Assembly (NCBI RefSeq): GCF_042100115.1
Contig: NC_091276.1
Span: 2,852,001 to 2,916,000, forward strand
Direction: 5' to 3'
Source of the DNA: Alternaria dauci
Lineage: Eukaryota > Ascomycota > Dothideomycetes > Pleosporales > Pleosporaceae
Length of the DNA: 64,000 bases
The first letter of the stretch is position 1. Every line of letters begins with the position of its first letter. Under the pieces are notes generated by a model. That model had not been told where the DNA came from and searched no databases. It worked only from the letters and a program-made list of their open reading frames with translations. Below are positions 1-64,000 of this stretch, piece after piece. The position numbers were made by a program, and so were the translations under genes.

Positions 1-643
1 TCTCGCAGAATTTCTGATCGTTGCTCTTGTGGGTGGCATACAGTAAGGCCTCCTACATAAGTAACAAGCTCATCTTCTTGTTGTGGGGTGAGCTTCTATT
101 GTTTTGTCTTAACGCGACGCGCGTATACCTTGGTCTCAACGCAATACGATTGACCTCCCCACATCGTATCTTCCTGCAAGGCGTGCGTATAATTTTTTTG
201 CCTAGGTCTCCTGCACATCTCTCTGTGATAGCAGCTTCAACAGACATCGTGGTATTGCGAAAAAGTGGTTGCAAGTTGGGATGGTCATAGTGTTTGAACG
301 CGCATTACGCTGAAGGAGCACTGCGAGCAGGGGCACAGTATAATGTCATCGCAGTTAAACGCTAGATCGCTGATTACATTAAGGGAGCAGAAGAGTAGTA
401 ATATTAACATATAAGTAAAAGAAGCGTTTTTAATTAGAAATAAGTATTAGTAAGTACTAATAAGCTTATACTTAGATAAGTAAGAGATAAGATATAAAAA
501 AATAAATAAAATACAGTAGGGTAATATAAAAAAAAGAGTGATTTTAAAAGTTACTCTTTTTTTATATTACCCCTCTATAATATCCTTAGTCTTATAGCTA
601 GCTATTTTACTCTATAGCTTAAGTAACTCTAAATTCGTAATTT
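1..643. other. Non-coding flank, AT-rich on its right
   Basis: I recognise no gene here. The left 300 bases are of mixed composition and contain only short open frames on both strands without family resemblance. From about 400 the sequence is AT-rich and TA-dinucleotide-rich, as in RIP-mutated DNA. It ends at the AATTT target site of the Gypsy element. An inverted repeat within it is listed separately. Confidence 0.5.
519..572. repeat. Long perfect-arm hairpin
   Basis: Arms at 519-539 and 553-572 are reverse complements except for one A in a homopolymer run; they begin GGGTAATAT and end ATATTACCC, around a 13-nt loop. This could be the remains of a very small palindromic MITE or an end-to-end fusion of terminal inverted repeats. 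No transposase lies nearby. Confidence 0.6.
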
Positions 644-1131
644 TGTTACAAGGTAACAAGAAGGATCTCTCCTTGATGCAGGTCGCATGGTAAGAGACCA
701 TCAGGCGACCACGTCAGAAGGTAATGACTAGTGCGGGGCGCTGATCACGTGATGGACATCCTGCCAAGAAGAGCCATCCCGCTAAGGATGGGATGGCAGG
801 TCGATACAGGATGTTAACTATCACAACCATCCCTCGGAAGGCTACAACTGATAGGATGGCAGTGATGGCAATGGACAAGGCAACGAGGATATAAGGATGG
901 AAAGGTTTTATTATTACTCTCGTTGTAGTTAACTTAAATAGTTCATCTCTTACATAGATTGTCAACTAGTTATTCTATTGTTTATAGAATTGGTATTGTT
1001 TATCCTTTGGTTACAACGATAACTCTTTTCTACCTAATTATTCTATACGATACCTCACGGACTACCGCTTTAGTCTACCTCGCCTTAGTACGGACTGAGT
1101 TTAGAGAAGTATCGCCTAACCCCGTGTAACA
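644..1131 (+). repeat. Left LTR of the Gypsy element
   Basis: It begins TGTTACAAGG and ends GTGTAACA, a short inverted terminal repeat with TG...CA ends. It is less RIP-mutated than the right LTR: for example it keeps ATGGTAAG where the right copy has ATAGTAAG. It carries the promoter and polyadenylation functions of the element, although none can be located by eye. Confidence 0.9.
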
Positions 1132-1269
1132 CTTTGACCACCTTAGATATCAGTGGACGTTTAACTAACAGGACAGCCTGATTAAGATTTAATAATAGCT
1201 TATTAGGGAAACGCGTAGAACAACAGGGCTTAGGGTTAGGGACCCTTGACGCTAGCACGCCCTACCCTA

Positions 1270-2640
1270 GAAAATGATGAGATGCTGGAAGCATCCGATA
1301 ACGAGGGAGAGAACCCTAACGTCACCGAGCTTAGGAATCTTAGGCAATACACAACCACGCAGGCTTAGCAGATTGCTGAGATGCAGGCAATGATCAATTA
1401 GCTTGCAGGGCAACTGATGATAACCCCTAACGAACGACCCGTTGCTATAAAGAAACCTAAGATAGCGTCACCAGAGAAATACGGTGGAGAACGAGAAAAG
1501 CTACGAGTATTTCTTACCAACATCGACCTGTACTACGAGTACAACGAGGTACCCAACGACTAGGAAAAGATCCTTATGGCTAGTACATACATGAAGGATA
1601 AGGCTTCTAATTAGATGCAACCCTATGTGGACGACTATCTGCTAGATGCAGAATACATAGGCACTAAAGAAGGAACCCGTACCTTATTCGCAAGTTGGAC
1701 AGAGTTTAAGCAAGAGATAGGACGCATCTTCGGAGAAGTAGACGCTCAGAACTAGGCAGAGAAGAAGATTACTCGCCTGAGGCAGACCTCGTCAGTATCA
1801 GCATACACGGCGGAATTTAAGCAACTACAAGCACGGATCGATTAGGATGATGCGGCACTTCGAATAGTATTCGAAGCAGGCCTTAAAGAGAATGTTAAGG
1901 ACGGCCTTATACACCACGATAAGCCCGGGACACTACACGCTCTGATCGAGCTAGCCACGCGTATCGACAACAGGTTGTAGGAACGAAACGATTAGAAGAA
2001 ATACTTCTGACCTAACCTGCCCAACATGAAGAAACAGCGTGGTAGATTCGACAGGGATAGCGACGCTATTATAACCGGCAAGGTACAAGAGAAGGCCAAA
2101 GACAAGAAAACCCGAGGAGGTAAAAGACACAACGGTCTCTCTAAGGAAGAACGCCAGCGGCGTTACGACAACAAAGCATGTCTCCAATGCGGGAAGACAG
2201 GACACTTCGCTAGGGATTGCGAAGAAGAACAAGTCAAACAGGCAGCTATTAAGATCCGGATAATCAGACAAGGCACGCCTTACCCGGCCGGGATAGAGCC
2301 GGATAACAACCTAAGCGACTTAGACCTATACGAGGAGGCACGCTTAGAGGATAAGGAAGGCTACGAAATCGTCCTAAGAGTTAAACCGGACAACGAAGTT
2401 CTTACTATGGGCTAGCTAAAGAAGACTGACTAGAAGGTTAAAGGCACCATCGTGATGGAACGATTAGCTAATAACTAGTGTTAGGTATGTAGTAACAAGA
2501 CACACTACGCCGACGAATACACGGTTCGCGAACGAATCATAATTACCGGCCCGAATGCCGAAGAAATTGGGTATTAGGCGATACACCAACAACCCTACTT
2601 TAATAATCCAATGGCTGAGGTCGAGGACTAAGAAGCCCAC
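1270..2640 (+). pseudogene. gag remnant of the Gypsy element
   Basis: Conceptual translation gives a capsid-like stretch (motifs KYGGEREKLRVFL, YTAEFKQLQARI) followed by one CCHC zinc knuckle CLQCGKTGHFARDC near 2178-2219. In-frame TAG codons occur at least near 1364, 1396, 1561, 1612, 1753, 1843 and 1978. Most fit TGG-to-TAG or CAG-to-TAG changes, so no full-length Gag can be made. Confidence 0.85.
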
Positions 2641-3194
2641 GAAGTAGAAGATACTAAGGATTATAAGGATTTGTGTTAGTATAACTACAAGATAAATTGC
2701 GAGTTCTATAAGTAAGATAAGGAGGATTGTAGGACAGACTAGGAAGAGTGCTGTTACCTAAACCTCTAGGTAGACGAATGTCTAGCGGACAACTACTACC
2801 TACACGAGCTAGAGAAAGTAGAGACCTACTACAGACTTCTATAGACGCAATGCAGGAATAGGTGTGACTTCTATCGTAAGCAGCTTAAGGAAGTACATAA
2901 GGTAGATAACTATTACTATCGCACCCTATTATCAAACATCTACGAGGTAGTAGATTGTAAGATTCACGAGGCCAAGAAGGCTTAACTAAGGAAGAGGATC
3001 ACTAGGGAGGAGATACCTCACCAGAACATTCATTAGAGCTTCTGTTACGACGACAGGTGCTTGACGCACTACAGCTCAAAGAATGACACAGGCTACTTTC
3101 CTAAGTACAGGAAAGGTAAGCAGTCAAAAAACTAGGATACCGCTAGGGACAGGGTCACGCTAGTGAAGGCAGTCCTAAAACGACCCTTAGGAAG

Positions 3195-6100
3195 GTGCAG
3201 GATACTGATAGTCGGGTGAAGCAGCTGCTTACGACCGTATCTATACAGGGACGAAACATCGAGGCGCTCGTAGATAGCGGGGCCGCACGGACGATAATCT
3301 CACCCAGAGTGGTGGAGAAACACGAACTACCCTACCGGGTTAAGAAGAACCTAGTATCAGTACTGTTAGCCGACAAGAAACCTATAGAATATGGAAACGG
3401 CATAATACGGATAGAAACCGAATCAACAAAGCTACGGATAGCTGGCATAGAGTACCAAATGAATATTAACATAATAGAACTAGGAGGACTAGACATGTTA
3501 ATTGGTTATAACTAGCTAGATGCCTATAACCCCGCTATCGACTGGCGAATGAAGACGATACTCAGAAGAGAACCTGTGCACAAGGTTACTAGAGTACGCT
3601 AAAGAGTGAGCCCGAAGGACCAGAGCTCAACCTAGGACGGGAGGTTCGGCAAGATCTCGCCTCATAAGATCATAAGAATCTATAAGAAGGACCCTCAAAG
3701 AGTAGGAGTCATATGGATAAGACGAGTCGCGACCACGAAGGAAGGACCCTTACCACTAGAGATACCAAGAGAGTATCAGACCGACGAGTTTAGAGAACTC
3801 TTTAAGGAAAACGAAGCCACGGATTTAGCAGACCATCAGGATTAGGATCACGAGATCATCCTAGATAAAGGGGCAAAGTTAAGCCCAGGACCTATGTATC
3901 CCATATCGCCCAAGCACGATGCTAAGCTAAGGGAGTACATCCAGAAGAATCTGAAGAAGGGATTTATCTGACCGGGATCAGGCCCAATAGCCTCACCCAT
4001 CTTGTTCGTAAAGAAGCCTAACGGGAAGTGGCGACTATGTGTCGACTTCCGAAGGTTGAACAGCGTTACTCAGAAGAACCAATATCCCTTACCACTAATA
4101 ACCGAGCTCATAGATCGACTCTAGGGAGCCAAGTGGTTTACGAAGTTCGACGTTCGGGAAGGATTTCACCGAATCAGGATCAAGGAAGGACACGAATGGA
4201 TGACAGCGTTCAAAACGAAATATAGACTGTTCGAGTACACAGTAATACCTTTTGGGTTAACGAATGCCCCGGCAACGTTTCAGTCAGTCATCAACAACGC
4301 TCTTCACGAGTACCTTGGAATCTTCGTCACAGCGTACATCAACGATATGCTAGTATACTCTAGCGGGACGCTAGAAGAACATGTGGAACATGTCAAGAAA
4401 GTGCTCAGGAAGCTTAAGGAATACAAGCTGTACCTGCAGCCAGGGAAGTGCGAATTCCACACGAAGGAAACGGAATACCTAGGCTTCATAATATCCACAG
4501 AGGGGGTGAAGATGAACCTAAAGAAGACAGCGGCTGTACAGGAGTGGCCAACGCCCAAAACAGTCAAGGACGTGCAATCCTTCCTAGGATTTGCCAACTA
4601 CTACCAGAAGTTCATCAAGGATTACTCAAAGATCACAACACCTCTCTCCGAGATCACGAAGAAGGAAGTTAGTTTCAAATAGAACGAGGAACATCAGGAG
4701 GCTTTTGATCGAATCAAGCAGATATTCCTCGAGGCACCAGTACTAGAGATGTACGACCCAAAGCGAGAGACGCGAGTCGAGACCGACGCGTCAGATTATG
4801 CACTCGGAGCTGTATTGTCGCAGCAGTGCCCAGACAAAAAGTGGAGACCAGTGTTCTACCACTCAAGAAAGTTCTCTGGAGCAGAACTAAACTACGACGT
4901 TCACGATAAGGAGCTACTAGGAGTAGTCGATGCCTTTGAACAGTGGGAAGTCTATTTGCTAGGACTACCACACCAGATCGAGGTTTTTACCGATCACCAG
5001 AACTTGGCAGGTTTCATAACAACGAAGAAACTCAACCGACGACAAGTCCGATAGGCTGAGATGCTAGCTCAGTTCGACTTCAAGATAACTCACCGCGCTA
5101 GAACGCTCAACGGAGCTGCGGATGCTTTAAGCAGGAGATCCGACTTACGCGAGGAAAATCATAAGGAACCACATGACGCCATGTTCAAGAAGATGCCTGA
5201 TAGCACACTACGTTACAACCAGCCGGAACTAGCTAAGATAGCTAAGGTGGCCGAGCGGGTAGAAACACTTCAGCAGCAGTAGCAGCAGAGAGCGGCCAGC
5301 TGGCAGTTCGAGCCTGACGAGAACGGCTCCGACGAACTGTTACAAGACGAGCGAGAGTACCGAGATATGATTCGAAGCGATCGAACATATGTACCCCCAC
5401 ACATGAGATCGAGTCTCATCAAGGAACTGCATAAGTCCCTAGAGTATAGACATACATCGCTAGAAGAAATGGTTAGGCGACTATCAAAGGTGTTTGCGAT
5501 ACCACGCTTGCGAGCGAAGGTGCAGGACGTCCTAGGCAACTGTTTAGCTTGTCATCAGAACAAACCCAAGAGACATAAGCCCTATGGCCTGTTACAACCC
5601 TTACCGCCACCAACAAGACCATAGAGCAGCGTAACAATAGACTTCATAGTAAAGCTCCCGAAGTCGTTAGAACCAGGATCCAGAAGATTATGCGACACAG
5701 TCCTAGTCATCGTGTGTCGTCACACGAAAGGAGCAAAGTTTATGCCCACAGAAGAAACCATTACAGCAGAAGAATGCGCGTATGAGGTTAGCAAGGCACT
5801 TATATCAGAACATAGGATACCTAAAGAATTCATCACCGATCGTAATAAACTATTCACTTCCAAGTATTAGAACACATTCCTAGCAAAGTTAGGTGTGAAG
5901 AAGAAGCTATCGACTAGCTTCCACCCCAAAACAGATAGCCAGACGGAACGAACGAACCAGACACTAGAACAGTATCTAAGGATGTACGCCAACAAGCTGC
6001 AAGACAATTAGGTTAAACTCTTACCAACAGCACAATCAGCCTACAATAGTACTAGGTCTGCGACGACTAAGTACTCGCCACACTATGCGAACTACAGATA

Positions 6101-6625
6101 TAAGCCGATTACTTATCAAGATCCGAAAGATATAGAGAGTATCGCAGTAGGTGCAGACGACAAAGCCCGCTTAATGCGAGAACTGCACGACGAATTAAGC
6201 AAGAACATAGCTCACAGGAACCTCACAACAGCCAAAGCGGCTAATAAGCAAAGGATTAAGGGACCAACCTTTAAGAAGGGGGACAAAGTTTTCCTGTCAC
6301 GACAGAACTTGAAAACTAAGCGACCAAGCAAGAAACTAGATAACCTCCAAGTAGGACCATTCGAAGTTCTAGAAGAAATGGGCAAAGTAAATTACAAACT
6401 CCAACTCCCACCAGGCATGCGCATCCACCCTGTCTTTCACAAAAAACTCCTAGAAAGAGCACCTCCAGATGCCGAGCTAGCTACCGACATAGAGCTCGAA
6501 GACGACGAGTACGAGGTCAAGGAGATTAGGGACCTACAGAAAATTGGTCGTTAGTGGAAATACTTGGTTAAGTAGCTAGGATGGCCAGAGAGCCAGAACA
6601 CTTAGGAACCAAAGGAAAATTTGAC
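3195..6625 (+). pseudogene. pol remnant: protease, RT, RNase H, integrase, chromodomain
   Basis: Domains follow in order. Aspartic protease has VDSGAARTI near 3267. Reverse transcriptase (about 3850-4680) has FGLTNAPATFQ and YINDMLVYS, where YVDD would be canonical; D-to-N is a G-to-A change. RNase H has ETDASDYALGAVLSQ near 4777. Integrase has an HHCC zinc finger (HKSLEYRHTS...CLACHQNK, 5429-5570) and a catalytic core. A C-terminal chromodomain (YEVKEIRDLQKIGR, then W-to-stop, KYLVK, 6510-6620) places it among chromoviruses, which target heterochromatin. Several TAG stops and frame breaks make it inactive. Confidence 0.9.
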
Positions 6626-7373
6626 GAACTGCAAGTCACAGGTACGTGAGTACCACCGGAGACACCCAGAGAGGAGAGGACCGGATCCTCAAGGGAAGAA
6701 AAGAAGTCAGAAAAAGGATCGAAGGAGGCGTCAACCTGTAACCAGCCCAAGTCAGTCGACAGTCCGGGTAGCGATAGTTCAGTTAGTAAAAAGTCTATAC
6801 TAGGGGCAGGGTTCCCCTCAGCTTGCTCTTTCGCCCGATCCTACAGATTCAGGATAGCAAGATCTCAATCAGCGTATGAGTGCTCTTGCGCCTCAACCTC
6901 TAGGAGCTCACAACGGAGACGGGCAGTCTCCATTATCGCGAGGGCCTGACGCTCTTCCGCACGCGCAATCTCGAGTTTCTTCTTACGCTTCTCAGCCTAA
7001 ACCTTCTCCTACTCTTCCTCAGAAACAAACAGGCTACACTCAGCCTTCACAGAAATACAGCCGGCACAACGACCAGTTACAGTATCTACAAAGTAACAAA
7101 GGTTCTTCTCCTCGCAGCGCTTACAACGAAACGTCATCTCAAGACCCTACTCTTACACTCAAGTCGCGCGGGCACGACGCTCAGCAGTTAAACTCTACGG
7201 ACGGTTGCGACGGGACGATTGAACCTTAGGCATAGTCAGGAGAAGTAAGGAAAGGAAGGAGGAGAGGTTACGACACCACAGGAATACCTACACCTCCGCC
7301 TCCACCACCACGCTAGGCACGGGAAAACGAAAATCCAGGGTATCAAGACAATACGCCTAAAAGGGGGGGATAA

Positions 7374-7861
7374 TATTACAAGGTAACAAGAAGGATCTCT
7401 CCTTAATGCAGGTCGCATAGTAAGAGACCATCAGGCGACTACGTTAGAAGGTAATAACTAGTGCAGGGCGCTAATCACGTAATAGACATCCTGCTAAGAA
7501 GAGCCATCCCGCCAAGGATAGGATAGCAGGTCGATACAGGATGTCAACTATCATAACTATCCCTTAGAAGGCTATAACTGATGGGATAGCAGTAATAGCA
7601 ATAGACAAGGCAACGAGGATATAAGGATAGAAAGGTTTTATTATTACTCTCGTTGTAGTCAACTTAAATAGTTTATCTCTTACACAGATTGTTAACTAGT
7701 TATTCTATCGTTTATAGAATTAGTATTGTTTATCCTTTAGTTACAACGATAACTCTTTTCCACCTGATTATTCCATACGATACCTCACGGACTACCGCTT
7801 TAGTCTACCTCGCCTTAGTACGGACTAAGCCTAGAGAAGTATAGCCTAACCCCGTGTAACA
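7374..7861 (+). repeat. Right LTR of the Gypsy element
   Basis: Same length as the left LTR, starting TATTACAAGG (TG changed to TA) and ending GTGTAACA. Differences from the left copy are transitions such as GATGCAGG to AATGCAGG and CCACGTCAG to CTACGTTAG. The right copy carries the greater RIP load. Confidence 0.9.
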
Positions 7862-9540
7862 AATTTATATAATTAACTCTATTCTTTCCTAGCCTTAGCT
7901 CTACCTTAGCTCCCTTAAATCTAAGATAGCTATTCTATACTATCTTTACTTCTCTATTAAGTATCCTTAACACTAATCCTTACTAGAACTTTATAGTTTA
8001 CTAATTAATTTTACTAGATATATTACTTACTTATACTACACTAAGAACTCTACCTAGGCCTTTTACGTCCCCCTTAGTTTAGGCTACTTCTATAATCTCT
8101 ATTTAGATATTAATTTAAATCCCTAATACGTTTAGTTAATACTTATACTTATATTATTTTATATCTATTATATAGGGGTTTACTATACTTCTTTAAGCTT
8201 AGTTTATACTAAGGTAAGATAGATGTTAGTAATAGTTTATAAGGTAGCGTATAGAATAATTAGGTAGAAAAGAGTTATTATTATAACTAAGAGAATAATA
8301 ATACTAATTCTATAAATAATAGAATAACTAGTTAATAATCTATATAAGAGATAAACTATTTAAGTTAACTATAATAAGTATAATAATAAGATCTACTATA
8401 TTCTTATACCTATTACCTAAGGTCCTACTATTAGTCTATTAACCTACTATTACTAATGGCTATCTCTACTACTAACAGTTACTACTACTCTTAGGCTCTA
8501 TTATTACTAATAGTACTATCTTAGTATAATAGTATACTATATAACTTAGTATACCTTATACCTTAGTCCTTAATTCCTTTATTATAACTCTCCCTTAGAG
8601 TCTAACCCTATCTTCCTTATATAAGGAGGATTTAACCTTTATTACTTATAATATTTAGTTAGTAGTAATATAAACGCGTAGATAAAGAGTTTATTAAAGA
8701 TATTATAAAGTAGTTACCTTTAATTATCTTCTTACTACTATTACTAAAGAAAGTAGAGAAGACACTTTAAGCTTATAATAGTAAAACCTAAGTAGTCTTC
8801 TATACTTATATTAAAACTTTTATAGATTAGTATCTAAAAGATCTAGATAACGCGTTACTACTAAGTAGAATATAGATTAATTATTTAGATAACTAGTTTA
8901 ATATAACCCTAAATACGTATTAGTATATAGTTCTTTATTCCCCCTTTATCTTACTTCTAGGCTATAGTAATAAATTTAGTAGTATCTCTAATCTCTATAG
9001 TATAGTACGTTTAGGTGTCTTTCTTAAAGAAGCTATTATACTATACTTACCTATCTATCTAGAAACTATAGTACTACTTAATATATAATTATATAATTTC
9101 TATAAGTATAGTAATCTAAATACCCTAGAGAATATAAATAAGATCTATAAGTCTAATATCTATTTCTACCTAAATAGTATATCTCCTCTAAAATATTAAA
9201 GATTATTACTAATAACTAACTAGACTTCTTACTTATCCTTATAATAATTATAATAGCTTTAGCTAACTTTATAAAACCCTCCTTACTATTTAAAGTAGAC
9301 GTAACTAATCTAAAAGGTAGTAGCGACGTGTATAAAGAATTAGAGGATAATAGTTTAATAGTTAGAAGTAATAATAATATAGGATAAGAACGTAAAGATT
9401 TAGCCTTAACTACCGTCTAGGCTCTATTTAGAGTTTAGGACGATATAGACATACGCCTACTATAGGTACTAAAAGCGTTTCTATATTTAAAGGGGGAGTT
9501 TAATAGTAAATTTAAGCAGATATAGGCTTAAGCGTAAAAA
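7862..9540. other. RIP-saturated AT-rich block
   Basis: About 1.7 kb composed almost wholly of TA-, AA- and CT-rich sequence with stops in every frame. No gene can be read. Part of it (8166-8400) is recognisable as a mutated inverted LTR, so the block is at least partly old transposon sequence. Confidence 0.8.
8166..8400 (-). repeat. Ghost LTR of the same Gypsy family, inverted and RIP-mutated
   Basis: Read on the minus strand, this stretch aligns over more than 200 bases with the right-hand half of the 644-1131 LTR. Shared stretches include GTATAGAATAATTAGGTAG, AATAGAATAACTAGTT and TATTTAAGTTAACTA; the differences are mainly C-to-T and G-to-A. It is the end of another copy in opposite orientation, mutated much further than the intact element. 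Confidence 0.75.
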
Positions 9541-9689
9541 CTACTAATGTAGACTTGTTATGCAAAGAAGACACTACTACATCTATGAACTACATGCTAT
9601 TCCTGATCCTAGAAGCTTGCTTGGGCCTAAGTTGAGATGGAAAGAAACCACACACCCAGTCTCTAGTAATGAAAAACATCATTAAGGTA
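9541..9689. other. Short unassigned stretch between the AT-rich block and an LTR
   Basis: Composition abruptly becomes normal at about 9540. No coding potential or recognised repeat was seen. Confidence 0.4.
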
Positions 9690-9983
9690 TGAGGTAACAA
9701 AGTCCTAACCAATATGAGTCGCGGTTCAGACCATACTCAGGTATCGTAGCACGGAGCTACCCCTTTTCCAATATTAAACCCTTTCGGGAAATCGCGATCG
9801 CCACTCGAGTCAACCCCCTTGGAAACTCTATCGTTATAGGATTGGATCATTTTTACCTCTTGGTTGACATCGATAACTCTTTTCGACCTGAACCTCCCAG
9901 ATATCCTCACGGACTACCGCTCTAGTCTATCTCACCTTAGTACGGACCGAGCTTGGAGAAGTATAGCCTGACCCCGTGTAACA
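9690..9983 (+). repeat. Partial or solo LTR of a related Gypsy family
   Basis: The right part is clearly related to the intact element's LTR (CTCACGGACTACCGCT, CACCTTAGTACGGAC, CCCGTGTAACA at the end) but is not RIP-mutated. The left boundary is placed at a GAGGTAACAAAG resembling the LTR start, and is uncertain. No internal coding region is attached, so it is a solo or truncated LTR. Confidence 0.6.
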
Positions 9984-10385
9984 TATCTGTAGAGCTGGAC
10001 AACGTACTCTCTGAAACACTCGGTGATAACTCAAGGTAACAACTCTAGTCAGTAAGTAACTTGGGAGCAAGCATACTACACAAGTGAAGAGGAATGCCTG
10101 GTGCAGATAGAGGACGAAGAGGAGGAAACAGTGCTTTCTTGAAAGGGTAGCGGAGTAGCTCTAGATGCAGAGCTAGAGCACGATGAGAATACCGTTGGGC
10201 TTCGAGGCTATCGATGGCCGACGTGATTCGCTCGTAAGCGTATCCATATCGCCGTCGCAGCTGCAACATCATCCTCAACAAGAACGTCAAAGGATCTTGT
10301 ATAAGGTCTTTGGAGTGGTTTCGAGTGCGTGAGCCCAGCACATACATAGAGGGTCATTTGGGAAATACTAGAGGTCGGCAAGAAC

Positions 10386-11640
10386 GTGTTTCAGCGATTT
10401 GAAGTGACGCTCAAGCAGACTTCGTGTGTACTGCGATGCTGGCTTCGGAGCTGGACCCCATCTTTCCTTCCTTACCCGCTCGAGCGACCTCAGCGTGAAC
10501 CAACCCGGCGAAGATACTACGTCATCCACGAGCGGTTTCTATGCTATATATTCTGGACATCAGCATTGTCGCGTAACACAAAGGAGCCTACGAGCGCGAT
10601 CTTTGGGCTGCAGCTGACTACATCTCAGCTGGCCATGATGAACCCCATCTGGAACCATCTTTCTGCTACCTGCAAACAGGCAGACTGCGGGGTATTGCTA
10701 CAATCATCGTTGGATAATGTCTGTAAGAGTCTCTTCCAGCTTCTTATCATGTTCTGGATAGACCTGTCGCACGATGAAAACATGAACCGTAGCGCCATGT
10801 TGCATTTTCCTAGTGTCCAGGGAATCCATTCTACAGAGCTTTGTTTCCACAAACCTTACGACTATGCCCCATTCATATCAGCGCTCCTGTGGGTGGAAGG
10901 TCTGGTCATACTTGAGAACTCACTGCCACTTGCACCATACAACCGTCTCAAAGTTCCTGGGCCTGAGCGTACTGCCTACGACGACCAAGCACAGCGACTG
11001 CGTGAGCACATCCGACCCGAATATCTTCAACGAGGAAGCCTCGCACCTGCTGGATACCTCATCGAACGGCTTCAGTATGGACGAGCAATTACTCGGCGCG
11101 AGAGCCCCCAAGCAAATATATCATGGTCGCAAGATGGCTTAACGCTGTATATCGCAGATGCCCAGATTCACGTGCGAAGCTTCCGCGAAACGATCCACGA
11201 CGTCATACTAGGGTCGCAAAATCTTGTACAAGAGCTCCTTATTGATCAGTGGCCAGATGTCTAGCTTAATGCCGTACAAGTTGATCTTGCCACTCATTGC
11301 CCAGGATTTTCACCTATAACACACCCAGCCAATAAATTCCAGGGGTCTTTTCGCGCTCTGAGTAGACTCGCATTCTCAAATCAAGCCAGGTTTCCATTCG
11401 ATACAAGAAGAGGGGAAGCCAAACCAAAACGATACCTTAGGAAAACTGGCCATTTGTTCGTCTACTCTATGCAGCAATGCACGTGACAAACGGCACGCCA
11501 GCACGTGGAGAAGAAGTTAGGGCGTTACGCTGGGTTGACGCGGTTTCTGTGCGGCGAAACATCTTCGTCTACAAAGGATAGGTGATCTTTGAGATGGTTC
11601 GCATAGCGCTAGAACCGGTATATGCAACTCTCTATCACGG
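10386..11640 (+). pseudogene. Degraded fragment of a telomere-linked RecQ helicase (TLH)-like protein
   Basis: An open stretch of 292 codons (10386-11264) is followed, after a stop, by more codons in the same frame (THPANKFQGSFRALSR, KRYLRKTGHLFVYSMQQ). Then, in another frame from about 11475, comes NGTPARGEEVRALRWVD ... RRNIFVYKG. From memory of the family, the pattern of a long helical region then GTPxRGxE...LRW...RNI matches the part of fungal TLH/RecQ-like proteins that precedes the helicase domain. No RecQ motifs follow, so this is a 3'-truncated, frameshifted relic. TLH genes typically lie next to telomeres, which suggests a subtelomeric setting. Family assignment is by recollection, not search. 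Confidence 0.6.
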
Positions 11641-11985
11641 CTCAATATTCTTCTCTACTGTATTTTTGCGGATAACAGCCTCCAATCGGTATTTATCTGT
11701 CTGTATATAGCCGGTCATGCTTCAATGTGGGCATTCATCGCACTACACTCGAAAAGAATTGGAGTACTTCTGAAAAATGCGCTTTCGTTAGAATGTTGCG
11801 ATAACTGGACATGTGACAGCTTTAGAGGATAGAAACGGCTCCTGTCACCTCCGCATCCGTTCTCAACAGCTAACTGACTCCAGCCTTCACTTGCTTCGCG
11901 ATACCTGACTAAGTCATCGCTTCATCACTCTTGATGCCCTAGATTTTCTAGAATGCTGACTGTTCGTGCTCCTCTTGTGCCCTTT
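11641..11985. other. Unassigned stretch
   Basis: Normal base composition; no open frame or family resemblance seen. It may hold further decayed TLH sequence or the 3' flank of the PigL_N pseudogene. Confidence 0.3.
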
Positions 11986-13265
11986 CTAAGCAAATGAACC
12001 ATGTCTTTTATCAGACGATGATGTATTGTCTTCCTGTCTTGAAGGATCCTGGTTCGAGATGCTGTGACCTCGACGCTGGCCAATACTCTGAAGCGTCAAG
12101 TCGAACATCTGCCCCAGCAGCTGTGTGGACCTTGCACCGGGCGAAACTCTTCGAGCGTTGATCAAATTCCCAACTGTTGACACAATGATTTGATAGCCAT
12201 CCTCGCCAAGTGACACTTCATCAAACATATTAACTCGATCCGTGGAAGCATCTTTAGAAGCCTTAGCGCACACTGCCAAACTCTGCTTAATGCTTTTAGT
12301 TTCTCCTTGCATTCTGCTTTGTTCTTTGAAATTTGGGTATGCAAATTTTTGCCCTTGGAGAGTGTCTAGTCGGCGGAGGACGTCTGTAAGATGGATGTTG
12401 AGTTGTGAAGATGTATAGGTAAGTCTTTCCCTACAATCGCCTAGGACGGTGATTGTAGCCTGTCGAGCTGAAGCCGCAGCATTAAGAGGATCGACCTGGT
12501 CGCCATAGTCTTCTGGCGATAGGAGTAGGTTTTGGGACGCGGAAGACTGCCCCTTTTCGGCGTGCGACGACAGCTCAGCACAGATATTAAGGCATTTCTG
12601 TACGCAATCTTACTTAACTTAGATTTATTATTTGTTAAAATCTATCTAACTAGCATTTGCACTAGCAGTGACAAGAGCTTATAACTTTTTATTAATATTC
12701 TATAGGTTACCCTTAAGATCTAGCATAGTGTTTTCTATTAGCTCTTAGTACTCATTAAGCCCCTTCACTATAATAGTAGTTTTCTGTCTATTATGTAAGG
12801 TGCTAGTTAAGTTAGTAAGAGGTTTATGTATACTTATAGATTAGTATTATAAAGAGCGATAGTAATAATAGACTTATATCTAACTAGTAGGGCTTTAAAC
12901 CCCTTAATATCGTCTCTAAGGTACTTAAGCCTTACCTAGTCCTAAAAATTTACTAGAGAACTATAGGATTACTTAGCTACGTTCTTAACAACTATATTAA
13001 AATCTACGTAAGCACTACTACATCTAAATAGGGTAAGCTTTAGAAGTAGAAAGTCTCCCTTATTGTCTAAGATAGCCTAGTGTAAGGACGCTAATACTAA
13101 ACTTAGCGTATCTAGTTCTGCTTTAAGCTCTTATACACATCTATAATAGCTGTTTAAGTCTTTAAAGGTCTAGTATAATATTAAACTTAACTTTATACTA
13201 AACGTCACTAGCGTGATAATAGCTAATACAGCGCTAATTAGATCTGCTATTGTAAAGACTTTAGA
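11986..13265 (-). pseudogene. PigL_N / STAND N-terminal-like gene, 5' half destroyed by RIP
   Basis: Read on the minus strand, the right end (about 13200-13265) still shows a membrane-like start with ADLISAVLAIITLVTFSIK, matching the MADPLS...VALVTVTVQSVK start of the intact paralogue at 17870. The rest of the 5' half, down to about 12605, is AT-rich with many stops. Left of about 12605 the sequence is suddenly normal and reads as the family's coiled C-terminal half, for example FDEVSLGEDGYQIIVST. The initiator ATG has become ATA. The gene cannot function. The sharp switch between mutated and unmutated halves is noteworthy. Confidence 0.7.
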
Positions 13266-13329
13266 TCGTGTAGAGTTAGATTAGAACAAAGTTAAGAGAT
13301 ATAGTTTAATAATAGAACGATAACGTAGA

Positions 13330-13960
13330 CAGATTTGTTATTTAAGTAGGTATCGCAAATTAGTAGGTACATCTGGGTTACGGGTGCAGGTGAACCCCGC
13401 TATTGCGGCGTGAACGCCTTATCAAATGCGCCAATCAAGACGTATTCCAGGGGCAGTCCATGCTAGAGCCTGATTTTATCACCTAACTGCAGCAGTGGTG
13501 CAAAGTACAGAGTGCGTCAACAAGACAAACACTGCTCTTGACCAGTCACAGTCATGATACAGAATCCATGCCATATTAAGGCTTGTGGTGGAGCAATCCT
13601 GGCTAATCGCTCCCGACATACTGTGCACGTGCACCCAACGCGCAGCGTCAGCCAACACGTGGAATCAGCCCTAATTATCGAAACACGACAAACAGCGAGA
13701 AATCAATTTTTGGAACCACCCATCACAACAGCCTCAAAAACATCAGCTAGCGGTTATAATGGTCTCTACAGGTCATCACGCATCCCTCCGTGTCGGTCTG
13801 GGACCTGTAGAGTAGCTGTTGCGGCCCTGGCAGACACGGACGAACAGAATCTACAGCTAGGCTACTTAACATAACACGTCTACCAGATACAGCGGCAGCT
13901 ATCTAGCCACGATACAGCAATGCAAGACGTGATAACGGAGCCTAGACACTCCTTTGCGCA
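13330..13960. other. Unassigned GC-normal island with a hairpin
   Basis: No convincing gene. One 106-codon plus-strand frame (13554-13874) has no family resemblance and spans an inverted repeat: arms CTCTACAGGTC (13764-13774) and GACCTGTAGAG (13802-13812) around 27 nt. This could be a terminal structure of a small transposon. The island lies between two RIP-mutated blocks. Confidence 0.4.
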
Positions 13961-14680
13961 TATAGGTTATAATATATATAATATAGTCACTAATAAGCTT
14001 CCTAGTTAGCCTATTGCTATTAGATAATACCTATAGCGTTCTGCATTAATAAGCCCCCGCGCTAAATAGTATTACCTCCTATGTAAATTACCTTATAGAC
14101 ACCTAGTATACTACTATGATATACTACTATATACTTAGAGATTATTAGATAGCCTCGTCTACTATCGCCTACGTGTTTAAGGAGTAGTACCCCTTTAATA
14201 TAACTAAAAAGGTCTAAGGAGATTTACGTAAGAGCTCTCCTACCTAGTAGGCTTAATAGTATATATAAGTAGAGTATTACTCTTAAAGAACTACGTTATA
14301 ATAAAATACTACTACTATAGCGTTTAGTAGTAGGTTATACTATAAAATATAGCTATATAGGAACCTAGTAGATAGTATTATAATACTAAAGAATACTAGA
14401 GTTTAGAGAAGATATTACAGGCCTTAGGGTATAAGCGTAAGCTAATATATATAAAAGCTAAACGCTAGGGTAACACTAAAGCTATTATAGTTATAAAGTA
14501 TAAGGTAACTATACCTCTATAAGCCTTAAAATAATGCTACTTATATAAGGCTTTAAGTATAGTAGATATATAGGATAATAGTCTAAGTAATATAAATATA
14601 GGTAAACACGTTACCTCTAAAGACGAAATATATATAATTATAGATAGAAGCTAGATATAGTAGGCCTCTAGGGACAGATA
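13961..14680. other. RIP-mutated AT-rich block
   Basis: TA-rich sequence with stops in all frames. Short residual reading such as GNTKAIIVIKYKVTIPL hints at a former protein-coding sequence, probably a transposon, but the family cannot be named. Confidence 0.5.
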
Positions 14681-15038
14681 GCTCTTTCGAGAGTGGATTA
14701 GGGCGGTGTAGATTAAGGTCTATATTGCGTCAGCTGTCTGCTATGCCTATTAACTAAGCGTAGCTGCGAGCTTCGCGGCTAAAACTGTGTAGGAATTAAC
14801 TAACCAACTATTCGTCGCGACAGCACTTGTTCGACGCCGCGATCCCGTAGGACATACTACTATGTCTTTGACACAAAATTTTTGAGAACCAAATTAGAAA
14901 ATTGCACAACCCTTGAGTGTTGCAGACCTACCGTTAATACCGCCGCCAGCCGACGAGAAACTGTTTGTGCAAGGTCTTCGAGTCATCGCACTCTTCCACG
15001 ATATCCAAGCTAGGAAGCACAGCAAATGAGACCCGTGG

Positions 15039-16004
15039 ATGGGGCTCCCGCTTCTGCTAGGGAAGTTTGATAAGGTGCATCGTCTGCTCGAGCAAGACGA
15101 GGAGTTGCGAAGGTTCGATGACTACGACGCCTGGAAATACCGGCTTGTTTTTCGCATGCCTACAGCCGTGTACGAAGTGCTCATCGCGTTGGACGAGGAT
15201 GCAGTCTGGAGTGGACCAAAACTGTTCCGTGAGGGATTAGGCGATGCGGCGGCTTTCGCCAAGAAGGTGAATCCAGCTCGGTCTACTGAGATATAATTTC
15301 CGGTTGACAATGCTCTACCTGGCAAGGAATCGAAATACGAACCTGATGCGTCTTTTCGGCACGACAACGCACATCACCCTGAGATTATCATCGAGGTTGC
15401 ATATTCACAGAAGAAAAAAGAGACTGAGCCGACTAGCTAAAGACTATCTCTTAGATTCGGATACAAATATACGAGGCCTTGTCGGGTTGGACATCGAGTA
15501 TGGCAAGAAAGGCTCGCGCAAGGCAACATTGTCTGTGTGGCGGACATGCGTGGTTCACACCCCTGCAGGAGATTGCAGTTGATGTATACTGAGGTGCAGA
15601 AAAGTTGCTTATGTTGCCATGGCTGACAGTATCCTAAGACGTTCCGCGATCGTGACGGAAAGCCTACCAATCATCAAGGCCTGCGGCAACGCCTTATCGA
15701 TTTCGCTCATGAAGGGTTGGTGGAGGATGGGATCGGTAGCCAGAATAAGGACCTGTCGGTCTCTGCTCAACAGCTCTGCTCTCGGAGCGCAGCGGAGGTG
15801 AGAACAGACCGGAGAGGATAGTTGAGTAAGGATCCGATCGCTCCTGGAATCAGAAAGCGGAAGAGATCAGAGACATCTGAAGACAGAATTGCTTCCGGTG
15901 ACGAAGCATGGTATGTCGAGCAAGAGGAGAGGACAGCGAAGCGCATAGCGGGTCATGACCCCAATTATGAAGACCGATTGCGGATGAAAAGCTCGTTAGA
16001 TTGA
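15039..16004 (+). pseudogene. PDDEXK-nuclease-like fungal gene, broken
   Basis: The N-terminal part (15039-15296) reads YRLVFRMPTAVYEVLIALDED and stops at TAA. The same frame continues with YEPDASFRHDNAHHPEIII and EVAYSQKK, a PD...ExxxS/Q pattern like restriction-endonuclease-fold (Uma2-like) proteins common in dothideomycetes. A frameshift in an A-run near 15412-15420 moves the reading to DYLLDSDTNIRGLVGLDIEY and KATLSVWRT. After a stop at 15582, FRDRDGKPTNHQGLRQRL follows in the same second frame, and a basic tail (RKRKRSETSED) in another frame. With two stops and at least one frameshift it is inactive. Family membership is recalled, not searched. Confidence 0.65.
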
Positions 16005-16573
16005 ATACACCAGTACTGTTGACCACTCCACAAAATCTTGCATTGGCGCCTGCTTATAGGGCGTACGGCGTTGCCTATCGATAGCTAAAGTAGCGATGCG
16101 CGAAGCGACTCTGTTTAGCTTCTGGTATCACGGCAGTATGTGCAATAGATTGTAAAAGATTCTAAGCATTCCTATGGTAGAGCAACGCTGTATGCACGTT
16201 GCAGATGTTGTTTGTAACATTGGCAAGAAGGGTAGCAAGAGCAACGTAATTTTGTGTTGGGAGGATTGGGATAAGCTTGCAAACCGCTTCGTGTTACTTG
16301 TAACAGTAGGAATAAGGCTGAAGAAAGAACACGATTCTGGTCCTTTGAAAAGCCAAGAGTTGCACAAATGGCTTTATTGTGCGTCTCCAGAAATTGTCTT
16401 TCGGACAAAGTCTATAGTCAAATCGCCCCAAGATTCGGTAGACAGTATGGTTCAAAGTAGAGTGTACCCAAAATCATGCTTCACCCACGTCGTGCCAATA
16501 CTCAGCAAAATATGGGCGGTCGGGTTGAACGCCATGCAGATGTTTACGAACAAATATCCGACGACTTTCCCTC
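16005..16573. other. Intergenic stretch downstream of the PigL_N gene
   Basis: Contains overlapping short open frames on both strands with no family resemblance, likely chance. It includes the 3' untranslated region of the minus-strand gene that ends at 16574. Confidence 0.4.
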
Positions 16574-17870
16574 TTAATTCATCCGTTTCCTCATCTCGTT
16601 CGAAGATGCCTTTTCACGCTTAAATCCTGATTGAGCCTGAGTTACAGCACTTGTCTGATGAAGACTCGAACAGCTCTCTCCTTCCGTGGTCCCGACTCGA
16701 GTGGGGTGGCTGGTAGGACTGGACTCTGGAGCAAAGGCGCCAAATCGACTTGCATAACGCTTTTCAGCCAAGAATCGGAGGTCCTCCCCTGACATGGAGC
16801 CGACCAACTGTGCTGCATTGTTTCTGGAAATCGCTTTCTTGACGTCAAACAGATCAGCCAGAGTATTTGCCACTACTTGATCGCTGTCGCCGTCAGCAAT
16901 AACCTCCCCAACTTTGTAGACTTTCTGGGGCGAGGCTTCGCTTGCAATTTTGCAAACCTCTAAGCACTGCTTAGATGTATTGATGTCTTCCAACAGACGC
17001 CTTCTTTCCTCGTCACTTTTCGGACCATCTTTGAGGATCAATGACTGTAGCCGATCTTGGAGATGGTCTATGATGTTTGCAAAGCTGTCCCGGTTCTTGT
17101 CAAGAGCTTGACGTGTGAGTACTTGTGCTTCGAAGCTCTGCTGCTCACCGTTTCCAGTGGCGTTTTGCCCATCTTGTAACACAGTCGATTTCCGGTTCAG
17201 GGATTCGAGAAACTCTTTTGCGTCTTCGCAGATACGGAGACATGTCTGAGTGACTTCTTTTTCGTCGCCAAGGTTAACCTTTGTGGTGGACGTGTTCGAG
17301 TTTGGATAGCGCTGCAATTTCTCGTCGACTCGCTGCAAGTGAACATTGAGCTCATACACTGTGTCTCGTATCATCTCGTTGTACTCATCTAGCGCCTGCT
17401 GAGAGACTTTGGCAGCACGTCTGGTATTTTCGTTAGCGAAGTTCGGGAACTGTAATACCGACATACATGGTGATTGTGCCTAGACCAACCGTAATCGTGG
17501 ATTTGTACCCAGATATTGTGTCAATGAACTCGTTTATATCCCCCCTCATGAACTCTAGCTTAGCCCAATCCCGGAAGCCAGCCTTGCCCTTTTGGTTGAA
17601 AGATCGCATGGATTCCTCGAATTCTTTGCATACTTCGCTGCATCGGTCGATAGGCCCTCGGAGAAGTGTAGATATGGATGCTTCTGCATAAGCCACCTCT
17701 TTCAAGGAATCCAAAATGTCAATGATTCCTTGGAGCTCATCTTGAAGCCTCTGCAAGGTCTTGTCCCGTCCTTTGAAGCGTGAGACGGTTTCGTAGAGCG
17801 ACTTGACTGACTGAACCGTGACTGTAACAAGAGCTACCACTGACGCCGTAGTACTTAAAGGGTCTGCCAT
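16574..17870 (-). CDS. PigL_N / STAND N-terminal-domain protein (416 aa, two exons)
   Basis: Exon 1 runs 17870-17467 and exon 2 17420-16574, with a 46-nt intron at 17421-17466 (donor GTATGT, branch GCTAAC, acceptor CCAG). I chose the ATG at 17870 because the protein then starts MADPLSTTASVVALVTVTVQ, the hydrophobic helix typical of the 'fungal N-terminal domain of STAND proteins' (PigL_N family). The rest is helical, with a long coiled-coil-like region (about residues 140-330) and a polar tail rich in S, T and E. No NB-ARC or NACHT ATPase or repeat domain follows, so it is a stand-alone N-domain protein. In NLR-like proteins such domains act in self/non-self recognition or cell-death signalling; the role here is unknown. 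It appears intact, unlike its paralogue at 11986-13265. Confidence 0.8.
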
Positions 17871-18362
17871 CGAAGATAATAGCGCGGTGCACGTGCGAGG
17901 TATTGACGTGTTATTGATGCTAGACTGAACGTTTGACGATGGCTGAAGAGAAAGAGAGGCGGGGTTTTTAAGTACATCAAAGACCCGCATGGCTGGTGGC
18001 TATGGCGATTTATAATACCTGATTGGTTGAATTAGCGCTGTGGCTTTTGATACTGTTGACAAGGATCTCGGACTTGTGCTGTTCATCAGGTGTTGACTAA
18101 TGTATGGTCCTGGGTGCTTTTGGAAGTAACGTTAGAATTGAAACATGCTACAGGCACTAGTGATGTTGTGAAATCCAACTTTGATGAGACAAGTAGATGC
18201 TGCCGTCGATTTTAGCAACTCTATTCCGCCACTTTTGCCCTGCCGTACGGTACACGCGCTAACCCGCATTTATGCAAGCGCTATCGTGCCGGACGGCGAA
18301 ACGCCCGCTCCGCCCCACCAACCACCACCACCATCAACTTTGCCACGCCGCGACCACCGCAG
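17871..18362. other. Promoter region of the PigL_N gene and left end of the pogo-like element
   Basis: Non-coding. The right 130 bases (about 18230-18362) are GC-rich and lead directly into the transposase ATG, so they probably belong to the terminal region of the pogo/Fot-like element. Confidence 0.4.
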
Positions 18363-18970
18363 ATGGAGCCTATTGACGCTGCGCTTGCAGCTATACAAGT
18401 TCTAGAGCCTGGAGAAAAACTTGTATACACGCAGATAGCGAAAAGATTTGGCGTTGAGCGTACAACGCTTGCGCGGCGGCACTAAGGTCTATCCACCTCA
18501 CGCGCGACCCGCTTCTATAAGCAGTAAGCTCTCTACCTATAACAGGAAATTAAGCTTATACAATATATTAATTAAATTAGTAAGTAAGGATTACTACTAA
18601 GTAGAGATATAGTACGAAGATTTACTTTACAGCTTACCTAGAAAGAGCTTAGTTACTATTAGGTTAATCGCTTTGTTTAGCGCTACCCTAATCTTCTTAA
18701 ACTAAACTAGTTACTATAATAGATCGTAAACGCTATAGAGCTAATTTAGAACTAAAGTATAAGCTCTACTTTATACTTCTACGTAATAAACTTAATTAAT
18801 ATAATGTTAAGCTGTAGTATATCTATAATATAGATAAGAAGGGCTTTATAATTAGAATCTAAATATAATTATAGAGGATCTTTACTTAAGCCTCTCTAGA
18901 ATCTAAAATTAGAAGGTCTTTAATCTAAGATAGTAACTTAGACTAGATAACCCTAATTACTTATACTATA
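18363..18970 (+). pseudogene. pogo/Fot-like DDE transposase remnant
   Basis: The first 40 codons are intact and read MEPIDAALAAIQVL..., GEKLVYTQIAKRFGVERTTL and ARRH. This is the psq-type helix-turn-helix start of fungal pogo (Fot/Tc1-mariner) transposases. A stop at 18483 follows, and the remainder is RIP-mutated but still traceable: STSRATRFYKQ, then IYNIDKKGFIIRI near 18820-18860 (canonical YNMDEKGFxxG). The DDE core cannot be made. The stub abuts the left arrays of the tandem unit. Confidence 0.75.
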
Positions 18971-19562
18971 GAGGTAAATAGTATAACTAGTATAAGGTTA
19001 GAGGTAAGAGAGTAGCTATAGAGTACTACCCTTAAGAGTAAGATAGTAGCTATAGATTACTACCCCTAGGGGTAAGATAGTAGGTGTAGAGTACTACCCC
19101 TAGGGGTAAGATAGTAGGCGTAGGTTATAGTAAGTTACTACCCCTAAGGGTAAGAGAGTAGCTATAGAGTACTACCCTTAAGAGTAAGATAGTAGCTATA
19201 GATTACTATAAGTTACTATAAGTTACTACCCTTAAAGGTAAGATAGTAGGTATATATATAGTACTAATATTACTATTATTATACTTAGTAAAATACTATA
19301 TCTATAGATCTAATAAGTAAAATTATACCTTTACCTATTTACTCTTCTTAGATAATACGTATAGTAGTATCTAGATAGTAGATATAGAGTACTATAAGTT
19401 ACTACCCCTAGGGGTAAGATAGTAGGCGTAGAGTACTACCCTTAAGGGTAAGATAGTAGTTATAGATTACTATAAGGTACTACCCCTAGGGGTAAGCGTA
19501 ATTAATACTAGCTACTAGACTTATAGTAGACTATCTAAGAATAGATAGCTCCTTACCTACTT
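18971..19562. repeat. RIP-mutated outer copies of the 34-bp left array
   Basis: Recognisable array units carry transitions: GAGTACTACCC for GAGTGCTGCCC, and GGGTAAGATAG for GGGCGAGATAG. It also contains a mutated version of an array spacer (19238-19400) and a mutated version of the sequence that ends the array at 20871-20935. The left-end module has therefore been duplicated and the outer copies inactivated. Confidence 0.75.
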
Positions 19563-20870
19563 ATACTATAGAGGTAAACAGTACTACTAGTATAGGGTTA
19601 GAGGTAGGATAGTAGCTATAGGGGTCTACCCCTAGGGGTAAGATAGTATCTATAGAGTACTACCCTTAGGGGCGAGATAGTAGCCGTAGAGTGCTACCCC
19701 CGGGGGCGAGATAGTAGCCGTAGAGTGCTGCCCCCAGGGGCGAGATAGTAGGCGCGGGTTGCGGCAAGTTGCTGTAAGTTACTACCCCCGGGGGCGAGAT
19801 AGTAGCCGTAGAGTGCTGCCCCCAGGGGCGAGATAGTAGGCGCGGGTTGCGGCAAGTTGCTGTAAGTTGCTGCCCCTAGGGGCGAGATAGTAGGCGTACA
19901 CGTAGCGCTAATGTTACTGTCGTTATGCTTGGTGAAATGCTGTGTCTGTAGATCTAATGAGTGAAATTGCACCTCCGCCTGTCTACTCTTCGTAGATGGT
20001 GCGTATAGTAGTATCTAGATAGTAGATGTAGAGTGCTGTAAGTTGCTGCCCCCAGGGGCGAGATAGTAGGCGTAGAGTGCTGCCCCCGGGGCGAGATAGT
20101 AGGCATAGAGTGCTGCCCCCGGGGGCGAGATAGTAGCCGTAGAGTGCTACCCCCGGGGGCGAGATAGTAGCCGTAGAGTGCTGCCCCCAGGGGCGAGATA
20201 GTAGCCGTGGAGTGCTGCCCCCAGGGGCGAGATAGTAGCCGTAGAGTGCTGCCCCCAGGGGCGAGATAGTAGCTGTAGAGTGCTGCCCCTAGGGGCGAGA
20301 TAGTAGGCGTAGAGTGCTGCCCCTAGGGGCGAGATAGTAGCCGTAGAGTGCTGCCCCCGGGGGCGAGATAGTAGCCGTAGAGTGCTGCCCCCAGGGGCGA
20401 GATAGTAGGCGCGGGTTGCTGCAAGTTGCTGCAAGTTACTGCCCCCAGGGGCGAGATAGTAGGCGTAGAGTGCTGCCCCCAGGGGCGAGATAGTAGGCGC
20501 GGGTTGCTGCAAGTTACTACAAGTTGCTGCCCCCGGGGGCGAGATAGTAGCCGTAGAGTGCTGCCCCCAGGGGCGAGATAGTAGCCGTAGAGTGCTGCCC
20601 CCGGGGGCGAGATAGTAGCCGTAGAGTGCTGCCCCCAGGGGCGAGATAGTAGGCGCGGGTTGCGGCAAGTTGCTGCCCCTGGGGGCGAGATAGTAGGCGT
20701 AGAGTGCTGCCCCCGGGGGCGAGATAGTAGCCGTAGAGTGCTGCCCCCGGGGGCGAGATAGTAGCCGTAGAGTGCTGCCCCCGGGGGCGAGATAGTAGGC
20801 GTAGAGTGCTGCCCCCAGGGGCGAGATAGTAGCCGCGGATTGCCGTAAGGTGCTGCCCTTGGGGGCGAGA
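19563..20870. repeat. 34-bp GC-rich array, left end of unit 1
   Basis: The unit is about 34 bp: CGAGATAGTAGCCGTAGAGT followed by GCTGCCCCCAGGGG or GCTGCCCCCGGGGG. The central CCCCCGGGGG is a perfect palindrome recurring about every 34 bp. Units are interrupted by inserts carrying GCAAGTTGC and by one 150-bp spacer (19885-20040). The left 100 bases are RIP-mutated; from about 19,690 rightwards units are pristine. Open frames crossing it on the minus strand are a by-product of the stop-free repeat. Confidence 0.85.
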
Positions 20871-21028
20871 GTGACTAACACTCACCGCTAGACTTACAGC
20901 GGCCTATGCAAGAATAGACGGCTTCTCGCCTACTTATACCTTGTGTAGTACCTCTCTATTGCTTTCTTACCTTCTCTTATCTCTTTTCCACTTACCTTAG
21001 TTTCTGTGTTCTTTCTAACAACGTTGCA
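20871..21028 (+). promoter_or_regulatory. Promoter and 5' leader of the ParB-like gene
   Basis: These 158 bases separate the last array unit from the ATG at 21029. The downstream half is a pyrimidine-rich leader (CTTTCTTACCTTCTCTTATC), common in fungal promoters and 5' UTRs. The array therefore ends directly at this promoter. A RIP-mutated copy of its left part lies at about 19500-19560. Confidence 0.45.
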
Positions 21029-23296
21029 ATGAAGCGCCCTCTAGCAAACGTTTTAACCAAAAACAGCAAACGGCAGCGTACGAATGATCCAGAGATTGAA
21101 GAGACAACTCCTATCCACGAACAAGCTGCGCCATACCTACTCGCTATAGCGAAGTTTCCAATCGATGCGCTTAGCGCAGAATGGAGTTTTGGTGTCAATA
21201 GGTCTATTGACACAGCACACCAGCGCCGCCTCTGCGAGATCTTTAACGAAACTGGTATTCTTCGACGAGACCCTAGCCACCAACTGCAGATTGCCTGTTC
21301 TAAGGAACACGTAGAGCAGATGCTTCATCATCTGAAGGTGGAATTGCCAGCTCAGAGCACAGTTACTTCTGCCACGTTTGCGGATAAGGAAGGATTGGAA
21401 TGGCCGTCGTTCAAGAGCTGGAAAAGCGTGACTGGAGGGACAGCGGAACTTATTACGGGTCACCATCGTGTAGAGGCATTCAAAGAGTATCTTCGCCTTC
21501 GGCAGTTAGGAGAAGAGGAGAGGTGGTGGGTGTGCCGCATCTACGATAAAGGCGGGTGCCCCTTAACGCGCGTACTGTGAACAACAGCCCCTAACCTTTT
21601 TAGACACGCTACCACCAGACACTCGTGTTAAACTTCGGGCGAATCGGGCCGATATTACGCTCCCTGACAATCATGGCCAGATATGGTCCGAGTTAACCAG
21701 CCTGTTCTGCACAAACGCCAATCTCTTTCAAGGCTCAAGCAAGTCAGTTGAGAAAGAGATGAGAGAGCATCTTCAGCTTAGTAGCCGCGTCAAGTTCCCA
21801 ATACGGCGGCTAGTTACCCTGTGGAGAAATCAAAACTGGCAGCCCCTGCTTACGCGTTGGTGTTCTACCGCAATTGGGCAGGCAACGTTTAATCTCTCCA
21901 CTTTTGAGTGGATGGCTAGTTGTCGGATAGATGACGTATGTGTAACCCGCCGCCGAAATACTCTGACCTGTCTTGCTAATCTACTGTCTAGCATTGGTTC
22001 GCTGCGTTTGAGAACGTACTTCGCATCTCTACATCTATTCGAAAGCAGTATGGGGTTGACGCCAGTTTAGCAGACTGGAACACGCTAGCTAGCCTGCCCC
22101 AGGCACGAAGTCCCCATGACGTACAAGACCTGTTCTACCCTGGCGAGGAGTTAGACAAGGATCCTGGCCCTTCCCATACGCGCCGGCAGGGCTTCTTCCC
22201 AACTCTAAGCAATGAGGCCTACCATGCGCTATACTCCACTGTACTTTCAAAGCCCACACACACGTACACAAACATCCTCGCTCTCTTAAAAACCCCGAAG
22301 AAAGAGGGGAAGCTTATGAGGAGTATTATGACCCACGTCAGCCAATGGGTAAACAGCGGATCCGCCAAGGTGTCTGACAGCGACAACAACAAACCCGCAC
22401 TGCGGAAGTATCTAGTGCCCGTGCTGCAGAGCAGGCATGCCGGCCAGGCTGATCAAAAATCTCTTGACCTCCAACAAGAAGTACTGCAACACGTACAGCA
22501 AAATGCGGAAGCATTCACAAGCTCTATACTAGACCGCTATATTGACGAGTACCCAAGTGCAGAGATCAAGAACTACGGCGCACGCTTCCAGCATAAGGTG
22601 TGGAGAGAACTGCTGTCAATTGTGACCAGTTTCACAGGGCCAACCTTGCACAACAAGCACTTGGCGTGCCTAATTCAAAGCGATACCTACATAGCGCGAA
22701 CGCCTACAATCGCACAAATCGCGTGTGATGCTATCTGTCAGGTCCCTGAAGTCGTCAACGAACCTGCGCTCCAGTCTACTAGGGCAGCAAACGACTTGCT
22801 AGAGACAATTCAGGTCGCAATCACTGAATGGATGTCTAGACACACTCTAGAAGACTCTGATAATACAAGTCAAGAGGTTCCGCTGCCCGCAAGGCACTCT
22901 AACGCCGAGTCTAGCAGAGAGAGAGAGCTCAATCTGACAGTCTCTGAAGCGGCACGTAGCGTTTCAGCACGGTCGAGTTCGGACCAGCTTACCCCAGAGC
23001 TAATTTCTCACCCCTCAACTGAGCCGCGCATACCCAAGGCATCCCAGCAGACCAAAGTTCAAAACAGGGGGATTGAGGACTTGAGTCTAAGCGACCTTGC
23101 TGCAGCCCGAGAGAAACACCGTCAGAAACGCACCCTTAGCGACCAGGTAGCTGTAAAGGGCAGTGCTTCTCTAAGCGAAAAGACCCGAAAGAAACACCGT
23201 AAGAAACACACCCTTGGCGACCAGGTAGCTGTAGAGGGCAGTGCTTCTCCAAGCGAAAAGACTCGACAGAAACAACGAGGGGCTTGGAGGAAGTAA
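21029..23296 (+). CDS. ParB/Srx-like-domain protein (719 aa, three exons)
   Basis: Exons are 21029-21551, 21604-21935 and 21992-23296. Intron 2 is canonical (donor GTATGT, branch GCTAAT). Intron 1 fits only as a GC-AG intron (21552-21603, branch CCTAAC); it restores the frame so that IYDK is followed by DTLPPDTRVKLRANR. The N-terminal third resembles the ParB/sulfiredoxin fold: LLAIAKFPIDALSAEW and ITGHHRVEAFKEYL (GHHR at about residues 144-147, the position of the ParB GERR-type box). The middle is helical; the C-terminal 200 residues are polar and basic, with a twofold repeat (SDQVAVKGSASLSEKTRKK and a variant). ParB-like proteins bind DNA sites and use CTP, or act as nucleases; which applies here is unknown. 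It precedes the 1245-aa gene on the same strand by 158 bp. Confidence 0.7.
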
Positions 23297-23454
23297 TCCG
23301 TATCTGACCCTAGCCCTAACCCAATAGACACTGTTCCTCTCCTCTTTCCTCTGCACTGGATATTGTGATTCTCGATCATCATCTATCGATCTACCCTACA
23401 AGATCCTCAGCCCTTAGCCAACGTACTATTTTATATAATACTGTTCTTATCATC

Positions 23455-26400
23455 ATGTCTTTAGATCTTGCACAACAAAACGATAGCGATTACGATAACA
23501 GCAGTGCTGGAGAGGAGGACGGCCTGTACCAAGATGTGCAACCTGATGAGCACGATAGAGAACCTGACGAGCATGATGGAGAAGAATACCACGAGAGCAG
23601 CCTTGGGGACGAAGACGCAATAGCGAATAATCAACTTACCTGGGCTATTGACCACAGCGGAGGTGACCACCGACTACCTGGTGAGTTTAAGAGCATCCTA
23701 CTTGTACGCATATAGTAACTACGTAGTAGTGAAGGGATTTATCAAGATGATAGACAGCCCCGAATTTAACGGCAGTAAGGCTATTGGAATGCTGCAGAAG
23801 CGATACACGATAGACTACGGATCGAGGCGCGTTGGGTCCCGACCAGCCAAGCCTGAGGACAAATTTATCCCTGAGTTCCACCTCGACCTTATCATTATCA
23901 TCGGCCGGCCGCTCCAACCCATTGTGAAGTTCTCTACGTTCTTCGACCACGTAACAATCAGCTTTAAACACTGGCGAGCTCCATACAGCGCTAAACACAG
24001 CCACGGACTGTCGTTTGATATGGAGCATCGTACCTTCCGTCTTGCAAAGGGTGGAACGCGCGAATCTTGGTTTATTGTTATGCACCCTGTCGATAGCACA
24101 GTAGACCCTCTTCTGTCAGGCAGCGAACGTCGCAAACGCCGCGAGAAGGCGTCTGAGCACAGCGCTCTCAAACCCTCCCATGCCCTGTTCCTTACGTCGT
24201 ACATTAAGAAAGTCTTCCTTACAGGCGTATTACTTGGAGAGGGTGTTGAGGCTTCTTGGAAATTGGATGGACCCCAGTCGCAATCGATCTCAATCGTCAA
24301 GTGGGAAACGTTCCAGGAGCAGTTCATGGAAGGGTGGCCAGAGTACGTGCGCAAGAACACGCAGGATCCGTTCTGGACTGAGAACCTGCCAGCGTTCCAT
24401 GCGTATGACTACGGGCAGAACCTTCCAATTGAGTTGTCTACTGAGCAACTCAATAGTCTGCCTAAGGAAACCCGGTTGCGCCCTGATGACGAGACGTCTG
24501 ACTCTGATGACGAGACGTCTGACTCTGATGACGAGACGTCTGACTCTGATAGCGAGACGTCTGATTCTGGGAATGATTTGTCAAACTCTGGGAATGATTT
24601 ACCAAACTCTCAGAATGATTTATCTAACTCTGAAGACGCGGCGGCTAGGTCCGAAGGCGGCGCAGAGGGGGCTACGCCCCCACAGAGCGGTACACAAACA
24701 GGCGATCCAATTCCCCCGCCGCACGACCATCAACAGCCGTTTGATAACTACACACAGGATCTTCTACGCGCACTAGAGGACAAGTATAGACTGGAGAGCA
24801 TTGAGACGGTCTCCTACGCGCTAGCGGTCGACATCCACTCAATAGCATCTTCCAACCTCCCTAACGCCTCTAATGACGTCGGTGTCATTCTCGCACCTGC
24901 GCGCTGCCTCCTTGCCAATCGCAACAACGTTGTTCGCCAATACCAACACCCGCGCGACTTTACCTTCTACCCTCTTGCCTTCCATCCATCGTACGGCAAC
25001 TTCTCCTCCGCGCAGCCCCCAGCATTCCTACGCGACAACGTGCTCGCTGTAATGGAGGACAACATGAGCTATCAGAACAACGGTGCGAGCGTGTTGACTA
25101 GTGGTTATTTTCAGGCGTACTCCAACATTAAGCGAACTATACGCCATAGCCCCGGCAACTTACTTGCTACCAAGGGCATTGCCACGGCTGCCCTGACGCT
25201 GCCAGATCAGGATGGCAACCTAAACCCTCGGGTAGCGGCGAAGCGGCAGCGTTTACTGCGGAAATTGCGAGGCGAACAGACTCCTGATAACCCTACGTCT
25301 TCCCAACCGTTCGCTCGCGAGCAACAGCGGATTAAAGCCGCTATAAAGGAAGAACTGTACGCGTTTAGGATGGAGCAAGTTCTGTCTGTGCAGGTGTCGC
25401 AGTTAGCTGACGGTCAACGGAATTTTGCGACAGTGCTTCAACCTATCCTCCAGCTAATCCGGTACTTCTCGCTGGAACAACCTACCTACATTGATGTCCT
25501 CTTCGCGTTCAAAGAACGCATCTTTCCAAAGGTTCTCTCCTCCTTTGCTAGTCTGTTCGCGCACGCATCAGACGAGTTTTATCGTCGCTTCAAGGCTGCT
25601 GGCTCTAAAGGGCTGCCTTTTGCCCTAGCGGAAGGTGTGGCCGCATTCGATCGCCTTGGCAGCTACTGCTTTACTGGGTTCCCCCGGTCTTTAGTGGGCT
25701 CAGTGCTCGGGCCTCTCTGCACCATAGAAAGCATTGAGCAGGGTGGGTGGCCGTTTATCGACCCCAACATGCTCAATCTGCAAGGCAGTGGCCATGCTAA
25801 CCTAGTGCGTTGGCCGCGCATGGACAATGGACGACCTATTATGATGCACGTTGCTTCCATTCGCCACCACTATGGGCCCCAGGTTGCCGCTTATTGTCAC
25901 AGCGAGGTATGGTTCCGTGAGCTTGGTGGGCTCACAGGTAAAGGGCCTCGTGGCGCAGAAGAGTTCCTAGTAGAGGTGCTCGAAGAGATGTGGAAGCCGC
26001 AGACAATCGCTTTCGTAACACACCAATTCTATCGCGCTCTGAACAAGGGCGGACGGGGCAATGCTCAAAGCGTAAGCCTAACAACACTGCAGGCACGACA
26101 GGAGGCGCAAGAGCAGGTGACGCGTTGGGCTGAAAGCGAGCACCCCTTCTCTGCAGGGTTCGTGCAATTAGCGTTTCAAATATCAGCCGCTAACACAGTA
26201 CAGGGAGTACGAGTCGATCTTTCCTGTCTTTTATCCAGAAGCGACTTCGGGTTTGAGAAGCCAGACGCGACGCGACTTTGCGCAAGAGCTCTACTGGGAG
26301 TGTGTTAACAGCCATGGCCAATCTAGTAGCTACCTCTTTTCAAAGAACGCGAGCTGGTTCACTGTGTTACGCGCTGCCGTGCAACACGCCAGGGCCAAGG

Positions 26401-27330
26401 CGATGAAGGAGGAATACTGGATCAGCGCCATAATGTCAGCTCTAGCGGCGTGCCGCATTGACTGTGTGCCTGGTTCATACCATGGCCGATTGAGCTACCG
26501 GAGAATGACGCGGCTAGTCGGTAACGTTCCGGCCCCATCCGCTATAGCGGCGAGACCGGGCAGCCTCAAGCGGGCAGCGATTGAGGCAGTACACCAAGCA
26601 AAGCGGCGCTCGCAAACAAAGAGTACTATCGACTTTGGTTGCCAAATCCCTTTTAACGCCATCCCGCCGCTAGTTGAAAAAGGTTTTCAGCAGTTGGACG
26701 GCCAGTTCTCAAAGTCCGGCATGAATCAGAAGGTTCGTGAACACTACCACAGAGCACGTCAGTGCCTCATCGAGTGCTTAGGTCAGCCAAAATGCGATCT
26801 AATGCTCATGTTGGTGTTAACCCTTGCATCCTCTTCAGCTACCCCTACTGTAGCGGTGAATGCGACTGAGTTTTCCAAAGGACCAACCAAGAACTCTGAA
26901 ATGTTTGCGGCCGCCTTGGTAACAAGAATGCTCTGGTCTCTTCGACCAGATTACTTCCCGTCGGAGGAAGACGATGGTTGGGTGCTTTCGGTACGGGAGA
27001 TGACGAAGAAGATTGGTAAGACTTCCCTAAGAGAGGCCCTTTTCCCAAGTAAGAAGCATTGCTAACATAGTACTATCTGGGGTAGAGCACAAAGGTTGCA
27101 ACAACCGCTTCCTTCGACAACTGCAATGGATTCGGGTTACTAGTGGGCGTCGAGACTCCCCAAGGAACAGCGACATAGCGATCAACTATGATTCCGTTCT
27201 TGAGAAGAGACGTACAGAGTTAATGCGACTACGGAGCGATGCTAAAGGTTTTATTCAATGCGTGTTTGGTAGTTCTGATTATGCATGGGTTGACCGATGT
27301 CATACTATTATACAGGAGTCCCCAGTGTAG
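23455..27330 (+). CDS. Large protein of unknown function (1245 aa, four exons)
   Basis: Exons are 23455-23680, 23727-26161, 26199-27015 and 27071-27330. Intron 1 has GTGAGT; its acceptor could also be 3 bases downstream. Intron 3 has GTAAGA, branch GCTAAC and ATAG. Intron 2 is only 37 nt and is the least certain, but it joins the frames cleanly. Start MSLDLAQQNDSD is the first ATG giving an open exon 1. Residues 1-75 are acidic. Around residues 330-375 lies a tandem DDETSDSD acidic repeat, then N/S-rich repeats. The rest is globular, with patches such as LAPARCLLANRNNVVRQY, HPRDFTFYPLAFHPSYGNF and IRHHYGPQVAAYCHSEVWF. I recall similar uncharacterised proteins in dothideomycetes but no named domain. 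Its placement behind the ParB-like gene suggests a joint role. Confidence 0.65.
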
Positions 27331-28098
27331 AGTAAGCTATTATAGCTTCCACTATAATTTTACATCTTCTCTCCTATAAAACACGTATATACTATATACA
27401 TCTTCTATCCTATACAGCTTTTGAAGAGATTAATACACGTTACGTAGTGTTATGATTTTTTAAAATATTTCGTATTAACTGTAAATTCAGAAAAACACCA
27501 ACCCCAATATTAACCGTACTATCGTTGTCGCATGTAATCCGTTTCTTAATCTTAACTGTGTCTCTTCTCTACTATTTACATAATTAACGTAATAGTAAAA
27601 AGACGCAGGCACTAGAGAATAGAGCCTGCGAAGTCTACATTGCATTAGTGGCTGAAGTAGCACAGTGTAGAGGCATCCTGTTACTATTCTCCGCAGGCAA
27701 AGGTAATAGCACCTTGCGCGGCAACCTTTAAGGAAAAGAGAGGAAGCCGCTATGTGTTTCGCTCTTCTTTGTAGTTATTTGTAGATTTGTAGCCTGCGGT
27801 GTTGTTGACTTATCTGTATCGCAATACGACAGCAGCTTCCTAGCAGGCTGTAATCGTCGAGAGCCACGGTACAGCCGGTGACTTAGACGACAGACCTAGC
27901 CTAACACTAAATTGGCAAGCTTCCGCAACACGGACGCATACACCCCACCTGCTAATAAGCACCGCTATGACTAGCAACTCTCGTCTACCTCACTACTTCC
28001 GTAGAGTGTCGCTAGAAGCTCAGCATTGTGCTCTTCGAGCCCATCACTCTTTTTCCGCAGCGCATAGTTCAGGGTCGTCAGGTAACCCGGTTTATTGT
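27331..28098. other. Convergent 3' intergenic region with a hairpin
   Basis: This lies between two convergent genes, so it should hold both terminator regions. A stem-loop at about 27602-27636 has arms GCAGGC and GCCTGC extended by AGAC/GTCT. The bases TAAAAAGACGCAGGCAC at about 27596 resemble TAAAAGACGCAAGCAC at about 42250, behind the UPF1-like gene, so this may be a shared 3' element. No open frame worth calling. Confidence 0.4.
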
Positions 28099-29961
28099 TC
28101 AACCTATAGGGCTTACAGGACAGAATAATTCAAGTACCGACATCTGTCGCAATGGCGCCGGCGATGCCGGGATACTTTCCGATGCGTCAGAATCAGTGTC
28201 ATCTTCGGCTTCGCTGTCTGGAATCTCTGTTAACCCCACCGCCGTAGCTAGCGCATTCGCTTCAATGCTAAGCCTCTCCTTTCCAGCAATCGGCGCACCA
28301 GTAATTCCATCCGGCCCTAGCCAGGCTTCGAGGGCCCTGCTTGCCGTGCAAATTTCCGGCCGTTCGCGCTTCACTAGCTCAAGAAAAACATCGCGCTGGT
28401 TCTTCCGCAGCACACGCTCGAGCCAATGGTTTGAGACCTCTTCGTGGGGTATGAGCAGCAGCGATCCCCAGCCTAGAGCTTGAACTATGTCGAACCATCG
28501 TGTCGCTCGCTTTAGGCGGTAACGAAAGGCTGCGTGGTCAGATTTAGATGGTGATTGGCAAACCAGATGGACCAAATATGTGATAGCCTCTGTTCGTGCC
28601 TGGCCCTTCCCGTACCTGTTGCGAGTTCTGTCGTTACTGGCTAGACGATCAGCGACCTGGATTTCGTCGACCTTGCGAGCGTACGCCTTCCCTAGCAAAG
28701 CGAAAGCCCAGCGAGTGCCAATGTTTACAGCTGCAAGCATCGTCTCGTACCGTGTGCACATGTCCCAGGCAAAGCAGAATGCATTGTCGGCATCAGTATG
28801 AAGTGTTGCGCTACTATCCACTGACTGCGACATTTGCGTCTGGGTAAGAACATAACGATCTACTGGTTTTACCAAGAACGGCGTGCCCTGTTTCCGCCAA
28901 TTATGCAGGAACTGCGCAGCGCTGTACTGCGAGGTTGCATTTCCAAAAGCACGCGCTTTTGCTAGCATGCTGCAGGCAGTATAGTAGGGTGTTGGCGAGG
29001 CTGTATAGAAATCAGCATCTTCCGCGACTTTTTGCTTGAAGATCCAAGAGATCGTCGGCTCATCGTCTGGCGCAATGCTGCCGTACGCCATACGTTCCTG
29101 CGCAGGCATCTTCTCAGGCGGTTCCTTTAAGCCTATCGCCTCGAGCTTTATTACACGCGATCTTTCTAGCTTTCTTGTACGCCGTAGCTCTGCAAGACGA
29201 TTCTTGTTTGTAACTGTTGCGGACCTCTTTACGGATAGAGGCGTCGTCGCACTCTGGTTTTCGCTGTCCTCGTCGCTTGTTCCGCGCTCGTGTCCCCCCT
29301 CCGCTCTAGCTGTGTCTTTGCCAGCGTGTACTGTCATAGTGTTGACTTCGCTAGCCCTAGCCGTCGATTCGTCCGCGCTGTCCTCCTGTATTGCTAGGCG
29401 GTTTAAGCTGTTGGCACGGATCTCGCTGCGAATAGGCGATGAGGAGGCTGGACGTTTACGGTACGGCACAAGGTCGCCTGTAGCCCTCTGTGCTGATGGC
29501 GGTATGCTATCGTCCTTGTCTGAGTCTATAGCCATGCGGTCCTCCGCGATGCCTTCCGTTGGCGTCATTAGCCGCGCTGTAGTTAAGTTTCTAGGCTCTA
29601 GAGACTTACTACTAGCAAAGTCCATAGCAGCGCTTGTGAGACGCCCCCAATTTTCTGCGTCAAGTGTGCTGGCACCCAGCGTCTCTTTCAGCAGCCATAT
29701 CGCATCTAGTGTCGAGTGGGCTATGAAAACCGGCTTGCACGCTTCGTCGTCGCCTACTTCTGGAACGATCCATCCCGCGTATCGTACATCGCCTGGTACA
29801 CGGCATGGTTCTGCGAGACGACGCGCAAGAAATCTGCTGTAGGACGGGTTAGGTGGGCTGTATGCTAAGTTGTTAGCGACTGTAGCGTCCCACTGTGCAG
29901 GAAAGCCTCTTCCGCTGTGTTTATCCTGACAATGGTCACTATCGAGCTGTAACTGATCCAT
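28099..29961 (-). CDS. Protein of unknown function (620 aa, single exon)
   Basis: One uninterrupted frame on the minus strand starts MDQLQLDSDHCQDKHSG. Residues 20-125 look globular (YSRFLARRLAEPCRVPG, YAGWIVPEVGDDEACKP). Residues 130-270 are low-complexity S/T/E/D, including a possible nuclear signal (PYRKRPASSSP) and a basic helix (NRLAELRRTRKLERSRVIKL). Residues 290-560 are helical and globular (YTACSMLAKARAFG, WFDIVQALGWGSLLLI). The tail is acidic (DSEAEDDTDSDASES), ending LELFCPVSPIG. No domain recognised. It converges on the 1245-aa gene. Base composition and reading are as clean as in the neighbouring helicase genes, which supports a real gene. Confidence 0.7.
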   Translation of the reverse strand: MDQLQLDSDHCQDKHSGRGFPAQWDATVANNLAYSPPNPSYSRFLARRLAEPCRVPGDVRYAGWIVPEVGDDEACKPVFIAHSTLDAIWLLKETLGASTLDAENWGRLTSAAMDFASSKSLEPRNLTTARLMTPTEGIAEDRMAIDSDKDDSIPPSAQRATGDLVPYRKRPASSSPIRSEIRANSLNRLAIQEDSADESTARASEVNTMTVHAGKDTARAEGGHERGTSDEDSENQSATTPLSVKRSATVTNKNRLAELRRTRKLERSRVIKLEAIGLKEPPEKMPAQERMAYGSIAPDDEPTISWIFKQKVAEDADFYTASPTPYYTACSMLAKARAFGNATSQYSAAQFLHNWRKQGTPFLVKPVDRYVLTQTQMSQSVDSSATLHTDADNAFCFAWDMCTRYETMLAAVNIGTRWAFALLGKAYARKVDEIQVADRLASNDRTRNRYGKGQARTEAITYLVHLVCQSPSKSDHAAFRYRLKRATRWFDIVQALGWGSLLLIPHEEVSNHWLERVLRKNQRDVFLELVKRERPEICTASRALEAWLGPDGITGAPIAGKERLSIEANALATAVGLTEIPDSEAEDDTDSDASESIPASPAPLRQMSVLELFCPVSPIG

Positions 29962-30404
29962 TTTAGAACCAAGGCTGACGCTCTAAGCCAGCGATTAGTG
30001 TGTGGGTAGAAAAGTAGTAAGAATAACAGCAGAGAAAAGAAGACGTGGCATGGAAAGCAGGGGGCCAGGGCGTGCCGGCAAGGTGCGGCATATAGTCGCA
30101 CCGACTAACAAGGTAGAGTACGGTCCCTAATCCCAGAAGAGGTCGCGTCCTTGAGTGTAGAATACATGTTATTTCTCTTTTTAGAGTGCTATTCTTATAT
30201 AATATTGAATACTAAAGTTTAGTTGTTGAAGACACGAAAGATCTCAAAGAGGTAGTCCTAGATAGGGAGGGTCGCTCTGCCTCGTACATCTAAGAGCGCA
30301 GTTCCAAATAATATAACACTAGTATTTGCCTTTAGAGGTGCAGCGTGAAGAAGGTTGGAGCGCCAGCCCTAAGGTAGTTAAAGCGTCCGAATGTTCCAGC
30401 TGCA
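29962..30404. other. Intergenic region upstream of the 620-aa gene
   Basis: Holds the promoter of the minus-strand 620-aa gene and, further right, the far end of the broken small gene. A short overlapping minus-strand frame beginning in a hydrophobic stretch (30101) has no support as a gene. Confidence 0.35.
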
Positions 30405-30405
30405 A

Positions 30406-30470
30406 GGTTGCGATATGGCTTGGGACGCAAGTTGCCGCAACGGTTGGTTGCCAGCGAGGGCAAGTTACGC
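30406..30470 (+). repeat. Isolated copy of the 68-bp repeat
   Basis: A single, slightly diverged unit (GCGATATGGCTTGGGACGCA, then AGTTGCCGCAACGG) sits downstream of the broken small gene. The six-copy array of the same unit lies upstream of it (31433-31840). The small gene is thus bracketed by this repeat. Confidence 0.75.
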
Positions 30471-30546
30471 AGAGACCACGGTATGGCTTCATACACCTAC
30501 TAACACCTTTTGGGCAACTCTCTGGACTGTCCAAGGTACTGCATGA

Positions 30547-30969
30547 CAGAGTTGTCAACAATCAAGCCAATCAAGCTGGGTGCCCCAGCTTAGCTTGATT
30601 AGTGGGTACCTCTACCTCAGCTTAGCTTGATTGGCTTGATGGTTAAAATTAATAAGCTTGGCTTGTTTAGCTTGATTAGCTTAACAAAATTAATCCCCCT
30701 TTCAAGAAGCTTAAAAGGGGATAGTGTAGGGGTATCCTTATATAATCTTATCACCACGTGATCTTATCACCACGTGACCTTACTTACTTACTTTAACCTT
30801 CTTTATAGAGTATTAATTCTATCAAGCCAATCAAGCCAAACAATCAAGCTAGCTTATAGTAGCTTGGCTTAATTGATTTATACCTCTACTCTAGCTTAGC
30901 TTGATTGATACGCCAGCTTGATGCCCCAGCTTGATAGCGATCAAGCTGGCTTGATTGTTGACAAGTCTG
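30547..30969. mobile_element. hAT-type MITE, 423 bp, with 8-bp target duplication
   Basis: Terminal inverted repeats start CAGAGTTGTCAACAATC (left) and CAGACTTGTCAACAATC (right, reverse complement), identical over about 22 bases but for one mismatch. The 8-bp CTGCATGA flanks both sides (30539-30546 and 30970-30977). An 8-bp duplication with CAG-starting ends is the hAT pattern. The interior has repeated GCTTGATTGGCTTGAT-like modules and two CACGTGA boxes, and no coding capacity. It inserted into the small minus-strand gene. Confidence 0.88.
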
Positions 30970-31432
30970 CTGCATGAACAGACGGTTGTTGAACCAATGA
31001 ACAAACTGATTCCTAATGGTTGTCGCTGTAGAGAAAACGTCGAGGTAGGCAGTATACTCAGTCCTGGACGGCACGCTGGGACTCTGCCTTGGCCACTGGT
31101 TCCTCAGATCTTCCACGAACGAGTCGATCGCCCTAGTTTGATTCTCCTGAAATGCGGCGTGCAATCCTGTCGTGATGCTGCTGTTCAGTCTCCGATTCTC
31201 GCTTTGGTAGATTCGCTTCATTGGAATCTGCAAACGCCTTGGTGTTGCACAGCACCGTGTTCCGAATCGCATTCTTGTTGAAGTCCTGTCCCTGGTCTAG
31301 CTCGTATTTCAGTGCAGTAGGTGGCTGTACCGCCGAGAGCTTATATACCCTATAGGCTGCAGCTAGAGCCTGTATCGCATCCATGTCTGACTTTTCGGCG
31401 TAAGCCGTCGTACAAAACTATGTCATTAGATC

Positions 31433-31840
31433 ACGATATGGCTTGGGAAGCAAGTTGCCGCAACGGTTGGTTGCTAGCGAGGGCACGTTGCGAAGCGGTT
31501 GCGATATGGCTTGGGACGCAAGTTGCCGCAACGGTTGGTTGCTAGCGAGGGCACGTTGCGAAGCGGTTGCGATATGGCTTGGGACGCAAGTTGCCGCAAC
31601 GGTTGGTTGCTAGCGAGGGCACGTTGCGAAGCGGTTGCGATATGGCTTGGGACGCAAGTTGCCGCAACGGTTGGTTGCTAGCGAGGGCACGTTGCGAAGC
31701 GGTTGCGATATGGCTTGGGACGCAAGTTGCCGCAACGGTTGGTTGCTAGCGAGGGCACGTTGCGAAGCGGTTGCGATATGGCTTGGGACGCAAGTTGCCG
31801 CAACGGTTGGTTGCTAGCGAGGGCACATTGCGAAGCGGTT
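31433..31840 (+). repeat. 68-bp tandem array, six units
   Basis: Units start at 31433, 31501, 31569, 31637, 31705 and 31773 and are nearly identical. Each contains GACGCAAGTTGCCGCAAC and GGCACGTTGCGAAGCGG. The array lies 49 bp upstream of the start of the small minus-strand gene, and about 320 bp beyond the 3' end of the SNF2-like gene. Each unit holds one GCAAGTTGC palindrome, also found in the two end arrays. Short frames across it are artefacts of the repeat. Confidence 0.9.
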
Positions 31841-32159
31841 GCGAAGCATGGAGTAGTATTTAGTGTGGTAGGTTGCATTCGGCCTGACTCGGAAGACCAC
31901 GCGCCCGCAAGTCAGGCTGACAGCAGCGCTTCCACTCACAACGTTACCTAGGTACAGCAGTAACTTGCTATTGCTAACAGAGGCAACTTTCTAGGCTTCC
32001 TACAGTGGCAGCAGTAGGCAATACGTACAGCGTTACTCTATGTTAGTCTGGTGCGCCTATATCGGTATTGAGTCATGGGATCGATTTTGTACTACAGACT
32101 ACTTGAGAAAGTTACAGTATGTCTCCGCGATTTCCGGGCAGTCATTCCTTCAAAGTATC
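31841..32159. other. Intergenic region, 3' of the SNF2-like gene
   Basis: Non-coding. It contains one inverted repeat near 31879-31908 (GCCTGACT ... AGTCAGGC), which may be a terminator-like or regulatory structure. Nothing else recognised. Confidence 0.35.
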
Positions 32160-35100
32160 TCAGTCTTGCGCCTTTATCGTGCTCTGAAAATAGCCTTTAG
32201 CTTGGAGGTTCTTGACTATCCTCATGTCAATGGTGTCTCGGCATCCTTGAGGGGCAGTAGTTGTCAGCCATTCAACGAAGACTTCGGCGAACCTCGTATT
32301 AATGCGATGTTGGCGTTTCGCAGCCTGTTCAGCAATATGCGCGTTACTCTGAGGCTCAAGACCATGCAAGATGTTGCCCTCTGTAAGCGATATTGACTGA
32401 CACATCGCGCCCGTTGCACCCACGAGAATATAGACGCCATCGTCGACCTTGCCGCCCCCCTCATCCCAGACCTTCTTCCACTTGGGTACTTCCTTGTCCC
32501 GTGTCACGGCGTTGTAGGCATGAACAACGTGTTTCTCTCCAAACGTTTGGCAGATGTAAGCGTAGATCAGAGCACGTGACAATGTCGAGCTCGCGAGTAC
32601 GACGTACTTGGCTCTGTACTCTAGGGTTTCTCCTTGGTGTGCGCGAGGACGGGGATGGGGAATGGTCGTCTTCTTGTTGCGTAGCTCTTCCAACGTCTTG
32701 TGAATGTATGCGACCTTGGCTGAGCCCTTGCAAGCCTCCAATGCAATGTCCCAGATGAATGAGTGTCGAATTGTGTCGCTGTTCACAAGAGCTGTGCGGA
32801 GGTTTTCGTTGTTATTACTGAGACTGCGGTGAGGGTCGAGGATCCGATCTCCGATAAGCTGGTCGGCATCCCAATTGTTGATTGCGGCCATAAGGTTAGG
32901 AAAGATGCTGACATGTCGCGCAATGCGGTAGGCCTCGGAGTCTGCGACTGCGCCTGGGGGCATGGTGGGCTTGGACTTCTTGCTGCTCTCTCCCCCTTGG
33001 TCTTCCCAGGCCTCCACTTCCTTCTCGTAATGCTGTTTGACCGCGGCTAGCACGCGAGACTCTTCTTGTTCCACGTTAGCGAAGTAACACGCATCGTGCT
33101 GCAGATACGTGAAGTTGACAGTAAGCTTTGCTGTGACAACGTTGAGGGGTTTGCGCCAGGGATCCAGACTGTCGGTGTCGCGCATTATGAAACACCACCG
33201 AACCATGTCCCGAAAATTGTTCAGCATGTCCTTGATCTCGCCGGACTGGAGTTGCTTGTCGAGCGCGGACTGTACTTTGTTCTTTTCCTTCTCGGTTTTA
33301 CAACGCTGCATCCCGTCGTGATACTTCTTGTAGCTATTGAGGAGCTTTCTCCACACTGCAGTACAATCTACCCCTTTCAAATTGGCTAAAGCTTTGGCGC
33401 CTGGATCGGTGGACTGCTTTTGTACTAACCGCTGGATCACGTGGTCGGCGAATCCTAACACCAGGTCGACCCCGTTCGTGAGAGCTGTGCCCGTCTGACC
33501 TACTATACCAGTACGATGATCATTGGGCCTGTAGTCCAAAATGGGGTCGATGATGTGGGTGTAGGTTTGAGTTTTTGTACCCGGGGCGGTATGCAGCTCG
33601 TCGACCATGATTATTGCAGCGCAACCAACGAATGTGACCAACCACACCTCGACCCTCACACCTTTGTCGTCTGTCCATATTTGCATGCGACGAGCCTGCC
33701 AAGGGCCGAGACCATCAAGCGCAGGCAATCGTGAAGTGTCCATATGCGTCTTGGCGCACAGGCTCAGCTGTGCTCTCAACGCCGCCCTCTTCTTAGTATG
33801 CCTCTTGTCGGTCTTTTCTAACTGTTGTTTTAGCCTCTTGTACTGAGGGGGCGCAGAGGTATCGACAAGCGTGCCAAAGATCTTCGTCTTCCAAGACTCG
33901 CGAGTTGAGACTATCAAGAACCTAACGCTCGTCTTTTGAGGTCTGAAGTCCGATGTCTCAGGGACGCTGTTTGCCCATTCCTTAGTCGGGTTGTTCAACT
34001 TCCACACCTTGTTGTACTCCCCATAGGCCAATCGTGATTTCAACCAGTTAGGGCGACGGTTGACTTCATCCCACTCTTTTGGTGTCATGCTAGAGTAGAT
34101 GCTGTTCTTCGCACCGCCATAACGCTGTACAATCTCTTCGCCCGTACCGTGCAAGACTATCAGCTTCGGTGGCTTGTACTCTGATCCTTGAGCCAAGTGG
34201 GCGCTGCCACCCATGATCATACGCCATGCTTGTACCAATGTTTCAAGGCCTGCTGCACTCGCAACAAAGTAGGTGCATCCAAACAGATTCGGCGTCTCTA
34301 TCTCGTCTCCGTTCGATTTGAGAGCAGTGTAGGGGAAGTCTGGCGTCGCGCTGATGCCGAGGCGCTGGTACGATCTAGCAAAATTGAGATACCATATGAG
34401 GACATCGGTGATCGTCTTGCCCATGCCCATGTCGTCGGCGATGACAAGTGCTCCTCGGTCGCCGGCGAGGACATCCAAGCCATCCTTGGCGCCGACCAAC
34501 TGATGGGGTAGCGGGTGGAAATCTGGGTTTAAGCCGACCCCAGTTCCGAGGTTGATCTGGTCGCCTTTGAGGTCGTCGAGCGCAAGGCCGAAGGTTTGCG
34601 CGGCTAAGTCCCACAAGTCTATGTTCGACTTTTGCGCGTGCGCAAAAGCAGACATACCATCCATCTTCACCTTCATAGTGCTCGAGAAATGCGCGTTTGC
34701 CTGGGTCTTAGCTTGTTCGTTCAATGGGGGTTGTTCCGGTTCGCCTTCGTCTAACATGCATTCTTCTAGCACCTCTTCATCGTCTACGAGAATGTCCATG
34801 TTGTTACTAGACTCGCTGTCACTAGAATCGCTGCTACCACTATCGTCGCTGATATGTATTGGGTCGTCTAGTCCGCTACCGTGGTAGCTATTAGAAGGGA
34901 AGGTCTCGACAAACTTGAGAAAGGACTTAGGTGCGCTGGACGGTGGTTTGGCAGGTCTGGCGAGCGGTAGCAGATTCACGGGTGTGAACGACGAGGGTTG
35001 AAGTGTGCGGGGGAAGGCGATGCTGTTATTCCTGGACATGTATGACGAGAACGGACCTACAGGATGCTGCTTGTGTGCGCTGTTGCTAGGTGTGGATTCT

Positions 35101-36521
35101 TCCCTCGACCAGGATAATGGATGTATGTTGGCCGCCAAATCTAGTATCTCCTTGAGTGTCTTGGGTGTAAGCTCCTTACTTTCCGGTGGGACGGCTTCGG
35201 AGGAGGCAACTTGCATGTGGGTGGCATCTTGTTGCTGGTCACCTTGCACCTCTGCTGGCGGGGCGGGCTCGGAGGAGGCAACTTGCATGTGGGTGGCATC
35301 TTGTTGCTGACCATCTTGCACCTCTGCTGGCGGGGCGGGCTCGGAGGAGGCAACTTGCATGTGGGTGGCATCTTGTTGCTGGTCACCTTGCACCTCTGCT
35401 GGCGGGGCGGGCTCGGAGGAGGCAACTTGCATGTGGGTGGCATCTTGTTGCTGACCATCTTGCACCTCTGCTGGCGGGGCGGGCTCGGAGGAGGCAACTT
35501 GCATGTGGGTGGCATCTTGTTGCTGGTCACCTTGCACCTCTGCTGGCGGGGCGGGCTCGGAGGAGGCAACTTGCATGTGGGTGGCATCTTGTTGCTGACC
35601 ATCTTGCACCTCTGCTGGCGGGACGACTTTGGAGGAGGCAACTTGCGTGTCGGTTACGTTCAATCTAACCGTCGTGACAAACACTACGGCTGTGCCAGCT
35701 GGGATTTCTCGCATAGCAAAGTTGAATCCACCTTGGCTTCCAATTCCGATATGCTGATTTGCTCTTGGAGCGATAAACAAGCGGCCCTTGAAGTCGAATC
35801 CATCGAGTCCTAGGCCTTGCGCAGTTTCGTAGCATTGCTCAGCTTCGTCGCGTAGTTTTTCCCAGTTGGGGATGCCCTCCCAACATATGTCACTGAATTC
35901 GACCATGCTGACTACTTCGCTGATCTCTCCATCCTTTACGGCGCATATATGTACCTGTGTGTCGAGATTTGAAGCGGTTGGCATGGGAGGATTAGCAGGC
36001 TTGTCGTTGTTCGGAGTAGGCGTGAATCCTGTAGGAACGGTTCTGGATCGAGAGCGCTTAGGTGGGTGGTCTTTGGAGTTGTGCGTTGATTCTGGCGATA
36101 ACTCGCGCTTTTGGAGTGTAGAGGTTGCCGTCAAGGGGTTGGGGGTTGGGGCTTTAGCATGGTCGCCTTCCGCTTTACGCTTCCTCAGGCGATTGAGAGA
36201 ATGTGTGATCAACTTGCTAATCGCCATTGTCCTCCACGCCTTGGGTTCGTTGCGGAAGTCGGGTACGGACTTCCAGACCAGGGCGTGTAGGTTCTTGTTC
36301 AGGTCTTCATTGGCAGTGTCGCTGAGCTTTGCTGCACCTCGATTGCGTGCATCGGGGTAGTTGTCCACAAGAATCTTGTCAATCGTCCTGGCTATCTCCT
36401 TTTGTCTGGTGGCGTCGTCGATGCCGAAGCCGCGGAAGATCTCTGTTTGGTTCCCCGAGTAGCTAAGGGAGCTGGGGTCGCCTGCCGGTGGATGGGCGGG
36501 TGACTGCGTGTTATCGTCCAT
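32160..36521 (-). CDS. SNF2-like DNA helicase/translocase (1453 aa, single exon)
   Basis: I chose the ATG at 36521 (MDDNTQSPAHPP); the frame stays open for 171 more codons upstream, but that stretch reads through promoter repeats. An N-terminal helical region (residues 20-110) is followed by basic/proline-rich sequence. A 24-residue tandem repeat (core QDATHMQVASSEPAPPAEV, six full units, about residues 290-445) and a D/S-rich acidic stretch (DDSGSSDSSDSESS) come next. Helicase motifs: Walker A DDMGMGKT (about 695), Walker B variant VDELH (about 973), III-like GQTGTALTNG, V-like GATGAMCQSISLTEG and VI-like QAAKRQHRIN (about 1403). DELH for DEAH and the divergent motif VI make it an unusual member. 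The role is presumably ATP-driven remodelling or translocation on DNA in the nucleus. It is divergent from the UPF1-like gene. Confidence 0.85.
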   Translation of the reverse strand: MDDNTQSPAHPPAGDPSSLSYSGNQTEIFRGFGIDDATRQKEIARTIDKILVDNYPDARNRGAAKLSDTANEDLNKNLHALVWKSVPDFRNEPKAWRTMAISKLITHSLNRLRKRKAEGDHAKAPTPNPLTATSTLQKRELSPESTHNSKDHPPKRSRSRTVPTGFTPTPNNDKPANPPMPTASNLDTQVHICAVKDGEISEVVSMVEFSDICWEGIPNWEKLRDEAEQCYETAQGLGLDGFDFKGRLFIAPRANQHIGIGSQGGFNFAMREIPAGTAVVFVTTVRLNVTDTQVASSKVVPPAEVQDGQQQDATHMQVASSEPAPPAEVQGDQQQDATHMQVASSEPAPPAEVQDGQQQDATHMQVASSEPAPPAEVQGDQQQDATHMQVASSEPAPPAEVQDGQQQDATHMQVASSEPAPPAEVQGDQQQDATHMQVASSEAVPPESKELTPKTLKEILDLAANIHPLSWSREESTPSNSAHKQHPVGPFSSYMSRNNSIAFPRTLQPSSFTPVNLLPLARPAKPPSSAPKSFLKFVETFPSNSYHGSGLDDPIHISDDSGSSDSSDSESSNNMDILVDDEEVLEECMLDEGEPEQPPLNEQAKTQANAHFSSTMKVKMDGMSAFAHAQKSNIDLWDLAAQTFGLALDDLKGDQINLGTGVGLNPDFHPLPHQLVGAKDGLDVLAGDRGALVIADDMGMGKTITDVLIWYLNFARSYQRLGISATPDFPYTALKSNGDEIETPNLFGCTYFVASAAGLETLVQAWRMIMGGSAHLAQGSEYKPPKLIVLHGTGEEIVQRYGGAKNSIYSSMTPKEWDEVNRRPNWLKSRLAYGEYNKVWKLNNPTKEWANSVPETSDFRPQKTSVRFLIVSTRESWKTKIFGTLVDTSAPPQYKRLKQQLEKTDKRHTKKRAALRAQLSLCAKTHMDTSRLPALDGLGPWQARRMQIWTDDKGVRVEVWLVTFVGCAAIIMVDELHTAPGTKTQTYTHIIDPILDYRPNDHRTGIVGQTGTALTNGVDLVLGFADHVIQRLVQKQSTDPGAKALANLKGVDCTAVWRKLLNSYKKYHDGMQRCKTEKEKNKVQSALDKQLQSGEIKDMLNNFRDMVRWCFIMRDTDSLDPWRKPLNVVTAKLTVNFTYLQHDACYFANVEQEESRVLAAVKQHYEKEVEAWEDQGGESSKKSKPTMPPGAVADSEAYRIARHVSIFPNLMAAINNWDADQLIGDRILDPHRSLSNNNENLRTALVNSDTIRHSFIWDIALEACKGSAKVAYIHKTLEELRNKKTTIPHPRPRAHQGETLEYRAKYVVLASSTLSRALIYAYICQTFGEKHVVHAYNAVTRDKEVPKWKKVWDEGGGKVDDGVYILVGATGAMCQSISLTEGNILHGLEPQSNAHIAEQAAKRQHRINTRFAEVFVEWLTTTAPQGCRDTIDMRIVKNLQAKGYFQSTIKAQD

Positions 36522-37631
36522 CCTAGTCACCCGTGGTAGAAGGTGTATGCAGGTTGACGATGCTGCGGTACGTGGTGGGTGGGTGGTGTTGCGGCGAGCG
36601 TCGCAACGTTCGTGTTGTGGCAACATGCGCGAGGAAACAGCCGGAGAGCGGTGAAAAGTGAAAGGGGAAGCTCCCAGTAATTTTAGCCTCGTCGCCCGTA
36701 CTGAGCCTAGTAGAACGATGACCAGGAGTAGGGCATAGTATAGCCACCCGGTTCTGGCGTGAGCGCTCACTGTTGAGCATTGCGGGTACAGCGCACAAGA
36801 CTCTGACGCGGGCTCACGTTGCGTACGCGCGAAACAGAGAAAGTTGATAAAAGATATGGGGATCACCCGAGTGTATAGAAAGCGAGCAGAGGGAGAAGAG
36901 AGACAAGGAGCAGGGAAAGTAGGGAGAGACATGGGGATCACCCAAACGCAGTTCTGGCCGTCATCGTGAACTGAATCGAGCATAGAAGTTGATAGAACCA
37001 AACAAAAGAAAGCGAAAAGAGATATGGGGATCACCCAGCCGTAGGACTAACTGTAGTCGCGAAGGAGAGAGCCAAGACGTAGCCGGCTACACGCTGCGCA
37101 TTGCTGTGGCCTTGACGCTCGCTAGATCTCCCATTCACCTTGGCATGTCCTCGCTTATTTGTATGGCCGGTCCGATAGTTATCTTCCTATTGCCCAAAGG
37201 TCGACTGGCTGTCCACTTCTGTCTCTTGGTACCAACTTGTAGAACTCGGGTGATCCCCATATCCTCTTCGCGTCCCTATCGTTCTCCATCCAATCCTTCT
37301 TTTCACGTGTCTTTATCTTGCTCCTCGCTTCCTCACGCACAACCCAAGGTGAGCAACGCAAAATTTGCTTGGCGTTAGCGTCTCTCGCGCTCGCGCTACC
37401 TAGTCCTGCACAAATAACACTTTCCTCCACACCAACTACTTGACACCTTCCCCGAATTGCTTCTCTTGAAAGCAAACCACTCTCAACGTCGATATCTCTA
37501 CCTACCCATTGACCCTTGTCGGTAAGTTGTTGTGGCCTCCTGTTCCGCTGATCGATTGCTAACGATGTGCTGTCCGTATAGAAACAAAGTCTCACCTACC
37601 GTTGAAACTCTGTTTTTGCATATCGTCCAGC
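36522..37631. promoter_or_regulatory. Bidirectional promoter of the two helicase genes, with a 4x GGGGATCACCC motif
   Basis: About 1.1 kb separates the divergent ATGs. GA(T/C)ATGGGGATCACCC occurs at 36853-36868, 36928-36943 and 37021-37036, and once inverted at 37248-37263. The core GGGGATCACCC is almost its own reverse complement (GGGNGATCNCCC). Three motifs follow a purine-rich stretch containing AGAAAG. The UPF1-like gene has a likely 5'-UTR intron at 37522-37581 (donor GTAAGT, branch GCTAAC, acceptor TATAG). The motif spacing and shared use suggest one factor controlling both genes, which is an inference. Confidence 0.6.
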
Positions 37632-40600
37632 ATGGCCGACCAGTCTGTCATGCACTACATGGTCAATGACCGGCCGACGTCGGCGCCGCATGATACAGAA
37701 GTCTACGACCAGGGCATTGCTGTCTTGGAGGCACCCGGCAAAGACTCTGTCCAGCTCGGAGGCCTTCCCGACGCCCCTGACCGAGAGAAGCACGCCTGCT
37801 TCACCTGCAAAGAACCAGGCCACAGGGCCAAAGATTGCCCCAAGAAGCTCGAACAGCAAGCGTGTTCCAACTGCGGCGAGGTTGGCCATGTCTACCGCGA
37901 CTGTCCCACGAACGAGTGCTTCAACTGCGGTGGTCACGGGCACCTCTCCAAGCAATGCCCTAGTGAGCCAGCAGCAGACCAGGGCCCTAGGTGCAACGGC
38001 TGTAACCGTCTCGGCCACGTTGCCTCGGATTGCTTCTATCCCCAGCCGATCAAAACCCGCAAGTTTCGTGCTCCTAAGGAGGACGCCTCCAAGGAGGACG
38101 TCTCCAAGGAGGACGTCTCCAAGGATGGCAAAGACGAGCTTCCTCCTGCCCAAACCATGGCCCCACCACTGGATAAACCTAGCTTCACAACAAAGTTATT
38201 CACTCGGAAGATCCCTCACTATGTCTCCTCCGTTAGTGTAGAGATGGATATTTCCTATCCGAGCGACGACGCTAGTATCACCCTCCGTGGCCACGCTCAT
38301 CGGGCAGCCTCCATTACCCTGACAGCCCACAACATCGTCAACTGCACTGTACTTCCCATGAAGATCACCGATGAGTTCTTCACCTCAAGGGTTTCCCAAG
38401 AAGATGTTAAGCGAGCTGCTAGTAAGCTTGCACTCAGCGAACTAGGGATGCTCCTACACTTCCGCTTCGACCTCCAAACCGAACAACCTGACGGACAACC
38501 TCTGAACTCCCGCCCCCTCTACGGATTGGGGTTCTTCTCCCACCAGAACTTTGGGATCTTCGATGAAGTCATCCATCGTGCTCGCGATATCCTCGAGAAT
38601 GGCGGCGAGGGCACCGTGCTGCACTTCTTCACGGTCGCCACAGAGTCAGCACAAGAGCGCATGGATACCGTGTACAAAGAGATGCAAGCTCAATACAAGA
38701 ACGACCCGATTCTGCTCTACTGGAAGGACTGTCGTGTCAACCCTCAGACTGGCATGGAGATCTCTGTCGACAAGCAGCCGAAAGGATTCAAGGTCCCTCC
38801 CCAGTGGGCATTCCAGAACAACACACAGTACGTCACCGTGCACTACCAGAACCTTGTCCACGAACTGCGCAAGGCCGCCAAGCAGAAGGGTTTCGAGATC
38901 ACCGACACCAAGATTATGAAGGTTCGCGGCGGCGGTGACCGGTTATACTACGCCGAGCTCAGGGTACCAGAGGGCGCCAGCTACCGCGAGGGCGCCTTCG
39001 TGGACATCCAGTTCAGTCCCTACCAGGAGCAAGCGGACACCTGGCGATTTGAGATCAAACCGTCCGCAGGCATCACGCCCGCTAGCTACATAGGCGGCTT
39101 TCTCTACCGCCCTCGCTTGGGTGCATCCTTCGCCGAGCAGCCCCTGTTCAAGGAGGGCGTTCACTACAGCTGTGCATTTAACTATCGTACTTTGCCTGAA
39201 GCTGAAGAGGCATTGCGTAAGCTTCGCGGCATCTACGTCTTTGCTCGCTTGAACCCTGCCACCGTGGGAATCAAGCGCCAGATCAACGCCCTTAACCATT
39301 ACTTCCGAGGCGGCGATGCCTTTAGCGATGTCACTCAAATCCTCCACAACTCCTACCTTCGCTTCCCAGACGACAAGATCGTGGACTACTTCGCCGGCAT
39401 GTTCGCGTATTTGGGAGACAACGGTGCTAAGGACAGCATCATGGAGCGTCTGAACCGCTCACTCCAACCCGACGTTTTGCAGAAGCTTCGCGCCCTTGCC
39501 GGTGGTGTAGCGCTCATCCAAGGTCCTGGTGGCGTTGGCAAGACACGCATCATCGAGGCTCTGGCTGTTGCGCACTACGAGGCTCAACAAACTGGCGTTA
39601 TCCATGGCCTTGGTCGCCTTGCTGCTTTCTGGGTCACGTCGCCGTTGAACAAGCAGCTCGACGACGCTATGCTCAGGATCTACACGGCCTGCCTAGAGCG
39701 ACGGAAGGAGCTCAAGGCCGCTGGCATCCAGGCACGTTTCCCTATCGTAATCCGACGCCATATGAAAGAGACGGAGACAGCGGTTGTTCGCAAGGAGTCC
39801 GAAGCTGCTCGCAACGTCCTGCTAAAGAACGAGAAGCCGCCCTACTTTGAATACATCGAAGAAGAGCACTTCACCAAGGACCAGCTGAAAGAGCAGGCAG
39901 CGGCTTACCAGGAGAAGTCCAGTGAAGACAGGCGGACCATGGCGTTCCTTGACGCACTGACAGTGGACTCGCAATTCCGCATCCTTCTTGAGACGTCCGA
40001 GACAAAGTCGTCTTTCACCGACAAGCGACTTCAGTTGGAAATGCTGTCGGAGGGTGCGTGGGTTCTGCGCCTCGCCGGAGTGCCGGAGCGTAATGCCGAT
40101 ACGAACGAGTTAGTGGTACACGAAATCGCCCAACCAAAAAAGTACCGCGATTTCCGTTTTCAGCTCGACCTCTATGCTTCAGGCCAAGAATTCGACGCCG
40201 ATGACATGCGCCGACTGACTGCTCTCACCAACGAGATCATTAGGGACCTCGCTCAACTGGCCGTAGCCATTGGCATGACCTCCGACGTAATCTCGCAGCC
40301 GCGTACTCATACGCTCGAGCAGCCGTATGCCGTTCATCACGACGAGGCTGGCAAGTCAAGCGAGTCAAGCACGCTCGCTCCTCTCGTGTACACGCACGCC
40401 TATAATAACGAGGGCCCGCTGATGGTCGAGCGCAAGGCCATAACACCCCACCTGTTCTTCGGCGATATCCATCAGCCAAAGCCTTCTGCTGCCGGTGGTT
40501 CGGAGGAACGTCACGTCTTCAGTGATCAGCAGGACCTACCTTTCTTCCATCGTGCGATGCTAGGCGGCTGTACCACTATTTACCTGCACACACAGTACCG

Positions 40601-42038
40601 CTTCAATTCCGACATCAACGCTCTCACCAACCACATCCTTCCTCGTGGCCGTATGGAAGTGGCCCCCGGGGTAGATGACCGGGAAGAAAACATTCGCGCC
40701 ATGGAGATCGCGATGGAGCAGTTCAACATTTCCTCCGGCCATCGCGTCATCTTCGTCAGCGTCAAAGGTAGCCACGACATCGTCGGTGCCACCAAGTCTC
40801 GCTACAACAAGGACTTCATTCCCTATACCCTCCGGGCCGTCTGCAAGATGATCGCTGGCGGGTTTTCTGGTAAGCAGGTCGCTATCATCACCCCGTATGT
40901 AGCGCAAGTTGCCGCTATCCGCTTCGTATTGGCTAGATTCATGGAGCACTTAGCCAATCAGGTTGACGAGGAGGAGCTGTTCAAACTTAGCGTCCAGCTG
41001 CGAGACGTCGAAGTCTTCACAGTCGACAAAATGCAGGGCGCCGAGAAGGAAGGTATTGTATTCGACACCACCAACGCTGGCGACCTCGGTTTCGTCAAGC
41101 ATACCACACGAATGCTCCTAGCCGTTGGACGCGCGCGTTCCCTCCTCGTTATCGTTGGTAATCCTGTGAGCGTCCTCGCCGAATACACTGGTGCGACCGA
41201 CAAGGACAAGCGGTACGTCAAGCTCGCCTACTACAAGGTTTGGAAATGGTGCCTAGACCGAAAATCCGCCATCCAATTGCACGTTGATCCAGAATTGGCT
41301 CAAGGTTGGTGCGAGTTCAACCCCCCGTTCAATGTCGCCGAGCATATAGAGGCCTTCGCTGCGGGCTCTCAGGCCACTGAAGAGCCCATAAAGATGTTTC
41401 CCGATGCCAACTACGGACCTCTCCCCACATTTTCCACAGCCTCCCCCGTCGACGGTGATGGAATTGATTTCTATTCCGGTGGAGATGACTGGAATCGGGA
41501 TGACGCCAAGGACAAGCCAAATGATGATGGGGTTCCTTTCTATTCCGGTGGAGATGACTGGAATCGGGATGACGCCAAGGACAAGCCAAATGATGATGGG
41601 GTTCCTTTCTATTCCGGTGGAGATGACTGGAATCGGGATGACGCCAAGGACAAGCCAAATGATGATGGGATTCCTTTCTATTCCGGTGGAGATGACTGGA
41701 ATCGGGATGACGCCAAGGACAAGCCAGAGGGTGAGGATCACGCCGACGATGGTGGAGACGAAGCCAAGGACAAGCCAGAGGGTGAGGATCACGCCGACGA
41801 TGGTGGAGACGAAGCCAAGGACAAGCCAGAGGGTGAGGATCATGCCGACGATGGTGGAGACGAAGCCAAGGACAAGCCAGAGGGTGAGGATCACGCCGAC
41901 GATGGTGGAGACGAAGCCAAGGACAAGCCAGAGGGTGAGGATCACGCTGACGATGATGAGGATCACGCCGGCAATGATGAGGGTCACGGTGGAGATCAGT
42001 GCAGCAACGTAGCACACGACTGGAACCAGTACGATTGA
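37632..42038 (+). CDS. UPF1-like SF1 helicase with four CCHC zinc knuckles (1468 aa, single exon)
   Basis: The ATG at 37632 (MADQSVMHYM) follows the 5'-UTR intron. Four zinc knuckles occupy residues about 53-134 (CFTCKEPGHRAKDC, CSNCGEVGHVYRDC, CFNCGGHGHLSKQC, CNGCNRLGHVASDC), implying single-strand nucleic-acid binding. SF1 motifs: I GPGGVGKTR (about 631), II DEAG (about 902, usually DEAA/DEAS), III FGDIHQ (about 943), IV-like QYRF (about 988), ITPYVAQ, V VDKMQGAEKEG (about 1130), VI GRARSLLVIVGN (about 1165). UPF1-type enzymes unwind RNA or DNA 5'-3'. The C-terminus is repetitive: four 23-residue units (core FYSGGDDWNRDDAKDKP) and about five 17-residue acidic units (EGEDHADDGGDEAKDKP). The zinc-knuckle plus UPF1 arrangement and the tail repeats are unusual. 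It is divergent from the SNF2-like gene. Confidence 0.85.
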   Translation: MADQSVMHYMVNDRPTSAPHDTEVYDQGIAVLEAPGKDSVQLGGLPDAPDREKHACFTCKEPGHRAKDCPKKLEQQACSNCGEVGHVYRDCPTNECFNCGGHGHLSKQCPSEPAADQGPRCNGCNRLGHVASDCFYPQPIKTRKFRAPKEDASKEDVSKEDVSKDGKDELPPAQTMAPPLDKPSFTTKLFTRKIPHYVSSVSVEMDISYPSDDASITLRGHAHRAASITLTAHNIVNCTVLPMKITDEFFTSRVSQEDVKRAASKLALSELGMLLHFRFDLQTEQPDGQPLNSRPLYGLGFFSHQNFGIFDEVIHRARDILENGGEGTVLHFFTVATESAQERMDTVYKEMQAQYKNDPILLYWKDCRVNPQTGMEISVDKQPKGFKVPPQWAFQNNTQYVTVHYQNLVHELRKAAKQKGFEITDTKIMKVRGGGDRLYYAELRVPEGASYREGAFVDIQFSPYQEQADTWRFEIKPSAGITPASYIGGFLYRPRLGASFAEQPLFKEGVHYSCAFNYRTLPEAEEALRKLRGIYVFARLNPATVGIKRQINALNHYFRGGDAFSDVTQILHNSYLRFPDDKIVDYFAGMFAYLGDNGAKDSIMERLNRSLQPDVLQKLRALAGGVALIQGPGGVGKTRIIEALAVAHYEAQQTGVIHGLGRLAAFWVTSPLNKQLDDAMLRIYTACLERRKELKAAGIQARFPIVIRRHMKETETAVVRKESEAARNVLLKNEKPPYFEYIEEEHFTKDQLKEQAAAYQEKSSEDRRTMAFLDALTVDSQFRILLETSETKSSFTDKRLQLEMLSEGAWVLRLAGVPERNADTNELVVHEIAQPKKYRDFRFQLDLYASGQEFDADDMRRLTALTNEIIRDLAQLAVAIGMTSDVISQPRTHTLEQPYAVHHDEAGKSSESSTLAPLVYTHAYNNEGPLMVERKAITPHLFFGDIHQPKPSAAGGSEERHVFSDQQDLPFFHRAMLGGCTTIYLHTQYRFNSDINALTNHILPRGRMEVAPGVDDREENIRAMEIAMEQFNISSGHRVIFVSVKGSHDIVGATKSRYNKDFIPYTLRAVCKMIAGGFSGKQVAIITPYVAQVAAIRFVLARFMEHLANQVDEEELFKLSVQLRDVEVFTVDKMQGAEKEGIVFDTTNAGDLGFVKHTTRMLLAVGRARSLLVIVGNPVSVLAEYTGATDKDKRYVKLAYYKVWKWCLDRKSAIQLHVDPELAQGWCEFNPPFNVAEHIEAFAAGSQATEEPIKMFPDANYGPLPTFSTASPVDGDGIDFYSGGDDWNRDDAKDKPNDDGVPFYSGGDDWNRDDAKDKPNDDGVPFYSGGDDWNRDDAKDKPNDDGIPFYSGGDDWNRDDAKDKPEGEDHADDGGDEAKDKPEGEDHADDGGDEAKDKPEGEDHADDGGDEAKDKPEGEDHADDGGDEAKDKPEGEDHADDDEDHAGNDEGHGGDQCSNVAHDWNQYD

Positions 42039-42590
42039 AAAGGTTCTAGAGACGCTGGAGGTGATTTGGAGATCAAGGAAGACAAGCCTCCCAGTAGGAT
42101 AGTGTGGGACTAGGCTAATATCGATCTCTTCTTGTTCTTTGAAAGCCAGTACGTAGTAATGAAGAGAAGTAGTAGAGTAAGAGTTTATGCGCTTACTCTA
42201 TTCCTCTTAAAGTGATAATACACTGTATCAAAATAATAAACGTGCTGGTAAAAGACGCAAGCACAACACTGTTGAAAGACACTGTAATAAATCGCGGTAA
42301 AGGTGTGTTTCCTAAACACCTTGAGTTCACCGTATGCAGCTGTATATGTTTGACAATAGATGGGTTGGAAGTAAAGCCCTGAACTTCAAGCGGTTCTGGA
42401 GAGTTGCGGCTACGTTGGGGAGAAGAGGAGTTAAGGCAGAAGAGGATTTTGGAGGAGAAGTAATAATATACTGTATGTAGAACTTATACGGGTGTATAAA
42501 GCTGTAATATGTAGTATAGTAAGGTACAATAGGTGGTACAATAGTTGGTAATATGTACTATAGTATGTTGTATTATACATTACGATATAT
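42039..42590. other. 3' flank of the UPF1-like gene
   Basis: No gene. It contains TAAAAGACGCAAGCAC near 42250, resembling the 3' element behind the 1245-aa gene, and becomes TA-rich just before the 22-bp array. Confidence 0.4.
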
Positions 42591-43602
42591 CACGGTTGAT
42601 GTTGCAGCAAGTTGAGGTTCATGTTGCAGCAAGTTGCGGTTGATGTTGCAGTAAGTTGCGGTTAATGTTGCAGCAAGTTGAGGTTCATGTTGCAGCAAGT
42701 TGCGGTTAATGTTGCAGCAAGTTGCGGTTGATGTTGCCGCAAGTTGAGGTTCATATTACAGCAAGTTGCGGTTAATGTTACAGCAAGTTGCAGTTAATGT
42801 TGCAGCAAGTTGAGGTTCATGTTGCAGCAAGTTGCGGTTGATGTTGCAGCAAGTTGAGGTTCATGTTGCAGCAAGTTGCGGTTGATGTTGCAGTAAGTTG
42901 CGGTTAATGTTGCAGCAAGTTGAGGTTCATGTTGCAGCAAGTTGCGGTTAATGTTGCAGCAAGTTGCGGTTGATGTTGCCGCAAGTTGAGGTTCATATTA
43001 CAGCAAGTTGCGGTTAATGTTACAGCAAGTTGCAGTTAATGTTGCAGCAAGTTGAGGTTCATGTTGCAGCAAGTTGCGGTTGATGTTGCAGCAAGTTGAG
43101 GTTCATGTTGCAGCAAGTTGAGGTTCATGTTGCAGCAAGTTGCGGTTGATGTTGCCGCAAGTTGAGGTTCATGTTGCAGCAAGTTGCGGTTGATGTTGCA
43201 GCAAGTTGCGGTTGATGTTGCCGCAAGTTGAGGTTCATGTTGCAGCAAGTTGAGGTTTATGTTGCAGCAAGTTGAGGTTCATGTTGCAGCAAGTTGAGGT
43301 TTATGTTGCAGCAAGTTGCGGTTGATGTTGCAGCAAGTTGAGGTTTATGTTGCAGCAAGTTGAGGTTCATGTTACAGTAAGTTGCGGTTAATATTGCAGT
43401 AAGTTGCGGTTGATGTTGCCGTAAGTTAAGGTTGATGTTACAGTAAGTTAAGGTTCATGTTACAGCAAGTTACGGTTTATATTATAGTAAGTTAAGGTTT
43501 ATATTATAGTAAGTTAAGGTTTATATTATAGTAAGTTAAGGTTTATATTATAGTAAGTTAAGGTTTATATTATAGTAAGTTAAGGTTTATATTATAGTAA
43601 CT
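42591..43602. repeat. 22-bp satellite array with 11-mer higher-order repeat, right end of unit 1
   Basis: The basic unit is about 22 bp (GTTGATGTTGCAGCAAGTTG plus CG or AG). Variant units recur in the same order after 242 bp (42595 and 42837), an 11-unit higher-order repeat. Many units carry GCAAGTTGC. From about 43,370 rightwards CA and TG are progressively replaced by TA until, at about 43,470-43,600, units read TTATATTATAGTAAGTTAAGG with no CA or TG left. This is textbook RIP, graded along the array. Confidence 0.9.
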
Positions 43603-44670
43603 TTTAATAAATATTAAAGTTAGTATTACCTAATCTTTTAAAAATTTATATATCTATTAGTATAAATAGTTAGTAATCCTTTTACTATATCTTTAAAAAA
43701 TATACTTTCTACTAAATATATTTATAATAATTAATTTTTTTCTTTCTTATTTATTATTTAATAATATTACTATAGAAGTAATAAAACTAGACTACTTTTA
43801 CTTTATAATAATAAAGTAATAAATAAAGAAAAAGTATAAAATAAAGCTAGTTAAATTAAATTTTATTTAAATAAGTAGAATAATAAATACTAAAGTAAGA
43901 ATAAAGTTATTAAGTATTTAATTAAGTAATAAGTAAAGATAGTTTAAAGCTATATTAACTAAATACTAGTTACTACTAAGTAAGACTTTCTTATATTATC
44001 TTTATAAAAGAAATTTATACTACTATATATAAAACTTAAATAAAGATTAAGAATTTATAAAGTTTTACTATAATTAAGAAACCTTTTAAAAAAAGTTATT
44101 TATTTTACTTAACTAAGGGTAAGTATATAGTATATAGTAATATATTAAATAAGATTTTTTTACTTTTTTATTTATCTATATTCTTATATAAAGGTTTACT
44201 TAGATTTAATAACTTTTAACTACTTTATAAAAAGAAGAAAAGAGTATAACTTATATTTAAGATAAAGATATTTATAAAGTAAAAGAATAAAATATTTAAT
44301 ACTTTAAAATAAAAAATATTTTATAAAAATTTAGTATTTTTTCTTTAAGAAAAAAAAGTATAATAAAGTATTAGTAACTACTAAGTATAGTTATTTAAAA
44401 AATAAGAAGTAGTTTTTTATAATTTATTATTTTATAATAACTAGTTACTTCTAATTAACTTACTATATAATAAGCTAAAGCCTAATTAGTTTATTCCTTA
44501 ATAGGATCTTAGTTATATATATAAAGTATACTACTTATAGAATCTAAGTAGTAAGTAGTTTACTTAGATTCTATACTAGTATACTAAATAAATAATACTC
44601 TAAGCTACTACTTCCTAAATAACTTTTAAACTATAGCTTTCCTTAACTTCTTTTCTTATTTAATATAATA
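43603..44670. other. RIP-saturated spacer between tandem units
   Basis: Very AT-rich sequence (long A and T runs, TA steps) with stops in every frame. No former gene is recognisable. It separates the right array of unit 1 from the left array of unit 2, and differs from the sequence to the left of unit 1. Confidence 0.75.
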
Positions 44671-45801
44671 ATACTATAGAGGTAAACAGTACTACTAGTA
44701 TAGGGTTAGAGGTAGGATAGTAGCTATAGGGGTCTACCCCTAGGGGTAAGATAGTATCTATAGAGTACTACCCTTAGGGGCGAGATAGTAGGCGTAGAGT
44801 GCTGCCCCCAGGGGCGAGATAGTAGGCGCGGGTTGCTGCAAGTTACTGCAAGTTGCTACCCCCGGGGGCGAGATAGTAGGCGTAGAGTGCTGCCCCCAGG
44901 GGCAAGATAGTAGCCGTAGAGTGCTGCCCCCGGGGGCGAGATAGTAGCCGTAGAGTGCTGCCCCCAGGGGCGAGATAGTAGCCGTAGAGTGCTGCCCCCA
45001 GGGGCGAGATAGTAGCCGTAGAGTGCTGCCCCCGGGGGCGAGATAGTAGCCGTAGAGTGCTGCCCCCAGGGGCGAGATAGTAGCCGTAGAGTGCTGCCCC
45101 CAGGGGCGAGATAGTAGCCGTAGAGTGCTACCCCCGGGGGCGAGATAGTAGCCGTAGAGTGCTGCCCCCGGGGGCGAGATAGTAGCCGTAGAGTGCTACC
45201 CCCAGGGGCGAGATAGTAGCCGTAGAGTGCTGCCCCCAGGGGCGAGATAGTAGCCGTAGAGTGCTGCCCCCGGGGGCGAGATAGTAGCCGTAGAGTGCTG
45301 CCCCCAGGGGCGAGATAGTAGCCGTAGAGTGCTGCCCCCGGGGGCGAGATAGTAGCCGTAGAGTGCTGCCCCCAGGGGCGAGATAGTAGCCGTAGAGTGC
45401 TGCCCCCAGGGGCGAGATAGTAGCCGTAGAGTGCTACCCCCGGGGGCGAGATAGTAGCCGTAGAGTGCTGCCCCCGGGGGCGAGATAGTAGCCGTAGAGT
45501 GCTACCCCCAGGGGCGAGATAGTAGCCGTAGAGTGCTGCCCCCAGGGGCGAGATAGTAGCCGTAGAGTGCTGCCCCCGGGGGCGAGATAGTAGCCGTAGA
45601 GTGCTGCCCCCAGGGGCGAGATAGTAGCCGTAGAGTGCTGCCCCCAGGGGCGAGATAGTAGCCGTAGAGTGCTGCCCCCGGGGGCGAGATAGTAGCCGTA
45701 GAGTGCTGCCCCCGGGGGCGAGATAGTAGGCGTAGAGTGCTGCCCCCAGGGGCGAGATAGTAGCCGCGGATTGCCGTAAGGTGCTGCCCTTGGGGGCGAG
45801 A
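44671..45801. repeat. 34-bp GC-rich array, left end of unit 2
   Basis: Same repeat unit as at 19563-20870. The first 100 bases are RIP-mutated (CTACCCCTAGGGGTAAGATAG); the rest is pristine and more homogeneous than in unit 1, with alternating CCCCCAGGGG and CCCCCGGGGG cores. One GCAAGTTGC-bearing insert lies near 44837-44858. Open minus-strand frames are repeat artefacts. Confidence 0.85.
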
Positions 45802-45959
45802 GTGACTAACACTCACCGCTAGACTTACAGCGGCCTATGCAAGAATAGACGGCTTCTCGCCTACTTATACCTTGTGTAGTACCTCTCTATTGCTTTCTTA
45901 CCTTCTCTTATCTCTTTTCCACTTACCTTAGTTTCTGTGTTCTTTCTAACAACGTTGCA

Positions 45960-48227
45960 ATGAAGCGCCCTCTAGCAAACGTTTTAACCAAAAACAGCAA
46001 ACGGCAGCGTACGAATGATCCAGAGATTGAAGAGACAACTCCTATCCACGAACAAGCTGCGCCATACCTACTCGCTATAGCGAAGTTTCCAATCGATGCG
46101 CTTAGCGCAGAATGGAGTTTTGGTGTCAATAGGTCTATTGACACAGCACACCAGCGCCGCCTCTGCGAGATCTTTAACGAAACTGGTATTCTTCGACGAG
46201 ACCCTAGCCACCAACTGCAGATTGCCTGTTCTAAGGAACACGTAGAGCAGATGCTTCATCATCTGAAGGTGGAATTGCCAGCTCAGAGCACAGTTACTTC
46301 TGCCACGTTTGCGGATAAGGAAGGATTGGAATGGCCGTCGTTCAAGAGCTGGAAAAGCGTGACTGGAGGGACAGCGGAACTTATTACGGGTCACCATCGT
46401 GTAGAGGCATTCAAAGAGTATCTTCGCCTTCGGCAGTTAGGAGAAGAGGAGAGGTGGTGGGTGTGCCGCATCTACGATAAAGGCGGGTGCCCCTTAACGC
46501 GCGTACTGTGAACAACAGCCCCTAACCTTTTTAGACACGCTACCACCAGACACTCGTGTTAAACTTCGGGCGAATCGGGCCGATATTACGCTCCCTGACA
46601 ATCATGGCCAGATATGGTCCGAGTTAACCAGCCTGTTCTGCACAAACGCCAATCTCTTTCAAGGCTCAAGCAAGTCAGTTGAGAAAGAGATGAGAGAGCA
46701 TCTTCAGCTTAGTAGCCGCGTCAAGTTCCCAATACGGCGGCTAGTTACCCTGTGGAGAAATCAAAACTGGCAGCCCCTGCTTACGCGTTGGTGTTCTACC
46801 GCAATTGGGCAGGCAACGTTTAATCTCTCCACTTTTGAGTGGATGGCTAGTTGTCGGATAGATGACGTATGTGTAACCCGCCGCCGAAATACTCTGACCT
46901 GTCTTGCTAATCTACTGTCTAGCATTGGTTCGCTGCGTTTGAGAACGTACTTCGCATCTCTACATCTATTCGAAAGCAGTATGGGGTTGACGCCAGTTTA
47001 GCAGACTGGAACACGCTAGCTAGCCTGCCCCAGGCACGAAGTCCCCATGACGTACAAGACCTGTTCTACCCTGGCGAGGAGTTAGACAAGGATCCTGGCC
47101 CTTCCCATACGCGCCGGCAGGGCTTCTTCCCAACTCTAAGCAATGAGGCCTACCATGCGCTATACTCCACTGTACTTTCAAAGCCCACACACACGTACAC
47201 AAACATCCTCGCTCTCTTAAAAACCCCGAAGAAAGAGGGGAAGCTTATGAGGAGTATTATGACCCACGTCAGCCAATGGGTAAACAGCGGATCCGCCAAG
47301 GTGTCTGACAGCGACAACAACAAACCCGCACTGCGGAAGTATCTAGTGCCCGTGCTGCAGAGCAGGCATGCCGGCCAGGCTGATCAAAAATCTCTTGACC
47401 TCCAACAAGAAGTACTGCAACACGTACAGCAAAATGCGGAAGCATTCACAAGCTCTATACTAGACCGCTATATTGACGAGTACCCAAGTGCAGAGATCAA
47501 GAACTACGGCGCACGCTTCCAGCATAAGGTGTGGAGAGAACTGCTGTCAATTGTGACCAGTTTCACAGGGCCAACCTTGCACAACAAGCACTTGGCGTGC
47601 CTAATTCAAAGCGATACCTACATAGCGCGAACGCCTACAATCGCACAAATCGCGTGTGATGCTATCTGTCAGGTCCCTGAAGTCGTCAACGAACCTGCGC
47701 TCCAGTCTACTAGGGCAGCAAACGACTTGCTAGAGACAATTCAGGTCGCAATCACTGAATGGATGTCTAGACACACTCTAGAAGACTCTGATAATACAAG
47801 TCAAGAGGTTCCGCTGCCCGCAAGGCACTCTAACGCCGAGTCTAGCAGAGAGAGAGAGCTCAATCTGACAGTCTCTGAAGCGGCACGTAGCGTTTCAGCA
47901 CGGTCGAGTTCGGACCAGCTTACCCCAGAGCTAATTTCTCACCCCTCAACTGAGCCGCGCATACCCAAGGCATCCCAGCAGACCAAAGTTCAAAACAGGG
48001 GGATTGAGGACTTGAGTCTAAGCGACCTTGCTGCAGCCCGAGAGAAACACCGTCAGAAACGCACCCTTAGCGACCAGGTAGCTGTAAAGGGCAGTGCTTC
48101 TCTAAGCGAAAAGACCCGAAAGAAACACCGTAAGAAACACACCCTTGGCGACCAGGTAGCTGTAGAGGGCAGTGCTTCTCCAAGCGAAAAGACTCGACAG
48201 AAACAACGAGGGGCTTGGAGGAAGTAA
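45960..48227 (+). CDS. ParB/Srx-like-domain protein, copy 2 (719 aa)
   Basis: Identical in predicted sequence to the gene at 21029. Exons are 45960-46482, 46535-46866 and 46923-48227, with the same putative GC-AG first intron. No RIP changes are seen despite the perfect duplication. Confidence 0.7.
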
Positions 48228-48385
48228 TCCGTATCTGACCCTAGCCCTAACCCAATAGACACTGTTCCTCTCCTCTTTCCTCTGCACTGGATATTGTGAT
48301 TCTCGATCATCATCTATCGATCTACCCTACAAGATCCTCAGCCCTTAGCCAACGTACTATTTTATATAATACTGTTCTTATCATC

Positions 48386-51300
48386 ATGTCTTTAGATCTT
48401 GCACAACAAAACGATAGCGATTACGATAACAGCAGTGCTGGAGAGGAGGACGGCCTGTACCAAGATGTGCAACCTGATGAGCACGATAGAGAACCTGACG
48501 AGCATGATGGAGAAGAATACCACGAGAGCAGCCTTGGGGACGAAGACGCAATAGCGAATAATCAACTTACCTGGGCTATTGACCACAGCGGAGGTGACCA
48601 CCGACTACCTGGTGAGTTTAAGAGCATCCTACTTGTACGCATATAGTAACTACGTAGTAGTGAAGGGATTTATCAAGATGATAGACAGCCCCGAATTTAA
48701 CGGCAGTAAGGCTATTGGAATGCTGCAGAAGCGATACACGATAGACTACGGATCGAGGCGCGTTGGGTCCCGACCAGCCAAGCCTGAGGACAAATTTATC
48801 CCTGAGTTCCACCTCGACCTTATCATTATCATCGGCCGGCCGCTCCAACCCATTGTGAAGTTCTCTACGTTCTTCGACCACGTAACAATCAGCTTTAAAC
48901 ACTGGCGAGCTCCATACAGCGCTAAACACAGCCACGGACTGTCGTTTGATATGGAGCATCGTACCTTCCGTCTTGCAAAGGGTGGAACGCGCGAATCTTG
49001 GTTTATTGTTATGCACCCTGTCGATAGCACAGTAGACCCTCTTCTGTCAGGCAGCGAACGTCGCAAACGCCGCGAGAAGGCGTCTGAGCACAGCGCTCTC
49101 AAACCCTCCCATGCCCTGTTCCTTACGTCGTACATTAAGAAAGTCTTCCTTACAGGCGTATTACTTGGAGAGGGTGTTGAGGCTTCTTGGAAATTGGATG
49201 GACCCCAGTCGCAATCGATCTCAATCGTCAAGTGGGAAACGTTCCAGGAGCAGTTCATGGAAGGGTGGCCAGAGTACGTGCGCAAGAACACGCAGGATCC
49301 GTTCTGGACTGAGAACCTGCCAGCGTTCCATGCGTATGACTACGGGCAGAACCTTCCAATTGAGTTGTCTACTGAGCAACTCAATAGTCTGCCTAAGGAA
49401 ACCCGGTTGCGCCCTGATGACGAGACGTCTGACTCTGATGACGAGACGTCTGACTCTGATGACGAGACGTCTGACTCTGATAGCGAGACGTCTGATTCTG
49501 GGAATGATTTGTCAAACTCTGGGAATGATTTACCAAACTCTCAGAATGATTTATCTAACTCTGAAGACGCGGCGGCTAGGTCCGAAGGCGGCGCAGAGGG
49601 GGCTACGCCCCCACAGAGCGGTACACAAACAGGCGATCCAATTCCCCCGCCGCACGACCATCAACAGCCGTTTGATAACTACACACAGGATCTTCTACGC
49701 GCACTAGAGGACAAGTATAGACTGGAGAGCATTGAGACGGTCTCCTACGCGCTAGCGGTCGACATCCACTCAATAGCATCTTCCAACCTCCCTAACGCCT
49801 CTAATGACGTCGGTGTCATTCTCGCACCTGCGCGCTGCCTCCTTGCCAATCGCAACAACGTTGTTCGCCAATACCAACACCCGCGCGACTTTACCTTCTA
49901 CCCTCTTGCCTTCCATCCATCGTACGGCAACTTCTCCTCCGCGCAGCCCCCAGCATTCCTACGCGACAACGTGCTCGCTGTAATGGAGGACAACATGAGC
50001 TATCAGAACAACGGTGCGAGCGTGTTGACTAGTGGTTATTTTCAGGCGTACTCCAACATTAAGCGAACTATACGCCATAGCCCCGGCAACTTACTTGCTA
50101 CCAAGGGCATTGCCACGGCTGCCCTGACGCTGCCAGATCAGGATGGCAACCTAAACCCTCGGGTAGCGGCGAAGCGGCAGCGTTTACTGCGGAAATTGCG
50201 AGGCGAACAGACTCCTGATAACCCTACGTCTTCCCAACCGTTCGCTCGCGAGCAACAGCGGATTAAAGCCGCTATAAAGGAAGAACTGTACGCGTTTAGG
50301 ATGGAGCAAGTTCTGTCTGTGCAGGTGTCGCAGTTAGCTGACGGTCAACGGAATTTTGCGACAGTGCTTCAACCTATCCTCCAGCTAATCCGGTACTTCT
50401 CGCTGGAACAACCTACCTACATTGATGTCCTCTTCGCGTTCAAAGAACGCATCTTTCCAAAGGTTCTCTCCTCCTTTGCTAGTCTGTTCGCGCACGCATC
50501 AGACGAGTTTTATCGTCGCTTCAAGGCTGCTGGCTCTAAAGGGCTGCCTTTTGCCCTAGCGGAAGGTGTGGCCGCATTCGATCGCCTTGGCAGCTACTGC
50601 TTTACTGGGTTCCCCCGGTCTTTAGTGGGCTCAGTGCTCGGGCCTCTCTGCACCATAGAAAGCATTGAGCAGGGTGGGTGGCCGTTTATCGACCCCAACA
50701 TGCTCAATCTGCAAGGCAGTGGCCATGCTAACCTAGTGCGTTGGCCGCGCATGGACAATGGACGACCTATTATGATGCACGTTGCTTCCATTCGCCACCA
50801 CTATGGGCCCCAGGTTGCCGCTTATTGTCACAGCGAGGTATGGTTCCGTGAGCTTGGTGGGCTCACAGGTAAAGGGCCTCGTGGCGCAGAAGAGTTCCTA
50901 GTAGAGGTGCTCGAAGAGATGTGGAAGCCGCAGACAATCGCTTTCGTAACACACCAATTCTATCGCGCTCTGAACAAGGGCGGACGGGGCAATGCTCAAA
51001 GCGTAAGCCTAACAACACTGCAGGCACGACAGGAGGCGCAAGAGCAGGTGACGCGTTGGGCTGAAAGCGAGCACCCCTTCTCTGCAGGGTTCGTGCAATT
51101 AGCGTTTCAAATATCAGCCGCTAACACAGTACAGGGAGTACGAGTCGATCTTTCCTGTCTTTTATCCAGAAGCGACTTCGGGTTTGAGAAGCCAGACGCG
51201 ACGCGACTTTGCGCAAGAGCTCTACTGGGAGTGTGTTAACAGCCATGGCCAATCTAGTAGCTACCTCTTTTCAAAGAACGCGAGCTGGTTCACTGTGTTA

Positions 51301-52261
51301 CGCGCTGCCGTGCAACACGCCAGGGCCAAGGCGATGAAGGAGGAATACTGGATCAGCGCCATAATGTCAGCTCTAGCGGCGTGCCGCATTGACTGTGTGC
51401 CTGGTTCATACCATGGCCGATTGAGCTACCGGAGAATGACGCGGCTAGTCGGTAACGTTCCGGCCCCATCCGCTATAGCGGCGAGACCGGGCAGCCTCAA
51501 GCGGGCAGCGATTGAGGCAGTACACCAAGCAAAGCGGCGCTCGCAAACAAAGAGTACTATCGACTTTGGTTGCCAAATCCCTTTTAACGCCATCCCGCCG
51601 CTAGTTGAAAAAGGTTTTCAGCAGTTGGACGGCCAGTTCTCAAAGTCCGGCATGAATCAGAAGGTTCGTGAACACTACCACAGAGCACGTCAGTGCCTCA
51701 TCGAGTGCTTAGGTCAGCCAAAATGCGATCTAATGCTCATGTTGGTGTTAACCCTTGCATCCTCTTCAGCTACCCCTACTGTAGCGGTGAATGCGACTGA
51801 GTTTTCCAAAGGACCAACCAAGAACTCTGAAATGTTTGCGGCCGCCTTGGTAACAAGAATGCTCTGGTCTCTTCGACCAGATTACTTCCCGTCGGAGGAA
51901 GACGATGGTTGGGTGCTTTCGGTACGGGAGATGACGAAGAAGATTGGTAAGACTTCCCTAAGAGAGGCCCTTTTCCCAAGTAAGAAGCATTGCTAACATA
52001 GTACTATCTGGGGTAGAGCACAAAGGTTGCAACAACCGCTTCCTTCGACAACTGCAATGGATTCGGGTTACTAGTGGGCGTCGAGACTCCCCAAGGAACA
52101 GCGACATAGCGATCAACTATGATTCCGTTCTTGAGAAGAGACGTACAGAGTTAATGCGACTACGGAGCGATGCTAAAGGTTTTATTCAATGCGTGTTTGG
52201 TAGTTCTGATTATGCATGGGTTGACCGATGTCATACTATTATACAGGAGTCCCCAGTGTAG
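48386..52261 (+). CDS. Large protein of unknown function, copy 2 (1245 aa)
   Basis: Identical to the gene at 23455. Introns are 48612-48657, 51093-51129 (least certain) and 51947-52001. It contains the same acidic DDETSDSD repeat with no change in copy number. Confidence 0.65.
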
Positions 52262-53029
52262 AGTAAGCTATTATAGCTTCCACTATAATTTTACATCTTC
52301 TCTCCTATAAAACACGTATATACTATATACATCTTCTATCCTATACAGCTTTTGAAGAGATTAATACACGTTACGTAGTGTTATGATTTTTTAAAATATT
52401 TCGTATTAACTGTAAATTCAGAAAAACACCAACCCCAATATTAACCGTACTATCGTTGTCGCATGTAATCCGTTTCTTAATCTTAACTGTGTCTCTTCTC
52501 TACTATTTACATAATTAACGTAATAGTAAAAAGACGCAGGCACTAGAGAATAGAGCCTGCGAAGTCTACATTGCATTAGTGGCTGAAGTAGCACAGTGTA
52601 GAGGCATCCTGTTACTATTCTCCGCAGGCAAAGGTAATAGCACCTTGCGCGGCAACCTTTAAGGAAAAGAGAGGAAGCCGCTATGTGTTTCGCTCTTCTT
52701 TGTAGTTATTTGTAGATTTGTAGCCTGCGGTGTTGTTGACTTATCTGTATCGCAATACGACAGCAGCTTCCTAGCAGGCTGTAATCGTCGAGAGCCACGG
52801 TACAGCCGGTGACTTAGACGACAGACCTAGCCTAACACTAAATTGGCAAGCTTCCGCAACACGGACGCATACACCCCACCTGCTAATAAGCACCGCTATG
52901 ACTAGCAACTCTCGTCTACCTCACTACTTCCGTAGAGTGTCGCTAGAAGCTCAGCATTGTGCTCTTCGAGCCCATCACTCTTTTTCCGCAGCGCATAGTT
53001 CAGGGTCGTCAGGTAACCCGGTTTATTGT
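52262..53029. other. Convergent 3' intergenic region, copy 2
   Basis: Same as 27331-28098, including the GCAGGC/GCCTGC hairpin and the GACGCAGGCAC element. Confidence 0.4.
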
Positions 53030-54892
53030 TCAACCTATAGGGCTTACAGGACAGAATAATTCAAGTACCGACATCTGTCGCAATGGCGCCGGCGATGCCG
53101 GGATACTTTCCGATGCGTCAGAATCAGTGTCATCTTCGGCTTCGCTGTCTGGAATCTCTGTTAACCCCACCGCCGTAGCTAGCGCATTCGCTTCAATGCT
53201 AAGCCTCTCCTTTCCAGCAATCGGCGCACCAGTAATTCCATCCGGCCCTAGCCAGGCTTCGAGGGCCCTGCTTGCCGTGCAAATTTCCGGCCGTTCGCGC
53301 TTCACTAGCTCAAGAAAAACATCGCGCTGGTTCTTCCGCAGCACACGCTCGAGCCAATGGTTTGAGACCTCTTCGTGGGGTATGAGCAGCAGCGATCCCC
53401 AGCCTAGAGCTTGAACTATGTCGAACCATCGTGTCGCTCGCTTTAGGCGGTAACGAAAGGCTGCGTGGTCAGATTTAGATGGTGATTGGCAAACCAGATG
53501 GACCAAATATGTGATAGCCTCTGTTCGTGCCTGGCCCTTCCCGTACCTGTTGCGAGTTCTGTCGTTACTGGCTAGACGATCAGCGACCTGGATTTCGTCG
53601 ACCTTGCGAGCGTACGCCTTCCCTAGCAAAGCGAAAGCCCAGCGAGTGCCAATGTTTACAGCTGCAAGCATCGTCTCGTACCGTGTGCACATGTCCCAGG
53701 CAAAGCAGAATGCATTGTCGGCATCAGTATGAAGTGTTGCGCTACTATCCACTGACTGCGACATTTGCGTCTGGGTAAGAACATAACGATCTACTGGTTT
53801 TACCAAGAACGGCGTGCCCTGTTTCCGCCAATTATGCAGGAACTGCGCAGCGCTGTACTGCGAGGTTGCATTTCCAAAAGCACGCGCTTTTGCTAGCATG
53901 CTGCAGGCAGTATAGTAGGGTGTTGGCGAGGCTGTATAGAAATCAGCATCTTCCGCGACTTTTTGCTTGAAGATCCAAGAGATCGTCGGCTCATCGTCTG
54001 GCGCAATGCTGCCGTACGCCATACGTTCCTGCGCAGGCATCTTCTCAGGCGGTTCCTTTAAGCCTATCGCCTCGAGCTTTATTACACGCGATCTTTCTAG
54101 CTTTCTTGTACGCCGTAGCTCTGCAAGACGATTCTTGTTTGTAACTGTTGCGGACCTCTTTACGGATAGAGGCGTCGTCGCACTCTGGTTTTCGCTGTCC
54201 TCGTCGCTTGTTCCGCGCTCGTGTCCCCCCTCCGCTCTAGCTGTGTCTTTGCCAGCGTGTACTGTCATAGTGTTGACTTCGCTAGCCCTAGCCGTCGATT
54301 CGTCCGCGCTGTCCTCCTGTATTGCTAGGCGGTTTAAGCTGTTGGCACGGATCTCGCTGCGAATAGGCGATGAGGAGGCTGGACGTTTACGGTACGGCAC
54401 AAGGTCGCCTGTAGCCCTCTGTGCTGATGGCGGTATGCTATCGTCCTTGTCTGAGTCTATAGCCATGCGGTCCTCCGCGATGCCTTCCGTTGGCGTCATT
54501 AGCCGCGCTGTAGTTAAGTTTCTAGGCTCTAGAGACTTACTACTAGCAAAGTCCATAGCAGCGCTTGTGAGACGCCCCCAATTTTCTGCGTCAAGTGTGC
54601 TGGCACCCAGCGTCTCTTTCAGCAGCCATATCGCATCTAGTGTCGAGTGGGCTATGAAAACCGGCTTGCACGCTTCGTCGTCGCCTACTTCTGGAACGAT
54701 CCATCCCGCGTATCGTACATCGCCTGGTACACGGCATGGTTCTGCGAGACGACGCGCAAGAAATCTGCTGTAGGACGGGTTAGGTGGGCTGTATGCTAAG
54801 TTGTTAGCGACTGTAGCGTCCCACTGTGCAGGAAAGCCTCTTCCGCTGTGTTTATCCTGACAATGGTCACTATCGAGCTGTAACTGATCCAT
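53030..54892 (-). CDS. Protein of unknown function, copy 2 (620 aa)
   Basis: Identical to the gene at 28099-29961, intact, with the same acidic tail. Confidence 0.7.
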   Translation of the reverse strand: MDQLQLDSDHCQDKHSGRGFPAQWDATVANNLAYSPPNPSYSRFLARRLAEPCRVPGDVRYAGWIVPEVGDDEACKPVFIAHSTLDAIWLLKETLGASTLDAENWGRLTSAAMDFASSKSLEPRNLTTARLMTPTEGIAEDRMAIDSDKDDSIPPSAQRATGDLVPYRKRPASSSPIRSEIRANSLNRLAIQEDSADESTARASEVNTMTVHAGKDTARAEGGHERGTSDEDSENQSATTPLSVKRSATVTNKNRLAELRRTRKLERSRVIKLEAIGLKEPPEKMPAQERMAYGSIAPDDEPTISWIFKQKVAEDADFYTASPTPYYTACSMLAKARAFGNATSQYSAAQFLHNWRKQGTPFLVKPVDRYVLTQTQMSQSVDSSATLHTDADNAFCFAWDMCTRYETMLAAVNIGTRWAFALLGKAYARKVDEIQVADRLASNDRTRNRYGKGQARTEAITYLVHLVCQSPSKSDHAAFRYRLKRATRWFDIVQALGWGSLLLIPHEEVSNHWLERVLRKNQRDVFLELVKRERPEICTASRALEAWLGPDGITGAPIAGKERLSIEANALATAVGLTEIPDSEAEDDTDSDASESIPASPAPLRQMSVLELFCPVSPIG

Positions 54893-55335
54893 TTTAGAAC
54901 CAAGGCTGACGCTCTAAGCCAGCGATTAGTGTGTGGGTAGAAAAGTAGTAAGAATAACAGCAGAGAAAAGAAGACGTGGCATGGAAAGCAGGGGGCCAGG
55001 GCGTGCCGGCAAGGTGCGGCATATAGTCGCACCGACTAACAAGGTAGAGTACGGTCCCTAATCCCAGAAGAGGTCGCGTCCTTGAGTGTAGAATACATGT
55101 TATTTCTCTTTTTAGAGTGCTATTCTTATATAATATTGAATACTAAAGTTTAGTTGTTGAAGACACGAAAGATCTCAAAGAGGTAGTCCTAGATAGGGAG
55201 GGTCGCTCTGCCTCGTACATCTAAGAGCGCAGTTCCAAATAATATAACACTAGTATTTGCCTTTAGAGGTGCAGCGTGAAGAAGGTTGGAGCGCCAGCCC
55301 TAAGGTAGTTAAAGCGTCCGAATGTTCCAGCTGCA

Positions 55336-56315
55336 AGGTTGCGATATGGCTTGGGACGCAAGTTGCCGCAACGGTTGGTTGCCAGCGAGGGCAAGTTACG
55401 CAGAGACCACGGTATGGCTTCATACACCTACTAACACCTTTTGGGCAACTCTCTGGACTGTCCAAGGTACTGCATGACAGAGTTGTCAACAATCAAGCCA
55501 ATCAAGCTGGGTGCCCCAGCTTAGCTTGATTAGTGGGTACCTCTACCTCAGCTTAGCTTGATTGGCTTGATGGTTAAAATTAATAAGCTTGGCTTGTTTA
55601 GCTTGATTAGCTTAACAAAATTAATCCCCCTTTCAAGAAGCTTAAAAGGGGATAGTGTAGGGGTATCCTTATATAATCTTATCACCACGTGATCTTATCA
55701 CCACGTGACCTTACTTACTTACTTTAACCTTCTTTATAGAGTATTAATTCTATCAAGCCAATCAAGCCAAACAATCAAGCTAGCTTATAGTAGCTTGGCT
55801 TAATTGATTTATACCTCTACTCTAGCTTAGCTTGATTGATACGCCAGCTTGATGCCCCAGCTTGATAGCGATCAAGCTGGCTTGATTGTTGACAAGTCTG
55901 CTGCATGAACAGACGGTTGTTGAACCAATGAACAAACTGATTCCTAATGGTTGTCGCTGTAGAGAAAACGTCGAGGTAGGCAGTATACTCAGTCCTGGAC
56001 GGCACGCTGGGACTCTGCCTTGGCCACTGGTTCCTCAGATCTTCCACGAACGAGTCGATCGCCCTAGTTTGATTCTCCTGAAATGCGGCGTGCAATCCTG
56101 TCGTGATGCTGCTGTTCAGTCTCCGATTCTCGCTTTGGTAGATTCGCTTCATTGGAATCTGCAAACGCCTTGGTGTTGCACAGCACCGTGTTCCGAATCG
56201 CATTCTTGTTGAAGTCCTGTCCCTGGTCTAGCTCGTATTTCAGTGCAGTAGGTGGCTGTACCGCCGAGAGCTTATATACCCTATAGGCTGCAGCTAGAGC
56301 CTGTATCGCATCCAT
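55336..56315 (-). pseudogene. Small broken gene, copy 2
   Basis: Carries the same frame change, MITE insertion and two adjacent TAG codons as the copy at 30405-31384, so the damage was already present before the tandem duplication. A single 68-bp unit again overlaps its far end. Confidence 0.55.
55478..55900. mobile_element. hAT-type MITE, copy 2
   Basis: Same 423-bp element as at 30547, flanked by CTGCATGA at 55470-55477 and 55901-55908. It was copied with the unit and is not an independent insertion. Confidence 0.88.
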
Positions 56316-56363
56316 GTCTGACTTTTCGGCGTAAGCCGTCGTACAAAACTATGTCATTAGATC

Positions 56364-56771
56364 ACGATATGGCTTGGGAAGCAAGTTGCCGCAACGGTTG
56401 GTTGCTAGCGAGGGCACGTTGCGAAGCGGTTGCGATATGGCTTGGGACGCAAGTTGCCGCAACGGTTGGTTGCTAGCGAGGGCACGTTGCGAAGCGGTTG
56501 CGATATGGCTTGGGACGCAAGTTGCCGCAACGGTTGGTTGCTAGCGAGGGCACGTTGCGAAGCGGTTGCGATATGGCTTGGGACGCAAGTTGCCGCAACG
56601 GTTGGTTGCTAGCGAGGGCACGTTGCGAAGCGGTTGCGATATGGCTTGGGACGCAAGTTGCCGCAACGGTTGGTTGCTAGCGAGGGCACGTTGCGAAGCG
56701 GTTGCGATATGGCTTGGGACGCAAGTTGCCGCAACGGTTGGTTGCTAGCGAGGGCACATTGCGAAGCGGTT
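56364..56771 (+). repeat. 68-bp tandem array, copy 2 (six units)
   Basis: Same unit, same copy number and same variant bases (first unit GGGAAGCAAG, last unit GGGCACATTG) as at 31433-31840. Confidence 0.9.
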
Positions 56772-57090
56772 GCGAAGCATGGAGTAGTATTTAGTGTGGT
56801 AGGTTGCATTCGGCCTGACTCGGAAGACCACGCGCCCGCAAGTCAGGCTGACAGCAGCGCTTCCACTCACAACGTTACCTAGGTACAGCAGTAACTTGCT
56901 ATTGCTAACAGAGGCAACTTTCTAGGCTTCCTACAGTGGCAGCAGTAGGCAATACGTACAGCGTTACTCTATGTTAGTCTGGTGCGCCTATATCGGTATT
57001 GAGTCATGGGATCGATTTTGTACTACAGACTACTTGAGAAAGTTACAGTATGTCTCCGCGATTTCCGGGCAGTCATTCCTTCAAAGTATC

Positions 57091-60000
57091 TCAGTCTTGC
57101 GCCTTTATCGTGCTCTGAAAATAGCCTTTAGCTTGGAGGTTCTTGACTATCCTCATGTCAATGGTGTCTCGGCATCCTTGAGGGGCAGTAGTTGTCAGCC
57201 ATTCAACGAAGACTTCGGCGAACCTCGTATTAATGCGATGTTGGCGTTTCGCAGCCTGTTCAGCAATATGCGCGTTACTCTGAGGCTCAAGACCATGCAA
57301 GATGTTGCCCTCTGTAAGCGATATTGACTGACACATCGCGCCCGTTGCACCCACGAGAATATAGACGCCATCGTCGACCTTGCCGCCCCCCTCATCCCAG
57401 ACCTTCTTCCACTTGGGTACTTCCTTGTCCCGTGTCACGGCGTTGTAGGCATGAACAACGTGTTTCTCTCCAAACGTTTGGCAGATGTAAGCGTAGATCA
57501 GAGCACGTGACAATGTCGAGCTCGCGAGTACGACGTACTTGGCTCTGTACTCTAGGGTTTCTCCTTGGTGTGCGCGAGGACGGGGATGGGGAATGGTCGT
57601 CTTCTTGTTGCGTAGCTCTTCCAACGTCTTGTGAATGTATGCGACCTTGGCTGAGCCCTTGCAAGCCTCCAATGCAATGTCCCAGATGAATGAGTGTCGA
57701 ATTGTGTCGCTGTTCACAAGAGCTGTGCGGAGGTTTTCGTTGTTATTACTGAGACTGCGGTGAGGGTCGAGGATCCGATCTCCGATAAGCTGGTCGGCAT
57801 CCCAATTGTTGATTGCGGCCATAAGGTTAGGAAAGATGCTGACATGTCGCGCAATGCGGTAGGCCTCGGAGTCTGCGACTGCGCCTGGGGGCATGGTGGG
57901 CTTGGACTTCTTGCTGCTCTCTCCCCCTTGGTCTTCCCAGGCCTCCACTTCCTTCTCGTAATGCTGTTTGACCGCGGCTAGCACGCGAGACTCTTCTTGT
58001 TCCACGTTAGCGAAGTAACACGCATCGTGCTGCAGATACGTGAAGTTGACAGTAAGCTTTGCTGTGACAACGTTGAGGGGTTTGCGCCAGGGATCCAGAC
58101 TGTCGGTGTCGCGCATTATGAAACACCACCGAACCATGTCCCGAAAATTGTTCAGCATGTCCTTGATCTCGCCGGACTGGAGTTGCTTGTCGAGCGCGGA
58201 CTGTACTTTGTTCTTTTCCTTCTCGGTTTTACAACGCTGCATCCCGTCGTGATACTTCTTGTAGCTATTGAGGAGCTTTCTCCACACTGCAGTACAATCT
58301 ACCCCTTTCAAATTGGCTAAAGCTTTGGCGCCTGGATCGGTGGACTGCTTTTGTACTAACCGCTGGATCACGTGGTCGGCGAATCCTAACACCAGGTCGA
58401 CCCCGTTCGTGAGAGCTGTGCCCGTCTGACCTACTATACCAGTACGATGATCATTGGGCCTGTAGTCCAAAATGGGGTCGATGATGTGGGTGTAGGTTTG
58501 AGTTTTTGTACCCGGGGCGGTATGCAGCTCGTCGACCATGATTATTGCAGCGCAACCAACGAATGTGACCAACCACACCTCGACCCTCACACCTTTGTCG
58601 TCTGTCCATATTTGCATGCGACGAGCCTGCCAAGGGCCGAGACCATCAAGCGCAGGCAATCGTGAAGTGTCCATATGCGTCTTGGCGCACAGGCTCAGCT
58701 GTGCTCTCAACGCCGCCCTCTTCTTAGTATGCCTCTTGTCGGTCTTTTCTAACTGTTGTTTTAGCCTCTTGTACTGAGGGGGCGCAGAGGTATCGACAAG
58801 CGTGCCAAAGATCTTCGTCTTCCAAGACTCGCGAGTTGAGACTATCAAGAACCTAACGCTCGTCTTTTGAGGTCTGAAGTCCGATGTCTCAGGGACGCTG
58901 TTTGCCCATTCCTTAGTCGGGTTGTTCAACTTCCACACCTTGTTGTACTCCCCATAGGCCAATCGTGATTTCAACCAGTTAGGGCGACGGTTGACTTCAT
59001 CCCACTCTTTTGGTGTCATGCTAGAGTAGATGCTGTTCTTCGCACCGCCATAACGCTGTACAATCTCTTCGCCCGTACCGTGCAAGACTATCAGCTTCGG
59101 TGGCTTGTACTCTGATCCTTGAGCCAAGTGGGCGCTGCCACCCATGATCATACGCCATGCTTGTACCAATGTTTCAAGGCCTGCTGCACTCGCAACAAAG
59201 TAGGTGCATCCAAACAGATTCGGCGTCTCTATCTCGTCTCCGTTCGATTTGAGAGCAGTGTAGGGGAAGTCTGGCGTCGCGCTGATGCCGAGGCGCTGGT
59301 ACGATCTAGCAAAATTGAGATACCATATGAGGACATCGGTGATCGTCTTGCCCATGCCCATGTCGTCGGCGATGACAAGTGCTCCTCGGTCGCCGGCGAG
59401 GACATCCAAGCCATCCTTGGCGCCGACCAACTGATGGGGTAGCGGGTGGAAATCTGGGTTTAAGCCGACCCCAGTTCCGAGGTTGATCTGGTCGCCTTTG
59501 AGGTCGTCGAGCGCAAGGCCGAAGGTTTGCGCGGCTAAGTCCCACAAGTCTATGTTCGACTTTTGCGCGTGCGCAAAAGCAGACATACCATCCATCTTCA
59601 CCTTCATAGTGCTCGAGAAATGCGCGTTTGCCTGGGTCTTAGCTTGTTCGTTCAATGGGGGTTGTTCCGGTTCGCCTTCGTCTAACATGCATTCTTCTAG
59701 CACCTCTTCATCGTCTACGAGAATGTCCATGTTGTTACTAGACTCGCTGTCACTAGAATCGCTGCTACCACTATCGTCGCTGATATGTATTGGGTCGTCT
59801 AGTCCGCTACCGTGGTAGCTATTAGAAGGGAAGGTCTCGACAAACTTGAGAAAGGACTTAGGTGCGCTGGACGGTGGTTTGGCAGGTCTGGCGAGCGGTA
59901 GCAGATTCACGGGTGTGAACGACGAGGGTTGAAGTGTGCGGGGGAAGGCGATGCTGTTATTCCTGGACATGTATGACGAGAACGGACCTACAGGATGCTG

Positions 60001-61596
60001 CTTGTGTGCGCTGTTGCTAGGTGTGGATTCTTCCCTCGACCAGGATAATGGATGTATGTTGGCCGCCAAATCTAGTATCTCCTTGAGTGTCTTGGGTGTA
60101 AGCTCCTTACTTTCCGGTGGGACGGCTTCGGAGGAGGCAACTTGCATGTGGGTGGCATCTTGTTGCTGGTCACCTTGCACCTCTGCTGGCGGGGCGGGCT
60201 CGGAGGAGGCAACTTGCATGTGGGTGGCATCTTGTTGCTGACCATCTTGCACCTCTGCTGGCGGGGCGGGCTCGGAGGAGGCAACTTGCATGTGGGTGGC
60301 ATCTTGTTGCTGGTCACCTTGCACCTCTGCTGGCGGGGCGGGCTCGGAGGAGGCAACTTGCATGTGGGTGGCATCTTGTTGCTGACCATCTTGCACCTCT
60401 GCTGGCGGGGCGGGCTCGGAGGAGGCAACTTGCATGTGGGTGGCATCTTGTTGCTGGTCACCTTGCACCTCTGCTGGCGGGGCGGGCTCGGAGGAGGCAA
60501 CTTGCATGTGGGTGGCATCTTGTTGCTGACCATCTTGCACCTCTGCTGGCGGGGCGGGCTCGGAGGAGGCAACTTGCATGTGGGTGGCATCTTGTTGCTG
60601 GTCACCTTGCACCTCTGCTGGCGGGGCGGGCTCGGAGGAGGCAACTTGCATGTGGGTGGCATCTTGTTGCTGACCATCTTGCACCTCTGCTGGCGGGACG
60701 ACTTTGGAGGAGGCAACTTGCGTGTCGGTTACGTTCAATCTAACCGTCGTGACAAACACTACGGCTGTGCCAGCTGGGATTTCTCGCATAGCAAAGTTGA
60801 ATCCACCTTGGCTTCCAATTCCGATATGCTGATTTGCTCTTGGAGCGATAAACAAGCGGCCCTTGAAGTCGAATCCATCGAGTCCTAGGCCTTGCGCAGT
60901 TTCGTAGCATTGCTCAGCTTCGTCGCGTAGTTTTTCCCAGTTGGGGATGCCCTCCCAACATATGTCACTGAATTCGACCATGCTGACTACTTCGCTGATC
61001 TCTCCATCCTTTACGGCGCATATATGTACCTGTGTGTCGAGATTTGAAGCGGTTGGCATGGGAGGATTAGCAGGCTTGTCGTTGTTCGGAGTAGGCGTGA
61101 ATCCTGTAGGAACGGTTCTGGATCGAGAGCGCTTAGGTGGGTGGTCTTTGGAGTTGTGCGTTGATTCTGGCGATAACTCGCGCTTTTGGAGTGTAGAGGT
61201 TGCCGTCAAGGGGTTGGGGGTTGGGGCTTTAGCATGGTCGCCTTCCGCTTTACGCTTCCTCAGGCGATTGAGAGAATGTGTGATCAACTTGCTAATCGCC
61301 ATTGTCCTCCACGCCTTGGGTTCGTTGCGGAAGTCGGGTACGGACTTCCAGACCAGGGCGTGTAGGTTCTTGTTCAGGTCTTCATTGGCAGTGTCGCTGA
61401 GCTTTGCTGCACCTCGATTGCGTGCATCGGGGTAGTTGTCCACAAGAATCTTGTCAATCGTCCTGGCTATCTCCTTTTGTCTGGTGGCGTCGTCGATGCC
61501 GAAGCCGCGGAAGATCTCTGTTTGGTTCCCCGAGTAGCTAAGGGAGCTGGGGTCGCCTGCCGGTGGATGGGCGGGTGACTGCGTGTTATCGTCCAT
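57091..61596 (-). CDS. SNF2-like helicase/translocase, copy 2 (1501 aa)
   Basis: As at 32160-36521, but with eight instead of six ATHMQVASSE-containing units (60117-60720), a gain or loss of exactly 144 bp (two 24-residue units, or one alternating pair). All helicase motifs are identical to copy 1. Confidence 0.85.
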   Translation of the reverse strand: MDDNTQSPAHPPAGDPSSLSYSGNQTEIFRGFGIDDATRQKEIARTIDKILVDNYPDARNRGAAKLSDTANEDLNKNLHALVWKSVPDFRNEPKAWRTMAISKLITHSLNRLRKRKAEGDHAKAPTPNPLTATSTLQKRELSPESTHNSKDHPPKRSRSRTVPTGFTPTPNNDKPANPPMPTASNLDTQVHICAVKDGEISEVVSMVEFSDICWEGIPNWEKLRDEAEQCYETAQGLGLDGFDFKGRLFIAPRANQHIGIGSQGGFNFAMREIPAGTAVVFVTTVRLNVTDTQVASSKVVPPAEVQDGQQQDATHMQVASSEPAPPAEVQGDQQQDATHMQVASSEPAPPAEVQDGQQQDATHMQVASSEPAPPAEVQGDQQQDATHMQVASSEPAPPAEVQDGQQQDATHMQVASSEPAPPAEVQGDQQQDATHMQVASSEPAPPAEVQDGQQQDATHMQVASSEPAPPAEVQGDQQQDATHMQVASSEAVPPESKELTPKTLKEILDLAANIHPLSWSREESTPSNSAHKQHPVGPFSSYMSRNNSIAFPRTLQPSSFTPVNLLPLARPAKPPSSAPKSFLKFVETFPSNSYHGSGLDDPIHISDDSGSSDSSDSESSNNMDILVDDEEVLEECMLDEGEPEQPPLNEQAKTQANAHFSSTMKVKMDGMSAFAHAQKSNIDLWDLAAQTFGLALDDLKGDQINLGTGVGLNPDFHPLPHQLVGAKDGLDVLAGDRGALVIADDMGMGKTITDVLIWYLNFARSYQRLGISATPDFPYTALKSNGDEIETPNLFGCTYFVASAAGLETLVQAWRMIMGGSAHLAQGSEYKPPKLIVLHGTGEEIVQRYGGAKNSIYSSMTPKEWDEVNRRPNWLKSRLAYGEYNKVWKLNNPTKEWANSVPETSDFRPQKTSVRFLIVSTRESWKTKIFGTLVDTSAPPQYKRLKQQLEKTDKRHTKKRAALRAQLSLCAKTHMDTSRLPALDGLGPWQARRMQIWTDDKGVRVEVWLVTFVGCAAIIMVDELHTAPGTKTQTYTHIIDPILDYRPNDHRTGIVGQTGTALTNGVDLVLGFADHVIQRLVQKQSTDPGAKALANLKGVDCTAVWRKLLNSYKKYHDGMQRCKTEKEKNKVQSALDKQLQSGEIKDMLNNFRDMVRWCFIMRDTDSLDPWRKPLNVVTAKLTVNFTYLQHDACYFANVEQEESRVLAAVKQHYEKEVEAWEDQGGESSKKSKPTMPPGAVADSEAYRIARHVSIFPNLMAAINNWDADQLIGDRILDPHRSLSNNNENLRTALVNSDTIRHSFIWDIALEACKGSAKVAYIHKTLEELRNKKTTIPHPRPRAHQGETLEYRAKYVVLASSTLSRALIYAYICQTFGEKHVVHAYNAVTRDKEVPKWKKVWDEGGGKVDDGVYILVGATGAMCQSISLTEGNILHGLEPQSNAHIAEQAAKRQHRINTRFAEVFVEWLTTTAPQGCRDTIDMRIVKNLQAKGYFQSTIKAQD

Positions 61597-62706
61597 CCTA
61601 GTCACCCGTGGTAGAAGGTGTATGCAGGTTGACGATGCTGCGGTACGTGGTGGGTGGGTGGTGTTGCGGCGAGCGTCGCAACGTTCGTGTTGTGGCAACA
61701 TGCGCGAGGAAACAGCCGGAGAGCGGTGAAAAGTGAAAGGGGAAGCTCCCAGTAATTTTAGCCTCGTCGCCCGTACTGAGCCTAGTAGAACGATGACCAG
61801 GAGTAGGGCATAGTATAGCCACCCGGTTCTGGCGTGAGCGCTCACTGTTGAGCATTGCGGGTACAGCGCACAAGACTCTGACGCGGGCTCACGTTGCGTA
61901 CGCGCGAAACAGAGAAAGTTGATAAAAGATATGGGGATCACCCGAGTGTATAGAAAGCGAGCAGAGGGAGAAGAGAGACAAGGAGCAGGGAAAGTAGGGA
62001 GAGACATGGGGATCACCCAAACGCAGTTCTGGCCGTCATCGTGAACTGAATCGAGCATAGAAGTTGATAGAACCAAACAAAAGAAAGCGAAAAGAGATAT
62101 GGGGATCACCCAGCCGTAGGACTAACTGTAGTCGCGAAGGAGAGAGCCAAGACGTAGCCGGCTACACGCTGCGCATTGCTGTGGCCTTGACGCTCGCTAG
62201 ATCTCCCATTCACCTTGGCATGTCCTCGCTTATTTGTATGGCCGGTCCGATAGTTATCTTCCTATTGCCCAAAGGTCGACTGGCTGTCCACTTCTGTCTC
62301 TTGGTACCAACTTGTAGAACTCGGGTGATCCCCATATCCTCTTCGCGTCCCTATCGTTCTCCATCCAATCCTTCTTTTCACGTGTCTTTATCTTGCTCCT
62401 CGCTTCCTCACGCACAACCCAAGGTGAGCAACGCAAAATTTGCTTGGCGTTAGCGTCTCTCGCGCTCGCGCTACCTAGTCCTGCACAAATAACACTTTCC
62501 TCCACACCAACTACTTGACACCTTCCCCGAATTGCTTCTCTTGAAAGCAAACCACTCTCAACGTCGATATCTCTACCTACCCATTGACCCTTGTCGGTAA
62601 GTTGTTGTGGCCTCCTGTTCCGCTGATCGATTGCTAACGATGTGCTGTCCGTATAGAAACAAAGTCTCACCTACCGTTGAAACTCTGTTTTTGCATATCG
62701 TCCAGC
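61597..62706. promoter_or_regulatory. Bidirectional helicase promoter, copy 2
   Basis: The four GGGGATCACCC-type motifs lie at 61928-61943, 62003-62018, 62096-62111 and, inverted, 62323-62338. The putative 5'-UTR intron of the UPF1-like gene is 62597-62656. Confidence 0.6.
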
Positions 62707-64000
62707 ATGGCCGACCAGTCTGTCATGCACTACATGGTCAATGACCGGCCGACGTCGGCGCCGCATGATACAGAAGTCTACGACCAGGGCATTGCTGTCT
62801 TGGAGGCACCCGGCAAAGACTCTGTCCAGCTCGGAGGCCTTCCCGACGCCCCTGACCGAGAGAAGCACGCCTGCTTCACCTGCAAAGAACCAGGCCACAG
62901 GGCCAAAGATTGCCCCAAGAAGCTCGAACAGCAAGCGTGTTCCAACTGCGGCGAGGTTGGCCATGTCTACCGCGACTGTCCCACGAACGAGTGCTTCAAC
63001 TGCGGTGGTCACGGGCACCTCTCCAAGCAATGCCCTAGTGAGCCAGCAGCAGACCAGGGCCCTAGGTGCAACGGCTGTAACCGTCTCGGCCACGTTGCCT
63101 CGGATTGCTTCTATCCCCAGCCGATCAAAACCCGCAAGTTTCGTGCTCCTAAGGAGGACGCCTCCAAGGAGGACGTCTCCAAGGAGGACGTCTCCAAGGA
63201 TGGCAAAGACGAGCTTCCTCCTGCCCAAACCATGGCCCCACCACTGGATAAACCTAGCTTCACAACAAAGTTATTCACTCGGAAGATCCCTCACTATGTC
63301 TCCTCCGTTAGTGTAGAGATGGATATTTCCTATCCGAGCGACGACGCTAGTATCACCCTCCGTGGCCACGCTCATCGGGCAGCCTCCATTACCCTGACAG
63401 CCCACAACATCGTCAACTGCACTGTACTTCCCATGAAGATCACCGATGAGTTCTTCACCTCAAGGGTTTCCCAAGAAGATGTTAAGCGAGCTGCTAGTAA
63501 GCTTGCACTCAGCGAACTAGGGATGCTCCTACACTTCCGCTTCGACCTCCAAACCGAACAACCTGACGGACAACCTCTGAACTCCCGCCCCCTCTACGGA
63601 TTGGGGTTCTTCTCCCACCAGAACTTTGGGATCTTCGATGAAGTCATCCATCGTGCTCGCGATATCCTCGAGAATGGCGGCGAGGGCACCGTGCTGCACT
63701 TCTTCACGGTCGCCACAGAGTCAGCACAAGAGCGCATGGATACCGTGTACAAAGAGATGCAAGCTCAATACAAGAACGACCCGATTCTGCTCTACTGGAA
63801 GGACTGTCGTGTCAACCCTCAGACTGGCATGGAGATCTCTGTCGACAAGCAGCCGAAAGGATTCAAGGTCCCTCCCCAGTGGGCATTCCAGAACAACACA
63901 CAGTACGTCACCGTGCACTACCAGAACCTTGTCCACGAACTGCGCAAGGCCGCCAAGCAGAAGGGTTTCGAGATCACCGACACCAAGATTATGAAGGTTC
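62707..64000 (+). CDS. UPF1-like zinc-knuckle helicase, copy 2, cut by the window end
   Basis: The first 431 codons of the second copy are present, including all four CCHC zinc knuckles, and are identical to copy 1. The helicase motifs lie beyond the window. Confidence 0.85.
   Translation, partial: MADQSVMHYMVNDRPTSAPHDTEVYDQGIAVLEAPGKDSVQLGGLPDAPDREKHACFTCKEPGHRAKDCPKKLEQQACSNCGEVGHVYRDCPTNECFNCGGHGHLSKQCPSEPAADQGPRCNGCNRLGHVASDCFYPQPIKTRKFRAPKEDASKEDVSKEDVSKDGKDELPPAQTMAPPLDKPSFTTKLFTRKIPHYVSSVSVEMDISYPSDDASITLRGHAHRAASITLTAHNIVNCTVLPMKITDEFFTSRVSQEDVKRAASKLALSELGMLLHFRFDLQTEQPDGQPLNSRPLYGLGFFSHQNFGIFDEVIHRARDILENGGEGTVLHFFTVATESAQERMDTVYKEMQAQYKNDPILLYWKDCRVNPQTGMEISVDKQPKGFKVPPQWAFQNNTQYVTVHYQNLVHELRKAAKQKGFEITDTKIMKV

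Follow-up and report, generated by a model that had tools for sequence, protein, structure and literature searches.

The 25.1-kb repeat at the chromosome ends of Alternaria dauci is probably a telomere-terminal mobile DNA element, whose fixed proximal end joins ATA and which supplies a new telomere, after which recombination mixes the arrays. Because one exact edge meets 28 classes of flank, the repeat is not merely recombination-amplified, which narrows the original prediction of a replicating or recombination-amplified unit. The broader description, that of a multi-gene subtelomeric unit in a fungal host, arranged head to tail and coding for DNA-handling proteins, was supported.

Scale and layout of the repeat

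The window (the whole analysed stretch of 64,000 nucleotides) lies at the right end of contig 5 in the assembly (34.9 Mb, 10 contigs) of this carrot-blight fungus. Across the whole assembly, the unit occurs 36 times at 19 of the 20 chromosome ends, in arrays of one to six, with all 36 units in terminal arrays and rDNA at the twentieth end; all counts of units, flanks and junctions given here refer to this one A. dauci genome assembly. The gene set thus turns up at further loci and in varying copy number within a single genome, which is what an earlier proposed check had asked. Within the window (Table 1), the predicted head-to-tail direct repeat holds at an offset of 24,931 with 0 mismatches over 20800-35300, in agreement with self-BLAST, and at an offset of 25,075 with 0 mismatches over 35560-38925. 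The shift in offset falls inside the coding minisatellite of gene E, which in copy 2 (60128-60729) is longer by two 72-bp units. The claim that all comparable proteins are identical is not strictly true, the SNF2-like open frames being 1,628 and 1,676 aa, 48 aa apart.

Table 1. Features of the repeat unit, in window coordinates
Feature	Position	Strand	Remarks
Truncated RIP-mutated relic of older unit	18966..19565	+	directly proximal to unit 1
ATA at unit 1 attachment point	19563..19565	+	
Unit 1	19566..44673	+	25,108 bp, exact left end to attachment point of unit 2
34-bp minisatellite, left side of unit	20044..20835	+	copy 2: 44854-45766
Gene A	21029..23296	+	ParB-like, by motif GHHRVEA only
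Gene B	23455..27330	+	1,236 aa after splicing
Gene C	28099..29961	-	620 aa
136-aa ORF at place of "small gene"	30886..31296	-	unsupported
68-bp minisatellite	31434..31844	.	6 copies; copy 2: 56365-56775
Gene E	32160..36521	-	1,453 aa, SNF2-like SF2 helicase
In-frame coding minisatellite in gene E	35197..35654	-	72 bp = 24 codons; length varies from unit to unit
Gene F	37632..42038	+	1,468 aa, four CCHC knuckles and UPF1-type SF1 helicase
In-frame coding minisatellites, C-terminus of F	41468..41955	+	69 and 51 bp
22-bp minisatellite	42594..43587	+	AT content rises towards distal side
AT-rich RIP-like tail	43600..44673	+	
ATA at unit 2 attachment point	44671..44673	+	inside unit 1 tail
Unit 2	44674..64000	+	gene order as in unit 1; cut by window end

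Unit 2 continues past the window to C5:2921748, and the third left end, that of unit 3, lies at C5:2921749. Where unit 2 is attached, the native tail sequence continues AATAATA^GTATAC (carets mark joints). The relic beside unit 1 has an exact left end of its own, ATA^CTATAGAGGTAAATAG at 18966, retains remains of the 34-bp array (which contains CCCCC(A/G)GGGG near-palindromes) and is broken off at CTACTTATA, the attachment place of the live unit; matched by eye, its broken end resembles a RIP-mutated CGCCTACTTATA^CCTTGTG from the gene A leader at about 20927-20945. Internal RIP-mutated relics share the same left end, and the relics show that the element is old and has been hit by RIP. Beyond the tail, tip units have about 370 bp more, then an 18-bp array, then GCTGTAACCG and finally the TTAGGG repeats. 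The unit had no sequence match in window positions 1-18960, and an Rfam search of the window gave no match.

An assembly artefact, or an integrated virus or plasmid concatemer, is a highly improbable origin for this arrangement. Contig ends C3R, C4R and C9L look misjoined and the exact number of units in long arrays is uncertain; against mere assembly doubling, the 36 units at 19 of 20 ends have different flanks, array lengths, telomeres and private RIP haplotypes. As for a virus, Pfam matches of the ORFs included no viral structural family, and a model of a gene B homologue had no viral match at E <= 0.001.

The proximal edge and the telomeric side

All 41 left ends recovered by pattern search read ATA^CTATAGAGG, one with G replacing the first C, and the 36 units correspond to 36 distinct exact left ends, one each. 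Bases -4 to -10 before these 41 junctions are mixed, unlike the constant ATA, the background frequency of which is 0.054. The flanks comprise a shared subtelomeric domain entered at different points, other chromosomal DNA, RIP-dead older units, and the tail or arrays of a preceding unit. Left-side truncation is seen in no live unit, and preceding units in arrays end at variable points. At joints with legible native sequence, ATA mostly belongs to the target itself (the 18-bp array, the tail, the 34-bp array, and the shared domain at C5L, C8L and C8R); C4L_105k is the only clear joint at which AT alone was native. C2L was dropped as a second AT-only joint; set against C8R, it may be the same joint, carrying a 5-bp duplication (CTATA). 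In the shared domain the C2L and C8R joints occupy almost identical positions and, within the 28 classes, the two may go back to a single copied event. Ends related to C9L show GTA or GTG in place of ATA, and those related to C10L show GCG or GTG; RIP of the flank before attachment is a possible explanation.

Simple subtelomeric homogenisation, the initial idea, was demoted once the exact left end had been found at many kinds of flank. A passive subtelomeric repeat spread by host recombination alone (break-induced or attrition-induced copying of tips, rolling or unequal exchange), with its proteins as passengers or mildly helpful, is on the same grounds unlikely: copying from homology or microhomology should begin at many places in the donor, whereas the starting base is identical in all 36 units, which join flanks that include different points of one shared domain. 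Tip tandem amplification has been reported in Pyricularia oryzae in the portion of that study consulted, yet the arrays described there retain telomere tracts between copies (PMC8381367), whereas runs of two or more TTAGGG were found in none of the 41 cases within up to 400 bases before the junction. What a passive repeat does accommodate is the exchange between units, together with the proximal domain common to several ends and the possible copying of C2L or C8R. Stop-bearing and clean copies of gene B are both found with each of two gene E length classes, although one combination is a single unit, and some RIP haplotypes are common to ends with different flanks. Given such mosaic haplotypes, tandem growth and identity could both result from host recombination. 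RIP-type stops are found in gene B of 7 of 36 units, in E of 6 of the 32 scored and in F of 5 of the 32 scored, all of these units still being part of arrays; movement is therefore in trans or by recombination.

On the telomeric side, GCTGTAACCG(G)^TTAGGG was found at 15 of the 16 telomeres read, so that a near-constant distal end, the 18-bp array and seed beside TTAGGG, stands opposite the fixed proximal end. Seven ends have a subtelomeric domain in common, and the point at which it is cut differs (C5L, C8L, C9L, C10L, C8R/C2L and C3R); the C5L flank, considered unique at one stage, was placed in this domain by search. Sequence that follows the C5L and C8L joints is kept in C8R and C3R, these uninterrupted targets being paralogous ends of the same genome and not the same locus of another strain. 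In C8R, the C5L continuation is preserved over 5 kb (AAGGATA^TGTCTTAG) and that of C8L over 2 kb (CCCTAATA^TGATCT); beyond the joint, nothing but unit, tail, array and telomere is present at C5L and C8L themselves. Two nested cases are similar, with two left ends 236 bp apart and one unit beyond at C9R, and left ends 114 bp apart, six units and no remainder of a seventh at C4L. Because the target continuation is absent distally at the testable joints, the unit forms the end of the chromosome and is not embedded within it.

Ordinary transposon insertion near ends at AT or ATA, with the distal target later lost by tip homogenisation, would predict the mostly native ATA, which suits a short target or core site, and later exchange of ends could remove a distal target. 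We nonetheless regard it as quite improbable, since the tips read show neither a distal flank nor a target duplication, C9R, C4L, C5L and C8L all lack the continuation of their targets, and no unit lies outside a terminal array.

Gene content and a proposed end-capture mechanism

The gene content agrees with the six-protein set first described, save for the "small gene", for which only the 136-aa ORF, with no family match above its cut-off, was found. Gene A, with likely introns at 21530-21587 (uncertain) and 21936-21991, does contain the motif behind its ParB label, but no family match exceeds its cut-off; a resemblance to DUF3723 is sub-threshold (13.6 bits against a cut-off of 22), and a single-sequence fold was uninformative (mean pLDDT 35.7). 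Gene B (introns at 23681-23729, 26158-26203 and 27016-27085 in the present splice model) is slightly shorter than the 1,245 aa given before. It shares 54% identity with P0020 across residues 5-1233, and belongs to a large, conserved family of fungal proteins that has no entry in Pfam, to which it now draws attention. The model of a B homologue matched no known fold, and no B homologues were confirmed among viral contigs. Gene C is open in all 34 complete copies and has no match in Pfam, NCBIfam or PHROG.

Both helicase assignments draw on sequence motifs. Those of gene E, read by eye, are DMGMGKT, DELH, GQTGTALTNG and QAAKRQHRI; the protein matches the phrog_62 DNA helicase (E 7e-8), and has no match in Pfam or, by sequence, in the PDB. 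No E homologue was found at E <= 0.001 among 7,993 scored candidates, in a word-limited search that missed even the A. dauci E. Gene F carries GPGGVGKT, HDEAGK, TVDKMQGAEK and VGRARSLLVIVGN as well as acidic coding repeats, and its Pfam matches are AAA_11/AAA_12 (AAA_12, 3.6e-27) and zf-CCHC (1.6e-18). Its C-terminal minisatellites vary in length among units, most of which keep F open. The same kind of word-limited search, which missed A. dauci F itself, gave two F homologues, of which one is meaningful, in Curvularia clavata; conservation of F thus extends to Curvularia. Lack of annotation may be why the search showed neither E nor F of A. dauci. No recognised nuclease, recombinase or transposase was found among the unit proteins.

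For the telomere-terminal element favoured here, we propose one-ended, replicative end capture. A worn or cut chromosome end would be resected back to AT or ATA. A nicking or joining activity encoded by the element, with the aid of the F (SF1) and E (SF2) helicases and possibly of protein A or B, would link the left terminus of a donor unit, carried by a different chromosome or by a circle, to the resected 3' end; copying would then proceed to the telomere. Repeated captures on capped chromosomes would build up head-to-tail arrays in which right truncation varies and live units are never truncated on the left, ordinary recombination between near-identical units would spread, expand and mix the arrays, and RIP would inactivate older, more internal units. 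It is possible, and put forward tentatively, that the repeat represents a new class of selfish DNA that lives only as chromosome ends and performs end capture with its own machinery (a nuclease candidate in A, B or C, plus the F and E helicases). If true, the element would be a transposon, a subtelomere and a telomere-repair device in one, and a new way of mobilising DNA and of repairing or replacing telomeres, with an exact joint and the recipient's distal DNA gone. Whether helicase-bearing subtelomeric repeats are passive or self-moving becomes testable, in a system for chromosome-end turnover marked by exact ends, RIP dating and private haplotypes.

Comparison with known systems

Titles and abstract openings in the literature covered, which excludes most subscription papers and preprints, contained no description of this element. 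The main text of an Alternaria T2T paper, as far as available, lacks the words tandem and helicase (PMC13068351), and the accessible text of the A. dauci genome paper uses a fragmented assembly and leaves telomeres unmentioned (PMC9114375). The unit resembles Starships as a large multi-gene fungal DNA element, and gene A has its sub-threshold DUF3723 resemblance. Starships are marked by a captain recombinase of the DUF3435 tyrosine-recombinase type, whereas the A. dauci unit has no such captain, is confined to chromosome ends and has a telomere at its far end. The three DUF3435 genome matches (one stop-riddled locus, C5:127859-129179) lie outside all 36 units and none was found in the ORFs, and, among those listed, reverse-transcriptase matches are likewise absent from all units, as the original prediction had it for both. 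Instead of chromosomal flanks on both sides, as in Starships, we found a left flank only, with the 18-bp array and TTAGGG distally at the 16 telomeres read.

Helitron-like elements associated with 11 of 12 telomere extensions in Oscheius tipulae are likewise DNA elements with a helicase at telomeres, although, in the sections consulted, these encode a Pif1-type helicase and a nuclease domain, whereas the A. dauci unit encodes UPF1-type and SNF2-like helicases (PMC8022731). The one genome match to Helitron_like_N (HUH Rep), at C4:158979-159260, is outside the units, in which a HUH domain too divergent for Pfam to detect could still be present. Helitrons characteristically use a host A^T target and have 5' TC and 3' CTRR ends; the clear native joints can be read as A^T with the element starting TACTATAG, but TC and CTRR were not seen.

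Y' elements of yeast spread via recombination at shared repeats and have telomere repeats between tandem copies, and fungal telomere-linked helicases are of RecQ type. The A. dauci repeat shares with both multi-copy subtelomeric units, a helicase ORF, minisatellites and a position at chromosome ends, but differs in its exact edge at many kinds of flank; telomere repeats separate tandem copies at none of its 41 junctions, and Pfam found no RecQ or DEAD domain in its proteins. The available part of one study describes co-localisation of telomere-linked helicases (TLH) (PMC12857005).

MoTeR and FoTeR, telomeric retrotransposons of Pyricularia and Fusarium, encode reverse transcriptase and have telomere repeats at element flanks in the portions seen of both reports (PMC8381367, PMC12857005). 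They too are fungal and sit at chromosome ends, MoTeRs being tandem and FoTeRs (4.3-7.3 kb) having minisatellites and RIP-hit copies (PMC12857005); on these partial accounts, they differ from the A. dauci unit, with its left junction free of telomere repeats and its 25 kb of genes without a reverse-transcriptase match. Of the 112 RVT_1 matches counted genome-wide, none of the listed places is within a unit, and none was found in the ORFs. Terminal mobile arrays are known for reverse-transcribing elements, among them HeT-A, TART and TAHRE, the non-LTR retrotransposons that stand in for telomerase at Drosophila telomeres. The A. dauci units differ from these in having TTAGGG telomeres and no reverse-transcriptase match, but resemble them in tip head-to-tail arrays and repeated terminal addition, and the exact proximal joint over variable distal truncation of the element beneath, a trait of telomeric non-LTR elements, was found at all 36 left ends, with variable ends below.

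Tandem units and their distribution

The original prediction of a two-copy head-to-tail tandem in the window is borne out by offset comparison and self-match, which show exact copies (0 mismatches at an offset of 24,931 across window 20800-35300, and at 25,075 across window 35560-38925), and the change of offset between the two copies is confined to one coding minisatellite. Unit 1, which is live, adjoins the RIP-mutated stub of an older unit. The proximal flank within the window also holds a reverse-transcriptase fragment with one stop and a pair of repeats.

Across the Alternaria dauci (Pleosporaceae) genome surveyed (34,901,638 bases in 10 contigs, C1-C10, with L and R denoting left and right ends), a 1.5-kb unit probe found 33 places, each at 100% and every one within terminal arrays, and live units are confined to such arrays. 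Gene B is present in 36 copies and gene C in 34 complete copies plus two cut by contig ends; a gene-A probe gave 37 near-identical matches, one in each of the 36 units and one in an inverted piece lying past the telomere of C9L, besides two diverged relics. Total element DNA is roughly 0.9 Mb, at about 25 kb per unit. Contig ends cut three units (C2R, C5R and C6R). The last 4 kb of C7 contain an 18S rRNA gene, and the rDNA at C7R agrees with the rDNA end of Alternaria chromosome 7 reported in PMC13068351. One further match to B, weak and diverged (59% over 39 aa), lies inside the chromosome and away from the array, ~56 kb proximal of the window.

At C3R and C4R the telomere was taken as the chromosome end, and the sequence after it was treated as misjoined. 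That at C3R starts with a cytochrome-b-like frame (genetic-code table 4), recognised by eye, and is probably mitochondrial DNA misjoined in assembly; that at C4R, non-element sequence running to the contig end, is a probable misjoin. The inverted unit piece beyond the C9L telomere is either a chimeric read or a real end fusion.

Coordinates of the units, relics and associated features
Feature	Location	Details
Window	C5:2852001-2916000	
ATA at attachment point of unit 1	window 19563-19565	
Unit 1	window 19566-44673	25,108 bp
Unit 2 start	window 44674	
Reverse-transcriptase fragment	window 4008-4493 (C5:2856008-2856493)	one stop
Repeat pair	window 646-1131 and 7376-7861	486 bp, 92%
Left-end relics without B-bearing unit	C8 (51 kb), C1 (56 kb), window 18966	
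Shared subtelomeric domain	C5:25427-25860 and six places on C2, C3, C8 (two), C9, C10	
B-like fragment	C5:2795912-2796028	
Helitron_like_N fragment	C4:158979-159260	
DUF3435 locus	C5:127859-129179	
Sequence beyond C3R telomere	C3:3316987-3326986, from about 8708 of this piece	~119.5 kb
Sequence beyond C4R telomere	C4:3414342-3424341, from about 7198 of this piece	~21 kb
Inverted piece beyond C9L telomere	C9:1-10000	gene-A probe at C9:1059-2561, opposite strand
Units per end, C1-C3		C1L 1, C1R 4, C2L 1, C2R 2, C3L 1, C3R 4
Units per end, C4-C6		C4L 6, C4R 1, C5L 1, C5R 3, C6L 1, C6R 2
Units per end, C7-C8		C7L 1, C7R 0 (contig stops within rDNA), C8L 1, C8R 3
Units per end, C9-C10		C9L 1, C9R 1, C10L 1, C10R 1

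The two ends of the unit

The telomere-side end is near-constant. At 15 of the 16 ends where a telomere was read, the 18-bp array ends in GCTGTAACCG immediately before TTAGGG, with an extra G at C5L and an extra G within the first repeat at C10R; the exception is C2L, where the array ends in GCTG. Tip units with a telomere carry an additional ~370 bp of tail ahead of the 18-bp array. Telomere runs alternate with this array at the C3L tip (two runs) and the C6L tip (three runs), and these are internalised telomere tracts.

The proximal edge is exact, falling at AT/ATA in sequence of many kinds. A genome-wide search with an 18-base pattern (up to one mismatch) matched 41 left ends, and the reversed pattern, as control, matched 0. 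Flanks were read at all 41: ATA directly precedes the left end in every case, positions -4 to -10 are mixed, and none of the 41 junctions is preceded by a TTAGGG run within the stretch covered (at most 400 bases). Defined at 70% identity over 50 bases, the flanks form 28 classes, with nine flanks in the 18-bp array, five at a single spot in the AT tail, two in the 34-bp array and 25 singletons. The 36 units that carry B match one-to-one with left ends, so proximal truncation is found in no live unit. Of the five remaining left ends, three are left-end relics and two are starts that break off after a short distance, one at C4L and one at C9R; a diverged relic near C3:3194 kb, not caught by the pattern, likewise reads ATA^CTATAGAAGTAAATAG (the caret marks the junction).

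Attachment targets and missing distal DNA

Judged by eye, ATA is native in targets within the 18-bp array (CCCTAAATA^ACTAAG), the AT tail (AATAATA^GTATAC and CTAATAATA^TTATAAG) and the 34-bp array (AAGATA^GTAGCC), and at C4L_105k, a left end in the C4L array, the native part is AT only. The C5L flank is part of a subtelomeric domain present at seven ends (76-100% identity), just proximal of the elements, within which attachment points differ: C5L comes first, C8L ~2.8 kb further out, and outward of it C9L, C10L, an almost identical position shared by C8R and C2L, and C3R. Elsewhere the C5L target is uninterrupted (AAGGATA^TGTCTTAG in C8R, AAGGATA^TATCTTAG in C3R; 5.3-5.6 kb preserved), as is that of C8L (CCCTAATA^TGATCT in C8R, CCCTGATA^TGATCT in C3R; 2.5-2.8 kb preserved), and C3R keeps the continuation of the C8R target (CAATATA^CTATTAGG). 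Ends related to C9L and C10L read GTA/GTG and GCG/GTG where ATA stands, which is compatible with RIP of those flanks and falls short of proving native ATA.

Distal of the unit, C5L and C8L have nothing but tail, array and telomere. C9R shows a left end, 236 bp, and then a second left end joined in the 34-bp array of the first, with one unit beyond; C4L has the same arrangement, with two left ends 114 bp apart and six units beyond, the remainder of a seventh being absent. The target continuation is absent at all four of these ends. Distal target DNA may alternatively have been lost later; judged from sequence, the nested left ends, the RIP stub and the absent continuations are marks of terminal attachment, not insertion. 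In terminal attachment, a worn chromosome end would be resected to AT/ATA and joined to, or primed at, the left terminus of a unit, and copying would proceed across 25 kb through to the telomere.

RIP, gene content and known kinds of element

Relics lie inside and fresh units outside at C1L, C3R, C5R and C8L. Alignment of the C8 relic with the live unit (2,303 columns) shows 623 substitutions; C>T/G>A changes make up 593, and 295/302 CpA and 229/254 CpG are hit. Light RIP in live copies of B, E and F is apparently recent, in a fungus that is not known to have a sexual stage. Two live B copies, picked for carrying stops, have RIP-type substitutions only (12/12 and 2/2, every one at CpA/TpG). 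A 3.2-kb segment of F from 19 units (one per element-bearing end) shows only C>T/G>A changes (22/22). This segment is identical to the window in 11 of the 19; a haplotype of four changes is common to C6L, C10L, C3R and C8R, and a separate change to C5L, C2R and C9R. Stops occur in B in 7/36 units, in E and F in 6/32 and 5/32 scored, and in C in 0/34. Among ten units tabulated by hand, all four combinations of B (stop-bearing or clean) with two E length classes occur, one of them as a single unit, and therefore units also recombine among themselves.

In protein F, four CCHC knuckles accompany a UPF1-type helicase (profile matches). Its sole clear database relative is a Curvularia clavata protein, whose alignment spans residues 1 to 1221 as two blocks (31% and 39%). 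E is SNF2-like by motifs and a PHROG helicase match, with zero matches in Pfam and PDB; A is putatively ParB-like, on a motif alone. Minisatellites in E and F differ in length among units, with the frame mostly open. B has 192 database matches at E <= 0.001, two of them Alternaria dauci's own, and the 120 of the 192 listed include Fusarium, Trichoderma, Metarhizium and Pyrenochaeta. These fungal homologues (P0003-P0122) form a large family, rich in invariant positions, whose proteins reach ~1,300 aa, and the members scanned against Pfam gave no match. P0020, 54% identical to B over nearly its full length, has no Pfam match and no recognisable fold in its predicted model.

Genome profile searches found neither a Starship captain nor a Helitron Rep in the units, and a Pfam search found no RecQ or DEAD domain among unit proteins. 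A single DUF3435 (Starship captain) locus, riddled with stops, was matched in the genome, and a Helitron_like_N fragment lies on the inner side of the array at C4L, ~3 kb from it. The element is judged new as an entity, and its mechanism only probable. In its working it resembles HeT-A or MoTeR arrays, from which it differs by a negative reverse-transcriptase test, and the nearest DNA-element parallel, described in PMC8022731, is a Helitron-like element on Oscheius telomere extensions.
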